Positions 1-64,000 of a stretch of DNA of 64,000 nucleotides are shown here, piece after piece. Made by a program: the position numbers and the translations under genes. The DNA is from Siphonodentalium dalli. Lineage: Eukaryota; Mollusca; Scaphopoda; Gadilida; Siphonodentaliidae. Numbering within the stretch: position 1 is the first letter of the stretch; each line of letters opens with the position of its first letter. The notes under the pieces were generated by a model. The model did no database searches. It was not told the origin of the DNA and saw only the letters and a list, made by a program, of their open reading frames with translations. The DNA lies in contig CP136065.1 in NCBI GenBank assembly GCA_032622095.1, positions 210,468,151 to 210,532,150 on the forward strand, given 5' to 3'.

Positions 1-739
1 AACTTGATGGAAATGAGAGTAATTCAGGCACATTCTTCTCACAGTTAATAAGGTGTTATGTTCATTTTCATGGAAAAATAATCAGTGCTCTTCTTAGCAC
101 TGCATACTATTCACATTATCCTGTTTGAAAATACATTCCTAACGATGTTGAAGCATCTCTTAATCTTTCACCAAGCTAACTAAGTGCATGCCTGCTAACA
201 AAAGTATATTAAAATTACATCCATTCCATACTGTTTCCTCTCACTTAAGTTCTCCATAGACTGTCACAGACAGAAGGGATAGTTTCTGGTTCTAGGAATC
301 ACTGAACTAAATGGTTTCCCGTAGGCGACAGTGTTAACGTTTCGGCCAAATTCACTTAATTGAAGCCTGCAGGCTATACCAGTGATGTTTACCCAGCTAG
401 ATTGACACCAGTTGATCACGGAAATGCAAGAAAAATCATAGGTCATGTGTTTACCTTTTAAAATAAATCCCCAAGTGTACGACAGCTATCCCACAGCCAA
501 ATTTGATCTGGAAAAGCCCAGAACTACAGCAGCAAGTTAAATAAATTTCCCGCTCACAAAAATCCATTCCCCCGGACATTCATTCACCAGTTTAAATTAT
601 TTAGATATGATGTACAAATCAAATAAACGCGATGTCATCCTTTAATAACGTGTTTCATGTATCAGGCGAAGGTCATTCTTCAGTTACCTTCACCTTTAGC
701 ATTCCACGGTGTACTCGCTCCACGACTCTAGAACATATT
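1..739. other. Unassigned AT-rich sequence
   Basis: I see no exon, RNA gene or recognised repeat here. A minus-strand open stretch at 264-446 lacks convincing splice sites or a recognisable domain and was not called. The segment ends in CATATT, which is the left target-site duplication of the element starting at 740. Confidence 0.4.
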
Positions 740-1221
740 CAGCCCTGGGAATTAGCGTCGGCAATCGGCAGTGCCGAGGCAAAAGCCGACGTGAAATGAA
801 TTTGCGTCGGCATTTTTTTAGCCGAGGCAAATAAATGAAGACATGATCAATTGGGAAGTGAAATGAGTGTTTGTTGTCAATTGTTGAAGCTTTAGTAATG
901 TCCTGTTCCGTTTTACAATCGCGTTTTGTATTAATTCCATATTCGTGATCGGCACATGTCCTCAAAATCATTTTACTTGCGACTTCCATTCATTGACACA
1001 CTCAACTAATTGTGTCAATAAAAAATGACAACTGGTCCGTCTCCAAGTAACCGGTTACGATTTTCGGAGCAAGCTACACCAACATGAAAGGAGGTCATTG
1101 TGTCACGTGCGTGCGCAGTGTTGAGTGTTTATTGAGATCGTTAAAACGAAAATATCCTAAATGGAGCCCCACAATGACATTGCCACAGTAAAACACTGTG
1201 TGTTCCGATATAAAGCACGTG

Positions 1222-1471
1222 GCGCGTCCCCCTAATAATGAGATAATCCTGATAAAAACGTGCGCAAACGTCATGGATACACGGTCGGAAACAGATGAGT
1301 CCACTTCAAAGGCATGCGGGGAGAGGAAACTCAGGAAATGTGTATTTATGGTGCGTCCCCTGATAATGAGATAATCCTAACAATCACGTGCGCGAAAGTA
1401 ATAATTACTCGGCTTGGCTTAGTGATCCTTAGTAGTCAGATGCGGCCACTTTCAAATGCGGGGAGGTAAAC
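1222..1471. repeat. Diverged direct repeat, two copies of about 110-120 bp
   Basis: Two copies lie at about 1222-1330 and 1352-1471, inside the hAT-like element upstream of its ORF. Both start with a GCGTCCCC block followed by TAATGAGATAATCCT, contain a CGTGCGC core, and end with TTCAAAGGCATGCGGGGAG or its variant. They may be duplicated promoter or transposase-binding modules of the element; this is inference. Confidence 0.6.
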
Positions 1472-1820
1472 ACCTGGCTCGCCTTGCTATTTTCATTTTT
1501 GGGAATTCCTACTTTCACTTTGTTGATGAATTTGACAGTTCACTTCTGGAACAAATTATTTCATAGAAAAATAAATGAACGCGCGTAAGTAGCGTACAGG
1601 GGGGATTTCCGCCTGAAATAATAAACGTGCGTGCAACTGGTGCATGCAGGCACGTTATTTGGCCGCTAACGTTATCTATTTGGCGTACAAACTTTGAGTA
1701 CACAATTACAGGAAGTCGAGATAATCGTCTGCGAAATAAAAAAAAGTTTTGCATCGGACGCAATTTGAAATTGAATGAAATAAATTAAACTAGTCTTTAA
1801 TATACACATTAGTAATTACA

Positions 1821-2261
1821 ATGGTAAAAAAGAAAACTGTTGACGGATGGGAGCTCGGGTGTATACAATATGAATTAGAAGGAGATGGGGATACAGTTAA
1901 AAACGTATACTGTTCTCTATGTAGGGAGTTTGGCCAAAGTCAGATGAGGGGACCGTTCATGAAGATGAAAGGTGCAGTTGATAAAATAGTCGAAAAATGG
2001 ATAGAGGGCACTACGAACATTAAAAAATCAAGTGCGGTGGATCATATTGCAAAATCCACCATGCACAGAATTGCGATGACTGCAAATAAAGAGCAAAATG
2101 ATGGCAATGGCCCCGACAAACAAAATGAAAATAACACTGTGACGCCACAAATCACAATTCCACAGTTGGTAGCAAAAATAACTCTTGCCCAAAGACATCA
2201 ACTAACCAAGAAATTTCAGCTAGTTCATTATCTGGCTGTGAAGTGTCGCCCAAATAATTGA
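1821..2261 (+). CDS. Zinc-finger protein fragment of a hAT-like transposase
   Basis: A 146-codon ORF from ATG at 1821 to TGA. Residues C31-x2-C34 and H75-x6-H82 form a C2H2-like finger of the BED/TTF type with a long (40-residue) insert. The segment FxEGTTNIKKSSAVDH-like around residues 60-76 and a KKFQLVHYLA stretch near the C-terminus match the start of hAT-derived proteins such as C17orf113 and ZNF862, where the finger is followed by a KKF.LAYFIAK segment and the RNase H-like catalytic core. Here the frame stops just after that segment. It is either the first exon of a spliced transposase or a truncated relic. A second ORF at 2336-2518 lies in the same element and I cannot assign it. An AATAAA at 2476-2481 could serve as a poly(A) signal. 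Confidence 0.5.
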   Translation: MVKKKTVDGWELGCIQYELEGDGDTVKNVYCSLCREFGQSQMRGPFMKMKGAVDKIVEKWIEGTTNIKKSSAVDHIAKSTMHRIAMTANKEQNDGNGPDKQNENNTVTPQITIPQLVAKITLAQRHQLTKKFQLVHYLAVKCRPNN

Positions 2262-2749
2262 TAAAACAAATTCCCCTCGTGCATTCAAACCATGAATGGT
2301 CATGACTCATTCATAATAAAATTCACTTCAGATCAGTGAGTGATAACCCTACATGCATATGCCCAGCCCATTGTAATAGATCTAATCATCATACCCCACC
2401 ACTTGGGGCACATAAATTGAATGAAGTGAATGATACTCAGAGAGAAAATGACTTTAATAATGAAGTCTTTTCTGAAATAAAGCTTTCACAACATGATATT
2501 TTAACTTGTGAACAATAATTCATCATAATATAATAACATGAACACCTTATTGAAAATTGCCTAGGCCAAAGTGAAAAATGCCTAGGCAAAATGATTTTGC
2601 CTAGGCAATTTTTTCGCCTAGGAAAATTTTCCTTAATTCCCAGGGTTGCATATTTAGCTCCCTGATTCCTCTAGTTTAGTCTATTACATGCTCATAGTAT
2701 CTGTGAGAACATGCACTGTCATTTTTATTCTATAGATGTGGACAGATGC

Positions 2750-3000
2750 AAGCCTTGAAACAGTGTGTCATTTGCGGAATGAGGTCCTCAGAGGGTGGAT
2801 TTAATGTTGTTATCCCATATTGTGGGCTAGCATCACCAAATTCACCATCTGGAACATCAATCCACTGAGGCCTCAACTGTTATGTCAGATTGAAGTTCCA
2901 CAGTTGAAGTTGGTGATGTTCACCTATTAGTCACCTTGATTATGCATTTGATCTTCTGCAAATTAGGGAATATAGAAACAGAACAGAAGGGAAAATATCA
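2750..3000 (+). mobile_element. Family C hAT-like MITE, left half
   Basis: Starts with AAGCCTTGAAACAG and the TGTCATTTGC(A/G)GAATGAGG motif shared by all family C copies, then an imperfect hairpin around GAGGGTGGATTT. It continues with the central family C text (GAACAGAAGGGAAAA at about 2980-2997). The right half is missing. Confidence 0.65.
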
Positions 3001-3132
3001 TGTAGCGAATACTCTTCTGCATCCCTGGGCGATCGGGCAAGTCACTTCCTGTGTAGCGGTCGCTTTGTAAATATAGAAGGCCGATGACTTCTCTGATCGA
3101 GAGGTCTAGATCTCTTGGTAACTGTCATTAGA

Positions 3133-3200
3133 CACTTTGTGTGATCTCTGAAGTTAAGCAACTTCGAGCCCGGTTAGTACTTGGGATTCCGGCTGCTGCC
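3133..3200 (+). pseudogene. 5S rRNA-derived fragment (5S pseudogene or SINE3-type head)
   Basis: Contains the conserved 5S internal promoter text: GAAGTTAAGCAAC at about 3150-3162, then GCCCGGTTAGTACTTGG. After that the sequence jumps to GATTCCGGCTGCTG, so roughly 15 bases of the normal 5S gene (the ATGGGTGACC box C region) are missing. The A box is intact and the C box is broken. It could be a dead 5S copy or the 5S-derived head of a SINE. Confidence 0.7.
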
Positions 3201-3615
3201 AACTTTCGGTGCGACTCCCGCACTGCTCTCTCTCTCGTTCTGTTACAGCTGTAGCAGAAGTGAATAAATTAACCCATATGCTGTTGTCGAATTCACTATG
3301 AATGTACTCAAACATGCCGAAAATAACACTCGCCGACCGTACCTCCCCAGGGGTCCGAGCGAGATGGGGCATGCACTATCATGCACAATAGACCTTTATG
3401 TACCAATGTTCCAATCCTCCAGTCGATAGCTCCAGCTGAACTGGAACTGTTAACCCCTAACTTGTGGCCGATTCCGTCAGGTACGCAAAATCCAAAAAGG
3501 CACCTCCACCAGCTGCCTAACCACGGAAAGGTACATCATATCATGCAGCGAATACCCTGCTGCATCAATGGGCAAGTTGCTAGCTGTAGCGGAAGTGAAT
3601 ATATTAACCCATATG

Positions 3616-3860
3616 TTGCTGCACAGCATTAAAGATCATGTGCAGGGAGCAAATTAACTCGTATCGCATCGCAATTTGCTACCCAATTTTGGATAAAAGC
3701 TATGCAATTTGGTATGAATTTTATATGATTTTAGAACAATGCTATCTAATCATGTCAATGTGAGGTTATTTGCTAATCAAAATTTCAAAAGTAATTTGCT
3801 TCCTGATCATGTGTCAGTACATTCTCTTATATATACAAGTCTCCCATAAGATAATGCACT
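3616..3860. mobile_element. Degenerate relic of a type B hairpin element
   Basis: Carries TTAAAGATCATGTGC near 3630 and ATTCTCTTATATATACAAG near 3820, with AAGTCTCCCATA immediately after. These match the inner parts of the intact TTAACCCTTTCATGAT-type copies (for example 13235-13491), but the ends are not recognisable. Confidence 0.35.
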
Positions 3861-3967
3861 CGCTTACAAGGTCAGGGCCAATGCCAATTTATTCTCTCAT
3901 ATAGGAAAAATTAGAACTATCAATTCGTGATCAATGCTATTTGTATTTTTATTGTTTGTTGCTGAAA

Positions 3968-4033
3968 ACTGGCTTCCCTGTTACAGTAATGTGTATAAAC
4001 ACTGGCTTCCCTGTTACAGTAATGTGTGTAAAC
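3968..4033. repeat. Tandem duplication, 2 x 33 bp
   Basis: Unit ACTGGCTTCCCTGTTACAG... occurs at 3968-4000 and 4001-4033 with one mismatch. The sequence that follows (to about 4120) is related to 19400-19520, so this is part of a dispersed repeat. Confidence 0.8.
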
Positions 4034-4180
4034 AATGGCTTCAACATGCGGAATCTCGTCACTGGAGGGTTATTGATAATGAAAATAAGAATAATTCCTT
4101 CTAATTTTTCATGTTCTTCTTGATTATACCAGTTTAAAAAACTTTATATAATTTTCCAGCTGTATCGACTGAACGCCTTC

Positions 4181-4710
4181 CATATCTTTAAAGATACGGG
4201 CGGCGTTGGCGGTGGGTATGCTGTTAAAATATTCACCTCCGTCAAAAACCGCAGAAATAATAGTAAAATATAGACAGACTTTGTTCTTATAACAATCAGA
4301 AATATGGCATAAACAGTATGTTATTGTCAAATGTTTTTCCTTTGTTATGTAAACAAAAGCAAAAACCGTTACAGAACCTGGCTTTTGTTTATATCCGGAT
4401 ATGGTAAACATAAAGAGCGTTATTTGTTACTGTTTTCCTGATATGGAAATAATAAAGAGCATTTATATCATTTGTGTGTGATTAACCAATAGAATTGCGC
4501 TGTTTTATGTAAACAGAAGCAAAACTTCTGTAACACGAGCAGGCTCTTGTTTACGTACACCATCCTACGTCTTTACGAACATATACTATTTACGCACTGA
4601 TTATGTTTGGGATATGAACAAAACTATATATATTTTAATATTCCTTCTGCCGATGGCGATTTGAACAAATATGAATATGTCTGCAACGAACGCCGCCCGT
4701 GCCTTTAAGC
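4181..4710. repeat. Probable inverted-repeat element with GGGCGGCGTT ends
   Basis: A 20-22 bp segment at about 4184-4204 (CTTTAAAGATACGGGCGGCG) recurs inverted at about 4690-4710 (complement of CTTAAAGGCACGGGCGGCG). Between them two diverged copies of a TATGTAAACA(A/G)AAGC-type segment lie near 4347 and 4506. It could be a small DNA transposon. No target duplication was resolved. Confidence 0.4.
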
Positions 4711-5037
4711 CATCTAAGAATAACTGCAATTTTGGTGACACAGATATTCTTAACTGACTCAGTGACGTCACAAATGAAACAGTTATTCATCATAATTTCC
4801 ATTAGAAACTGCTGACATTCTGCCAATACCAAAGTTACTGAAGATATAACCCATGGGCCACAATTAGCAGTCCCAAACAAGAGCTATAAAAATACCTCTC
4901 CTCTGAATTTAGATCTGAGAGTTCATTGTTTTTCTCAGGACTGAGGCGATACAAGTCAGTTATGTTTTGAATAAGGATTCTTTCAGTTACGGATATGAGT
5001 GTAGTTCTGACACATTCTTCTAACAGCTATAAATAGG

Positions 5038-5445
5038 CAAGACTGCAAATAGTGTGTCTGTCATTTGCACAATGAGGTCCCAACAGAGTGAATTTAGTGA
5101 TGCTATCCTGCACAGACCCTCTGGAGACCTCATTCCGCTTAGGCCTCATCTTCTGGGAAGTATCTATAGTCTCAAATTAAGATTGTTTTTAGTTACTTTT
5201 TCCCTTCTGGGATGTTTCTATATCCCCTAATTTGCAGAAGATAAAATGCATAATCAAGGTGACTATATACTGGAGAAATCAATATTGTCCTAGGTCTCCC
5301 ATAGCAGTTGAGGCCTAAGCAGAATGTCTGAGGTCCCCAGAGGGTGAATCTGGTGATGTTAACCTGCCTTGTGGGATAGCGTTACTAAATTCACCCTCTG
5401 GGGGACCTCATTCTGCAAATGACAGACATACTATTTGCAGGCTTG
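5038..5445 (+). mobile_element. Family C hAT-like MITE, full length
   Basis: Left end CAAGACTGCAAATAG and right end CTATTTGCAGGCTTG are inverted repeats continuing through TGTCATTTGCA(C/G)AATGAGG. The flanks TAAATAGG and CTAATAGG look like a decayed 8-bp duplication. Each half contains its own hairpin around GAGGGTGAAT(T/C)T, and the two hairpins are inverted relative to each other. Confidence 0.8.
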
Positions 5446-5927
5446 CTAATAGGCAATTAAGCTCAGACTGAGCACAGAAGAATAATCATTATGAGCTGCA
5501 TCTTGACTTAACAAATATTTTACATTCATTTAATTAACACTGTACACATTTAGATAGTGATAAATATCTATGCTTCTCTCTCATATACCAGTATGCATAT
5601 GTCCAAACAACATATTTAAAGTGTATTTACTGATTGGAATGGTGTAGTGTAAACATATTTTTATTTCCAAATCCAACATAACATAATATACAGATGATAC
5701 AAATATGCATAAATAGAAGAGATACTGTATGGAAATGAGGATCAGACAACAAACCCGAGGGCTTATATGAAGTCTTCTCCTCTTTGGCGACATGCCCCTT
5801 CCCCAATAAGTGAGGGAGGGGTATCGATCAGACGGGAAAGGATAGAAATAATGTTTTTAAAAGGAGAAGTAACTAAGTTTGAGTTGGGGATGGAAACAGC
5901 GGGAAGATAGTGTTAGGGATAGCAGGA

Positions 5928-5968
5928 GGCAGAGAGAGAGAGAGAGATAGAGAGAGAGAGAGGGGGGT
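5928..5968. repeat. GA-rich microsatellite
   Basis: An imperfect (AG)n run with GATAG interruptions, ending in a short G run. Confidence 0.85.
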
Positions 5969-6351
5969 GAGAAAGTAGAGGGGGACAGAGTTTTCAATAA
6001 TTGAGTTGTTGCTTGATAAAAATGATGCTCGTAGTAATATGCATGCGTCAGGCTCCATGGGAGGGGGTCAATCGCAATGGCCAATTCCTATTTCAATGGG
6101 GTTCACTGTGAATATATCGCTGCATTCTTCATGTGGAATCATTTCACGTATATACAGGATAGTGACAAGTAAGTAACTTACAAAATAATCGTTATCGGAA
6201 GACATTTAGTACTACATATATAATGGGGAACATCGTGCTGCCGCATAACGCGCCCGGAATCCAAAGCAATTTGTTACCCATACAGATCATGGAAATCTTT
6301 TGTACATAGTCATTTTACTATTTTGTTATAAATAGGCTCGTGTATGGCATA

Positions 6352-6461
6352 AGTATATGTTATAACCTGCTTGGCCCATCTGTACAAGAAATATTGACCA
6401 TGGCGCGTTAGCGCCGTGGTCTGTATTTCTTGAACAGATACCCAAGTGGGTTATAACATAT
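6352..6461. repeat. Palindrome with about 50-bp arms
   Basis: TATGTTATAACCTGCTTGG at the left pairs with CCAAGTGGGTTATAACATA at the right. The arms also pair through CATCTGTACAAGAAATA, and the centre is a GGCGCGTTAGCGCC tip. This is the structure of a small foldback MITE. It is the only copy in the window. Confidence 0.75.
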
Positions 6462-6708
6462 TTATAAACTTGATTCACACCCAGAGAAAGGGGAATTGAG
6501 TCACATTCAATACAATGATTACCTATCAATTACCAGTTAATCAAAAGTTAATTGAATGGTTTGTGGTGTTAACTATTCCTGTTGAACAAATAGTCAAATG
6601 GTCATTGACAATCGGATCATTTGCCTCGGCATTAATTATCAGCGTTGATAAAACAGTTTGTCTCCGAATTTGAAAACGTTTTTATACTGACGGCGACTTG
6701 AGAGACAT

Positions 6709-6762
6709 CCTCTCCCTAAAATGTGCTACTTTTCCATATTTTTGTCCCAGGGAGAAGAGAGT
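6709..6762. repeat. Dispersed repeat copy (second copy near 15424-15480)
   Basis: Contains ACATCCTCTCCCTAAAATG, then TCCATATTTTTGTC and CAGGGAGAAG, matching 15424-15480 closely. A related flanking text, CCAGTATGCATATGTCC, occurs near 5588 and 15495, so a larger old repeat family is implied. Confidence 0.55.
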
Positions 6763-7406
6763 TCGCATTGGCATTAATCACAGATTTCCTCCCATGAGGG
6801 TTTGTTTCTGACCTGTGAATTTGCAGTCATAACTGGGGATATTTGTTCGGTCAGGTCTACTCATGATTTGTTCAGAATAAATGGAACACAATCACTCAGC
6901 TGACCTGCAGTGTTCCAAACCTAGGTTGGTGTTTGATAATTGAGTTATGTGAAGGGAAGACATCATGAAGGTATTGTCCAGACTCAGATTTTATATCTGA
7001 AATTATATACCTTTATCTACAAGTGGAGCAAATAAAGATGTTATTTCAATCCAAATATGTAACATCTACTGCTTATCTGAGCTATATCTTATACAAAATA
7101 TAACAGGTACCTATAGAAACCGGTGACCGATTCAGTCAGAAAGCAGTCATAAGTCTTGACATTGGACACAGTTTGGACACATTTGCTGACAGTCGACACT
7201 GTCTGTCACAGGTTTATAGGTCTCTTCTTACCACTGAGATATATTCATTAGTATAGGGTTCTGACACTTTGACAGCTTGTTTGGGGTGAAACCTTCATGA
7301 ACCAGTTGAAGCTCGGTGACGGTAGACAGCCCGCATGGTTATGCTGTCCCGGATAGCTCATTGCATGTTATAACATTAAATTGTATAGATAATTGTATAT
7401 AATATA

Positions 7407-7862
7407 TGACCCGCCATATCAAATCCAGTCGTAAGTAGGGATTTTTTTACCCTGTGCCAAAGCATTCTCTTATATATGCGAGTCGACCATAGGTCGCCTC
7501 GCATATATAAGAGAATGCATTGGCCTAACAATTTTTTACAATTTTAATAATTTTTTCTTGTATTCTTTAACAATTTTATAATTTCACCCATACAGAGCCC
7601 CAGACAAACATGAGCAGACGACACTCTTCTATATGGTTCTATATATGTGTGGGGCTCCCTGCAGGGTAATGGATGTTTTTTATTTTATGTCCTAAAAATT
7701 GTAAGAAACATTTATTTAAAAAAAATGATAAAAAAATTGTTAGGCCAATGCATTCTCTTATATATGCGAGGCGACCTATGGTCGACTCGCATATATAAGA
7801 GAATGTATTGGCACAGGGTAAACAAAATCCCGACTTACGACTGGATTTGATATGGCGGGTCA
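7407..7862. mobile_element. Type B5 MITE: GACCCGCC termini around the shared double hairpin
   Basis: Terminal inverted repeats of about 30 bp start TGACCCGCCATATCAAATCC at 7407 and are mirrored at 7834-7862. Inside lie two copies, inverted to each other, of the 75-bp hairpin (CCAATGCATTCTCTTATATA ... TATATAAGAGAATGC), at about 7453-7526 and 7743-7818, separated by an AT-rich loop. The termini differ from all TTAA-type elements in this window although the inner module is the same. Confidence 0.75.
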
Positions 7863-7966
7863 CATATATGAATGAGTTATGAATAAATAAGCATAGATAG
7901 CGAACATTTGTTTGTGATGCCTTTATAACATTTACAAGTCTTCTAGTTTAGGATTGTGAACATGCC

Positions 7967-8310
7967 TTAACCCTTTGGAGAGTATCTGTAACGTCATATA
8001 CATGACGTCATGAGTAAATTTTAACGTCAACGTCATAGCAATAATTATTAACAAGTTCGGGTCAAAAGGGTCCAATAATTCGTTTTAATTTATGTGCATT
8101 TTTTTTAAACATGTGTTATCATAATCGATTACACTAAAACATTTGGGACATTGTATTAATCAAAATAACTCCTATACAAATCATTTATAAATCAGATGAT
8201 ATATTGAAGTTATGTCTACGTAAAATAACACTTCCTGAAACGACATATATGTCGTTCTACTCCTCAACCGATAGACGACATATACGTCGTTCTACTTGCC
8301 AAAGGGTTAA
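7967..8310. mobile_element. piggyBac-like TTAA MITE rich in ACGTCA and CGACATAT motifs
   Basis: Begins TTAACCCTTTGG and ends CCAAAGGGTTAA. Within it are TGACGTCA (cAMP response element consensus) near 8002, further AACGTCA repeats, and two ACGACATATA(T/C)GTCGT palindromes near 8239 and 8274. The flanks, 7918-7964 and 8318-8364, are diverged direct repeats of each other (TCTTCTAGTTTAGGATT). Confidence 0.7.
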
Positions 8311-9698
8311 TTCTTTTTGATGCCTTAAAATCATATACAGGTCTTCTAGTTTAGGATTATGAACTAGCTTTCTTGTTGCACTCTAGTTCTTGTATTTTAC
8401 TTGAATTAGTACGGAGCTATAACATGCTATAATAAGCCTTTATATTAACTTAATGGTCTGTAGTGCATTGAGTTCCTATAAATATGCCTGAGGCAACTAT
8501 CGAAAGTTATACTGAAATAACTTCATCAGGCTGTAAAACTCAGACCATAAGATTGAAAGCGTGTCCAATATATCAGTTAAAAGGTAATGGCTTGTGCTTA
8601 TTTTTTCTTTTATCCATGATATGTTTTCCTTCTGTACAATAAAGGTGCATTTACAATATTTTATCAGATTTTAATCAGAGCATAGTTCTTTATATGCAGC
8701 ATTTACGACCTCCCACAATCAATTATAATTCATTCATGTTGTGTACTACTGAGGACTTTTATATTTTCTAGTTCACTGTTTGATTCTGTAAACTGTTGAA
8801 AGAAGGAAAAATATATTCTTTTACATCGATCAGATACCTGAATAATTGTTTTACGATAAATAATCCTTTTTTTTTTCTTCAAAATTTGTTCTATGATATC
8901 CTCTGAACTGAAATGTGGCCATTCTGTTTAAAAACATAATAGATAGGTATCGCAAACTCATGTACTAGTTCTAGTCATCAAATTATGTGCAGATTCTAAC
9001 TGTCATTATGGTTAGGGTACTACATCATCAAATTATGTGCGCATTGTAACTGTCATTACGGATAGGGAATCAATTTCTTCAGTTTGTATCAAGAACTTCA
9101 ATTAAAGATACTGACACTCAATCAATTAGTTTTGTTGTATCATACAACCATCCCTTATCCAACCTCGGACAACTATCATCAATTGGCGGATTGAATAGAA
9201 GATTACTCTACATATTGTGGTAGAATGTGTAAAGCAAAAATATCACAGCATACGATTATCCATGCGTTGTCGTGTTCTATAACCTAATCGTTGCTGTTAT
9301 TTTTGCAAAACAGATTTGTTGACCCTCCATGAATTTTGTGACTACAAATGTTGGGTAGCCTTGTTTTCCTGGAAGTTGGATCAATAGGGTGTTCAAAACC
9401 TGTTCCTCTGAAATGAAATGATGTGAATTGTTGCTTGAAGTAGCTTAAAAAATAGAAAGAGTCTTAAAATTATGTCATTTCGCCTTATAATACTACATTT
9501 ATAGTAAAAAAAAATCCCAATATTTTAAGTTTTACGAATATCCCAACATAAATATTCCATCTTAGTCTCTGACGAGACAGACAACCTATTATAAACATTG
9601 GGGCTGATAACATGCCCTTGAATTTAATGTCCCTTTGATTGCATCATAAAAATATACATTTGTCTACACAGTTTGCTGTGTTTTCAATTAAGAGGTAG
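8311..9698. other. AT-rich region with a local tandem duplication
   Basis: No gene seen. A 43-45 bp segment starting CATCAAATTATGTGC is duplicated at 8976-9020 and 9026-9068. TTTACGACCTCC(C/T)ACAATCA near 8702 recurs near 11750, which marks an old dispersed repeat. Confidence 0.5.
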
Positions 9699-10094
9699 GT
9701 AAAGTGGCAACATTTAAATGGGGAATTCAGTGTTAATTTTCAAGACAAGATTACTCAATATTTGTAAACCATGGAATAATACTTCATGTCTTGTTGGAAT
9801 GTCTGAGCCTGTATCTAGTGACAATGCAAAGCAGATTTTCCCTTTTATGATTTGTTTTGTGACATTTGATGGAAATATTATATAAACAATGATAAACAAT
9901 GGTGACATACTTTTTAATAATGTCCAATAATATCCAACCTGGGATGAAAATCAAAATTCCCCTTCGCGTGGTCATTAGATAAGTCTTCAAACTTTAAAAA
10001 AAGGTATGATATGGTCACCTGCAGTTTGTAAGGTTTGATCAGTCTTTTCTCAAAAATTAACACTGAATTCCCCATTCAAATGTTGCCACTTTAC
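9699..10094. mobile_element. MITE with about 45-bp terminal inverted repeats
   Basis: The left end GTAAAGTGGCAACATTTAAA continues through GGGGAATTCAGTGTTAATTTT and is mirrored at 10050-10094. About 300 bp of AT-rich filler lies between. It is a single copy in this window and its target duplication is unclear. Confidence 0.75.
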
Positions 10095-10289
10095 ATCCTT
10101 CTTAAAGTGATGCCTAGTGACTGGTATATGTTTTTGTAATATAATAGATACCTAATTAAAGGGAGGAATCATTAAAACATATTCTTGGTGAAGAATTTCA
10201 ACTGAAACCAATGTTGTTCACATTTTGCTGAATACATATTTGGTGAATTATAATTTGCCATTATGTTGTGATCAGTCCATATCCACCAA

Positions 10290-11190
10290 AGTTGCCATCC
10301 AAACAATTGATTCCCAGAGCAGGGGGCACTTGCAGCTCCTGCCCTCCACCTAGGGTGGCACAGGAGGGCTCAAAGTGCCATTTCAATCTTCATAAAATGG
10401 CATCCTGGAAATACCTGAAATATGTGCTAGGACAGCATTGTTATCAAGCCTGAGTTTAGTGTGTCTGTTATTTGCAGAATGAGGTCCCAAGAGGGTGAAT
10501 TTAGTGACGCTATATATCCCACACGGTGGACTGGCATCACCAAATTCACCGTCTTGGGACCTCATTATGCATGGCCTCATCTGCTATGGGAGACATAGAC
10601 TCAGATTGAAGTTCTCAATTGGTGAATATTGTGATGTACACTCATTGGGAACATCGTTTATGCAATATGTCGTCTGCCAATTTGGGGATATAGAGAAACT
10701 AAACTAAAAAAGAAATAGAATCTATGTTAAAAAGTTTCTATAGAAATTTGATAATAAATAAACTTTCCAGAGAAGATGAGGCCTAAGCAGAATGAGGTCC
10801 CCAGAGGGTGAATTTAGTGATGCTAGCCCACTATGCTTAATAGTGCCACTAAATTCACCCTCTGGGGACCTCATTCTGCAAATGACAGGCACAATAACCT
10901 CAGGCTTAATTGTTATATTGTCCTAAGTTAAAAAGTATATCCAGTCCAGTAGCTTAATATTAGCTTGTTCCTAGATGCTTTACAACAATGCTATATGGTT
11001 CCCAAAGTGTTACCTTTTCATCATTTTGGTCATTACATTTGACTGAAACAAGTGTTTTTTTTCTTAAGTTGTGCCCCCCGCCCCCCACTCCCTGCTTTTG
11101 GTACCCCTCAAAGCGAGAGGCAAGGTTTATGAACTGGTTGTGAAAAAGGCACAAGTACCGATGTTCTGCGATCAAGATTCATTTCCCATC
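10290..11190. repeat. Old repeat copy interrupted by a family C element
   Basis: The flanks of the family C insertion (10290-10445 and 10912-11190) resemble 13050-13220 and 13480-13660. Shared landmarks are CCATTTCAATCTTCATA-like text, TTAGCTTGTTCCT, and a C-rich or G-rich stretch. The element predates the family C insertion. Confidence 0.4.
10446..10907 (+). mobile_element. Family C hAT-like MITE, full length (CTGAG subfamily)
   Basis: Ends AAGCCTGAGTTTAGTGTG and CTCAGGCTT. It has an inverted hairpin at each end around GAGGGTGAATTTAGTGA and CTAAATTCACCCTC. The centre contains a third weaker inverted pair (GAAGTTCTCAATTGG). The same subfamily is seen at 25308, 30973 and 36307. Confidence 0.75.
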
Positions 11191-12246
11191 CTAATTATTG
11201 TTGAATTTGCATTGTTTGATGTAAAAAAGTATTCTGGAAATAGACAGAAACAGTGATATTATTTCCAGAATGTTACCCTACTCTTCGTCACTTGGACAAA
11301 TTTAATATGCGGTTCCATGCAACTTGTTCCAGGTATTCTGATCATTATCTGCAAAAATTTGAACCTGCATTAGTATGAGTTCCATAAACCCTAATTCAAG
11401 GAATTTATTCTAATTCACAGAGACATTTAGTTTAATGAAACTCCACATGGCATCTCGCCATCTCAATATCTTAGCTCGTTTTAGTACGAGAGGACTTGGA
11501 CTAATATTTGAAGTACATTTCTATATATTTTTTCATAATTTATTCTATGAATCAAAATAGACACATGAAATAAAATGTTCAAAACCGTGATAGGGTTTTT
11601 TTTAATCAATAAAGGTATTCATAAGACGTAAGGATTACTCAACAAGAATCATATGTACCTCATTCTGTCTGTCTCCTATCTTTAATTTAATAACTGCATG
11701 TTCTTGTTAACAGCACCTGTCTACTGCACTGCACATCTGCATAATTTACGACCTCCTACAATCATTTTATAATTATTCACTCAGCGGGCACACTGCCACG
11801 ATAATGAGATTTCATTTCTATTTTTGTTTAAAAGAATTTGTTATGAATTAGTTTTAGTTCCTGTTCTGTTTTATAGAAGATCTTTCTTACATTTGCTATC
11901 ATTTAGAACTCGGTTTTCATGCATATTTAAGATGTTTTAGAGTTGTTGCCAATAGTCTACTTTGATTCAAAATGCTACTTCTTTTAAAATTTTGCTAGTG
12001 TTTCAAAACCCTACTTTTTCTGTCATTATCAGGTTCAGAGGCAGAAGGTTTTATAAGTTCTGATGCAAACCAGACAGCCCTTGAAATTAACTACAGCAAA
12101 ATGCAATGCTGTTGGAAAATACATAGAAGCCAAAATAGCATATCATGCAATTCTTAAGCAATGCCGCAGAAGAAAGATGTCTATTTCATAGGATAGACTC
12201 GCCCACTGGATCCTAAATGTTTCATACATGCATCATGGACTTACCT
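11191..12246. other. AT-rich sequence without recognised genes
   Basis: I see no exon or intact element. A short sarcin-ricin-like string (TTTTAGTACGAGAGGAC) near 11484-11500 is discussed under rejected items. Confidence 0.4.
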
Positions 12247-12838
12247 GAATAACCCCTCATGTGAAGGAAATAACCCCTCATGTGACGGAAATAACCCCTC
12301 ATGTGACGGAAATAACCCCTCATGTGAAGGAAATAACCCCTCATGTGAAGGAAATAACCCCTCATGTGACGGAAATAACCCCTCATGTGACGGAAATAAC
12401 CCCTCATGTGACAGAAATAACCCCTCATGTGACGGAAATAACCCCTCATGTGAAGGAAATAACCCCTCATGTGAAGGAAATAACCCCTCATGTGATGGAA
12501 ATAACCCCTCATGTGATGGAAATAACCCCTCATGTGACGGAAATAACCCCTCATGTTGTGGAAATAACCCCTCATGTGATGGAAATAACCCCTCATGTGA
12601 CGGAAATAACCCCTCATGTGAAGGAAATAACCCCTCATGTGAAGGAAATAACCCCTCATGTGATGGAAATAACCCCTCATGTGATGGAAATAACCCCTCA
12701 TGTGACGGAAATAACCCCTCATGTTGTGGAAATAACCCCTCATGTGATGGAAATAACCCCTCATGTTGTGGAAATAACCCCTCATGTTGTGGAAATAACC
12801 CCTCATGTGATGGAAATAACCCCTCATGTGATGGAATT
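12247..12838. repeat. 21-bp minisatellite, about 28 copies
   Basis: The unit is AATAACCCCTCATGTGANGG with variants at one or two positions (C, A, T, or TTGTGG). The order of variants is not random: an eight-unit block repeats almost exactly, giving a 168-bp higher-order period in the middle of the array. Because 21 is a multiple of three, long ORFs are open on both strands. The variable base falls at codon position 2 in the two long ORFs, which argues against coding. Confidence 0.95.
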
Positions 12839-13234
12839 TTTTAAACCATGGTCAAATCGGCATTTGCGTCATCCCCTCAATTTATTAAAAAAAATTCCGA
12901 CTAACTCTCTTAATTTCAAATGCTTCATGATGCAAATTTCCTAAATTTTAAGATGGAATGTTTATTTTCCACACAATTCCAGTTAGAATAGGTAACTATT
13001 ACATCATGTTTATAATATTCCCAAGCTTTAACCCCTGTCAGTGCGCCTCTGTATACTCTTATTCTCTTCTGCAGGGATGTGCACTGGTAGGTATGGGCAT
13101 CGGAAGGGGGGGATGGGGGCATGTGAACCCACTGCTCTATCCCAAGGGGGAAACAGGGTGCACAAAGTTTCCTTTCAAACTTCATAGAATGGCAAGATAT
13201 ATCTCAGAGATCTGTTAAAATTTTGTCAGAATTG

Positions 13235-13491
13235 TTAACCCTTCCATGATTGGAGCTTCCTGAAATTTTGCAAAAACCATGTGCCAATGCATTCTCTTAT
13301 ATATGCAAGTCTCCCATATTGAGCCTTGCATATTAAGAGAATACATTGGCCTAACAATAACTTTGACCTCATAAGCCAGTGCATTCTCTTATATATGCAA
13401 GGCTCCTTATGGGAGACTCACATATCTAAGAGAATGCACTGGCACATGATCTTTAATGCTGCACTGTGAAGCTTCCATCATGAAAGGATTA
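13235..13491. mobile_element. Type B2 TTAA MITE with double hairpin
   Basis: Begins TTAACCCTTCCATGATTGG and ends with the mirrored CATCATGAAAGGATTA. It contains two 70-75 bp hairpins, inverted to each other, with the CTCCC/GGGAG stem variant, joined by AACAATAACTTTGACCTC. Confidence 0.75.
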
Positions 13492-13731
13492 TATTGTCCA
13501 ATTAACAGAAACATATACCCATTCTAGTAGCTTAGCATTAGCTTGTTCCTGGAAAGTGCTTTAAAATGTGTTATGATGCCATTTTGGCATTTATGCCAAT
13601 ACCTCTGACTGAAAAAGCGCCCTGTTCTGGAAGTTGCATCTGGCACCCCTGGAAAAGGGCACTATTTCATACATAGGTATTGATTGGCATTATGCTGCTA
13701 GAATGGATGTACTATTCTCTAATACAATATA

Positions 13732-13944
13732 CAGTAATGCCCTAAATAATCGACTCCTTAACCACAGCAGAATTATGGGTAACTTTTCAGGATTTAGTCG
13801 GAAATGTGGCTTGTTGCCATTCATCGGAAAGCTCTCAGTGAGAGCTCTCCGATGAATGGCAACAAGCCATATTTCCGACTAAATCCTGGAAAGTTACCCA
13901 TAATTCTGCTGTGGCTAAGGAGTCAATTATTTAGGGCATTACTG
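13732..13944. mobile_element. Family A palindromic MITE, 213 bp
   Basis: A near-perfect palindrome from CAGTAATGCCCTAAATAATC to its complement, flanked by TA on both sides (13730-13731, 13945-13946). The centre is GCTCTCAGTGAGAGC. TA duplications suggest mobilisation by a Tc1/mariner-type transposase, but no transposase relative is in the window. Confidence 0.85.
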
Positions 13945-14439
13945 TAACAATGCTGTTTTAGCTGATATCTGAGATATATCTTGCCATTCTATGAAGTATG
14001 AAAGGGCATTTTGTGCCCCCTGTATCCCCCGTTGGTGGAAGGCCAGAGGGGCAGTTGATCACCTCCCCTGGGTCAAACGTTCCTGCTTCTCTGTTAAAAA
14101 GTAGTAATTGATCAGCATTGAAATTCCAAACCAAGCTTTACAAAACATTTCCTGTGTTAAAGACCCCTTTAGGCTGTTATTTAACTTTGTTTTTTATCAG
14201 ACTTCAAAATAGCTTCCTATAATCTACAATTTCGTTCCTCTTGAGTTTGAACACTTGACATTTTTCTCAGCAGTTATCACTTCTTCAGTTATTAATCTCG
14301 ATTGTGATATCGAGGATTCCCCGTAGAGTTTTCACTGTTAACTATAACAACTCATCACTGCATCCCGCTGAGTTCTATTTTGTGAAGAAACACAGCGTAA
14401 GAATAGAATCGATGCTCTCTTCCTGCGGCTGTCAGCAGG

Positions 14440-14690
14440 TCGGCTTTGATGTCTCTTTATCTCATGTTCATCTATAGTGCTCTCTTCTGTTGTGACTTCG
14501 TCAGGAGTTGTTGTGCAACACGTTATTCTCCCATCAATACAATGGAGAAAACATTTGATAGTATTTTATTTATTGTAGAGACATAATTTTCTTTTCTACA
14601 GTATTTGTTATGTTTTCATTCATGTTTGTTGATAAGATTCCTGGTCTACTCATGTCAGACTAGGATTGTAAATCTCAAGGTTCTTCAGGT
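14440..14690. repeat. Dispersed direct repeat, copy 1 (copy 2 at 18735-19040)
   Basis: Shares CATCTATAGTGCTCTC, TTGTTCTCCCATCAATACAA-like text, GTTTTCATTCAT and TTGTTGATAAGATT in the same order with 18735-19040. The family is not recognised. Confidence 0.6.
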
Positions 14691-14703
14691 CACAAACAGT
14701 AAT

Positions 14704-15263
14704 CATACCCCCTCCCCCCACCCCACAACGAAGTTGCAGCCGGGGTATAATGAACACAAATTTGTCCAGAGTTTTTCTCAGTCATTTTTTAATCATTTTC
14801 CGTGAAACTTGGCACAGACATCAACCACCATGGGAAACTGTGCACCTGCGATTATGATGTCTGTCGGACGTTTTTTGGTAGAGTTATCCCCCTTTTTTTA
14901 CTCAGAATTTTTTTGCAACATGCATAATTTTGTCCGAGCTTTTATTCCTACATTTTTCAGCATTTTAAGGTAATTTAAAAAAAAACTTGGTACAGATATT
15001 TAGTACCATGGGAACCTGTGCACCTGCGATTATGACGTCTGTCCAACTTTTTTTGTGGAATTATTCCCGTTTTCGACTTAGAACATTTTCGCAACATGCA
15101 TAAATTTGTTCCTACATTTTTCGTTTAATAGGTTTAGGATTAGGGTTAGGGTTGTGCACCTGCAGTGGGAATCCGTTGTTTTATTATTTTAAGTTTTTTA
15201 ACTTAATGTTTACTGACATGTGAAACATCTTAGAGTTATAAAAACATGGGGGGTGGGGTATCC
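14704..15263. repeat. Iterated repeat with C-rich and G-rich ends
   Basis: Two diverged units of about 180 bp (near 14805 and 14990) share ACTTGG(C/T)ACAGA, CCATGGGAA, GTGCACCTGCGATTATGA and TTCGCAACATGCATAA-like text. The block is bounded by ATACCCCCTCCCCCCACCCC on the left and its rough complement near 15247-15262. A short run of TTAGGG-like units occurs at 15126-15152. Confidence 0.5.
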
Positions 15264-15362
15264 TTAGTAACACAGCCACACCTCTAGTTTAATTCAGTTT
15301 TTCTCATAGATTAAATGAGGGAGGTGTCCACTTACAATTGAATTAGAGCAGGGATCAGCCAA

Positions 15363-15427
15363 GAGGGTGACTAGAGTGTGACTAGAGGGTGACTAGAGTG
15401 TGACTAGAGGGTGACTAGAGGGTGACA
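15363..15427. repeat. Short minisatellite, unit about 12 bp
   Basis: About five alternating copies of GAGGGTGACTA and GAGTGTGACTA. Confidence 0.85.
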
Positions 15428-15818
15428 TCTTCTCCCTAAATTGTGTCACTTCTCCATATTTTTGTCGCAGGGAGAAGTGACTTCTCTCTCATGTACCAGT
15501 ATGCATATGTCCCAACAGCATATATCAAGTATATTTAATTGTTTTTTTAATGGTGCTGTTACTCACTCCAATTGTTTTATAAATGGGCTCTTGTGTTGCA
15601 TAATACTTATTTGATCACAGAAGGGTGATGTTGGGGTGAAAATTGAACTTCACCCATTGTTACTTCTCCCTGATTACAGTCCACTTTTCCCTAATTTCAA
15701 CAACAATTTGAAACATCTAGGCTGGTCCCTGTGTTAGAGAATGAAAGAAACTTATCAAGCTTATAGCTCATATCGAGAGAGGTTTGCTGGAATGGGAACA
15801 CACACCATCGCCCCTTTA

Positions 15819-16226
15819 CAAGCCTGCAAATAGAGTGCCTGTCATTTGCAGTATGAGGTCCTCAGAGGGTTAATTTGGTGATGGAAGACCACTGTGTGGG
15901 CTAGCATCACCAAATTCACCCTCTCAGGACATTCTGTTTAGGCCTCATCTTCTGGGAAGCATCTATAGTCTCAACATTGTTTCTAGTTACTGTTTTCTTC
16001 TGAGAAGTTTTTATATCCCCTAATTTTCAGAAGATCAAATTCATAACCGAGGTGAATTAAAATGGGTGAACATCACCAACTTCAACTGGAGAACTTATGA
16101 TCCCAGGTCTCCCATAACAGTTAAGGCCTAAGCAGAATGAGGTTCCCAGTTGGTGAATTTGGTAATGCTAGCCCGCTATGCGGGATAGCGTCACTAAATT
16201 CACCCTCTGGGGACCTCATTCTGCAG
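15819..16226 (+). mobile_element. Family C hAT-like MITE, near full length
   Basis: Left end CAAGCCTGCAAATAGAGTG. The two inverted hairpins are around GAGGGTTAATTTGGTGATGG and CACTAAATTCACCCTCTGG. The right end is degraded after CATTCTGCAG. Confidence 0.75.
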
Positions 16227-16346
16227 CAGACTTGCCCCTTTATCCTCTTCACCTGTACAAATTCTTTTATTTTGGATACAGTTCAACATATTGAATATTC
16301 TGGATACCATAACAAATGCAAACATGATCACAGCAGTATGGTGGCT

Positions 16347-16348
<2 letters not shown>

Positions 16349-16377
<29 letters not shown>
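16349..16377. repeat. (TA)n microsatellite
   Basis: About 14 uninterrupted TA units directly abutting the first copy of the ACTAGC-type repeat. Confidence 0.95.
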
Positions 16378-16379
<2 letters not shown>

Positions 16380-17933
16380 TAGCAGGTGGACCCGACTTCG
16401 TCCGGGCTGTTTCCCCTCTGCTTTTCGGCGAATTGCGCGATTTGACCTTGAATTGTCCATTTTGAAGGTCAAGGTGAGGTGGGGTCACGATTTGACCCGC
16501 CGAAAACACTGCCCGGACAAAAGTACCCGACAAAAGTACCCGTCGAAATCCATCCGGTTTTACCCGATTTGACATTGAATTGATAATTTTGAAGGTCAAG
16601 GTCAGGTCGGGGTCACGATTTGACCCGTCCAAAACACTCAGTGGACAAAAGTAACCCCATGTATCAAATTTCGTCGAAATCCAATAAAAATTCGCGATTT
16701 GACCTTGAATTGACCCGATGTCAAGGTCACGTTGCACGGGCAAACGAATAGGCTTACGACACTCCCCATACGAAAGTATCCCTAGACACTAATTTTCATC
16801 GAAATCCTGTGATACTCGGGCGTTTGACCTTGAAATGACCCGATGTCAAGGTCACGTCGCACGGGCAAATTAACAGGCCCATGCCACTCCCCGGCCGAAA
16901 GTATCCCCACATACCAAGTTTCATCGAAATCGGCTCGGCCGTTTTCGAGTCCATCGCGAACACACAGACAGACAGACACACACACAGATTTCCCAAAATA
17001 TATAATAGACTAGCAGGTTAGCCCGCCACTGGCGGCATTCGTCTCATGGCTTTGTTTCAGAAACATGACATTTTTTAAATTTAACCAAATTTCAAGTCGA
17101 TAGCTCCACCCGTTTCCGAGATCTGGTCTGCGCATGCGCGAAGCTTGCGTCACACGGGCTCGGCGACCCGATAAAATTCGTATCCGGGGCAAGATACATT
17201 CACATAGCAAATTTCAAGTCGATAGCTCCACCCGTTTCCGAGATCTCGTCTGCGCACGCGCTGCACGGGCGTCGCACGGGCTTGCCAATACGACAACGAC
17301 GACCGCCTGGTCAAACTACACACACGTACCAAATTTCAAGTCGATAGCTCCACCAGTTTCCGAGATCTCATTTGCGCATGCGCGAAGCGGGCGCCGCACG
17401 GGCTCACCAATACGACAACGACGACCGCCTGGTCAAACTACACACACGTACCAAGTTTCGTCCCGATCGGTCAAGAATCGTAGATTTGTATAAATGACAT
17501 ATAGACAAACATACCGACAGACAGAGGTCTTCAAAATATATATGAGACTAGCCGATGAGCCCGACGTTGTCCGGGCTATTCAAAAAACAAATTTCAAGTC
17601 GATAGCCGGATCCACCCGTTTCCGAGATCTGGTCTGCGCATGTGCGAAGCTTGCGTCGCACGGGCTCGGCGACCCGATAAAAATCGTATCCGGGGCAAGA
17701 TACATTCACATAGCAAATTTCAAGTCGATAGATCCACCCGTTTCCGAGATCTCGTCTGCGCATGCGCTGCACGGGCGTCGCACGGGCTCGCCAATACGAC
17801 AAGGACGACCGCCTGGTCAAACTACACACACGTACCAAGTTTCGTCCCGATCGGTCGAGAATCGTAGATTTGTATAAATGACATACAGACAAACAAACAG
17901 ACAAACAGAGGTCTTCAAAATATATATGAGATA
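16378..17933. repeat. Three head-to-tail copies of an ACTAGC...ATATATA interspersed repeat
   Basis: Copies at about 16378-17008, 17009-17547 and 17548-17933 each begin CTAGC(A/C)G and a GCCCG(A/C)C motif, and end CAGACAGACA...AAAATATATA. Each contains internal units of about 120-150 bp, for example AATTTCAAGTCGATAGCTCC plus CGTTTCCGAGATCT in copies 2 and 3, and GACCTTGAATTG plus CAAGGTCACG in copy 1. They are much richer in CpG than the surroundings. Repeats with an ACCAAGTTTC(A/G)TC...CGATCGGT pattern are widespread in invertebrates; I do not assign a class. Confidence 0.65.
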
Positions 17934-20328
17934 TAGAAATGCAATGATCATTTCACATGATCATTTCACATGATAAATATATTCGGTAATGATAAATGTG
18001 CATAAAAATATCCTATCCTATCCTAAATAAAGTCAATAATCAAATTCCTGAGTGGGGCTCATCTATCTTCAGTCTTATTAAAACTAGACCTAATTTTCAT
18101 TACTGTGAACTTACGGTCTGGAGACAGTCATAATAAATTATTTCAAATGGGAGAAATCCAACCAATGTGCATCAAAGAGAGCGTTGCTCGACCAATCACC
18201 ATTCATACAAGCCCCGCCCAATATTTCTAAAAATAAATATTACGGAAGGCAGAAATGATGAATGAAAACGAGGCATTCAAAAACAATGGCTGATTTTCGG
18301 CGAAATCCAAATGGTAAAAATTGCAATTAAGAACGTATTGCAAAAAATAAGCATTGATTCGCTGAAACAAGAACAGGAGCATATTATACGGAGTTGATTT
18401 ATAACCAGAAAAGACAGATACGGCACTAATTCGTTTCAGACCGAATTTGCTTTACGGGGATTGAAGCGACAGCCATTGTTATTCATGCATGTAGTAATTG
18501 TTGCACATCTATCAAAACAGTAAACCATACTCTCAAGTGTCACAGCACCATCACTGACATTTGACCCACTGCATACATTCCAGTGTTGACATGCTTTATT
18601 TGGAAGCAAGAATATTAGTGAGCTGTCGTGAGTGGGGAATTCCCCGTCCATCATGGAAATTAATTTAAGAACCGTTGTCTCTGGACTAGAGAGTTGACTG
18701 GAAGGTAACCTTGGTCTAGTTATAATTAGACTGCCATCTACAGCATGTTCATCTTAATCATCTATAGTGCTCTCATCTGTTGTGAATTCGTCAGCAGTTA
18801 AACATTGTTTTGCAACATGTTGTTCTCCCATCAATACAATTAAATGTAGAAAACATTTGTAAGTCTCTTATTTATGTGATACTCTCCGTTTCTCCATGTG
18901 TATAATGTTTGTTGTGTTTTCATTCATCTTTTGTCTTGTTTTTTTTTGCGCATAAAACATGATTTTTCATCTGCTTATTTGTTGATAAGATTTCTGGTTT
19001 ACTTATTCTATGATTGTTTTCGTCATGTAAATCAAGGTTCCGCAATTTAGAAACTCATTTGATCTTAGTAATTTTATGTGAATTTTTGCTCATATGTGAT
19101 TCACAGTTAAAGGGACCCAAGGCCTTCGCATCGGGTAAATGTGAACATATTATAAAAATCTGTAAAACATCAGCACCAAGAAGAACATGAAGAAATCACA
19201 GGTCCCCTGATGCGACAACCCTACCATGAGTATATACCTTAATATTAAGGTAAAGTAATGCCCGAAGTATATTATTAGGATTTAGTCGGAAATATGGCTT
19301 GTTGCCATTCATCGGAAAGCTCTCACCGAGAGCCATATTTCCGATTAAATCCTGAAAAATTTCCCATAATTCTGCTGTGGTTTAGAGGTAATGCCCATGA
19401 AAAAGTATAATGTTTCTATAACAATGGTTTCAATATGGGAAATCTTGTTATTGGAGAGTTATTAATAATGATAATTAGAACAAAGTCAATCTATTTTTAA
19501 ATGTACTTGTTGATGATAGATGTTTTACAGACCTTTACAATATTTATCTTATCTCACATGAATCAACTTCGAAGGCCTTGTGTACCTTTAATGGGGTAGT
19601 TAATTTCGATTTGTATTAGTGAATGAAATTAACTCTTCAAATTTGTGTGGGCTACAAGCCTCTATTCTTTATCCTCCCAGTGCCTGTTCAAATGTGTGTA
19701 TTTCCATTGGGAATACATGTATTGCCTTATTGACGTTTCAGAGATCCTGGGTACACAAATTAAATTTTTTAAATCCTGTTTATCCAATGTGAGGTAGATT
19801 AATCAAGTTGTAGTGAACAGAGTTTATTACCCAATTGTTTCGTCATCTTGTATCGTGTCATATTCTTCAAGCGATTCCACAAATATGTGTCTAATCGGAC
19901 GACGTTGATGTCACATGGCGTAAATGACATTCGCCTCGACCATGATCCAGAACTTTAAAATAAAAGCATCATCACACATGACAAATTATTTTTCAATTAA
20001 TTGGTTTTAGAATGGGTGGTGTGTAATAAACACAGAATGACAATTGTAAACTGAAGTTTATATATGTAAAGTTATCAATAAATCTAATCTAAATGAGATT
20101 GGGTACATATGACAAGTGAGTGCTCCATGGAGATTTTCAACAATCTAACTGGCCATGTGACAGTTTGTGACTAGTTCAAGTTGTCTCATAGGAATGTCCT
20201 AGAAAATTTAACCCTTCACTGCACAATTATTCCCAACTGTAGGTGCCCAGACCCATTCCCAAAATACCCAGGATAACCCCTGGTCATTTAACTGGGAATT
20301 AATATATATATGTTGCTTTAAATTTCAG
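17934..20328. other. Non-coding sequence upstream of the first recognised exon
   Basis: Holds the second copy of the 14440-type repeat (18735-19040), a broken family A palindrome (about 19252-19394), and a segment related to 4030-4120 (about 19400-19520). No signal-peptide exon with a phase-1 donor could be recognised here. Confidence 0.5.
19252..19394. mobile_element. Family A palindromic MITE, degenerate
   Basis: Retains AGGATTTAGTCGGAAATATG and a shortened mirrored arm ending TTCCCATAATTCTGCTGTGG. The centre and outer ends are eroded. Confidence 0.7.
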
Positions 20329-20462
20329 GGTCGTGTACCTATAATGACAAAGTATACCAAGATGGATCTCATTGGTCACCAACTCAGTGCTCCAAGTGTA
20401 CATGTCGCGACGGACTGGTCACATGCTACCCAGAACTCTGTCCTGCTCTTATCTGTCCAGTG
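20329..20462 (+). CDS. FRAS1: FRAS1 exon a: VWC module 1, first part
   Basis: Follows AATTTCAG and ends before GTGAGT. Enters in phase 1 (one base of the first codon comes from an unseen upstream exon) and leaves in phase 0. Encodes SCTYNDKVYQDGSHW, then CSKCTCRDGLVTC and CPALICPV. The CxxCxC core and W are the VWC signature. A family C MITE starts within 20 bp of the donor. Confidence 0.85.
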
Positions 20463-23400
20463 GTGAGTATTGTATATGGAAAGCTGAATTTAGTGTGTCT
20501 GACATTTGCAGAATGAGGTCCCCAGAGGGTGAATTTAGTGACGCTATCCTGTATCACCAAATTTACCCTCTGGGGACCTCATTCTGCTTATGTCTAACCT
20601 GCTATGGGAGACCTAGGACCAGATTGAAGTTCTCCAGCTGAAGTTGTGATGTTCACACATTAGTAACCTCGATTATGCAATTTATCTACTGCAAATTAGG
20701 GGATATAGAAATTGAACAGAAGGGAAAAAGTAACAACAAATAATGCTAATTTGAGACTGTAGATACTTCTCAGCAGATGAGGCCTAAGCAGAATGAGGTC
20801 CCCAGTGGGTGAATTTTGTGATGCTAATGTCAGGTACACTAAATTCAGACTTTGAGTAAGTCTGAACTGAATGGAATGAAATTTGGTTTGTTAGTTTACT
20901 AGCACAAAATACAAATCAAGTTAGAATTTGGCTTCCGCCTGCCAATTTTCACCAGAGATATGACCCTTTTTGTTGGAATTTGCACTCAGTTTGTGTTTCC
21001 AGAGGATAACTTTAGTAAGTGTGAACTGAATGGAATGAAATTTTCACCACTGTTTGTAATGTTGCAATTAACACGCCCTAGCAATGCTCTTGTTAAGGAT
21101 TGTTGGACACTTTGAGGTAAAGAGAGTGTGTATTATATAATGATTGTAACCTGTTTTTGCACTAAGCACTGTTATTTATTCTAGACAGCATTTCTGTCTG
21201 AGACTCAAGAGCATCCTTATGCTTCAGCACATGAGGCCATATATAATAATATTTGTTGGCTCACTCTGGACTGACCTCAGATAATGCCTACCACCTTTAC
21301 TAAAATTGTTACCATCAGCTTCACATAGATAAGATGTTATTTTATTGCTTAAGGATCAGCTTGTGTTCTAAAAATTATTGATTCCTCTTCCCAAAGATAC
21401 TTGTTTCTGTGATGAACTGAATAATTATTGTTATTATTGATATTAATTACAGCTGGTATCTCTATACATTTAAATGATAACATGAACAATCTATGATAAA
21501 ATTCATGTTGATGAAAGAAAAATATAATTATATGTAGACATATCTACCTATGTCTACTCTAAAGTGTCAAGCCTGCAAACAGCGTGTCTGTCATTTGCAG
21601 AATGAGGCTCTAGAGAGCGACTTTTGTGATGCTATCCCGCAAAGCGGGCTAGCATTACCAAATTCACCCTCTGGGATCCACATTCTGCTTAGGCGTCAAC
21701 TGCTATGGGAGAACAAGGATCAGATTGAATTTCCCCAGTTGAAGTTAGTGATATTCACTCATTAGTCATCTCGATTATAATACCCCCATATAAAATGGGG
21801 GGTATACTGGATTGACTGCGTCCGTCCGTCCGTCACACTTTCTCCCTCTGTGTGTCCGTCCGTCCGACCTCATAACTTGAACAACTATGAACCGATTTCA
21901 AAAAAAATTTGTATGCAATCTCCTTATAGGACCGTCTCTCCAGATGATGCTAATTGCGGTGTGGTCCGACTCTCTTTTTTTAAGTTACGCCTTACTTATC
22001 GACTTATTTTGACTTAGAAAATTCTGTCCGACTTAATAACTTTAACAAATATGAACCGATTTCAATAATTTTTTGTATACATGGTTCTCACAACACCCTC
22101 TCTACATGATGCGGCTCAGGGTTGGCTCGGACTGTTTTTCCTAACATTATACACTTCATTTTCGAATTATTTTTGTGGATGCTATCAAGTTTCTTCGAAT
22201 ATGGGTTCGGAACAATGATTTTTACCACAGTTTTTGGTCCGTCCGTCTTTTTTTCTGTACAAGCTTCTTGCGACACCATATCGATATTATTAATCCAAAT
22301 TTTTCTTTAAAGTTAAAAATCTTTTTTGTTGGGTTTACGGATAATACGGGTTGAATTGCCATGGTGGGGGTATGCTAGCACGCGAGTGCACACCTCTTGT
22401 TCAATTTACCTTCTGAAAATTAGGGGATATACAATAATGCCCTGAATAATCGACTCCTTAAGCACAGCAGTATTATGGATAATTTTTCAGGATTTAGTCA
22501 GAAATATGGCTTGTTGCCATTCATCGGAAAGCTGTCATTGAGAGCTTTCCGATGAATGGCAACAAGCTATATTTCCTACTAAATCCTGAAAAATTACCCA
22601 TAATTCTGCTGTGGTTAAGGAGTTGATTATTTAGGGCATTACTGTAGAAACTGAGAAGAAGGATGTTAATTTGAGACTAGATACTTCCCAGAAGATGATG
22701 CCTAAGAAGAATGAGTTCCCAGAGGGTGAGTTTGGTGATGCTAGTCCACTGTGTGATAGCATCACTAAATTCACCCTCCGGGGACCTCATTCTGCAAATG
22801 ACAGACACACTATTTGCTGACTTTACTCTAATTTGAAACATTTTGCAGGTATAAGCAAATAATGATTTAATAATAATGGCCTAGGTTTGAGGTTTATTTT
22901 TTTAACCTGAAAGTTGCCTTTTTCCTCAAACAAAGTAATTTCTCTGATGCTCCAATGATATGTTTAGCTTTCTAATTATGTGCCTGAAAACAGTTGATTA
23001 ATTCCGATGACTTGACAAAACATGTGGCGATAATTAGAAAATAATGAAAGGAAGTATACAAAACCTGCACATAACTATGAGTATCTGCTATAGATATGCA
23101 CAATATGCACAATAGTTCCACACAGGTATGAATAGTGGTCATAGGCAGTAAATAAAACATGTGACTCATTATGCATGTGGAAACGTTCACTGATGCTTAT
23201 TTTTCTGTGACGATTTTTGTAATTCCTGTCGATAACGGTCTCTATAAACAATCTCGTGAGTGGTTTGTCAGCTGCTATCTCAGAGGTACGACTGTACTCC
23301 GTTATGAGGGAAATATATGTATGTACTCCAATATGAGGCAATATACATCTCTGATGCAGTATGGGAAAACTATATGTTTGTACTCCAAAATGAGGGCAAT

Positions 23401-26400
23401 TATACATCTTTACTCCAATATTGGGAAACTATTTCACATCGGAGGATGATATATACTCTCGGGATCCAAATAAGCATACGGGCCAGAATAAGAGGTGGAC
23501 AATTCTGCTGAAACCGATAAAAGTACTAGGCGGAATTCAAGCCTTGAAATAGGGTGTCTGTCATTTGCAGAATGAGGTTCCCAGAGGGTAAATTTAGTGA
23601 TGCTACCCCGCATAGTGGGCTAGCATCACCAAATTCACCCTCTGGGAACCTCATTCTGCTGAGGTGTAAGCAGAATGAGGTCCCCATAGGGTGAATTTGG
23701 TGATGCTAGCCCGCTATGCCGGGTAGCATCACTAAATTCACCCTCTGGGGACCTCATTCTGCAAATGACAGACACCCTATTTCAAGGCTTGGCGGAATTA
23801 CAGTACAGGATGGAAGCAAGTCAGTCTCTTACATTATACCATCATTCATACATATTTCTCCATCTCAAATGCTCTAACAATAAGTTTATCTAGAAATAAA
23901 TGATGAGAATTTTGACAATAAAATAGATCAGCATTTTGATTCCTTTGAGAAGAAACATAAAATGACTAGGTTAAACTACACAACATGAATAAATACAAAA
24001 TTTAATAACATTTAAAACCCCATATATAAGCTTGAAACTGGATTACCTAAATGTGAAGAGAAACAAGCCATGGCGATAGGGGAGTTGCAGACAAGAATAA
24101 ATGCTTTCAGAATGAAAATCGACAGTAAGTTTGATGAATTTGGAAACAAACAATCAAAATCATTGGCGTCACAGCAGCTGAGATGAGAGAAACACAGAGA
24201 AAAATAATTGAAAACATTGATACAGCAGAAAGCTACATAAAACCACTATCAAGAAAGAGGGATATAACATTGCCGAAAATACAGACTAGAAGTCGACATT
24301 AAAGCAGAAGCAGACTTGAATGAAATTATGAAAACTATTAATAGAATGTCAAAATGTGATGCAAGCGATATTATTTCATTCGAGCAGCTTGGATATAAAA
24401 TATGTGGAAAGAAACTGTCCCATAAAAATAATAGTGAAATCGAAACAAATTAGAGACAAAATTGTTAAAGAGGCCTTAATAATTTAGAATTTCTCAAAAG
24501 CGCATAAAAGACATCTTTTTTGGCAGTAAATTTATCGGACTTTTTCATGAGTTTGCCCTATCACCCATTCTAACTTCATACTGAGCATGTATATCTTGAT
24601 ACTTGTTGGATCTAAATCTGTTGAAAACTCTGATTTTGATCTGTTGCTTGAGACTGTCCCTGACTTTCTTGTTGTTTGTACAGCAGTGAGGGTATGTTGA
24701 CTTTTTTGTGGCACCATGCCATACCTACCTGTGTGCTTCATATGTTTCTCTACATAATTGCATATCATGTGGCACTGTGCGATTTATTGGACCGCTTTCA
24801 TTTTGTAGTTTGTGAGTTTGCACTTCCCTATTTTTAATGTAGCATATAATTTTATTTTTCCTCATGATAAAGTCAACATAATTCATACTTAATTGATTTG
24901 GTAAGAGTCTAAGAACATTTTTATTTCTATAAAGATTAGACGCCTCTTGTTTATAGAGTTGAGTTTCTAGAGAGCTCCCATGTGCTGAGAGATTTATTAC
25001 CTGTTGTGTCTGAATCTATAATGAGAAAATAAACTCAGAAAGCTATGATCATACAGTAATGCCCTAATTAATCGACTCCTTAACCACAGCAGAATTATGG
25101 GTAATTTTTCAGGATTTAGTCGGAAATATGGCTTGTTGCCATTCATCCGAAAGCTCTCAGTAAGAGCTTTCCGACGAATGGCAACAAGCCATATTTCCGA
25201 CTAAATTCTGAAAAATTACCCATAATTCTGCTGTGGTCAAGGAGTCGATTATTTAGGGCATTACTGTAGTACTCAACTGATCAGATGGTAGAAATATTGG
25301 GTGGATGCAAGTCTGAGTTTAGTGTGCCTGTCATTTACAGAATGAGGTCCCCAGAGGGTGAATTTAGTGATGCTATCATCCTGCATTCACCATCTTGGGA
25401 CCTCATTCTGCTTAGGCCTCATCATCTTCTCTGGAAAGTTTCTTTATTATCAACTTTCTATAGAAACTTTGATTCTATTTTTTTTTAGTTTAATTTCTCT
25501 ATATCCCCAAATTGGCAGATGACACATTGCATAATCGAGGTTCCCAATGGGTGTACATCACAATATTCATCATTTGGGAACTTCAATCTGAGTCTATGTT
25601 TCCCATAGCAGATGAGGCCATGCAGAATGAGGTCCCAAGAGGTTGAATTTGGTGATGCTAGCCCATTATGCCCGCTAATTCACCCTCTGGGGACCTCATT
25701 CTGCAAATGACAGGCACACTAAACTCAGGCTTGGGTGAGTGTGCAGATATGTCTTGCCAGGGATGTTGGGAGACTCGAAATAATGTGTTTGTCATTTGCA
25801 GAATGAGGTGACCAGATGGTGAATTTAGTGACGCTACCCAGCACTGCGGGCTAGCATCAATAAATTCTCCCTCTGAGGATCTCATCCTGCAAAAGTCGGG
25901 ATACACTATTTCAATGACTGGTAACGCACAAGAAATACCCAGACCAACTTACTGTTCCCATCAATTACACCCCAGCACAGCACCCAACTGAGGGTCATTA
26001 GTCTCTGGTCAGTTAATTACTCCTGTAAGATTCCCCACTCATCAACAAACAAGAGTGATGCTTTATTGGTATTTTAACATAGTAGCTCTTCAGTGGACAA
26101 GAATAAATACTTTTAAGTTCCACAATTATTTATTTATTTAGCGATTCTTCTCACTGATAATCATCATTGTTACAAAATAACTTACGATGATTAACCATTC
26201 CATTACTGAATATATTCATTTTCAAAACATTGGAGGGGTCTTTTCACAATGCAAGTGCAGAAAAGATTCCCATTCATTTATTTATCAGGAATGTTAATAA
26301 GTTCAGCAAATATACCATATATATATACCATAATATAATGAAAAATTTTAATGTTGGAATCGGTCATTCTCAGAAATTGAATTCAAGGATTTTGTTTTTT

Positions 26401-29400
26401 GTTCTAAATTGAAATTTTATTCTCCTACAAAACGATGCTACCAAATTACAATAATCTAAATTCCTGTTCACTGCTAAAACTGACAGCAACATATGGCCCT
26501 AGTTACCTGATCCAATATAAAGTCCCAATTAAACAACAACCCAATCATGGAACCCTCCTCGAATGCTCTTTGAAAGCGCCTTGAATTGAATTTCCTCACA
26601 GGAGTGTGAACTCTGAGTGATACTGTTTATACTACTAGTAAGTTAAAAAGGTACGGTATTTTATAGAGCCAGAACCTATTTTTTTCACATTTGCATATTT
26701 GGCTAGTGGATAATGCAGGTGTGCTCTGATTACCTGGGCGATGATTGTCGTTAGTTTACCTGTGAACTAATTACCTGGATTGTCGTTAGTGTTTCTGTGA
26801 ACTAATTACCTAGAAGACAACATGTTTCTGGTTCACAGAACTTCAATTAGTCGACATTCCTTCTGCGAGTAGCGGAGGAACGAAATGGCATTACGAGATG
26901 ATGTGGATTGGTTACGATTCTTTCCTTCATTGGCATTGACGGCACATTCCATAGATGATACGGATAACATGGAACAATGCAATGATATTCTTAACCCTTT
27001 CATGACTGGAGCTTCCTGTTATATTTTGCGAAAACCCTGTGCCAATGCATTCTCTTATATATGTGAGTCTCCCATAGGGAGCCTCGCATATACAGTAATG
27101 CCCTAAATAATCGACTCCTTAACCTCAGCAGAATTATGGGTAATTTTTCAGGATTTAGTCGGAAATATGGCTTGTTGCCATTCATTGTAAAGCCATATTT
27201 CCAACTAAATCCTGAAAAATTACCCAAATTCTGCTGTGGTTAAGGAGTCGATTACTTAGGGCATTACTGTATAAGAGAATGCATTGCCTAACAATATCTA
27301 CCTTGACCTTGTAAGTCAGTGCATGCTCCTATATATGTGAGGCTCCCTGTGGGAGATTCGCATATATATAAGAATGCACTGGTATTTTGGAGCCCAAACC
27401 ACCATGTGGCTTTCAGCCCTGATGGTCCAGCAGTTTGGTCGCCTATAAATGGACAAACAAATAAACGAACAAACATCAATAGAGAATATCTGCATAGTGT
27501 AGCTGAATAAAGAATTTATTTTTGCGAGTATGCGGGCATCTATTTGGCGAGCCTCTAATGCTGCACCAGTGCATGCACCAGTGTAGCTCCCGTCATGAAA
27601 GGGTTAACCCTGTCTATACTTACTACTAATTGACGAGTAGTTCCCTTCGGAAATGTTCAGATAATAAATTCAGAAACTCTGATTAGTCATTTGACCCATT
27701 GAATTTATTATCTAAACATTGCCCTTGAATGCATATGAATCCATCTGAACTTCTATTATCTTTTTAACTGTCTTTCGTCTGCTCATTTTCTCTAAACACT
27801 CCTCCAAATAAATAGCTAGAACCGCATGAGTGTCTGGATTCTGACGAAATTATCGCACGAGATTTGTTGGCGGAGCGATACCTCGAGTGCGGGACACAGT
27901 CCCGCACAAGAGGTATCGCATTCCGCCAACAAATTGAGTGTGATAATTCGTCAAAATCCAGACACGAGCTCATGCGGTTCTATTTTTATTACATATCTCC
28001 GTATTACAGTAAGTTGATTCACAATCGTACATCTCCGGTACAGAAAATATGAATTTAATTGAGTTTTAACGGCATTTTAGGGTTAACAGACAGGGAGCCC
28101 GTCTATCCGCGAGTGAACTTGACCCATCTTGACCCGCTCAAAGGTGTTAATTGGGTTTTCCCCAGATTTTCCAAAAATATAACCCAATCAGCGCACTGCG
28201 ATTTCGGCAAGTGGGTTGTCGCCCTTGTGTTGAAAAGTTGAAAAAGTTAAAATAGTAACGGTGAGAGCCAGTCTAACAACACTGAATGAAATAGTTCCGT
28301 CGACAGATTGCACTAGTGCGATTCTGAGAATTATCACACGCCTGGAACGTCGTGCGATCATGCGAATTACGTTGATAGATATGTAATAAATAATAGACCA
28401 TAACAATGTATATAATTATAACTTGATTCCATTTTGTATAGGAAGAGTTAACCATGTTAATCCTAAAATAGATTCTTCTACCCTTAAGTATACATTGGAA
28501 GAGTTTATTCTTTATGTGTGTGGATGTTCTTTTAATATCAGCAGATATCAGGTAGAGAAGCACCATATGGTTCTCCACTTTGTTGGGATGTTCAGATAAT
28601 AAGTTCAACAAGTATCTTAACCCTTTACCCAACAGAACGACCCTGTGCCAATGCATTCTCTTATATATGCGAGTCGACCATAGGTCGCCTCGCATATATA
28701 AGAGAATACATTGGCTTAACACATATACAAAATGATAAAATTGTCAAAGAATGTAGAAAAATATTATAAAAATTGTTAAAAAATGTAAGAAAAAATTATA
28801 AAATTGTTAAAGAATGTAAGAAAAAATGGTAAAAAGTGTTTTTTTAGGACAATGCATTCTCTTATATATGCGAGGCGACCTATGGTCGACTCACATATAT
28901 AAGAGAATGCATTGGCACAGGGCATAACTGTAACCATCACAATGTGGTCAATGAACCGGTTCCAATGATATCCATATTTGTATGGTTTTATTGAGACAGA
29001 CCGAAGATATTTTAGGCTGTTGAAGCTTTATTTGGGCGTTTTTGGCCGTTTTGTTGGGTAAAGGGTTAACCCTTTCATGATGGGAGCTTCCTCAATTTTT
29101 GCGAAAAACCTATGCCAATGTATTCTCTTATATATGCGAGTCGACCATATGTCGCCTCGCATATATAAGAGAATGGATTGGCCTAACAAATTTTATATTA
29201 TTTTTTATAATTGTTAAAAAATATAAGAAAAAATGAGAAAATGATAAAAAAAAATTAACAATAAGAAAAAATTATAAAAATTGATATAGAATTTAAGAAA
29301 ACAGGATAAAACTGATACAATTGTTAAATAATGTAAGACAAAATGATAAAAATTATAAAACTGTTAAATTGTTTTTTAAATCTTACAGGACACATGATTT

Positions 29401-32400
29401 CTTATATTCTTTCAGGGAGAGAAATTGGAACGCAGGGATGATGAATGCTGCCCTCAGTGTGTACGTCCTATCTGCATCGAGTCGGGTGTTCAGCATAAGG
29501 TAAATTTACTGTAAAGATCACAGGATTATTCAGCCTGGGTTTTTGTGATTTTGAATATATATAAGAGAAACAACTCTAACTATGAACATGTTTCTACACC
29601 AACTCATTGATGTGACAATTTTTTTGGCCTGCTCACATCATTCATTACTTTATAGAAGTAACCTGCCGGGTTATTACTGGATTGACTTTGTCATCCGTCT
29701 TTCTCTCTGTCCGTCTGCCTGGGCATATATCTCAGCTATGGGTTATCAGATGTCAATGAAATATAGTATGGATGTTCGCCATATTACCTGATTTCAAATG
29801 AGGGGCAAATGACATTATTCGCATTTTCCATTCTAGAGTTATCTTTCTTTGTTTATCTGGAAATCTTTGTGTTTTTGTCTATCTACACAGACATCTCAGC
29901 CATGGTTTCGACATCATGACTATTTTCAAATGAAGGGGAAATGACGTCATTTGCATCAGATCTCGATGAATTTCGGTATGGAGGTTCGCCACCATGACTG
30001 CTTTCAAAAGAGTGCTCAGTAACATTGTTTACATTTTCTGTTCTAGAGTTATCCTTATTTGTTTATAGTCAATTTGGCGTTCTGTCATTCCCATGTTTTA
30101 ATTTAGCACCGTGGGGGTATACCAGCAGCCGGAGTGCAACTTCTTGTTATTTTTAGGATGGAAGTTTGTGGAAATCTGATTTATGCACACACTGTGTCTG
30201 CACCAGCGGGAAGGTTTCTTGTCATCATGAAGAATGCGACACTACACTGAAATGTGGGAAGGTATGTAGATATGTACAGTAATGCTCTAATTAATCGACC
30301 TCTTAACCAAAGCAGAATTATGGGTAACTTTTCAGGATTTAGTCGGAAATATGGCAACAAGCCATATTTCCGACTAAATCCTGAAAAGTTACCCATAATT
30401 CTGCTTTGGTTAAGAGGTCGATTAATTAGAGCATTACTGTAACTAATTAGTTGTTTTTACTTAGATTGTGCTCATTACTGCTTCTATCTAAATTTAAACT
30501 CTGGAACAATAAAACTAGATTTCTCAATTTCCATGCGTTTAAATACATTTAAATTTAAATATACGGGTACTCTATTCATATATTTTCTGAATAGAAGTGT
30601 AAACAAAATACAAATCCGTAAACATGCAACAAAATTATATCCAAAATATTATGTATGTAATTATTGACTCAAATGTCTTTTTAGCATCCAGATTAAAAAA
30701 TTCTGTCATTGTTATCATTGTCGGCTTTAGTGCAACTGGCTGTATAAATTCTTATACCATGAATAACCAGGTGTTCTAGGCCCAGGATAAGCAGACATTT
30801 TCAGATATGGGGATGAATGATCCAAATAAAAAAGGAATATTTATATTTTTCAGAATGAGATCACAGTGACGAGGACAGGAGATTGCTGTCCCTCATGTGT
30901 TTCTGAACAAGGTAGGGGTTAGAAGCAATTATTTCTGTTTACATTATATAAGGCTATTTATTTATCCTAGATCAAGCCTGGATATAGTGTGTCTTGTCAT
31001 TTGCATAATGAGGTCACCAGAGGGTGAATGTAGTGAAGTTATTCCACACAGCAGGCTAGCATCACGAAATTCACCCTCTGCTCAGGCCTCATCTTCTGAG
31101 TATATATAGTCTCAAATTAACATGTGAGTGTCTTTATTTTCCAATTTTAACTAACTGGGAACTGGTTTATCTTTTTAGACAATAATTTATATTTATATAT
31201 TTTGATCATCAGAATGTAATAAGGCAAGCAATTTCTAGACTCAATTTGAGGTTTGAAACCTTTTGATTTTCTCGCTTTAAGTCCAGGAAATTGCTTCTTT
31301 CAAAGTAAAGTAGTGAACTGCTGGAAATTAGAGATGAACTTCTGAAAGAAATCAAATGAATCTACAAAGCACTTTTCTCACCAAAGTGATCATGTTTTAC
31401 CTAATTTACCATGTTATTTTATCATCTTCAGACAGTATATTTGTTTTCACAAGATTTCTTCTTTCTTGTGGAATATCTCATCAATCTTTCACAAATTGCC
31501 AAAAAATCTTCACAGAAGCATGTTGATGTTCTATATAAAGTAATTTTCTGTTGGCAAGCTGTTCTAACAATCACTCTAAACACTGTTATGCCAAGCACCT
31601 ATCAGCGCACTTACTTCATCATTTGAGATCTCTTGTGTATACTTAACCCTTTGAGTGCCAGGGGCCGATCTCATTGGCCCTAAACCTACAAAATAAGTCT
31701 GTTAACCCTTATTCCAACGTATCGTCTTTTGACGTCTTTTGTTGTAGCGTCCGTATCGTCTTTTGACGTCTTTAATTTTTGCATTTTCAACACTCGGATT
31801 TGAGACTCGAATAAAGAGTAATAATGACGATTTACATTGATTGTGTTTTGTTCTGCTGATGGTTAAGATCACGAAGGGCACATATTAAATTCTTTCTTCC
31901 TTTGCTAGGCTTTAGATTTGCAAAATGTTTACTTAGAATGCTGTTTTGGCCGTCAAAATGAAATCAAACAAAATAGAAACACGTGGTTTCGACGAAAACG
32001 AAAGTTGTTGTCAGAGACGCTTCCTTGTTGATTGCGTTATGCGTGGCCGCGAGGGTAATCTATGTAAAATATGACAACTTGAACTTGATATTTATACTGG
32101 ATTATGTATTATTTCTTAAGTGGTGATTTTATATTTCCAAATAGTGCAATATGAACATTTTTCCCAGCCGTAATTAAATCGGCCACAGCTAAGCAAAATC
32201 TCAGCGTGACAGTTGCGGAACTGGCCATTGGGATGTTTTTCCTGTCGAGTTCCATTATGATTGTCACTTCATCCGTGAACGTGAAAAAAGATTTTTATGA
32301 TAATATATTTTTTTTAATGGACTAACATCATAATGAAGGCACGTATTTCCACCTTGCCTTCCTAAATATTAAAAAATGTTGACATAGAGTATGTTCTAAG

Positions 32401-35400
32401 TCTCGTATTGGCTGACAAAATGAAAACAAACGAAACAGAAACACGTGGTTCACTGGTAGCGAATTTTTGACGAAGACGAAATTTGATCAATATTTAATGT
32501 AGGTGAACTTCTCCACAAACCAAATGTTGTGAAACATATTCATTAAGTGTCACAATTGTTGTTTAATTTGAGAACTCGAACATTGCAATTCCAAATTGAT
32601 GACTCAAAGTGGATCTTTCTGCATTTATTGCACAAATTTACTCTGCGAAATCATGTTAATGTCGGAGCATCGGAATATTATTTCCGGTTGTAATGTAACT
32701 ACGGACGCGGCCGTTGTTGTGCTATCGGCGGGATTCTAAACACATAATTAAAACTTTTTTATATATATTATCTACAAATTTAGTATAATAAATTGATGAG
32801 ATATTACTTTTATATATCCATCTGTTCAAGATTTCAAATATACCGCGCAAAAGACCATGGACCTGATCGATCGAGAAAGAAATCAATAAAAAAAAATATC
32901 TCCTGGTTTGACATCAAGTCAGCCCAATGCGGGTGCTTCTAAATAAAGGCGAGTTTACAGTTGACATGCAGATATCTCAAATTCATCTTGGGAAGCTTCT
33001 TTGCGTGTATGCATATATAATTACCAACTATAAAGTAATAATGTACTTATATCAACGCAATGTCGATAAAACAAAGAATATCCCAAGCGACACATTCGAG
33101 CACCTGCTGGCGACGTCTTACTAAGTTAGCCCACTGCCATTTCGAACAATTCGCTCTCGTTTTCTGTCATCTAATTAGCATCAATGGGGAAACTCCACCC
33201 CTAAACTTGAGCCAATGAAATCAGTTCAAACTTCTAATCATTGATGTCATTGGTTGTCAATGAAAACATTCTTAGAATCAACAAAAAGTGACCTTTGAAC
33301 ATGTGGTTTTTGCACGAAAATTTACAAACTTTCACAAACAACGTGACGTAATTGCTAATAATTTGCGCTTTTATCGGAAGTCTTTTTACGACTTTGTCAA
33401 ATCATGGTTTATATGATTAATGCACATCAAATATAAAGACATTTGGTTTAATTATTTTATTTATAATACGCTTTTTTGTTTTCAAAAATCATGAATTATT
33501 TTTTTTTCAATCAGGACACGAATCCGTGGGTAAACAAACTTAAAGGACACACTCGCCGTAAATTTGCATAAAATGCAGTAAAATGTCATTTTTGACTCAC
33601 ATTTGTGATAAAATGAAGATAAACGGTTGTTTATATGCACATATTTAGTTCGTCTATTGGTTTATGTTTCCATTATCGTATTCACAGATGACACTTAACT
33701 TAAGTCTTAAGTGAAAGCATGCTTGTTGTTGCATATCGGATGATACACATGGCACATTTACCTGTGGCCAGTGTGGGGAAACACCCAATGATATTATAAC
33801 ATCAAATTCCTGTTGGCTAACGTAATTACCTTCATACCTGTTGACGTTGGCTATATGACGTGGTTTAACTACATGTGCTGTTGGGAAAAGGGTTAAAGAA
33901 TATAAGAAGAATAAATTATTAAAATTGTAAAAAATTGTAAAAAAAAAAAAAAAAAAAAAAAAATGTTAGGCCAATGCATTCTCTTATATAAGAGAATGCA
34001 TTGGCACAGGGTATATAGGTTGATAAAAATATCGGACCTGGCACTCAAAGGGTTAAAGTCACACATGGTGTTCAAGTTTCTATTTTAATAATTTATAGCC
34101 TAAAAATCCATAGTTTTCTGATCTTGGGTTAACCCTTTCTATACTAAATACTCATTGACGAGTAGTTCCTCATGTAATGTTCAGATAAAAGATACAAATG
34201 ACTGGTTGAACCTCTTATCTGAACATAGCCCACAAATGAATATGAATCTTTCTGATATTGTATTATCTGTATTATTTATTACATGATCCTACCGTTATTC
34301 CAATCAATAAACCCATTCTATAAATTGTGATATTAAACATTCGTTTAATAACAGGAAATAGTGCCATGTGACTTCTGACTTCTGGTTTGTCGTCTGTTAA
34401 CATTCTGTTCGCTTCGTCTCAAAATACTACGGCTTCCAATACTTTTCCAACAAACTATCATTAATTAAGAGTTTGAAAAGTTATGTCATTAAATATACGC
34501 CATTAAATGCGCCAAAGAGTCTTTATTTATCTGGGACTATTTCTTTACGCGTGCAAACAACGAATAGTTACGTGATCGCATGCCTTATAGAAGCCGATGT
34601 TTGTTTCACGTCCCATTTGTCGATTTAAGTATGTTTTGTCGATGTTTTGGATCCTGTAATAAATAGAATCTACAACTCGTCCCCAGTTTATAGCAGACAT
34701 TACACAACTCGTCCAGTAAATTAGGTCTGGACCTCGCCAAAGGCTTGGTCCAGACCTAATTTACTGGACTCGTTTTGTAAATTTCGCTATAAACTGGGGA
34801 CTCATTGTAGATCCTCTATTTCTGTCTGCCTTCTGCTTTTATTACATGCACACCCCTCCAATGTAGAATGAGAGAATCCAATTAGTTGAGGTTTAAAGGC
34901 ATATTGTGTATTCATTTCAATGCTTGAAATTGATAAGTGAGTACTTGGGTATATTTCTATTGTGGAGTAATTTCAATATGTTACATGATAGTCCCATCAA
35001 GGTGGTTCTTCTTGCATTCTTGCAGGGAAGGGCTCAGGATCCACAGTAAAGATTAATTACCCTGGGATATCACTCCACCGACCTTCAGTATTCAGCAAGC
35101 AATTGATAAGTTTGCCCAGATACATGAAACAGATTAATGCCCCTTTGCATATCAGTCATAAATCTGCACTTGTCAGCATTAGAACCAGCTTCGAGATTGC
35201 TGGATGGCTTAAGTAAAATAGCCTAATGTGCCATGAACATCACCAACTAAACCATTATAACCCCCTATCACTCTATGCATTGTTATGCAATGCACCTATT
35301 TTTACACTCACTTCGTGCAGGAAAAAATTAGGGAAATCGTGGGTGTTATCAGGTATAATACTTAAAATTTCTAATTTCGTATTTCCCATTGAATGTCAGT

Positions 35401-38400
35401 GTAGAGTGCTTTCTCGTTATATGCATGGTGTCACATAAAAGAGCTGATGAGCATTTGACGAGGTTCTCTGCGCTTCGCCAGCATATTTTACCCATGAATC
35501 CACAGCTATCTGTTATGAAACCTGCAGCGTTTGCCAGATTTAAGACAATGTTAGCATATCTCCGTCAGTTTATGACTGAGTGTGATCAGGAAGGCTCTCA
35601 CTGATTGGGATGACAGCCAGATTTGATTATCTCCCTTGCTGGTAAATCATAACAATATGTGATTCAAGGATGGTAATCTGTCAGCAGGTGTCTATAGCTG
35701 CTAATCTAATTTCTGCTGTTGACTGAGGCAGGTGTTTAATAATGAAAACAAAACTCATTAGTGTTATTGCATATGTGTGCAGCTCTCATAGTGGATTTAA
35801 GTCTAAATAAATTAGACGTGTTTCATTTCTAAGGACTTTCATAGTTAAAATTATTTCAAATTGGAGAAATCGAGCCAATGCGCAGTGAACAATGCGTTGC
35901 TTATTCATACAAGCCGCACCTGCAGTATTTGATGGCAATCTCATGAAGTTATCGAATAAACTATATGTTAGCGTCGCGTATCTTAAGCAACTGACCAAAT
36001 GTTGAATGTTCAAAATCAAAACTAATGTACATTTATTCATAATTGGGGAATGGTCAGACCGAAAAAGTATACATAATAGAATTGTATTTGCAAAGATATT
36101 CAAAATTGGTTAAATTTAGTTGAAAGTAATAAGACGGAGTCTGGATAATTATCAGACTGAGTGTATCTAATCTCTCTCACGTTATCAATGCTGTCCAAAT
36201 ACCAGAATTTACAAGATTCTTGTAAATTGGAGAAAATATATGTTCATTGATAATTTTGTCGCGGACAACACAGACTGATCATATGGTACCAGAATCGTGT
36301 TCAAACCAAGCCTGAGTTTAGTGTGCATGTACCTGTCATTTGCAGAATGAGGTCCCCAGAGGGTGAATTTAGTGACGCTATCCCACATAGCAGGCTAGCT
36401 TCACTAAACTCACCCTCTGTGTACCTCATCACCACCAAGATGAACATGGATAAATAGGTAAATTTTATTCTCCACAAACAAAATTTAGCATTTTAAAGTA
36501 TTACTATGTAAACAAAACTGATACAGTGATTTGTCACCATTTGAAGGAAATGGTGTGTATACTAGATTACATGCGTCCAGTCCTCCGTTCTTCGGGAATG
36601 TAGCAACTACCCTTCACTATCCTTCAACCACTACTCAGTTATCAAACAGTCAAATATTTTTGTCCGCCGACCCAACGGGTTTGGAGGACTATTATAATCA
36701 GCCTGTGCGTGCGTCCGTGTGTGCGTGCGTCCGAGGTTTCCGGATGATAACTTTAGTTAGAGTGAACCAAATTAAATTAAATTTGGTATGTGGGTTTACT
36801 AGCAGAAAAGACAGGTCAAGTTCGAATTCTGGTTCCGTCCGCCAATTTTCACCAGAGTTATGCCCCCTTTTCGACTTAGAATTTGACCGTTTGTTAACAT
36901 TTTTGATTTCCGACCGATAACTCCAGTTTGGATTATTTGATCTGAACCAAAGTTGGTATGGGTATTTCCCAGCTAAAGATACAGGCCAAGTTCGAATATG
37001 GGTTCCGTCCAATTATTTTTACATGAGATATGGCCCTTTTTCGACTTAGAATTTGACCGTCTGTTAACATTTTTGGTTTCCGACCGATAACTCCAGTTTG
37101 GATTATTTGATCTGAACCAAAGTTGGTATGTGTCTTTCTCCCAGCAAAACACAGGTCAAGTTCGAATTCGGGTTCCACCCGCCAATTTTCACCAAAGTTA
37201 TGTCCCTTTTTTACTTAGAATTTTTGCCAATTTGAGGTTTCGGATGATAACTTTAGTAAATGTGTACTGAATGAAATTAAATTTGGTATGTAGGTTTACT
37301 AGCACTATAAAGACAGGTTTTTATGCGCAAACAACGGTCGTATCAAGCCGACACATAGAGGCAGACATGAGGTCTACCGACCTTTTATTAATCATTTGTT
37401 TGACCATGTTTCTAATTTTAGGCACATGTATGCATGATAATCGGATGATGTACACTCGTGATATTTGGAACACATCTGATTGTGGATACTGTATGTGTGA
37501 CCAGGGTAATGTGCAATGTCAAGAAACTGTGTGTGAACAACATGAGTGCAAAAAGGTTAGTCAATCCAACTCAAATATTTAGAAGTTAGTTGGGTTATGA
37601 TGTTTTATGCAGGCCTGTGAACGAAAAACAGGTCATGGAGATGAAAAACACAATGTGCTGACGAAAAACAGGTTATCTAGAAGTTTCATGAAAGGCTTGC
37701 TATCACTGATGAACTAACCTTTCTACACGAAATGGATTCTCTCATTCAGTTATAAAAATATACATTGGAACTGTCTATTATTAATTTAGAGGGGTGTTCA
37801 TGTAATAAAAGCATGACAGACAGAAATAAACAGATAATACAAGAGCAGAATGATTCATTTTCATAGGTGAGAAATGTTCAGATAATAAGTTCAACAAACT
37901 TATTATCTGAACATTTCTTACTAGTAAGTGCCACCACAGATGCTGTGATTAAAATTGTAAGTGGGGGAAATCGGAGGTGGAGAAAAGTGGCTTGCCCACA
38001 GAATGCTACGGTGCTGCGATGTCTGCAGCTGCGATTTTATCCACTTGATCGATCACAGATCAGTGCGACCATGGTCATGTGACGGCTACGATTGTGCACG
38101 TTGCCAAGGTCATGCCACGGTTTTCCTGGTAAAAATCAAACATCGCTTGATCACTACGATATGGCTGTGATATTGTTGTGAGCATGCGCAGTGGACGCTC
38201 CACCTGCAATTTCCCCACTTAAGATTTTTGTTGCAGTGTCTGCGGTGGCTCTAAGGGAACTTCTTGTCAATGAGTATTCAGAACAGAAAGGGTTGACCCA
38301 ATCAAATGCACCAAAATGCAGTATTCAAAGGTATAGGTCGCCTCACATATATAAGAGAATGCATTGGCCTAACAATATTTTATAATTTTTTCATACATTC

Positions 38401-41400
38401 TTCAACAATTTTTATCATTTTTTATAATTTTATCTTACATTCTATAACAATTTTTATCATTTTGTCTTATATTCTTTAACAATTTGATCATTTTTATAAA
38501 AAAAATTCTTACATTCTTTAACAATTTCATCATTTTTTTCTTACATTCTTTAACAATTTTTATCATTTTTTATAATTTTGTCTTACATTCTATAACAATT
38601 TTTATCATTTTTTTCTTATATTCTTTAACAATTTTATCATTTTTTTCTTACATTCTTTAACAATTTTATCATTTTATTATCATTTTTTCTTACATTCTTA
38701 CATATGTTGATTAATGAAAATGTTGACCTGCTGCTTGCAGAATGAAGTTAAAGTGAGACACCCAGATAAATGTTGTGAAGAGTGCTTCATACCTCAGAAA
38801 TGTTCCTACCAAGATGAAGAGTATTTTGTGAGTTTTCTGAATCAATTTGCTATATCTTACTAATTGTAGCGTTTACATGTCGCTGAGTAGAACAACCCTT
38901 GAATTTGGTAATTTTCTTCTATGGCGAATATTCCTTTAGAAATACATGACATCCAATATTGACTTTTATTACATGATCCTACTCTTATTCCACTCAATAA
39001 ACCCGTTCTATAAATTGTGATATTAAACGTTCGTTGCATAACCGGAAATAGTGCCAGTTGACCTTTGACTTCCGTTTGTCATCTGTTTACATTACGTATG
39101 CTACATCTCAAAATACTATGGCTTCCAATATTTTTCAACAATCTCTAATGAATGAAAAGTTTGAAAAGTTATTTCCTTAAATTTACGCCATTAAATACGT
39201 CAAAGAGTCTTTATTTATTTGGGACTATTTCTTCAAGTGGGCAAATAACACATTGTTACGTGAAACATCATCGCAGTTCTTTTTGAAGCCGATGTTAGTT
39301 TGACGTCCCATTTGTTGATTTAAGTATGTTTTATCTAGGTTGTGGATCATGCAATAAATAGAATCTACAAGTCGTCCCCAGTTTATAGCAGAATTTACAA
39401 AATTGTCCAGTAAATTAGGTCTGTATACCGAGCCTTTGCCAAATGCTCGGTCCAGACCTAATTTACTGGACTCATTTTGTAAATTCCACTAAAACGGGGG
39501 ACTCGTTGTAGATCCTATGGCTCATTGCCATTCATCGGAAAGCTCTCAGCGAGAGCTTTCTGATAAATGGCAGCAAGCCATATTTCCGACTAAATCCTGA
39601 AAAATTTCCCCATAATTCTGCTGTTGTTTAGAGGTCGATAATTTAGGACATTACTGTACTTAAATCAACTTGTCCATCTGAGTGACCGTCCATCTGGACT
39701 GAATTTTGTGTTAATTTATTCTTTGCTCAGCTTTTTTAGTTTTTAACATGTCACAGATATTATAATCTAAATGGGAAGCCATAATTTTGAGTTTGATCTG
39801 TCATGTTCTTGAGCTATTTAGTTAGAATTTGTGATGTCTGTAGATACGATACTTTATATGGCTACCCCATTTGAGTACACATGCAGAGGATACTTTACTG
39901 CCATTGGTGTAGTCGCACCTTCAGATTTTAACTTTTTTTCTCTTTCTCATTAGAATGGTGAGCTATGGCACCCAGATTACTGCTCGATATGTGAATGCCA
40001 TGATGGTGTGGTCACATGCTACAAAACAAACTGTCCGATATGTCCTGATGGAACTTACCACATTCCTGTCCCCGGAGAATGCTGTGGACAGTGTCAACCA
40101 GGTATCAATTATAATAATTATAATACCATTCAAGCAAGCAGTGTTTTCAGATAATTTCACTGAAATCATCGTAATCCCAGAATATTATAAATTTAAAGTT
40201 AAAATTTTGGTTTATCATTTTGGGATAACAATATTTCATCAGCTATATTAAATTTTGTATTTTGAGCACTTTATCAGTTTTGATAATAGTATTAGTTGAA
40301 TATGTGTCATAGAAATGTGCATTTTCAGCACTTTTACAAGTTGAACACTGTAAAATCCTTTGAATTCGTGGGGTGTCTATCATTCATTGATTTTAAGGTT
40401 TGGTCTAATTTACACTGAATTACAATGAAGATCGGCATTATATACCGCAGATATGTTGGTTTTTGGGAAAGGAGTTGGGGGTGGGGAAACGCATGATGAG
40501 ATGAAACGTAATCAATTTATTAAAAATACTAGTATCGGTCATTTTCTCAGTGGTCTATTCATTATTGTTTATATACTACATCGTCTGTTTCCTTCTATAA
40601 TATTTTGTATAAACAATGAATTGATATCTTGATAAAGGCTAATGGTTTCACCACACGCAGGTCACATAAAACTACACATATCTATCTCACCAGCATGTGA
40701 AATTAAGCCTGTGCTATGACTGCGTGATACCCTTTCAGTGCATAAATACCTGGATGTCAAATTTCTCAATAGTGACTATGTCAATTATAACTATGTGACT
40801 ATTGTTGGATATGTTAATGTGTATAAATATGATACCTAGTTACATGAATCCCCACATAATGGCCTTTTTATAAGAAACCACAAAATTTATACCAACGAAA
40901 TTAAAGTCATTTACAGTTGGCTTCCATAATGTCTAAATATGGGGTAATTAGTTGATAAATTTTAATAATATATTTTAGTTATGTGTGTCATCATCATGTT
41001 TGTCTTCTTATGCAGCGGAATGTGATGAGGGATGTCGGAATTGTTTGCCTGCTGTCTCTGATTACTGCACGAAATGCCCTCCTGGAAAGGTTCTTCACAT
41101 GGGATCATGCCTCGACAAGTGTCCCGAGAGCACATATCAAGCCAGGAATCATACATGCATGGGTAAGAGTTCAAGTCTCAAGGATTCCATTAATAATTCG
41201 ACCAACCAGGACCACTGTAACCATTGAAATGGAGGGGCTGCTGCCCAACCTTCACTCAGTTGGAGCTGCTCAATTGCATGTCATTGTACCCTTCTATTCA
41301 CCTTTCAGTGCTGCATCTACCACAAAACATTTTAATATCATGGTGGAATATCTCTATCTGCGTTTTCATCATCTGCTATTGGAGACCTAGGATCAGATTC

Positions 41401-44400
41401 CAAGTTCCCCAATGTTTAACCCTTTACCCAAAAACCGGCCAAAACCGGCCAAATAAAGCTGCAACAGCCTAAATTATCTTGGGTCTGTCTCAATAAAACC
41501 ATACAAATATGGATATCATTGGAACCGGCTCCTTGACCACATTGTGATGGTTACAGTTATGCCCTGTGCCAATGCATTCTCTTATATATGCGAGTCGACC
41601 ATAGGTCGCCTCGCATATATAATAAGAGAATGCATTGGCCTAAAAAAAAAAAAATTAACACTTTTTACCATTTTTTCTTACATTCTTTAACAATTTTATA
41701 ATTTTTAATGTGTTAAGCCAATGCATTCTCTTATATATGCGAGGCGACCTATGGTCGACTCGCATATATAAGAGAATGCATTGGCACAGGGCCGTTCTGT
41801 TGGGTAAAGGGTTAACTATTAGTAGCATTATTATGCATTTTATCTTAGCAAACTAGGGGATATACAAACTTCCTAGATGGGGAAAAAGTAACTAAAAACA
41901 ATGTTAATTTGAGAATATAGATACTTCCCAGAAGATAAGACCTAAGCAGAATGAGGTCCCCAAAGGGGGAATATGGTGATGCTAGTCCGCTTAGCGTGAT
42001 AGTGTCACTAAATTCACCTTCTGAGGACCTCATTCTGCAAATGACAGGCAAACTATTTGCAGGCTTGCAAGAAACCCCAAGCAGGATTTTGTTTAGCTAA
42101 TTTTGTTTTCTCTCTCTCAGATTGTCATGAGACCTGTGATGAATGTTTTGAGGGAACGAGATTTCATTGTACGACATGTATGCCTGGACTCTTCTGGAGG
42201 AATGGCGAGTGTGTTCGGCAATGTGGATACGGATTCTACAGGCAGAATGGCAATTGTCAAGGTGGGTGCTTAGTGTCATTTAAAAACTTTAAATGATTTG
42301 TAACACTTTTGGTCACTAGATAGTAATCGTTGGTCATGAGAAAATTAGGCTATAATGTTTCAAACACAATGAGTGGCTTTAAGGACCCACAATAGTAGCC
42401 AATTCATAACATTTTTGGTATTGAACTTTATAATTTTTATGCACCCATTTTTCAACAATGGGACGTATTATGTTATTGATCTGTCCTTCTGTCCATCCAT
42501 TCTCTTTTGGTTTCAAGATGGTAACTTTAAATAGTCTCAACTGAATGGAATGAAATTTGGGTTTACTAGCACAAAATACAGGTCAAGTTTGAACTCGGGT
42601 TCCGCCCAGCAATTTTCACCAGAGATATGGCTCTTTTTGTTGGAATTTGCTCTCAATTTTCGTTTCCGGCTGATAACTTTAGTAAGTCTGAACTGAATGG
42701 AATGATATTTGGTATGTGAGTTTACTAGCCCAAAGTACAGGTCAAGTACGAGTTTGGGTTCCGCCAACCGATTTTCACCATAGTTATGGCCCTTTGTTGG
42801 AAAATACCTACGGTAATACATATTTTGCCACAGCATACCGATGCTCTTCTTTTTGAATGCATTCTGGGTCTTCAGTGTTTAACTATATGTATATGGATTC
42901 ACTAACATTGTCACTTTACATTGCCACTTTAACTTATCTAATTTCATATTCGTCATTCTTGCAGCCTGTCATCACGACTGTGACACCTGCCTTGGATCTG
43001 GCCAGTCACAGTGCCTGTCATGTTCTAACCCAACCCAGATTCTCTACCGAGGAATGTGTGTGGACATGTGTGAAGAACGATTCTTCTACTATAGAGGCCA
43101 ATGTCAAGGTGAGTCTCAATTTTCCCGACTTTGTATAAGAAAAATAATTTCTTTATGTTTGCGAAATAAATACACTGTACATTGGTTTGTAGAATTTGAC
43201 CAGAAAGAAGCTGATTGTAGGACAACACGAAGCAGGGTCCTACAATCAGTTTATGTGGTCAAGTTCGATTATAAACGCCTATGCGCAGACTATATCTTTT
43301 CAATGAAATTGTTGTGACAGCAATATGTGCAGGTTTTGATTTCAGAAACCCACTATAATAGTCTAGTCACCTATGGTTGCATTATGAGTGTTCTGAAATT
43401 TGAGGCATGGGCAGCATTGCATTGATTGTACCACGATCTTTGTGGTACAATTCTAGATATTCTGACATTCATATATCCATGGGAACACAGGCTATTGACC
43501 AATCCTGTCGACCCTTGTATGCAGGTTTAGTCAAGGTCATATAACAATTCAAGTCATACCTGCACAATCTGATATGCTTATGCTCCTACAGCACTGCACG
43601 TGTATATAAACAACTGTATTGTCATTGAATATAAGTCTACTTGTTTTGTTCATATAAATATTGATACACCTAATATTGCTTCAACTTTTCCTGTAACTCG
43701 CACATGATAGTACACTTATTGAATCAATTTATTCTTTGAGCTCACCAGTCATCAACATCATTTAGACTAATGATTAATCACACTCGGAGAGTGTAGGAGA
43801 GAAGATATGATTGGAGCTTATTTGTAATGCGAAGGAAAAAAATGGAAAGATGAGTTAGTCAGTGATTTTCCTGAAAGTTAAATAATGATGGTACAAAATT
43901 TCACCAAACTTTGCATCAACTTCTTCATGCCTGCAAATAGTGTGTCTGTCATTTGCAGAACGTGGTCCCCAGAGGGTGAATTTAGTGATGCTATCCCGCA
44001 CAGCAGGCTGGCATCACAAAATTTACCCTCTGGGGACCTCATTCTGCTTAGGCCTCATTTTCTGCGAAGGATCTATAGTCTCAAATTAAGATTGTTTTTT
44101 ATTACTTTTTCCCAGGTTTCTTGCAGTTTGCTGAATTGTTCTTACTGTCAAAATTCCATGACCACATTTGTAGCCACTGATCATTTCATACTTTTTTTTG
44201 TTCTTCAGCCTGTCCTCCAATGTGTTCATCATGTGACCCGGACGGTCTGTTCTGTGTAGGATGTGAGGCCGGTAGTTCTCTAAATAAGGGAGAGTGTTTG
44301 TCTAACTGTCCTAACGGATTATTTCCATCAGAGGAAGGAGTCTGTCTACGTAAGTAGCAAGTCGGTTTCCATTGTTATTTCATAGGATTAAAGGTACACA

Positions 44401-47400
44401 ATCCGATTTGATGTTCCCCGTATCATCAGATTCCAACAACAACAACAACATTTCTTCAAAAGATGCTTTAGTTATCAGAATCGATTAATTACCATAAAAT
44501 AATACTAACTGTCAACTCTGGTATAAAATTTTCCAAAATGTGATATATATCAACAGTCTGTTAACCCTTTGATTGCCAGGGGCCCTAAACCTACAAAATA
44601 AGTCTGTTAAAGAATACAAGAATAAATTATTAAAATTGTAAAAAAAAAAAAAAAAAAAAATTGTTAGGCCAATGCATTCTCTTATATATGCGAGGCGACC
44701 TATGGTCGACTCGCATATATAAGAGAATGCATTGGCGCAGGGTATATGGGTTGATACAAAAATCGACCTGGCACTCAAAGGGTTAAATGCAATTTGGTAT
44801 CGAGAGTATGTCAGTCGGATCGTCGAATATTTGCTATGCGGGATAGCGTCACTAAATTCACCCTCTGGGGACCTCAGGTTTGTTTGGAAAACTTTTTGGC
44901 CTAAGAAACGGGAAATTTACTTTGCGTTGCCTTATGCTATAGTTGTCATCTGTTATTTTTAGGATGTCATCCAAGCTGTCATTCTTGTTCTGGTGGTTCC
45001 TATGCTAACTGTACGAGTTGTCATGGCGGCGCCCTACTCAGCATCAGGAAGATATGTAACATGGCCTGTCCAGGGGGACAATATCTCTGGGAAGATGGAA
45101 AATGTTATGGTAAGTTTATAGGAAGATATGTAACATGGCCTGTCCAGGGGGACAATATCTCTGGGAAGATGGAAAATGTTATGGTAAGTTAACCCTTTAC
45201 CCAACAAACCGGCCAAATAAAGCTTCAACAGCCTAAATTATCTTGTGTCTGTCTCAATAGAACCATACAAATATGGATATCATTGGAACCGGCTCATTGA
45301 CCACATTGTGATGGTTACAGTTATGCCCTGTGCCAATGCATTCTCTTATATATGCGAGTCGACCATAGGTCGCCTCGCATATATAAGAGAATGCATTGGC
45401 CTAAAAATAAAAAAAAATTAACACTTTTTACCATTTTTTCTTACATTCTTTAACAATTTTATAATTTTTAATGTATTAAGCCAATGCATTCTCTTATATA
45501 TGCGAGGCGACCTATGGTCGACTCGCATATATAAGAGAATGCATTGGCACAGGGCCCTTCTGTTGGGTAAAGGGTTAACAGATTGGATACCTAATGAAAA
45601 CCCTGATTTTTATTTCCATGTGTAAGTAATGTGATATAGGGATAGCTGATGTTGAACCCCACATCATTCTTCAATGAAATTAATATTTGCGGATCGGACA
45701 ATAGACTTTATTTTGTGATATACAAAAGCCTGCAGAGTTTTTGATAATGATAAAGTTATTGAATCAATTGTTTAGCTCATCAAACAATGACATTTTGTGC
45801 TTGATGTCAGATCCCCTCCATACAACTAATATTAATACATCATATTTTGTATTGTTCATATTGAATTATATGGACTAAAATACTGTTTACATCAAACAAT
45901 GAAATAATTTCAAGAAGCATAGGTGGTCAATGAAAAATATTTGCGTCTGACTGTTTATAATAATTTTTAAATGATATTGTGATTTCAAATTGTTTTCTTC
46001 TATTTGTTTGTGGATGTCTTATTGTTATAATATCTTCTATTTTTTTTTTATATAAAAAGTGAACTTTTTGTTCCCAGATTGTGATGACGGCTGCGGTGCC
46101 TGCCATATCGGGATTGAAGGTCAGATACCAAAGTGCATGAACTGTACAGATGACACAGAGGTCCCATCAGGCGGTACATGTGTGCCACATTGTGAGGATG
46201 GCAGATATCTACAAGATGGAATCTGTCAAGGTACATAGGTATTAAGTCTGGCCAAGGGAATTAGCAGAAAAAAGAAATGTTCCAATTTTTTTTTACCAAA
46301 ATATTGTTAAAGCCACGTTGTGGTTTGGACTCCAAAACACACCTAATAATATTAAATTTTTCCATCAAAATAGGTTGATAAATATGTGAACAACCTTTCT
46401 ACGAGCATTATATGTCACAGAAAGATGCAATGAAGTCCTATAAAATAATAATAAAATAATATTTATATAGCACTTTATCCCAGACGGCCCAGAGCACTTC
46501 GAACATAATGTACAGGCCTGTACAAAAACGGTGCCATTTGCATTGATCCAAATTCTGGAATCGGAAACGGAATGTTCAAAACATATTGCGTTATCTTAAC
46601 ATAAAACAATTTAAAAATTTAATGCACTAGGACTGCTTTCTCTTAATTTTAATCGTCAATAATTAAGTTAGTACCATAAACATTTCAGAGCGAAGACAGC
46701 TCTATATTTTCTAGATGGTCTACAGGGTCCAATTTTTAAGAGACTGCTGATTAAAAAAACTCAAACCGACTCCAAACTAAATTTATCTGAAAATATAAAA
46801 GACAAAACATATTTTCAGCGGTATATTGACTAATGTCTTCGGAAATCTTCCACGTAGGTCAGCTGTGTAGGTATGTCTTAATTATGTATACATTAATTTA
46901 GGGGTTCGAATGTTCGAATTGAAAACATCTAACTTCGCTGTCAAGCATATATACAGACTATAGTAACTCTGCATCAAATTTAATACTGACTATAATATGG
47001 TATGTTTCATGACTCACTGGAAGCTAAAGAAATCACTGGAATGTAGAATAGACTTCATTTGGAAATAGGTTATAGCTACTAGATTAGAGATTCCGTCAGG
47101 ATACTTGACGAGCGAAGCCAGAAGTTTTCGTCTTAACCTCTCCATTATTAACAGTCAAACCAACGGCTTAAAATGCTTATTGAAGTTTCATTTAGCATTG
47201 ACATATCCATGGAATATAGATAAATGTCCATAATTGTCCTAAAACAAATAAAATTCTTGAGTTCAAAAAATTATTTATGTCATGTTATGAATATTGAATC
47301 CACTATTTGATTCCAGATTGCGGGGAGCACTGTCAGATTTGTACGAATCCGTCTGAATGCCATCAGTGCATCCCACCTTACCCACTACTCGGCACTCATT

Positions 47401-50400
47401 GTGTTGAGAGTTGTGCACGAGGAACTTACTTTGACAGAAGAGAAAACATGTGCATAGGTATGAATATGAAAATTTAATCTAGAATAATTTTCTCAATGAA
47501 TACTCCCAATGGCAATTCACATCCATATTGGAATGTTTGATTCCATAAACAGAACTTTTTAATCTTTTTTAGTATTTTTTATTTTATGGTACTACTTTTT
47601 ATGTGCCCATAAAATGGGACGTATTATATTATTGGTCGAACCGTCCCTCTGTCTGTTCGCTTTTGGTTTCTGGATGATAATTTTCGATAGTCTCAACTGA
47701 ATGGAATGAAATTTGGTATGACTGTTTACCAGCACAAAATACAGGTCATGTTCGAATTTGTGTTTCACTCGCCAATTTTCACCAGAGTTATGGCCCTTTT
47801 TGTTGGAATTTGCACTCAATTTATATTTCAGAATGATAATTTTAGTAGGTCTGAACTGAATGAAATGAAATTTGGTATGCGAGTTTACTAGCCCAAGATA
47901 CAGGTCAATTTCAAACTTGTGTTTCACCTGCCAATTTTCACCAGAGTTATGCCCCTTGTTGAATTACCACAAACGTATTTTGCCACGCCCTAGAGATGCT
48001 CTTGTTTACTTTACTTTATTTGAGTCATTGATCAAGTTCATCTGAACTCATAAGCCATAATAAGATTGAGGGTGTACGTTTATCCCATGACCAACTTGTT
48101 TAACCCTTTGAGTGCCAGGTCCGATTTTTGTATCAACCCATATACCCGGTGCCAATGCATTCTCTTATATATGCGAGTCGACCATAGGTCGCCTCGCATA
48201 TATAAGAGAATGCATTGGCCTAACAGTTTTTCATCATTTGTTATTATTTTTTTACAATTTTTTCACAATTTTAATAATTTTTTCTTATATTCCTTAACAG
48301 ACTTATTTTGTAGGTTTAGTGCCAGGGAATCTTACGTTTTTCATGGGCATAAAAATTATTACTGTGAATACTTGGTGATAGTTTTGAGTTATAACATGCC
48401 CCTAAGGTTTTATCCAGTTTGTTTTTAAATTCGCTATAGCATGCTTAAGCATACCCAAAAAAAATTCAACCAAAAAAAAATTAAAAAAAATCTACCGATT
48501 TTACAGACCGTAAATTAGGCCGATCAGATCGGCCCCTGGTACTGAAAGAGTTAATGACAGATTGCCAATCTTCATTTAATCCTTGTATTTCTAATCTTGT
48601 GAGATGCTTTTTTTAACAAATAATGGCCTCATTATTGAATATGCGAAATGTTTTGTTACATATACTCTCAATAATAACGTCAATTCTGTGATGTCCACTG
48701 ATTTTATTGGGAGATGAGGCAAATTACTATTAGGAAAATTTAAATGTCTATTGCAGAGAGAGTCTGTAGTAGAAATAATTGTATCACTATATGTCTAATA
48801 GTAGAAATAATTGTATCACTATACATCAAATAGCTGAAATAATTGTATCTCTCTATACATCAAATAGCTGAAATAATTGTATCTCTATACATCAAATAGC
48901 TGAAATAATTGTATCTCTGTAGAGCACAAGAGTAGAAATATTTGTTTCACTCTACATTACTGAAATATTCAACGTTCTTTTATGTAATGATGCTATGTGT
49001 CTCCTGGTTGCAGACTGTTCTGAAAACTGTGTAGAGTGCCTGAGTACAGACGAGTGCACACTCTGTGCCAACGACACTTACTGGCAAGTTGGGCGGTGTA
49101 CGGAAGAGTGTGATGAGGGTTTCTATGGCAACAGATACAACAGACGATGTGAAGGTCAGATCCAATATTCTGTTAACTTCGTTGGTTATCAACTATTTGC
49201 ATTAATTCCTTTACTACAGTAATGATCTAAGTAAGCGACTTAATTCTTAACCACAGCAGAATTATGGGTAACTTTTCAGGATTTAGTCGGAAATATGGCT
49301 TGTTGCCATTCATTGGAAAGCTCTCGGGGAGAGCTTTCCGATGAATGGCAACAAGCCATATTTCCGACTAAATCCTGAAAAGTTACCCATAATTCTGCTG
49401 TCGTTAAGAAGTCACTTAGAGCATTACTGTAGTTTATGAAGTATATGCTAAGATTTGCTGTGTCATATTTTGCTTATTTTTAAAACTGAGGATAGTCTCT
49501 AGACTATAGTAATAAACTTTAATGATAGAGTAGATTTTTTTTCTGATTATATTTTCAGTTAAGAGTCCGCTTCAGCTAACACTTTGGAAAAACATTTAAA
49601 ATTTCTCTTTGCAGTGAACAAATGGGCTCCAAAGATCATCGTAAATTCATCCATTGTTGTCACGGAGGGTATGCTGGCCACCTTAGATTTAAATAACATT
49701 TGGGTCACTGATAAGGACTCCCCTCTGGATAGAGTTACATTCCTTGTTGTCAGACCACCAGGTAACGGGTACATCGTCAAGGTAGTTAAGGGTAGAGACA
49801 GGATTCTGGGACCGGATGACATGTTTACATATTCCGATTTACGAGATGGAAAAATCAGATTCATTCATCAAAAGTCATCAACATCAGCAGGTTAGTTTCT
49901 CAAAACTTAAAGCCACACTTTCATGATCGGAGCTGCGCTGCACCATTAAAAATCCTGTGCCAGTGCATTCTCTCATATTTGCGAGCCTCCTATATGAGAT
50001 TCACATATATAAGAGAATGCATTGGCACAGGGTTTTCGCAAACTTTCATGAAGCTCCAGTCATGGAAGTGTCTTTATATTCTTTCACATCAGGGTGGATA
50101 AAAGCTCAAATATAAGTATAATTTGAATAAAAAGTTTTTACATCAGGGTTTTTTAACCCTTTACCCAACAGAACGGCCCTGTGCCAATGCATTCTCTTAT
50201 ATATGCGAGTCGACCATAGGTCGCCTCGCATATATAAGAGAATGCATTGGCTTAACACATTAAAAATTATAAAATTGTTAAAGAATGTAAGAAAAAATGG
50301 TAAAAAGTGTTAAAAAAAGATTTTTTTTAGGCCAATGCATTCTCTTATATATGCGAGGCGACCTATGGTCGACTCGCATATATAAGAGAATGCATTGGCA

Positions 50401-53400
50401 CAGGGCATAACTGTAACTATCACAATGTGGTCAAGGAGCCGGTTCCAATGATATCCATATTTGTATGGTTTTATTGAGACAGACCGAAGATATTTTAGGC
50501 TGTTGAAGCTTTATTTGGCCGGTTTGTTGGGTAAAGGGTTTAAGCTGACAATACCGTAATTGAAATGTTGAAAATAGTAAGCTCGAGAAAAAGTTAGAAC
50601 CATGTTTATGATATAAAAAAATGACTGTTTGTTACGCTCCCCATGAGAATATTCTAGTTAGCTGTAATAATCACTTATATCTATACTGTAGTACAGAAGT
50701 TGCACAAGATTCTTGAATTTTGTGGAACCGTTCAAGTTAGATTGAAAATGTCTGACTTAATATGTAAAATAAGCCGAGGCAATTTCCTGGATATCTCAAG
50801 TTTCATTCTTTTCTGACAAGAATCTGTTTCAGTTTTGTGCTGAATTTGAATTATCTTTCAACCAATATATAATACTCATATATCTTTTAAAATTGTTAGG
50901 TTAGGCTGGAAAATCAAACTTATGGTGTCAACTAAAATTATACAAGATTGTGTATACGTCTAGAAGTGAATGTAAAAATTTCTTTCACAAGTAAATAGTT
51001 TAACCCTTTACCCAACAGGACGGCCCTGTGCCAATGCATTCTCTTATATATGCGAGTCGACCATAGGTCGCCTCGCATATATAAGAGAATGCATTGGCTT
51101 AACACATTAAAAATTATAAAATTGTTAAAGAATGTAAGAAAAAATGGTAAAAAGTGTTAACTGTAACTATCACAATGTGGTCAAGGAGCCGGTTCCAATG
51201 ATATCCATATTTGTATGGTTATATTGAGACAGACCGAAGATATTTTAGGCTGTTGAAGCTTTATTTGGCCGGTTTTGGCCGTTTTGTTGGGTAAAGGGTT
51301 AATGCTGTTCTGCTCTTTTTTTCTGCAGGAGAGGTGGTATTAAAGGCTTATGACGGGCAGATGTACGGTCAGGAGATGGTTATTCCACTCAAAGCCATCC
51401 CAGCATCTCCTATAGCAATAACTAAATCATCCAAGTTTGTAGCTGTGGGAGACACTCAGACCGAACTTACAACTCGGGTATTTGATCTGAAGACGGAAAA
51501 AACACCAGATACTGTCAATATCTACCTATCAGGAGGTGAGATCTAACATTAATATTAGTACAGTAATGCCCTAAGTAATCGACTTCTTAACCACAGCAGA
51601 ATTATGGGTAACTTTTCAGGATTTAGTCGGAAATATGGCTTGTTGCCATTCATCGGAAAGCTCTCCCCGAGAGCTTTCCGATGAATGGCAACAAGCCATA
51701 TTTCCGACTAAATCCTGAAAAGTTACCCATAATTCTGGTGTGGTTAAGAAGTCGATTACTTAGAGCATTACTGTAGTTCCAATGATCTGTATGCTTATAT
51801 TGTGTTCTCCACCGACTGTATATAAAGTTATTTATTGTTGTTTGACAAATTTTTTTTGGTCATTTATCATTTTGCTTTGAAATAGATATTAGCTCCTTGT
51901 CTATTTACCTATTGTCACTCACTGAGTATGTGGTTCAGTTCTTTATCGCTGAGGTGATCCTATCTTCGAGAGTGGTAGTAATTTAATGACAAATAGTCTT
52001 ATAGATAAAAAATATAAAGAACAAATCGTGTGCCTTTGGTGTAAACAATATTTATTCTCAATCAAAAAAATTAAATAGTTGAACCCTTTCTATACTAAAT
52101 ACTCATTGACGGGTAGTTCTCTTAGGAAATGTTCCAATAATAAGTTCATTTGTTGAACTTATTATCTGAACATTTCCCTCCAATGAATATAAACCATTCT
52201 GCTTTTGTATTATCTGTTTTTATCTCAGTCGTCTTCTTTTATTACCTGAACACCCATCTAGATGAATAATATACCAATCTGATGTATACTTTTACAAATG
52301 GATGGGAGAATCGATTTAGTATAGAATGGGTTAACAAAATATTAGTGGTCGATGATGGATGATTGGAATGGGATGAGCAAGCCTTGAAGTAGTGTGTCTG
52401 TCATTTGCAGAATGAGGTCCCCAGAGGGTGAATTTAGTGATGCTACCCAGCATAGCAGGCTAGCATCACCAAATTCACCCTCTGGGTACCTCATTCTGCT
52501 TACACCTCAGCAGGATGAGGTTCCCAGAGGGTGAATTTGGTGATGCTAGCCTGCTATGCGGGGTAGCATCACTAAATTCACCCTCTGGGGACCTCATTCT
52601 GCAAATGACAGACTCACTATTTCAAGGCTTGGGGATGAGACAACAAGCCAGTGTTAAGTGTAAGTCCTCTTGTGTTCCTTTAGTCAATGAGACTGGGTTA
52701 TGAAGAGATCTCGTCACTAAACTGAATTATTATTTTCTATTTGTAGCCCCTACTCATGGTACAATTGTTCACAAACTACTGAAGATCCCAGTGAATGTGT
52801 TCACCTTGCATGACTTACAGACCGGTAACATAGTGTATGTCCATCATGGGAGGTTAGAGGAGGGAGTAGATATGATGGATTTCCAGGCTTCAGATGGTTA
52901 CAATGTCATTAATATACTCGTCCATACAGAAATCAGAGCCAAGGTATGTAGGTCATCATCAACCCATCCATGTCTGGAGCTTCCTGAAATTTTGCAAAAA
53001 CCCTGTGCTATTGCATCCTCTTATATATGCGAGTCTCCCATAGGGAGCCTCGCGTATATAAGAGAATACATTGGCCTAACAATATTTACCTTGACCTTGT
53101 AAGCCAGTGCATTCTCTTATATATGTGAGACTCCCTATGGGAGACTCGCATATATAAGAGAATGCACTGGCATAGGATCTTTAATGCTGCACCAGCGCAG
53201 CTCCCACCATGAAAGGGTTAAATGGCAGCTAGGGCTAGTCTGCTTTATTCTCTGGTCCACGGAAACATTACAGGATAGTGAGAAAGGGTGGGAATATGTA
53301 CAACAGATTTATATAAGTAAGAAATTATATATATCTGTTTATACGATATAACAAACTCCATGGTTGTATATGATACATACAACAAACTCCATGGATATAC

Positions 53401-56400
53401 ATAATATATACAACAAACTCCATGGCATCTTATCATCATCATTGTCATCATCAGCATTGTAATCGTCATCATCAAGAGCATCATCATTCTCGTCATCGAC
53501 TTCGTCACCATCATCATAGTCATCATCACAATCACATTGTCATCTACGTCATTGTCATCATCACAATCACATCATCATCATCATTGTCATCTACGTCATC
53601 TACGTCATTGTCATCGCCACCATTGTCATCATCACAATCACATCATCATCATCATTGTCATCTACGTCATTGTCATTGCCACCATTGTCATCATCACAAT
53701 CACATCATCATCATCATTGTCATCTACGTCATTGTCATCGCCAACATTGTCATCATCACAATCACATCATCATCGTCATTGTCATCTACGTCATTGTCAT
53801 CGCCACCATTGTCATCATCACAATCACATCATCATCATCATTGTCATCTACGTCATTGTCATCGCCACCATTGTCATCATCACAATCACATCATCATCAT
53901 CATTGTCATCTACGTCATTGTCATTGCCACCATTGTCATCATCACAATCACATCATCATCATCATTGTCATCTACGTCATTGTCATCGCCAACATTGTCA
54001 TCATCACAATCACATCATCATCGTCATTGTCATCTACGTCATTGTCATCGCCACCATTGTCATCATCACAATCACATCATCATCATCATTGTCATCTACG
54101 TCATTGTCATCGCCACCATTGTCATCATCACAATCACATCATCATCATCATTGTCATCTACGTCATTGTCATTGCCACCATTGTCATCATCACAATCACA
54201 TCATCATCATCATTGTCATCTACGTCATTGTCATCGCCACCATTGTCATCATCACAATCACATCATCATCGTCATTGTCATCTACGTCATTGTCATCGCC
54301 ACCATTGTCATCATCACAATCACATCATCATCATCATTGTCATCTACGTCATTGTCATCGCCACCATTGTCATCATCACAATCACATCATCATCGTCATT
54401 GTCATCTACGTCATTGTCATCGCCACCATTGTCATCATCACAATCACATCATCATCATCATTGTCATCTACGTCATTGTCATCGCCACCATTGTCATCAT
54501 CACAATCACATCATCATCATCATTGTCATCTACGTCATTGTCATCGCCACCATTGTCAATATCACAATCACATCATCATCATCATTGTCATCTACGTCAT
54601 TGTCATCGCCACCATTGTCATCATCACAATCACATCATCATCATCATTGTCATCTACGTCATTGTCATCGCCACCATTGTCATCATCACAATCACATCAT
54701 CATCATCATTGTCATCTACGTCATTGTCATCGCCACCATTGTCATCATCACAATCACATCATCATCATCATTGTCATCTACGTCATTGTCATCGCCACCA
54801 TTGTCATCATCACAATCACATCATCATCATCATTGTCATCTACGTCATTGTCATCGCCACCATTGTCATCATCACAATCACATCATCATCATCATTGTCA
54901 TCTACGTCATTGTCATCGCCACCATTGTCATCATCACAATCACATTATCATCATCATTGTCATCTACGTCATTGTCTTCGCCACCATTGTCATAATCATA
55001 ATCATTGTAGTTGTTGTAACAATCACCATGATTGTCATCATCAAGAGCATCATCATCCTCGTCATCGACTTCATCATCATCATCATAGCCATCGTCACAA
55101 TCACATTATCATCATCATCATCATTGTCAGATACATCATTGTCATCGCCACCATCGTCATCATCATAATCATTGTAGTTGTCGTCACAATCACCATCATC
55201 ATCATCAGCTTTGAATCCTCATAGTCATTGTTGCCATCATTATTATCATCATCATCATCATCCTCGCTGTTGTCATTATTGTCGTCGTCATCATCATAAG
55301 CATCATCATCATCATCCTCGCTGTTGTCATTATTGTCGTCGTCATCATAAGCATCATTATCATCATCATCCTCGCTGTTGTCATCGTCATATTATTTCTA
55401 TCATTATCATCAGGACTCGTCGACGTAACCATCATCATCAGCATCACAAACCTGACCGGATAACAAAAGAATGACTATTTTGTTAATGGCCACGACCTGC
55501 AATTTTGGAATTCTATTTTCAATCTGTCAAAATCAACAAAGAACCAACCTAAAGCTAAACAAATAAGTTATGTTTTTAGGGTGAACCATGTAAAAATGTA
55601 AATTATTACACAAGCAAGGAGAAATTTCATCTTTGCAAATTTGAATTTGATGAATATTTATTCTTTTAATTCAAGTTTCTTTCCTGCATTGATACAGAAG
55701 ATTTGTAAGAGAATGTCTTTCATATCACATTCAAAAAAAACGAAACATAGCCTTGTTTTCACTTTCAAATATATTGCTTAATTTTAGTGTTATCCTCAGA
55801 AATGTTCAAGCTAAAAGATATCAAATTAAAATATATCCTTTACTTTTGTAGGAGAGCATGATTCCCATGGTGACAAATAATCGCCCAGGTCATGCGACTG
55901 TTAACGACCTCATGCAACTCACAGACTCCATGCTGAAGATTGAGGCTGTCGATCTAAAGAATATCAAAACCACTGATGTCATCTATACATTGATGCCCCC
56001 ATTAGGGAACCCCAAGGAAGGTAGGTGTCCAACAAAACCATTGACATCATTTATACATTGATTTCCTCCACTAGGGAACCCAAAGGAGGGTACATATATC
56101 TATCAAAGATAGTAACAGTATTTTACTTGAAACAAGACATTGGTATATTATCCCTTCAAGAATAATAACCACGATTTTAAAAAGAATACTTTTGAGATAC
56201 TATTTACAAAACATTAGAAAATGAATTTGATTGTACTTACAAACTATTCGTCAATAGTATCTGAACATGACAAGTGTGTTTATCACAATGCAATATATAA
56301 CAAATTCATTCTATCTCATACACTTCTCTCAATATATTTTCATTTGTATAGCAAGACAGGAACACTCTTTTTCATCGAGCATTATATTTATGTGCTAGAA

Positions 56401-59400
56401 ATTAAGATTTCAGATTTAATTATTCCTCCCTTATATGTGTTTTAATCAGGTGAGATTCTGATGATTGTGCCGATACCGTCTCGAGGAATTGGACACGGAT
56501 GGGAGGAGATGGGCGACAGCCACATGGGAGCTAAGATGTATCGCTTCCTACAGAGAGATATAGATGAGGGCCGTATCTGGTACAAACACAAGGGTGTGTC
56601 ATCCAAGTCAGACGTCATGATGTTTGAAGTAAGTCTTATATCAATTGCGTTCTAAGAGTGGGAAGATTGAGACTGGTCAATTGTTGTAGCTGGAATATTT
56701 CTTCGTAAAACATGCTTTTAAACTATTTGTTATATTTTTGCCAAAATGTTATTCAACAGACAGATTTTCACAATAAAATCTCAACTACATTTTCCTGTAG
56801 ACATTATAAACTTGTACAGCATTCACTATCCCATATGACAGATTTCAGCTATTCACAGAAATGTTATTACTGGGATCTCTGATGTGGCATACATCAGATG
56901 TTTATTGAATCAATGTGAAATTTTAATTTAACTTCAAATTAAATTAACATTGAAATGATGCAGAAATTGGTATTGCCAGTGATCGTAACATATTCTTCTT
57001 CATTTGGGGGCATGTTTATAACGTCAATGAAATCTGCAACAAAGAGGTCAGGCACTTCACATTGTGCAAAAAAAATCCAGCATTATTTGGTATCTATAAT
57101 TAAATGATGACTGTAATCAATTTCCTGTTGCTCTGCAGAACCACACGTTTTCCAGCACAAATTATATTTCCATCTCATCTACCTATGACTCACTTCAACT
57201 ATAGTAATTATAGTCATATGAATAGGATGTCCTTCAGTTCAGTTTCGTGCTAAACCGATATGGAAATTTCAAAAAGATATTTGTCAATTTATTTGAAATT
57301 TTAGATCATTCTATTTTTTATATAATAATTACAATTTCATTATAAAAGGATGCCCGATTGCCTGTTTAGAGCTTTTTAAAGCCTGTTGGTGTGTGTAAGT
57401 AATCGTGCAAGGGTGAGTGCGTGAAGGAACGTATAATTGATTGTATATTGTGTCAGATGAATGTCCTCCATTGTAATCAACATAACTGTATAACCCATCT
57501 TCATGTACTAGTATGTGAAATCATCTGACTATCTGGAGAAAAAATGATGACCTTAACAATGAATTTATTCACAATAGGTACATTTGTACTTCTCTTGATA
57601 ATTGTAGGCAGCGGACACTAGTGTTCCTCCAAATATACTGAAGCTTCAGGAATTCCACATTGAAATCATATCAGATGACATCAGCTATCTGGCTGAACCA
57701 ACCATCTCTCCTGGTATCAGACTCGGAATTACGGTTAGTATGTTCAGCACCTATAGGAGGATTACTTTAACGAGGCTCTTTTCCAAGTTGAATGTGACAG
57801 TAACCCGTAGCAATAGTTTCATTGAAGCGCAATTACAGAAGGTTGAGAAATTTGGTATGGATGATTAACACTTTCTATGCTAAATACTCATTGACGAGTA
57901 GTTACACCTTAGGAAATGTTCAGATAATAAGTTCAAAGAACGACAAGGTCGTTTGTTGGACTTATTATCTGAACATTTCCCAGCAATAAATAGAAATCGT
58001 TCTGCATTTGTCTTATCTTTTTGTATATCTGTCGCCTGCTTATATTACCTGAATATCCCTTCAATTGAATAATAGTCCATTCCAATGTATACTTTTATAA
58101 CCTGGTGGGAGAATCCATTTAGTATAGAAAAGAAAAAGTACCCTTTATCCTTCCTTTATTGACAATCCAGTCATCAAGATCCAAATGCTGACATGTCGGA
58201 CGATATTTTATGCCATGGACTTGACAGCAAGGTTACAACTCTTGTGTGGTATGTAAGCTGAAAATTTTAATTTTATTTCAAAATAGTTGTGTGCTGTTTC
58301 AACATAATAAAACAATTTTGATTGCCATAACTTTTCAGAATTTTGTCTAATTATTTGTCTAGGTAATGGAACACCAGGTAGCTCCTATCACGACTGCTAA
58401 CCTTGCGTTTGAGGACCAGGACACAAATGATGAAAGCCTGGTGTACTCGCTGACTGAGACATTAGGAGATGACGAAGGAACTATAGAACATAGAGACAAT
58501 CCATATGCACCAATCTATAGCTTCACGCAGGAGAATATCAACAATAATCGGGTCATCTACCGACCGCCGTCAACCGACATTGGAGCAGACGATAAAGAAG
58601 TTAGCTTCAAATTCATTGGTTAGTTTTTTATTTTATTATATTCTCAAGAATGAATTATCAAAATAATCGCAGCTAAGCAATTTTCTATACCCCCTGTATG
58701 GGGGGGGGGGGGGGGGGGGGGGTAGAAATGTTCACTTTCACCCTATCTCCCATGAGCGACCGATTCAATAGCATGTACCAATGCAATGAATATTGTAAAA
58801 TCCTCATGATTGAATCACCAGAGTTGAACTTACTTTTATTATTATATATCATAAGAAAACTTGGTTTTGTGTTCAAATTCAACATACATAATATATGGGG
58901 AAATTAATCGATTAATATGGGAGCTACAGTAATGCCCTGAATAATTGACTCCTTAACCACAGCAGAATTATGGGTAACTTTTCAGGATTTAGTCGGAAAT
59001 ATGGCTTGTTGCCATTCATCGGAAAGCTCTCACTGAGAGCTTTCTGATGAATGGCAACAAGCAATATTTCCGACTAAATCCTGAAAAAACTGAGAGCTTT
59101 CCGATGAATGGCAACAAGCCATATTTCCGACTAAATCCTGAAAAGTTACCAAAAATTCTGCTGTGGTTAAGGAGTCGATTATTTAGGGCATTACTGTACG
59201 GTATGGTATATAACACAGAAACATTGCCGTCATATATCTTTACAGTTTCTGATGGGCAGAAAGGAAAGAAATATCCAGAGCGAAAGTTTTCTATAAAGAT
59301 TCTCCCGGTAAATAACGCAGCTCCAAGGTTCTACAACTCTCATGTGAAGCTGACGGTATCGCAGGGAGGAGTGCTGCCAATAGGGGGCGCTGATTATGCA

Positions 59401-60453
59401 GTCAGTGACCCGGATACTAAAATCGATAAAGTGATGCTGAGTTTACTGAGAGCATCTTATAGTGGTCAGATTGAAATGATCACTGACAATTCCAGGATCG
59501 TCCTAAGAGCAGGTATTAACAAGATTTATTCTGTTAGCACATTATTGACGTATATATTCGTGTAGTCTCTGAAACGCCAATGTTAATTTTTCGGAGTTAC
59601 ATCTATAATCCGATGAAAATTCCATTTAGATCAAATAAAATTTTGATAATAGCAGCCCTCATAATTCAGATTGTTTGACTTCGGCAATCCACTATGGCAA
59701 CCCTGTATCGTGGTCCAGTTTTCTTCAGCAAATAACTTCGGCATTGCAGATTGCCATAGTCAATTATGTGGGCTGTAATAGGCATGTTTTTTCTGCTTGG
59801 TTGACATGGCAAACTCTGAGCCAGGAAATTATTCCTGTCAACTATGATGTCCATCATGTCCTTGATAACATTTGCTCTGATTTCAAGCCGTGTGTATCAT
59901 CTATTCTTATCAAAATATTATTCAAACAAGTTCAAATGCATAGGCAACCACTTTATGTTTCTTTTGTGCCTTGAAATAGGGTGTCTGTCATTTGCAGAAT
60001 GAGGTCCCCAGAGGGTGAATTTAGTGATGCTACCCCGCATAGCGGGCTAGCATTACCAAATTCACCCTCTGGGAACCTCATTATGCTGAGGTGTAAGCAG
60101 AATGAGGTCCCCAGAGGGTGAATTTGGTGATGCTAACCCGCTATGCGGGGTAGCATCACTAAATTCACCCTCTGGGGACCTCATTATGCAAATGACAGAC
60201 ACTATTTCAAGGCTTGCCTGTAACAAGCTCTTTCATTCTTTAGGTGATACATTCACTCACAACGAGTTGTTAGCAACATCCTTCCAGTACAGGCATGACG
60301 GATCATCATCTCCAGACAAGGACAGCTTCCAGATAGCCGCTAACGATGGGGTGCAGCAGTCTATCTTATATGGTGACATCACTATCATACAAGTCAGCGA
60401 CTCGACTCCAACCATCGTTACCACAGCATCATGCTTCGTTAAAGTCAATGAAG
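20329..60453 (+). CDS. FRAS1: FRAS1-type extracellular matrix protein gene (24 internal exons, partial)
   Basis: FRAS1 is a large, membrane-anchored basement-membrane protein that acts with FREM proteins in epithelial-mesenchymal adhesion. Its family order is signal peptide, VWC modules, furin-like repeats, CSPG/NG2 repeats, Calx-beta domains, transmembrane segment. The window shows that order: four VWC modules (about residues 1-250 of the visible protein), eight FU repeats (251-635) and about four and a half CSPG-type repeats (636-1264). FREM1-3 lack the VWC and FU parts, so FRAS1 is the best match. Phases join without a frameshift across all 24 exons, all introns are GT-AG, and no stop occurs. 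Missing are the start with signal peptide and everything after the fifth CSPG repeat. Vertebrate FRAS1 is about 4000 residues with about 14 FU repeats, so the FU block here looks shorter. Confidence 0.85.
20481..20850 (+). mobile_element. Family C hAT-like MITE, partial right end
   Basis: Starts about 18 bp after the splice donor of exon a with AAGCTGAATTTAGTGTGTC. The left hairpin (GAGGGTGAATTTAGTGACGC) is complete. The right hairpin is cut off by the start of the repeat at about 20852. Confidence 0.7.
20852..21098. repeat. Family D iterated repeat ('caccagag..atggccc' type), copy 1
   Basis: Carries GTAAGTCTGAACTGAATGGA, GAAATTTGGT and CCAATTTTCACCAGAG units, then a partial second unit, and ends near ACGCCCTAGCAATGCTCTTG. 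Related copies lie at 36660, 42430, 47598 and 61045. It is a mollusc-style interspersed repeat whose class is not established here. Confidence 0.65.
21778..22399. mobile_element. Family G repeat with ATACCCCC / GGGGGTAT ends
   Basis: Begins near AATACCCCCATATAAAATGG and TACTGGATTGACTG, and ends GTGGGGGTATGCTAGCACG then CACACCTCTTGTT. It has internal iterated units (ATGAACCGATTTCAA twice, near 21887 and 22051). A second copy lies at 29655-30147. Confidence 0.6.
22432..22644. mobile_element. Family A palindromic MITE, 213 bp
   Basis: Full-length palindrome flanked by TA (22430-22431 and 22645-22646), with a few substitutions in the outer arm (CAATAATGCCC). Nested in the family C element. Confidence 0.85.
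23538..23791. mobile_element. Family C hAT-like MITE with perfect 8-bp target duplication
   Basis: Compact 254-bp form. Ends CAAGCCTTGAAATAGGG and its complement. Flanks are GCGGAATT at 23530-23537 and 23792-23799, identical. The two inverted hairpins are separated only by GCTGAGGTGTAAGC. This copy shows the element class most clearly. Confidence 0.9.
24030..24510 (+). pseudogene. Degenerate LINE ORF1-like coding remnant
   Basis: Broken reading frames can be followed across several frameshifts: a Lys/Glu-rich coiled-coil-like part (MRETQRKIIENIDTAES), an RKRDITLPK block, then CPIKIIVKSKQIRDKIVKEA. The last string resembles the C-terminal domain motif of non-LTR retrotransposon ORF1 proteins (RPIKV.F...RD.V...A). 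Stops and frameshifts show it is dead. The assignment rests on motif resemblance only. Confidence 0.4.
25054..25266. mobile_element. Family A palindromic MITE, 213 bp
   Basis: Flanked by TA on both sides. Arms match almost completely; the centre is GCTCTCAGTAAGAGC. Confidence 0.85.
25308..25733 (+). mobile_element. Family C hAT-like MITE, full length (CTGAG subfamily)
   Basis: Ends CAAGTCTGAGTTTAGTGTG and CTAAACTCAGGCTTG. Flanks GGTGGATG and GGTGAGTG could be a decayed 8-bp duplication. The central part includes the GAAACTTTGATTCTATTTTT block also present, inverted, in the 10446 copy. Confidence 0.75.
25769..25920. mobile_element. Family C single-hairpin derivative
   Basis: One hairpin only, with ends CGAAATAATGTGTTTGTC and its rough complement CACTATTTCAATGACT. 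It looks like a deletion product of the double-hairpin form. Confidence 0.55.
25921..26990. other. AT-rich intronic sequence, nothing recognised
   Basis: No exon or known family. Near 26725-26815 GTGAACTAATTACCTGG-like text is locally duplicated. Confidence 0.4.
26991..27607. mobile_element. Type B2 TTAA MITE carrying a nested family A MITE
   Basis: Begins TTAACCCTTTCATGACTGG at 26991 and ends CCCGTCATGAAAGGGTTAA at 27607. The first hairpin is interrupted in its right arm (CCTCGCATA / TAAGAGAATG) by a family A copy at 27093-27269, with TA duplicated. The final TTAA is also the first TTAA of the next element. Confidence 0.8.
27093..27269. mobile_element. Family A palindromic MITE, centre deleted
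   Basis: A 177-bp copy with perfect outer arms flanked by TA, lacking about 36 bp of one inner arm. Inserted in the hairpin stem of a B2 element. Confidence 0.85.
27604..28451. mobile_element. Type B4 TTAA MITE with an internal insertion
   Basis: Begins TTAACCCTGTCTATACTTAC, shares GACGAGTAGTTCCC and the GGAAATGTTCAGATAATAAA hairpin core with other B4 copies, and ends near TTGTATAGGAAGAGTTAA. The centre (about 27822-28400) is foreign and includes the palindrome at 27822-27992. Confidence 0.6.
27822..27992. repeat. Palindrome with about 80-bp arms
   Basis: AGAACCGCATGAG at the left pairs with CTCATGCGGTTCT at the right. The arms continue through GTCTGGATT, TTTGTTGGCGGA and GCGATACCTC to the tip GTGCGGGACACAGTCCCGCAC. 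Some arm positions differ by small indels, so it is an old foldback. Confidence 0.8.
28617..29069. mobile_element. Type B1 TTAA MITE, double hairpin
   Basis: Begins TTAACCCTTTACCCAACAG and ends TTTGTTGGGTAAAGGGTTAA. Two inverted 75-bp hairpins at about 28643-28716 and 28851-28921 flank an AT-rich loop of ACATTCTTTAACAATT-type units. The subterminal block GGTTCCAATGATATCCATAT is shared with the other B1 copies. The last TTAA is shared with the following B2 fragment. Confidence 0.85.
29066..29395. mobile_element. Type B2 TTAA MITE, left half plus expanded loop
   Basis: Begins TTAACCCTTTCATGATGGG, has one hairpin (29110-29190), then a long AT-rich stretch of loop-type units (AAAATGATAAAAATTATAAA). 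No right hairpin or terminus is present before exon b, which starts about 20 bp later. Confidence 0.6.
29416..29499 (+). CDS. FRAS1: FRAS1 exon b: VWC 1 end and VWC 2 start
   Basis: 84 bp, phase 0 to 0. Acceptor TATTCTTTCAG, donor AAG/GTAAAT. Encodes GEKLERRDDECCPQCV, the CCPxC end typical of VWC, followed by the first cysteine of the next module (PICIESGVQHK). Confidence 0.85.
29655..30147. mobile_element. Family G repeat directly upstream of exon c
   Basis: Starts near TTATTACTGGATTGACTTTG and ends GTGGGGGTATACCAGCAGCC then GAGTGCAACTTCTTGTT, the same ending as the 21778 copy. The last bases lie within 10 bp of the exon c splice acceptor. Confidence 0.6.
30157..30261 (+). CDS. FRAS1: FRAS1 exon c: VWC 2 core
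   Basis: 105 bp, phase 0 to 0, donor AAG/GTATGT. Encodes DGSLWKSDLCTHCVC, then SGKVSCHHEEC: the W and CxxCxC core of a VWC module. The polypyrimidine tract (CTTCTTGTTATTTTTAG) overlaps the end of a family G repeat. Confidence 0.85.
30277..30439. mobile_element. Family A palindromic MITE, 163 bp, 15 bp after exon c
   Basis: Arms are perfect but the central 50 bp are missing, leaving GGAAATATGGCAACAAGCCA as the tip. Flanked by TA. Confidence 0.85.
30854..30911 (+). CDS. FRAS1: FRAS1 exon d: VWC 2 end
   Basis: 58 bp, phase 0 to 1. Encodes NEITVTRTGDCCPSCVSEQ with the CCPxC closing motif. Donor GTAGGG. Confidence 0.8.
30973..31122 (+). mobile_element. Family C hAT-like MITE, left hairpin only
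   Basis: Starts CAAGCCTGGATATAGTG. One hairpin around GAGGGTGAATGTAGTGAAG. Ends in the central TATAGTCTCAAATTAAC text with no right half. Confidence 0.65.
31702..33896. mobile_element. 2.2 kb non-coding piggyBac-like TTAA element
   Basis: Starts TTAACCCTTATTCCAACG and ends TGTTGGGAAAAGGGTTAA, inserted precisely at a TTAA. No long ORF is present. Inside are a tandem CGTATCGTCTTTTGACGTCT pair (31720-31775) and a duplicated segment with CAGAAACACGTGGTT or ATAGAAACACGTGGTT (about 31949-32005 and 32409-32480). It is too long for a typical MITE yet carries no transposase. Confidence 0.75.
33942..33963. repeat. Poly(A) tract in MITE loop
   Basis: About 22 A residues in the loop of the B3 element. 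A similar tract occurs at 44641-44660 in the related copy. Confidence 0.9.
34129..34905. mobile_element. Type B4 TTAA MITE with nested family H element
   Basis: Begins TTAACCCTTTCTATACTAAA and GACGAGTAGTTCC. The right side resumes at about 34825 with TCTGTCTGCCTTCTGCTTTT and CACCCCTCCAATG as in other B4 copies. Family H (about 34277-34816) sits in the middle. The right terminus is eroded. Confidence 0.6.
34277..34816. mobile_element. Family H repeat with 70-bp-arm palindrome, copy 1
   Basis: Starts near TTATTACATGATCCTACC, contains GGAAATAGTGCCA and CAAAGAGTCTTTATTTAT, and ends with a palindrome at about 34668-34816 (ATCTACAACTCGTCCCCAG mirrored by CTGGGGACTCATTGTAGAT; inner arms CCAGTAAATTAGGTCTGGAC). 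Copy 2 is at 38977-39515. Confidence 0.7.
34906..36306. other. Intronic sequence, nothing recognised
   Basis: No exon, RNA gene or named repeat seen between exons d and e in this part of a 6.5 kb intron. Confidence 0.4.
36307..36431 (+). mobile_element. Family C hAT-like MITE, left hairpin only
   Basis: Starts CAAGCCTGAGTTTAGTGTG and contains one hairpin (GAGGGTGAATTTAGTGACGC mirrored by TCACTAAACTCACCCTC). Confidence 0.7.
36660..37325. repeat. Family D iterated repeat, copy 2
   Basis: Four diverged units of about 155 bp repeat TTCCGNATGATAACT..., AAATTTGGTATG, CAGGTCAAGTTCGAATT and GGTTCCGTCCGCCAATTTT. Two neighbouring units share TCCGACCGATAACTCCAGTT and are nearly identical, so recent local duplication occurred. 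It ends about 100 bp before exon e. Confidence 0.7.
37422..37555 (+). CDS. FRAS1: FRAS1 exon e: VWC 3, first part
   Basis: 134 bp, phase 1 to 0. Encodes GTCMHDNRMMYTRDIW, then CGYCMCDQGNVQC and CEQHECKK. Same phase and length as exon a, which also opens a VWC module. Acceptor TCTAATTTTAG, donor AAG/GTTAGT. Confidence 0.85.
37871..37917. repeat. B4 hairpin core, isolated, perfect 21-bp arms
   Basis: GAAATGTTCAGATAATAAGTT and its exact complement separated by five bases. It is the inner palindrome of type B4 elements without recognisable termini. Confidence 0.85.
38326..38700. repeat. Half type-B hairpin followed by amplified loop repeats
   Basis: Starts with TATAGGTCGCC and TATATAAGAGAATGC then ATTGGCCTAACAA, the right arm of a type B hairpin. 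About 320 bp follow in which CTTACATTCTTTAACAATTT and ATCATTTTTT units are repeated roughly ten times, whereas the loop of intact elements holds one to three. No second hairpin is present. Confidence 0.7.
38741..38827 (+). CDS. FRAS1: FRAS1 exon f: VWC 3 end and VWC 4 start
   Basis: 87 bp, phase 0 to 0. Encodes NEVKVRHPDKCCEECF, then PQKCSYQDEEYF. Acceptor CTGCTTGCAG, donor GTGAGT. Confidence 0.85.
38977..39515. mobile_element. Family H repeat, copy 2
   Basis: Co-linear with 34277-34816, including the terminal palindrome (CCAGTAAATTAGGTCTG mirrored by CAGACCTAATTTACTGG). It lies outside any B4 element, showing H is a separate mobile unit. Confidence 0.7.
39517..39656. mobile_element. Family A palindromic MITE, left arm truncated
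   Basis: Keeps CATTCATCGGAAAGCTCTC, the tip and most of the right arm to TTACTG followed by TA. It abuts the end of family H. Confidence 0.75.
39954..40101 (+). CDS. FRAS1: FRAS1 exon g: VWC 4 core and end
   Basis: 148 bp, phase 0 to 1. Encodes NGELWHPDYCSICEC, then HDGVVTCYKTNCPICP and PGECCGQCQP. This closes the VWC region and leaves in phase 1, the phase used by every following FU exon. Confidence 0.85.
41016..41162 (+). CDS. FRAS1: FRAS1 exon h: furin-like repeat 1
   Basis: 147 bp, phase 1 to 1. Encodes one FU repeat with eight cysteines: ECDEGCRNC, YCTKCPPGKV, CLDKCPESTY and a final C. Acceptor TTATGCAG, donor GTAAGA. Confidence 0.85.
41416..41815. mobile_element. Type B1 TTAA MITE, double hairpin
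   Basis: TTAACCCTTTACCC to GGGTAAAGGGTTAA. Hairpins at about 41565-41641 (with an extra ATA in one arm) and 41717-41791. Confidence 0.85.
41829..42066 (+). mobile_element. Family C hAT-like MITE, right half
   Basis: Begins in the central text (TATGCATTTTATCTT) and ends CTATTTGCAGGCTTG, 54 bp upstream of exon i. Confidence 0.7.
42121..42261 (+). CDS. FRAS1: FRAS1 exon i: furin-like repeat 2
   Basis: 141 bp, phase 1 to 1, eight cysteines: DCHETCDEC, HCTTCMPGLF, CVRQCGYGFY, final C. Acceptor TCTCTCTCAG, donor GTGGGT. Confidence 0.85.
42430..42855. repeat. Family D iterated repeat, copy 3
   Basis: Starts TTATGCACCCATTTTTCAAC and GGGACGTATTATG, with two units of CTGAATGGAATGA(A/T)ATTTGG...CAATTTTCACCA. 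It ends at about 42855 after CGATGCTCTTC. Confidence 0.7.
42965..43108 (+). CDS. FRAS1: FRAS1 exon j: furin-like repeat 3
   Basis: 144 bp, phase 1 to 1, eight cysteines: ACHHDCDTC, QCLSCSNPTQ, CVDMCEERFF, final C. Acceptor CATTCTTGCAG, donor GTGAGT. Confidence 0.85.
43927..44115 (+). mobile_element. Family C hAT-like MITE, left half
   Basis: Starts CATGCCTGCAAATAG, one full hairpin, then TATAGTCTCAAATTAAG and the start of the central text. It ends about 95 bp before exon k. Confidence 0.7.
44209..44349 (+). CDS. FRAS1: FRAS1 exon k: furin-like repeat 4
   Basis: 141 bp, phase 1 to 1, eight cysteines: ACPPMCSSC, FCVGCEAGSS, CLSNCPNGLF, final C. Unlike the other FU exons it ends in C before GTAAGT, so the split codon with the next exon is CGA (Arg). 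Confidence 0.85.
44561..44786. mobile_element. Type B3 TTAA MITE, single hairpin
   Basis: TTAACCCTTTGATTGCCAGG to CTGGCACTCAAAGGGTTAA. One hairpin (44668-44742) after a poly(A) loop. It serves as the empty-site reference for the nested insertion at 31702. Confidence 0.85.
44833..44878. mobile_element. Family C fragment
   Basis: Only TATGCGGGATAGCGTCAC, AAATTCACCCTCTGGGG and ACCTCA remain: one arm of the right hairpin. Confidence 0.65.
44963..45109 (+). CDS. FRAS1: FRAS1 exon l: furin-like repeat 5
   Basis: 147 bp, phase 1 to 1, eight cysteines: RCHPSCHSC, NCTSCHGGAL, CNMACPGGQY, final C. Acceptor TTATTTTTAG, donor GTAAGT. The last 64 bp plus the donor are repeated immediately downstream (45120-45190). 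Confidence 0.85.
45046..45190 (+). repeat. Tandem duplication of exon end plus splice donor (2 x 71 bp)
   Basis: 45046-45116 and 45120-45190 are identical over 71 bp and separated by TAT. Each copy contains the end of exon l and a complete ATG/GTAAGTT donor. The TTAA at the end of copy 2 is the insertion site of the following B1 element. Confidence 0.95.
45189..45578. mobile_element. Type B1 TTAA MITE inserted in a duplicated splice donor
   Basis: The first TTAA overlaps the GTAAGTTAA of the duplicated donor. Two inverted hairpins at about 45331-45404 and 45480-45554. Ends GGGTAAAGGGTTAA. Confidence 0.85.
46078..46230 (+). CDS. FRAS1: FRAS1 exon m: furin-like repeat 6
   Basis: 153 bp, phase 1 to 1, eight cysteines: DCDDGCGAC, KCMNCTDDTE, CVPHCEDGRY, final C. 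It is the longest FU exon, with a few extra residues (IGIEGQIP) between cysteines 3 and 4. Confidence 0.85.
46231..47316. other. Intron, largely unique
   Basis: No known repeat except a short piece near 46458-46530 with ATTTATATAGCACTTTATCC, which resembles widespread metazoan interspersed repeats. Confidence 0.4.
47317..47457 (+). CDS. FRAS1: FRAS1 exon n: furin-like repeat 7
   Basis: 141 bp, phase 1 to 1, eight cysteines: DCGEHCQIC, ECHQCIPPYP, CVESCARGTY, final C. Acceptor TTGATTCCAG, donor GTATGA. Confidence 0.85.
   Translation: MAGSTVRFVRIRLNAISASHLTHYSALIVLRVVHEELTLTEEKTCA
47598..48005. repeat. Family D iterated repeat, copy 4
   Basis: Starts TTTATGTGCCCATAAAATGG and ends GCCACGCCCTAGAGATGCTC. 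Two units. The start and end match copies 1 and 3, so these mark the element boundaries. Confidence 0.75.
48100..48554. mobile_element. Type B3 TTAA MITE, single hairpin
   Basis: TTAACCCTTTGAGTGCCAGG to CTGAAAGAGTTAA, hairpin at 48150-48223. It contains TTACAGACCGTAAATTAGG and AAGCATGCTATAGC-type text shared with the copy at 60536. Confidence 0.75.
48766..48968. repeat. Tandem repeat, about 6 units of 32-34 bp
   Basis: Unit ATAGCTGAAATAATTGTATC plus TCTATACATCAA. The outer units are diverged. Confidence 0.85.
49014..49154 (+). CDS. FRAS1: FRAS1 exon o: furin-like repeat 8 (last)
   Basis: 141 bp, phase 1 to 1, eight cysteines: DCSENCVEC, ECTLCANDTY, CTEECDEGFY, final C. The next exon starts CSPG-type sequence, so this ends the cysteine-rich half. 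Confidence 0.85.
49217..49436. mobile_element. Family A palindromic MITE, full length
   Basis: Near-perfect palindrome from about 49219 (CAGTAATGATCTAAGTAA) to CATTACTG followed by TA. It starts about 63 bp after the exon o donor. Confidence 0.85.
49615..49890 (+). CDS. FRAS1: FRAS1 exon p: first CSPG repeat, main part
   Basis: 276 bp, phase 1 to 1. Encodes VNKWAPKIIVNSSIVVTEGM, then DLNNIWVTDKDSPLDRVTF, PPGNGYI, and FTYSDLRDGKIRFIHQ. The pattern 'EG....I....L...D.D.....F.V...P..G.I.......F...D...G.I.Y.H' is the CSPG/NG2 repeat signature. No cysteines, in contrast with the preceding exons. Confidence 0.85.
49907..50075. mobile_element. Degenerate B2-like single-hairpin MITE
   Basis: TTAAAGCCACACTTTCATGA and GGAGCT on the left, AGCTCCAGTCATGGAAG on the right, with one hairpin around GTGCCAGTGCATTCTC. 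It begins about 17 bp after the exon p donor. Confidence 0.65.
50153..50543. mobile_element. Type B1 TTAA MITE, double hairpin
   Basis: TTAACCCTTTACCCAACAG to GTTGGGTAAAGGGTTTAA. Hairpins at about 50183-50254 and 50331-50402. One extra T precedes the final TAA. Confidence 0.85.
51000..51302. mobile_element. Type B1 TTAA MITE, one hairpin deleted
   Basis: Same termini and subterminal blocks as other B1 copies but only the left hairpin remains. Sequence passes from GGTAAAAAGTGTTAA straight to CTGTAACTATCACAATG. It ends 26 bp before exon q. Confidence 0.85.
51329..51535 (+). CDS. FRAS1: FRAS1 exon q: CSPG repeat 1 end and repeat 2 start
   Basis: 207 bp, phase 1 to 1. Encodes GEVVLKAYDGQMYGQEMVI (the D-G strand closing repeat 1), then IAITKSSKFVAVGDTQTEL opening repeat 2. 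Acceptor TTTCTGCAG, donor GTGAGA. Confidence 0.85.
51560..51775. mobile_element. Family A palindromic MITE, full length, 24 bp after exon q
   Basis: CAGTAATGCCCTAAGTAATC to its complement, flanked by TA. The centre is GCTCTCCCCGAGAGC; the tip bases differ between copies while the arms stay matched. Confidence 0.85.
52079..52334. mobile_element. Type B4 TTAA MITE, intact
   Basis: TTGAACCCTTTCTATACTAA to TTTAGTATAGAATGGGTTAA. Inner hairpin GGAAATGTTCCAATAATAAG mirrored by CTTATTATCTGAACATTTCC. Reference copy for the family. Confidence 0.8.
52378..52631. mobile_element. Family C hAT-like MITE with perfect 8-bp target duplication
   Basis: 254 bp. Ends CAAGCCTTGAAGTAG and CTATTTCAAGGCTTG. Flanked by GGGATGAG at 52370-52377 and 52632-52639. 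Two inverted hairpins joined by TTACACCTCAGCA. Confidence 0.9.
52747..52943 (+). CDS. FRAS1: FRAS1 exon r: CSPG repeat 2
   Basis: 197 bp, phase 1 to 0. Encodes APTHGTIVHKLLKIPVNVFT, LHDLQTGNIVYVHHGR, then DMMDFQASDGYNVINI. The G.I and F...DL..G.I.Y.H signatures are clear. Donor AAG/GTATGT. Confidence 0.85.
52957..53222. mobile_element. Type B2 TTAA MITE, double hairpin, 14 bp after exon r
   Basis: Left end eroded (CAACCCATCCATGTCTGGAG), right end CCACCATGAAAGGGTTAA. Both hairpins have the CTCCC/GGGAG stem variant. Confidence 0.75.
53430..55450. repeat. 62-bp CAT/GTC-rich minisatellite with 248-bp higher-order repeat
   Basis: The core unit (CACATCATCATCATCATTGT, then CATCTACGTCATTGTCATCG, then CCACCATTGTCATCATCACA, AT) is exactly 62 bp and recurs about 23 times from about 53540 to 55000. 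Degenerate CAT-rich flanks with a second local unit lie at 55230-55390. Marker variants (TCATTGCC at 53673, 53921 and 54169) recur every 248 bp, that is, four units. Since 62 is not a multiple of three the frame rotates each unit and all three + frames stay open, producing spurious ORFs up to 600 codons. Confidence 0.95.
55475..55851. other. AT-rich intron end before exon s
   Basis: No element recognised. Confidence 0.4.
55852..56020 (+). CDS. FRAS1: FRAS1 exon s: CSPG repeat 3, first part
   Basis: 169 bp, phase 0 to 1. Encodes ESMIPMVTNNRPGHATVND, then LKIEAVDLKNIKTTDVIY. The sequence is less conserved than repeat 1. The exon end with its donor is present in a second, diverged copy just downstream (56033-56095). 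Confidence 0.8.
55965..56095 (+). repeat. Diverged tandem duplication of exon s end plus donor
   Basis: 55965-56026 and 56033-56095 align from CAAAACCA(C/T)TGA through TATACATTGAT and TAGGGAACCC to a GGAGG/GTACAT or GGAAG/GTAGGT donor, offset 68 bp, with several substitutions. Reading on from the first copy meets a stop in the second, so copy 2 is not usable in frame. Confidence 0.8.
56450..56628 (+). CDS. FRAS1: FRAS1 exon t: CSPG repeat 3, middle
   Basis: 179 bp, phase 1 to 0. Encodes GEILMIVPIPSRGIGHGWEE, then YRFLQRDIDEGRIWYKHKGV (F..RDID.G.I.Y.H signature). Donor GAA/GTAAGT. Confidence 0.85.
56629..57607. other. Intron without recognised elements
   Basis: I see neither a hairpin element nor a family D repeat; this is one of the few clean introns of the gene. 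Confidence 0.45.
57608..57733 (+). CDS. FRAS1: FRAS1 exon u: CSPG repeat 3 to 4 linker
   Basis: 126 bp, phase 0 to 0. Encodes AADTSVPPNILKLQEFHIEI, then PTISPGIRLGIT. Acceptor ATAATTGTAG, donor ACG/GTTAGT. Confidence 0.8.
57865..58130. mobile_element. Type B4 TTAA MITE
   Basis: TTAACACTTTCTATGCTAAA and GACGAGTAGTTAC. Hairpin AAATGTTCAGATAATAAG with a longer loop (CAAAGAACGACAAGGTCG). The right end TTTAGTATAGAAAAG lacks the final TTAA. Confidence 0.75.
58363..58618 (+). CDS. FRAS1: FRAS1 exon v: CSPG repeat 4
   Basis: 256 bp, phase 0 to 1. Encodes VMEHQVAPITTANLAFEDQD, LVYSLTETLGDDEGTI, then IYSFTQENINNNRVIYRPP. The order A..I....L.F.D.D....L.Y.L...G.I and F.Q..I....V.Y matches the family. 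Confidence 0.85.
58700..58722. repeat. Poly(G) tract of 23 bases
   Basis: Follows ATACCCCCTGTAT, the same C-run/G-run arrangement seen at the head of family G and at 14704. The tract may be an expanded remnant of such an end. It could form G-quadruplexes on the + strand. Confidence 0.9.
58927..59197. mobile_element. Family A palindromic MITE with duplicated right arm
   Basis: Starts CAGTAATGCCCTGAATAATT. After the tip (CTCTCACTGAGAGC) the right inner arm is present twice (about 59034-59086 and 59091-59145) before continuing to CATTACTG with TA. It ends 48 bp before exon w. Confidence 0.8.
59246..59512 (+). CDS. FRAS1: FRAS1 exon w: CSPG repeat 4 end and repeat 5 start
   Basis: 267 bp, phase 1 to 1. 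Encodes VSDGQKGKKYPERKFSIKIL (SDG closing motif), PVNNAAPRFYN, then DYAVSDPDTKIDKVML. The +1 frame is open without a stop upstream into the family A MITE as far as 59047. Confidence 0.85.
59966..60216. mobile_element. Family C hAT-like MITE, compact form, 27 bp before exon x
   Basis: Left end eroded (GTGCCTTGAAATAGGG), right end CTATTTCAAGGCTTG. Two inverted hairpins joined by GCTGAGGTGTAAGC as in the 23538 copy. No target duplication seen because the left end has changed. Confidence 0.8.
60244..60453 (+). CDS. FRAS1: FRAS1 exon x: CSPG repeat 5, partial
   Basis: 210 bp, phase 1 to 1. Encodes GDTFTHNELLATSFQYRHDG, DSFQIAANDGVQQSIL, then VTTASCFVKVNEG, where the final EG opens the next repeat. 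The following exon lies beyond the window or was not recognised in the last 3.5 kb. Confidence 0.85.
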
Positions 60454-60535
60454 GTATCATCACTTATATAATGATATTGCCGTCTTACAGATCAGTGACT
60501 GTCATCAACAATCATGATCACAGGTTTATGCTTTC

Positions 60536-60946
60536 TTAAGCCTTTCAGTGCCAGGGGCCGATCTCATCGGCCCTAATTTACGGTCTGTAATTTTTTTTTT
60601 TTGGTTGAATTTTTTTTGGCTATGCTTAAGCATGCTATAGCGAATTTTAAAACAAACTGGATATAACCTTAGGGGCATGTTATAACTCAAAACTATCACC
60701 AAGTATTCATAGTAATAATTTTGATGCCCATGAAAAATGTAAGATTCCCTGGCACTAAACCTACAAAATAAGTCTGTTAAATAATATACGAAAAAATTAT
60801 TAAAATTGTAAATTGTAAAAAATAATAACAATGCATTCTCTTATATATGCAAGGTGACCTATGGTCGACTCGCATATATAAGAGAATGCATTGGCACAGG
60901 GTATATGGGTTGATACAAAAATCGGACCTGGCACTGAAAGGGTTAA
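60536..60946. mobile_element. Type B3 TTAA MITE, single hairpin
   Basis: TTAAGCCTTTCAGTGCCAGG to CTGGCACTGAAAGGGTTAA, hairpin at about 60832-60896. It carries GGCCGATCTCATCGGCCC and the GCATGCTATAGCGAATT text also present in the 48100 copy, in the opposite orientation. Confidence 0.8.
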
Positions 60947-61044
60947 TGTCAATGAATTTGATTACTTATTTTGTGACATTAAATCATACAAGTTATCATC
61001 AATCTCCATTTGTGTCTGTTAATATATCAAATTAACAGAATTTT

Positions 61045-61400
61045 TGATAGAAACGAGCAGTGTCCATCCGTCTGTCTGAAACGTTTGTTTTTCGGATGAT
61101 AACTTGAATACTATTCAACAGAATTTGATGAAACCCAGAATGAGGCCTTCATATGAGAAAGTGCCGATCAAGTTCAAATTTGGACCATTTTTGCCAGAGT
61201 TATGCCAATTTTCCACTTAGAATTTGTTAACTATTTTGTTGTCCGGATGATAACTCAATTATGATTATCCGATAGCTTTAAAATTTAGTATGTTTAATCA
61301 AATGAAAATACAGGTCAAATTCGAATTTGGGTTTTGGTCTGACTATTTCTGACGGAGCTATTCCCCTTTTTCGACTTAGAATTTGCTGATTATTATTCTG
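61045..61400. repeat. Family D iterated repeat, copy 5
   Basis: Diverged units with CGGATGATAACT, CAGGTCAAATTCGAATT and CCCTTTTTCGACTTAGAATT. Confidence 0.55.
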
Positions 61401-61499
61401 GTATCTAATCCAAATAGTTGGAAGCAAAGTTTGATTCATTGATTGTTCCTCGAATCTTTATTTTTCATTTCTAATAAAGCCACCTTATTTGGGGGACTT

Positions 61500-61870
61500 G
61501 TGGCCTAGCAGCCTTTTTAGCTTAATTTGACGAAGTCAGGTTTGAGCTATTGCCATGGGTTGGCATCCTCCATCCGTCCGGCGTGTATCCATGCGTCCAT
61601 CAACAATATCTGTTAGCACACCCTACAGGTCACATCTCTCATCCGATTGCCACCAAACTTCATATGGATCTTCAGGGTGACCTCTAGATGGGAGCCTCCT
61701 ATTTTGACCGAAATTTGTTTAAAAACGTGGCCGCCAGCAAGCATCTTTAATTTCACATTTTAATCCATCGGCACACCCTGCAGCCCGTATCTCACATCCG
61801 ATCATCAGCAAACTTCATATGGATCTTCGGGGTAACCTCTAGATGGGAGCTGTAAAATTGTTCCAAATTT
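61500..61870. repeat. Iterated repeat, two units of about 180 bp
   Basis: AAACTTCATATGGATCTTC, GGT(G/A)ACCTCTAGATGGGAG and CACACCCT(A/G)CAG occur twice, at about 61618-61700 and 61770-61850. Confidence 0.6.
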
Positions 61871-62080
61871 CATTGAGCCTCCTATTGGATTTTACTTTAT
61901 ACATATCTCTTCATGTTGACATCTAGTATTACTTAGACATTTTAACTTTCTGCATTCATAATCGCTCTATTGACTGTAACACATGAAATTAGCTCCGAAT
62001 CCAAGTTGAGCTACAGTTTCAATGACACTTTCATTTTATGACTTCTCACTGGGCAAATTTTCTATAAACCATCTGTGAAG

Positions 62081-64000
62081 GTGCCAGGTGCAGGGTAGTT
62101 TCCAGGGTAGTTTCCAGGTGCAGGGTAGTTTCCAGGTGCAGGGTAGTTTCCAGGGTAGTTTCCAGGTCCAGGGTAGTTTCCAGGGTAGTTTCCAGGTGCA
62201 GGGTAGTTTCCAGGGTAGTTTCCAGGGTAGTTTCCAGGGTAGTTTCCAGGGTAGTTTCCAGGGTAGTTTCCAGGGTAGTTTCCAGGTGCAGGGTAGTTTC
62301 CAGGGTAGTTTCCAGGGTAGTTTCCAGGTGCAGGGTAGTTTCCAGGTGCCGGGTAGTTTCCAGGTGCCGGGTAGTTTCCAGGTGCCGGGTAGTTTCCAGG
62401 TGCAGGGTAGTTTCCAGGGTAGTTTCCAGGTGCAGGGTAGTTTCCAGGGTAGTTTCCAGGTGCAGGGTAGTTTCCAGGGTAGTTTCCAGGGTAGTTTCCA
62501 GGGTAGTTTCCAGGTGCAGGGTAGTTTCCAGGGTAGTTTCCAGGGTAGTTTCCAGGGTAGTTTCCAGGTGCAGGGTAGTTTCCAGGTGCCGGGTAGTTTC
62601 CAGGTGCCGGGTAGTTTCCAGGTGCCGGGTAGTTTCCAGGTGCAGGGTAGTTTCCAGGTGCAGGGTAGTTTCCAGGTGCCGGGTAGTTTCCAGGTGCAGG
62701 GTAGTTTCCAGGTGCCGGGTAGTTTCCAGGTGCCGGGTAGTTTCCAGGTGCCGGGTAGTTTCCAGGTGCAGGGTAGTTTCCAGGTGCAGGGTAGTTTCCA
62801 GGTGCAGGGTAGTTTCCAGGTGCAGGGTAGTTTCCAGGTGCAGGGTAGTTTCCAGGGTAGTTTCCAGGTGCAGGGTAGTTTCCAGGGTAGTTTCCAGGTG
62901 CAGGGTAGTTTCCAGGTGCAGGGTAGTTTCCAGGTGCAGGGTAGTTTCCAGGGTAGTTTCCAGGTGCAGGGTAGTTTCCAGGGTAGTTTCCAGGTGCAGG
63001 GTAGTTTCCAGGGTAGTTTCCAGGTGCAGGGTAGTTTCCAGGGTAGTTTCCAGGGTAGTTTCCAGGGTAGTTTCCAGGTGCAGGGTAGTTTCCAGGTGCC
63101 GGGTAGTTTCCAGGTGCCGGGTAGTTTCCAGGTGCCGGGTAGTTTCCAGGTGCAGGGTAGTTTCCAGGTGCAGGGTAGTTTCCAGGTGCAGGGTAGTTTC
63201 CAGGTGCAGGGTAGTTTCCAGGTGCCGGGTAGTTTCCAGGTGCCGGGTAGTTTCCAGGTGCCGGGTAGTTTCCAGGTGCAGGGTAGTTTCCAGGTGCAGG
63301 GTAGTTTCCAGGTGCAGGGTAGTTTCCAGGTGCAGGGTAGTTTCCAGGTGCAGGGTAGTTTCCAGGTGCCGGGTAGTTTCCAGGGTAGTTTCCAGGTGCA
63401 GGGTAGTTTCCAGGTGCAGGGTAGTTTCCAGGTGCTGGGTAGTTTCCAGGTGCAGGGTAGTTTCCAGGGTAGTTTCCAGGTGCAGGGTAGTTTCCAGGTG
63501 CAGGGTAGTTTCCAGGTGCTGGGTAGTTTCCAGGTGCAGGGTAGTTTCCAGGTGCCGGGTAGTTTCCAGGTGCAGGGTAGTTTCCAGGTGCAGGGTAGTT
63601 TCCAGGTGCAGGGTAGTTTCCAGGGTAGTTTCCAGGTGCAGGGTAGTTTCCAGGGTAGTTTCCAGGTGCAGGGTAGTTTCCAGGTGCAGGGTAGTTTCCA
63701 GGTGCAGGGTAGTTTCCAGGGTAGTTTCCAGGTGCAGGGTAGTTTCCAGGGTAGTTTCCAGGTGCAGGGTAGTTTCCAGGGTAGTTTCCAGGTGCAGGGT
63801 AGTTTCCAGGGTAGTTTCCAGGGTAGTTTCCAGGGTAGTTTCCAGGTGCAGGGTAGTTTCCAGGTGCCGGGTAGTTTCCAGGTGCCGGGTAGTTTCCAGG
63901 TGCAGGGTAGTTTCCAGGTGCAGGGTAGTTTCCAGGTGCAGGGTAGTTTCCAGGTGCAGGGTAGTTTCCAGGGTAGTTTCCAGGGTAGTTTCCAGGGTAG
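62081..64000. repeat. 12/18-bp minisatellite running off the window end
   Basis: At least 1.9 kb built from GGGTAGTTTCCA with or without GGTGCA, GGTGCC or GGTGCT. Lengths alternate irregularly between 12 and 18 bp, and runs of the C variant recur in blocks of three (for example near 62350, 62590 and 63110), which shows higher-order duplication. Five of six frames are stop-free. The minus-strand frame reads repeated GNYP and APGNYP and ends, at the left edge, GTFTDGL followed by a stop. Confidence 0.95.

Follow-up and report, generated by a model that had tools for sequence, protein, structure and literature searches.

Across the window (the whole stretch of DNA analysed here, 64,000 nucleotides), several families of short non-autonomous DNA transposons (MITEs) carry one near-identical palindromic core and its AT-rich linker under unrelated ends, which suggests that the core has passed between elements. 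We consider it on balance probable, and the best reading of the data, that the core was passed between element ends by recombination.

The arm of the hairpin, CCAATGCATTCTCTTATATA, had 47 matches with at most 3 mismatches in the 64-kb window, compared with 0.04 expected from shuffles. These matches correspond to 26 places at which a 69-bp near-perfect hairpin is present, sometimes truncated or degenerate (2/26 are the halves of a single B2b hairpin), and the count of about 25 hairpins given in the original prediction was thus borne out. The hairpins reside in copies of three families, B1, B2 and B3, in an element with TGACCCGCC ends (GACCC), and at two sites that belong to no recognised element. 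Consensus-like copies have 27 plus 5 paired bases. The four copies tested by single-stranded DNA folding reached -31.7 to -36.1 kcal/mol (z -12 to -16), and one whole B1 element folded at -129.5 kcal/mol vs. a shuffle mean of -38. The elements and isolated copies are listed below, with the strand in parentheses where assigned.

3810: degenerate hairpin copy, in no recognised element
7407-7862: GACCC, 43-44 bp terminal inverted repeats (TIRs, TGACCCGCC...) around a double-hairpin cassette, single copy in the window
7450-7530 (+): left hairpin module of GACCC, 98.8% identical to the query
7524-7584 (+): AT linker of GACCC, common to B3 and B1 (0/300 shuffles as good)
7738-7818 (-): right hairpin module of GACCC, inverted, 98.8% identical to the query
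13235-13491 (+): B2a, two hairpins of the CTCCC type, short linker
26991-27607 (+): B2b, Z palindrome inserted at TA in hairpin 1, ~190 bp between the right hairpin and the right tip
27091-27271: Z element inside the B2b hairpin, with TA duplication
28617-29069 (+): B1a, two hairpins and AT linker
29066-~29400 (+): B2c, B2 tip, CGACC-type hairpin and AT linker, right end not found
31643-34056: B3a, one B3 element split by the TTAA element X, hairpin core deleted
31702-33896: X, 2195-bp TTAA-bounded element with no long reading frame and no hairpin
38333-38700 (+): truncated cassette with expanded linker minisatellite, in no recognised element
41416-41815 (-): B1b, two hairpins and AT linker
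44561-44786 (-): B3b, single hairpin
45189-45578 (-): B1c, two hairpins and AT linker
48100-48554 (+): B3c, single hairpin
~49912-50075 (-): B2e, degraded B2, one hairpin reaching both tips
50153-50542 (+): B1d, two hairpins and AT linker
51000-51302 (+): B1e, second hairpin gone through internal deletion
~52960-53221 (+): B2d, two CTCCC-type hairpins, left tip degraded
60536-60946 (-): B3d, single hairpin

Uninterrupted elements that retain both ends span 226-456 bp. The sequences at 31643 and 33893 could be taken as separate half-elements ending at the linker TTAA; we dropped this interpretation and read them as the halves of one B3 element interrupted by X. X sits in the linker TTAA of B3a, and the same site is uninterrupted in B3b, B3c and B3d (empty site). 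The right tip of X matches B1 over 22 bp at 91%, no long reading frame was found in X when it was read by eye, and CGTATCGTCTTTTGACGTC occurs twice near its left end. In the hairpin of B3a (33893-34056), a symmetric deletion has removed the core, so that a short palindrome remains.

From the outside to the inside, the cassette consists of CCCTGTG, the hairpin, C(C/T)TAACA, the AT linker with a minisatellite-like unit (TTCTTACATTCTTTAACAATTTTAT...) and, often, a second, inverted hairpin. The hairpin is common to the elements, as originally predicted, but the common unit is longer than the predicted 75 bp and includes the AT linker. The predicted arrangement of two inverted hairpins around an AT loop was present in B1a-d and GACCC. 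It did not apply to B2a, B2b and B2d, in which two hairpins flank a short, non-AT linker of different sequence, nor to B3 and B2e, which have one hairpin, nor to B1e, in which the second was deleted. In B2c, a B2 tip occurs together with the AT linker and a hairpin of the CGACC type. In 15 aligned copies of CGACC-type hairpins, a slight asymmetry of the core faces the same way relative to CCCTGTG, as read from the alignment.

We tabulated 23 outer junctions of the cassette, leaving out 3810, the B2b pieces at 27270 and 27312, and 38333. CCCTGTG was exact in 16/23 and altered in 7/23; the right hairpin of B2b, which is outside this set, lacks it. The last two bases outside the cassette are TA in GACCC and B3, GG/GA or TG in B1, and AA, GA or AT in B2. 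The TTAA sequence did not touch the outer edge at any junction (0/23), lying 3-4 bases outside it in three B2 right-hand junctions, and no constant target duplication was found at the 23 cassette edges. These junctions give no support to the suggestion that the cassette is itself a mobile unit, for which a Tc1/mariner-like edge of the B1 cassette, described below, is a favourable hint. Neither an intact solo cassette nor a B1, B2 or B3 copy without the cassette was found in the window, and at E values up to 1e-6 the linker of the copy near 38 kb matched only hairpin-bearing elements.

The tips of B1, B2 and B3 all begin with TTAACCCTTT, exact or with one change, and carry the terminal motif CC(C/T)T. 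Among 13 B copies tabulated (B2c, whose right end is lost, was left out), TTAA was found at both ends in nine (B1a, B1b, B1c, B1e; B2b; B3a-d), one end was altered in two (B1d, B2a), and two were degraded (B2d, B2e). The three families thus have the TTAA target duplication of piggyBac-type MITEs; TTAA duplications are named as a piggyBac hallmark in the text of PMC2872659. Judging by these ends, the transposases that move B1, B2 and B3 are most likely of the piggyBac type and come from elsewhere. No transposase was seen in the window among 10 chosen frames scanned against Pfam, or in X by eye. Autonomous elements would be recognised by the sequence ends CCCTTTACCCAACA, CCCTTTCATGA and CCCTTTGAGTGCC.

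The common start of the tips bears on the prediction of four unrelated termini. B1, B2 and B3 form one TTAA group, so that the prediction fails for their outermost bases; it stands for their subterminal sequences, which are of three kinds, and for GACCC. The view that all termini are diverged versions of one TIR fits the TTAACCCTTT start of 3/4 ends, but past ten tip bases the number of between-family pairs with p < 0.05 was about that expected by chance (1/18 over 14 bases, 1/18 over 30). GACCC has TIR copies that match at 95% over 42 bp, is flanked by ataatata and catatatg, and ends in TGACCCGCC instead of the TTAA and CCCT of a piggyBac-type MITE; no clear target duplication was found for it. 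No TTAACCC tip surrounds its cassette, which thus lies outside any B tip, and we rejected the idea, raised with the original prediction, that GACCC is a nested insertion of a complete B element. Some elements with TTAACCCTT-type ends have no hairpin: X, Y (7967-8310) and the B4 family (e.g., 34129, 52080). Y is TTAACCCTTTGG-ended, with the palindromes ACGTCATATACATGACGT and ACGACGTATATGTCGT near its tips, and the DNA on both of its sides has GTCTTCTAGTTTAGGATT in common. A general rule of short palindromes in each TTAACCCTTT tip was discarded as not clearly above random: the scores of 16 tips were 3-8, compared with a median of 4 and a 95th percentile of 6 in 3000 random stretches, and scores of at least 7 were reached by 3/16 tips (two of them the same B3 end) vs. 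137/3000 random stretches.

The comparison of cores and ends included 19 modules (B2b, B2e, the core-deleted B3a at 33964, and the fragments at 3810, 27270 and 38333 were left out). Mean identity of the hairpin module between B1, B3 and GACCC was 93-97% (single pairs 86-98%), whereas that of the outer 40 bp was 32-44%, compared with 45% (sd 6) in 1000 random 40-mer pairs; the values for the B1 short side are lowered, as its 40-bp flanks extend beyond the 24-bp tip into host DNA. The CTCCC-type B2 modules were 79-86% identical to other modules. The outer 40 bp of B3 and of the right side of B2 were 54% identical, near the random 95th percentile (55%), in part due to the common tip. The original claim of one core behind several ends thus holds, and it extends to the unpaired linker. 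The pattern is that of the coral CMITEs: different TIRs with one conserved internal region.

In the linker, the best local stretches between GACCC and B3 were 41/46 (B3a), 40/41 (B3b), 40/43 (B3c) and 35/38 (B3d), i.e., 89-98%; those between GACCC and B1 were 46/53 (B1d) and 43/50 (B1c), i.e., 86-87%, and that between GACCC and B2c was 41/51. Identity between B3 and B1 was only 75-80%. All 13 linker pairs tested beat 300/300 shuffles, B3b-B1c barely (23 vs. the best shuffle of 22). Because this unpaired linker is common as well, the sharing is not accounted for by selection that acts only on the hairpin. Strong selection is unlikely to have acted on an AT linker that does not pair, and we therefore favour a single origin for cassettes that now sit under different ends, a reading that, from the linker identities, would hold most closely for GACCC and B3. 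The linker identity also led us to reject plain descent with divergence of the ends. Since the linker belongs to the common unit, transfer can be distinguished from constraint.

The hairpins of B1 and B3 were about four times less variable than the remainder of those elements. Variable columns made up 3/138 in the hairpins vs. 26/262 elsewhere in B1 (5 copies, p 0.004), and 2/69 vs. 41/365 in B3 (4 copies, p 0.03, or 0.07 when compared with tip 1 alone), where the core of one hairpin is deleted and most of the tip 2 side is covered by just two copies. When both families were pooled, the figures were 5/207 and 67/627 (Fisher p 9e-5, with columns taken as independent). B2, represented by one pair per side, had no clear difference between the hairpin and the tip (87% vs. 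88% on the left, 86% vs. 79% on the right). In 21 aligned hairpins, 18 of them distinct, 95.3% of cells were paired, as compared with 30-48% when the arms were slid. Changes on both sides of a pair were seen in 15 cells at 4/32 pairs, all in B2 (shuffle mean 5.1; 0/500 shuffles with as many cells), but neither the number of pairs nor that of pair types with a both-sided change was above shuffles (175 and 347 of 500). The both-sided changes in B2 may be inherited, and the pattern of pairing would be expected from either arm-to-arm correction or selection for pairing.

A Tc1/mariner-like end forms one outer edge of the B1 cassette in four two-hairpin copies, which is a new observation. It was recognised by its likeness to the Z family, eight palindromic elements of 167-274 bp with TACAGTAATGCCCT or close forms at the ends. 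The Z family is probably of the Tc1/mariner type, and we take its members to be palindromic MITEs of that class. The positions are as follows.

13730-13946: Z element
22430-22646: Z element
25052-25268: Z element
27091-27271: Z element in B2b
30275-30441: Z element
49215-49431: Z element
51559-51775: Z element
58925-59198: Z element
28919-28932 (-): Tc1/mariner-like end TACAGTTATGCCCT
41552-41565 (+): Tc1/mariner-like end TACAGTTATGCCCT
45316-45329 (+): Tc1/mariner-like end TACAGTTATGCCCT
50402-50415 (-): Tc1/mariner-like end TACAGTTATGCCCT

The TACAGTAATGCCCT-type motif, with at most one mismatch, had 20 matches (0.04 expected), namely 15 Z ends, one match alone at 39645, and the 4 B1 cassette edges. 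At these edges, TACAGTTATGCCCT lies on the long side in 4/4 B1 copies that keep this side (B1a-d) and is identical to the Z family end at 13/14 bases; in B1e, the long side with the Z-like end was lost by deletion. A Z-like end was not found at the B2, B3 and GACCC junctions (0/14, with up to 5 mismatches allowed), and the two B1 short-side junctions searched match it with 4-5 mismatches. The TA duplication of Z was observed at the one site checked, in the B2b hairpin, the left half of which ends with CATATA and the right half of which starts with TATAAG; intact hairpins read CATATATAAG at this site. The joins fall in letters common to both partners (CCCT for Z, CC for the B1 TIR), and such short overlaps fit template switching, for which they are weak evidence.

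Our preferred explanation, which is drawn from sequence, is a recombinational transfer of the cassette, which could have run in either direction, as cassette-free B copies and intact solo cassettes are absent from the window. The cassette would have moved from one set of ends to another, either by recombination or through template switching when excision gaps were repaired, and each element would then have spread with its own transposase. The near-perfect palindromes could have been kept by mutual correction of the arms or by aiding synapsis, as do the palindromes bound by piggyBac transposases. More tentatively, and at a strength well below that of transfer as such, the palindromic module may be mobile independently of any one transposase, passing by recombination between superfamilies (TTAA/piggyBac, Tc1/mariner and the TGACCCGCC type) and gaining new ends and a transposase each time, while arm-to-arm correction keeps the hairpin nearly perfect. 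The main rival, which we regard as rather unlikely, is that the cassette is a present or former transposon with Tc1/mariner-like ends (TACAGTTATGCCCT...), which inserted in the ancestors of the TTAA elements and GACCC and later had its outermost bases trimmed; its solo form would be a TACAGTTATGCCCTGTG-hairpin element with TA duplications. The TACAGTTATGCCCT edge of the B1 copies, so close to the end of Z, whose TA duplication is seen in B2b, argues for it, as does the TA immediately next to the cassette, which GACCC has at both edges and the four B3 copies have at the edge facing the tip. However, the Z-like end is missing from all 14 B2, B3 and GACCC junctions, where foreign sequence reaches CCCTGTG exactly, a result that independent insertions would not yield, and no intact solo copy is present in the window.

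Selection alone, with a hairpin needed for transposition and tips that diverged by ordinary descent, as suggested by the authors of the CMITE paper, appears improbable to us. The low variability of the B1 and B3 hairpins is consistent with it, and so are the binding of a palindrome by piggyBac transposase via paired cysteine-rich domains, as described in the text of PMC11707139, and the stronger conservation of internal regions than of TIRs in CMITEs, as described in that of PMC2872659. Yet the unpaired AT linker is 86-98% identical between GACCC and B1 or B3, while their tips are at the random level; within families, the compared tips differ by just ~4% (B1) and ~6% (B3 tip 1). Moreover, GACCC has non-TTAA ends, and X, Y and B4 have TTAACCCTT-type ends yet no hairpin. 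A function of the hairpin in the host at the RNA or DNA level, as a small-RNA precursor or a fragile site, with its spread a by-product of the elements, is very improbable: the extensive pairing and stable folding of the hairpin would suit such a function, but the window sequence has no Rfam match at gathering scores, and the elements lie in both orientations. The unequal distances of the hairpin from the two tips, by analogy with piggyBac, make it a plausible candidate for a transposase-binding site.

Searches for relatives of the elements gave no convincing candidate. Of the viral-contig scans, one returned 32 loci and the others none; the scan of genome contigs returned 18 loci, none of them convincing. 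When the hairpin and four elements were compared by BLAST with 50 loci, the matches listed were only 17-31-bp matches to the hairpin around the 17-mer searched with; they were dismissed as chance. ARAGORN found nothing in the window. The window has the look of animal DNA. In the 10 frames scanned, Cadherin_3 exceeded the Pfam cut-off at 49563-49892 (+) and 58363-58620 (+); a third match to Cadherin_3 and two of the furin-like kind fell below their cut-offs, and we take these frames to belong to FRAS1/FREM. A frame at 1794-2258 has a weak match to a C17orf113-type zinc finger (E 1.7e-6, just under the curated cut-off). Another palindromic repeat family, with GCAGAATGAGGTCC and arms of 107-123 bp at 95-96%, is present at 23538-23791, 52378-52631 and 59981-60202, and long minisatellites occupy 53566-55004 (62-bp units) and 62103-63972 (18-bp units).

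Repeated hairpins that spread within a genome are familiar from foldback elements. The repetitive hairpin-forming elements of sponge mitochondria are likewise repeated hairpins spread within a genome; the likeness is one of description, and the abstract of that report does not mention TIRs with TTAA duplications (PMC2800124). The ends of the Tc1/mariner-type palindromic MITEs of the window, TACAGT(A/T)ATGCCCT, match one edge of the B1 cassette, but the sequence beyond CCCT is unrelated, and the Z-like end is seen only in B1. With piggyBac-superfamily MITEs, the window elements have the TTAA target and the CC(C/T)T motif in common, although neither a transposase nor an autonomous partner was found in the window. 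In piggyBac itself, the text of PMC11707139 describes 19-bp palindromes at asymmetric distances from the two tips, the palindrome being bound by two cysteine-rich domains.

The closest parallel is that of the CMITEs of the coral Acropora (Wang, Zhang, Meyer, Matz 2010). These comprise six families, which duplicate TTAA, differ in their TIRs (mostly of the CCCTTT type) and contain a conserved 75-base internal region, the origin of which, in the words of the authors, "remains a mystery" (PMC2872659); GenBank EU814629 is given there as a record that contains a CMITE core. In a literature search by titles and abstract openings, we found no other report of MITE families with a common core under different ends. 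The window elements resemble CMITEs, as these are described in that text, in their TTAA duplications, CCCTTT-type ends, several TIR families over one core, and an inside more conserved than the ends; in a post hoc comparison, the TIR of CMITE family VI, CCCTTTCACTGCCA, differed from the B3d end, CCCTTTCAGTGCCA, at one of 14 bases. By this analogy, the two sets of elements would work alike. They differ in that CMITEs are described as ~100 bp long with one internal region, whereas the window elements are 226-456 bp long and have a hairpin core, in many cases present as two inverted copies around an AT linker. The terms hairpin, palindrom- and secondary structure are absent from the main text of PMC2872659, and the hairpin core is a feature of the window elements. 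Unlike in the CMITEs described there, the cassette is also found in an element outside the TTAA group (GACCC). We regard the case as real and well bounded: a single palindromic core lies under several ends, as in the CMITEs, and, unusually, it is also found outside the TTAA group. The case bears on how MITE families acquire new ends or cores.
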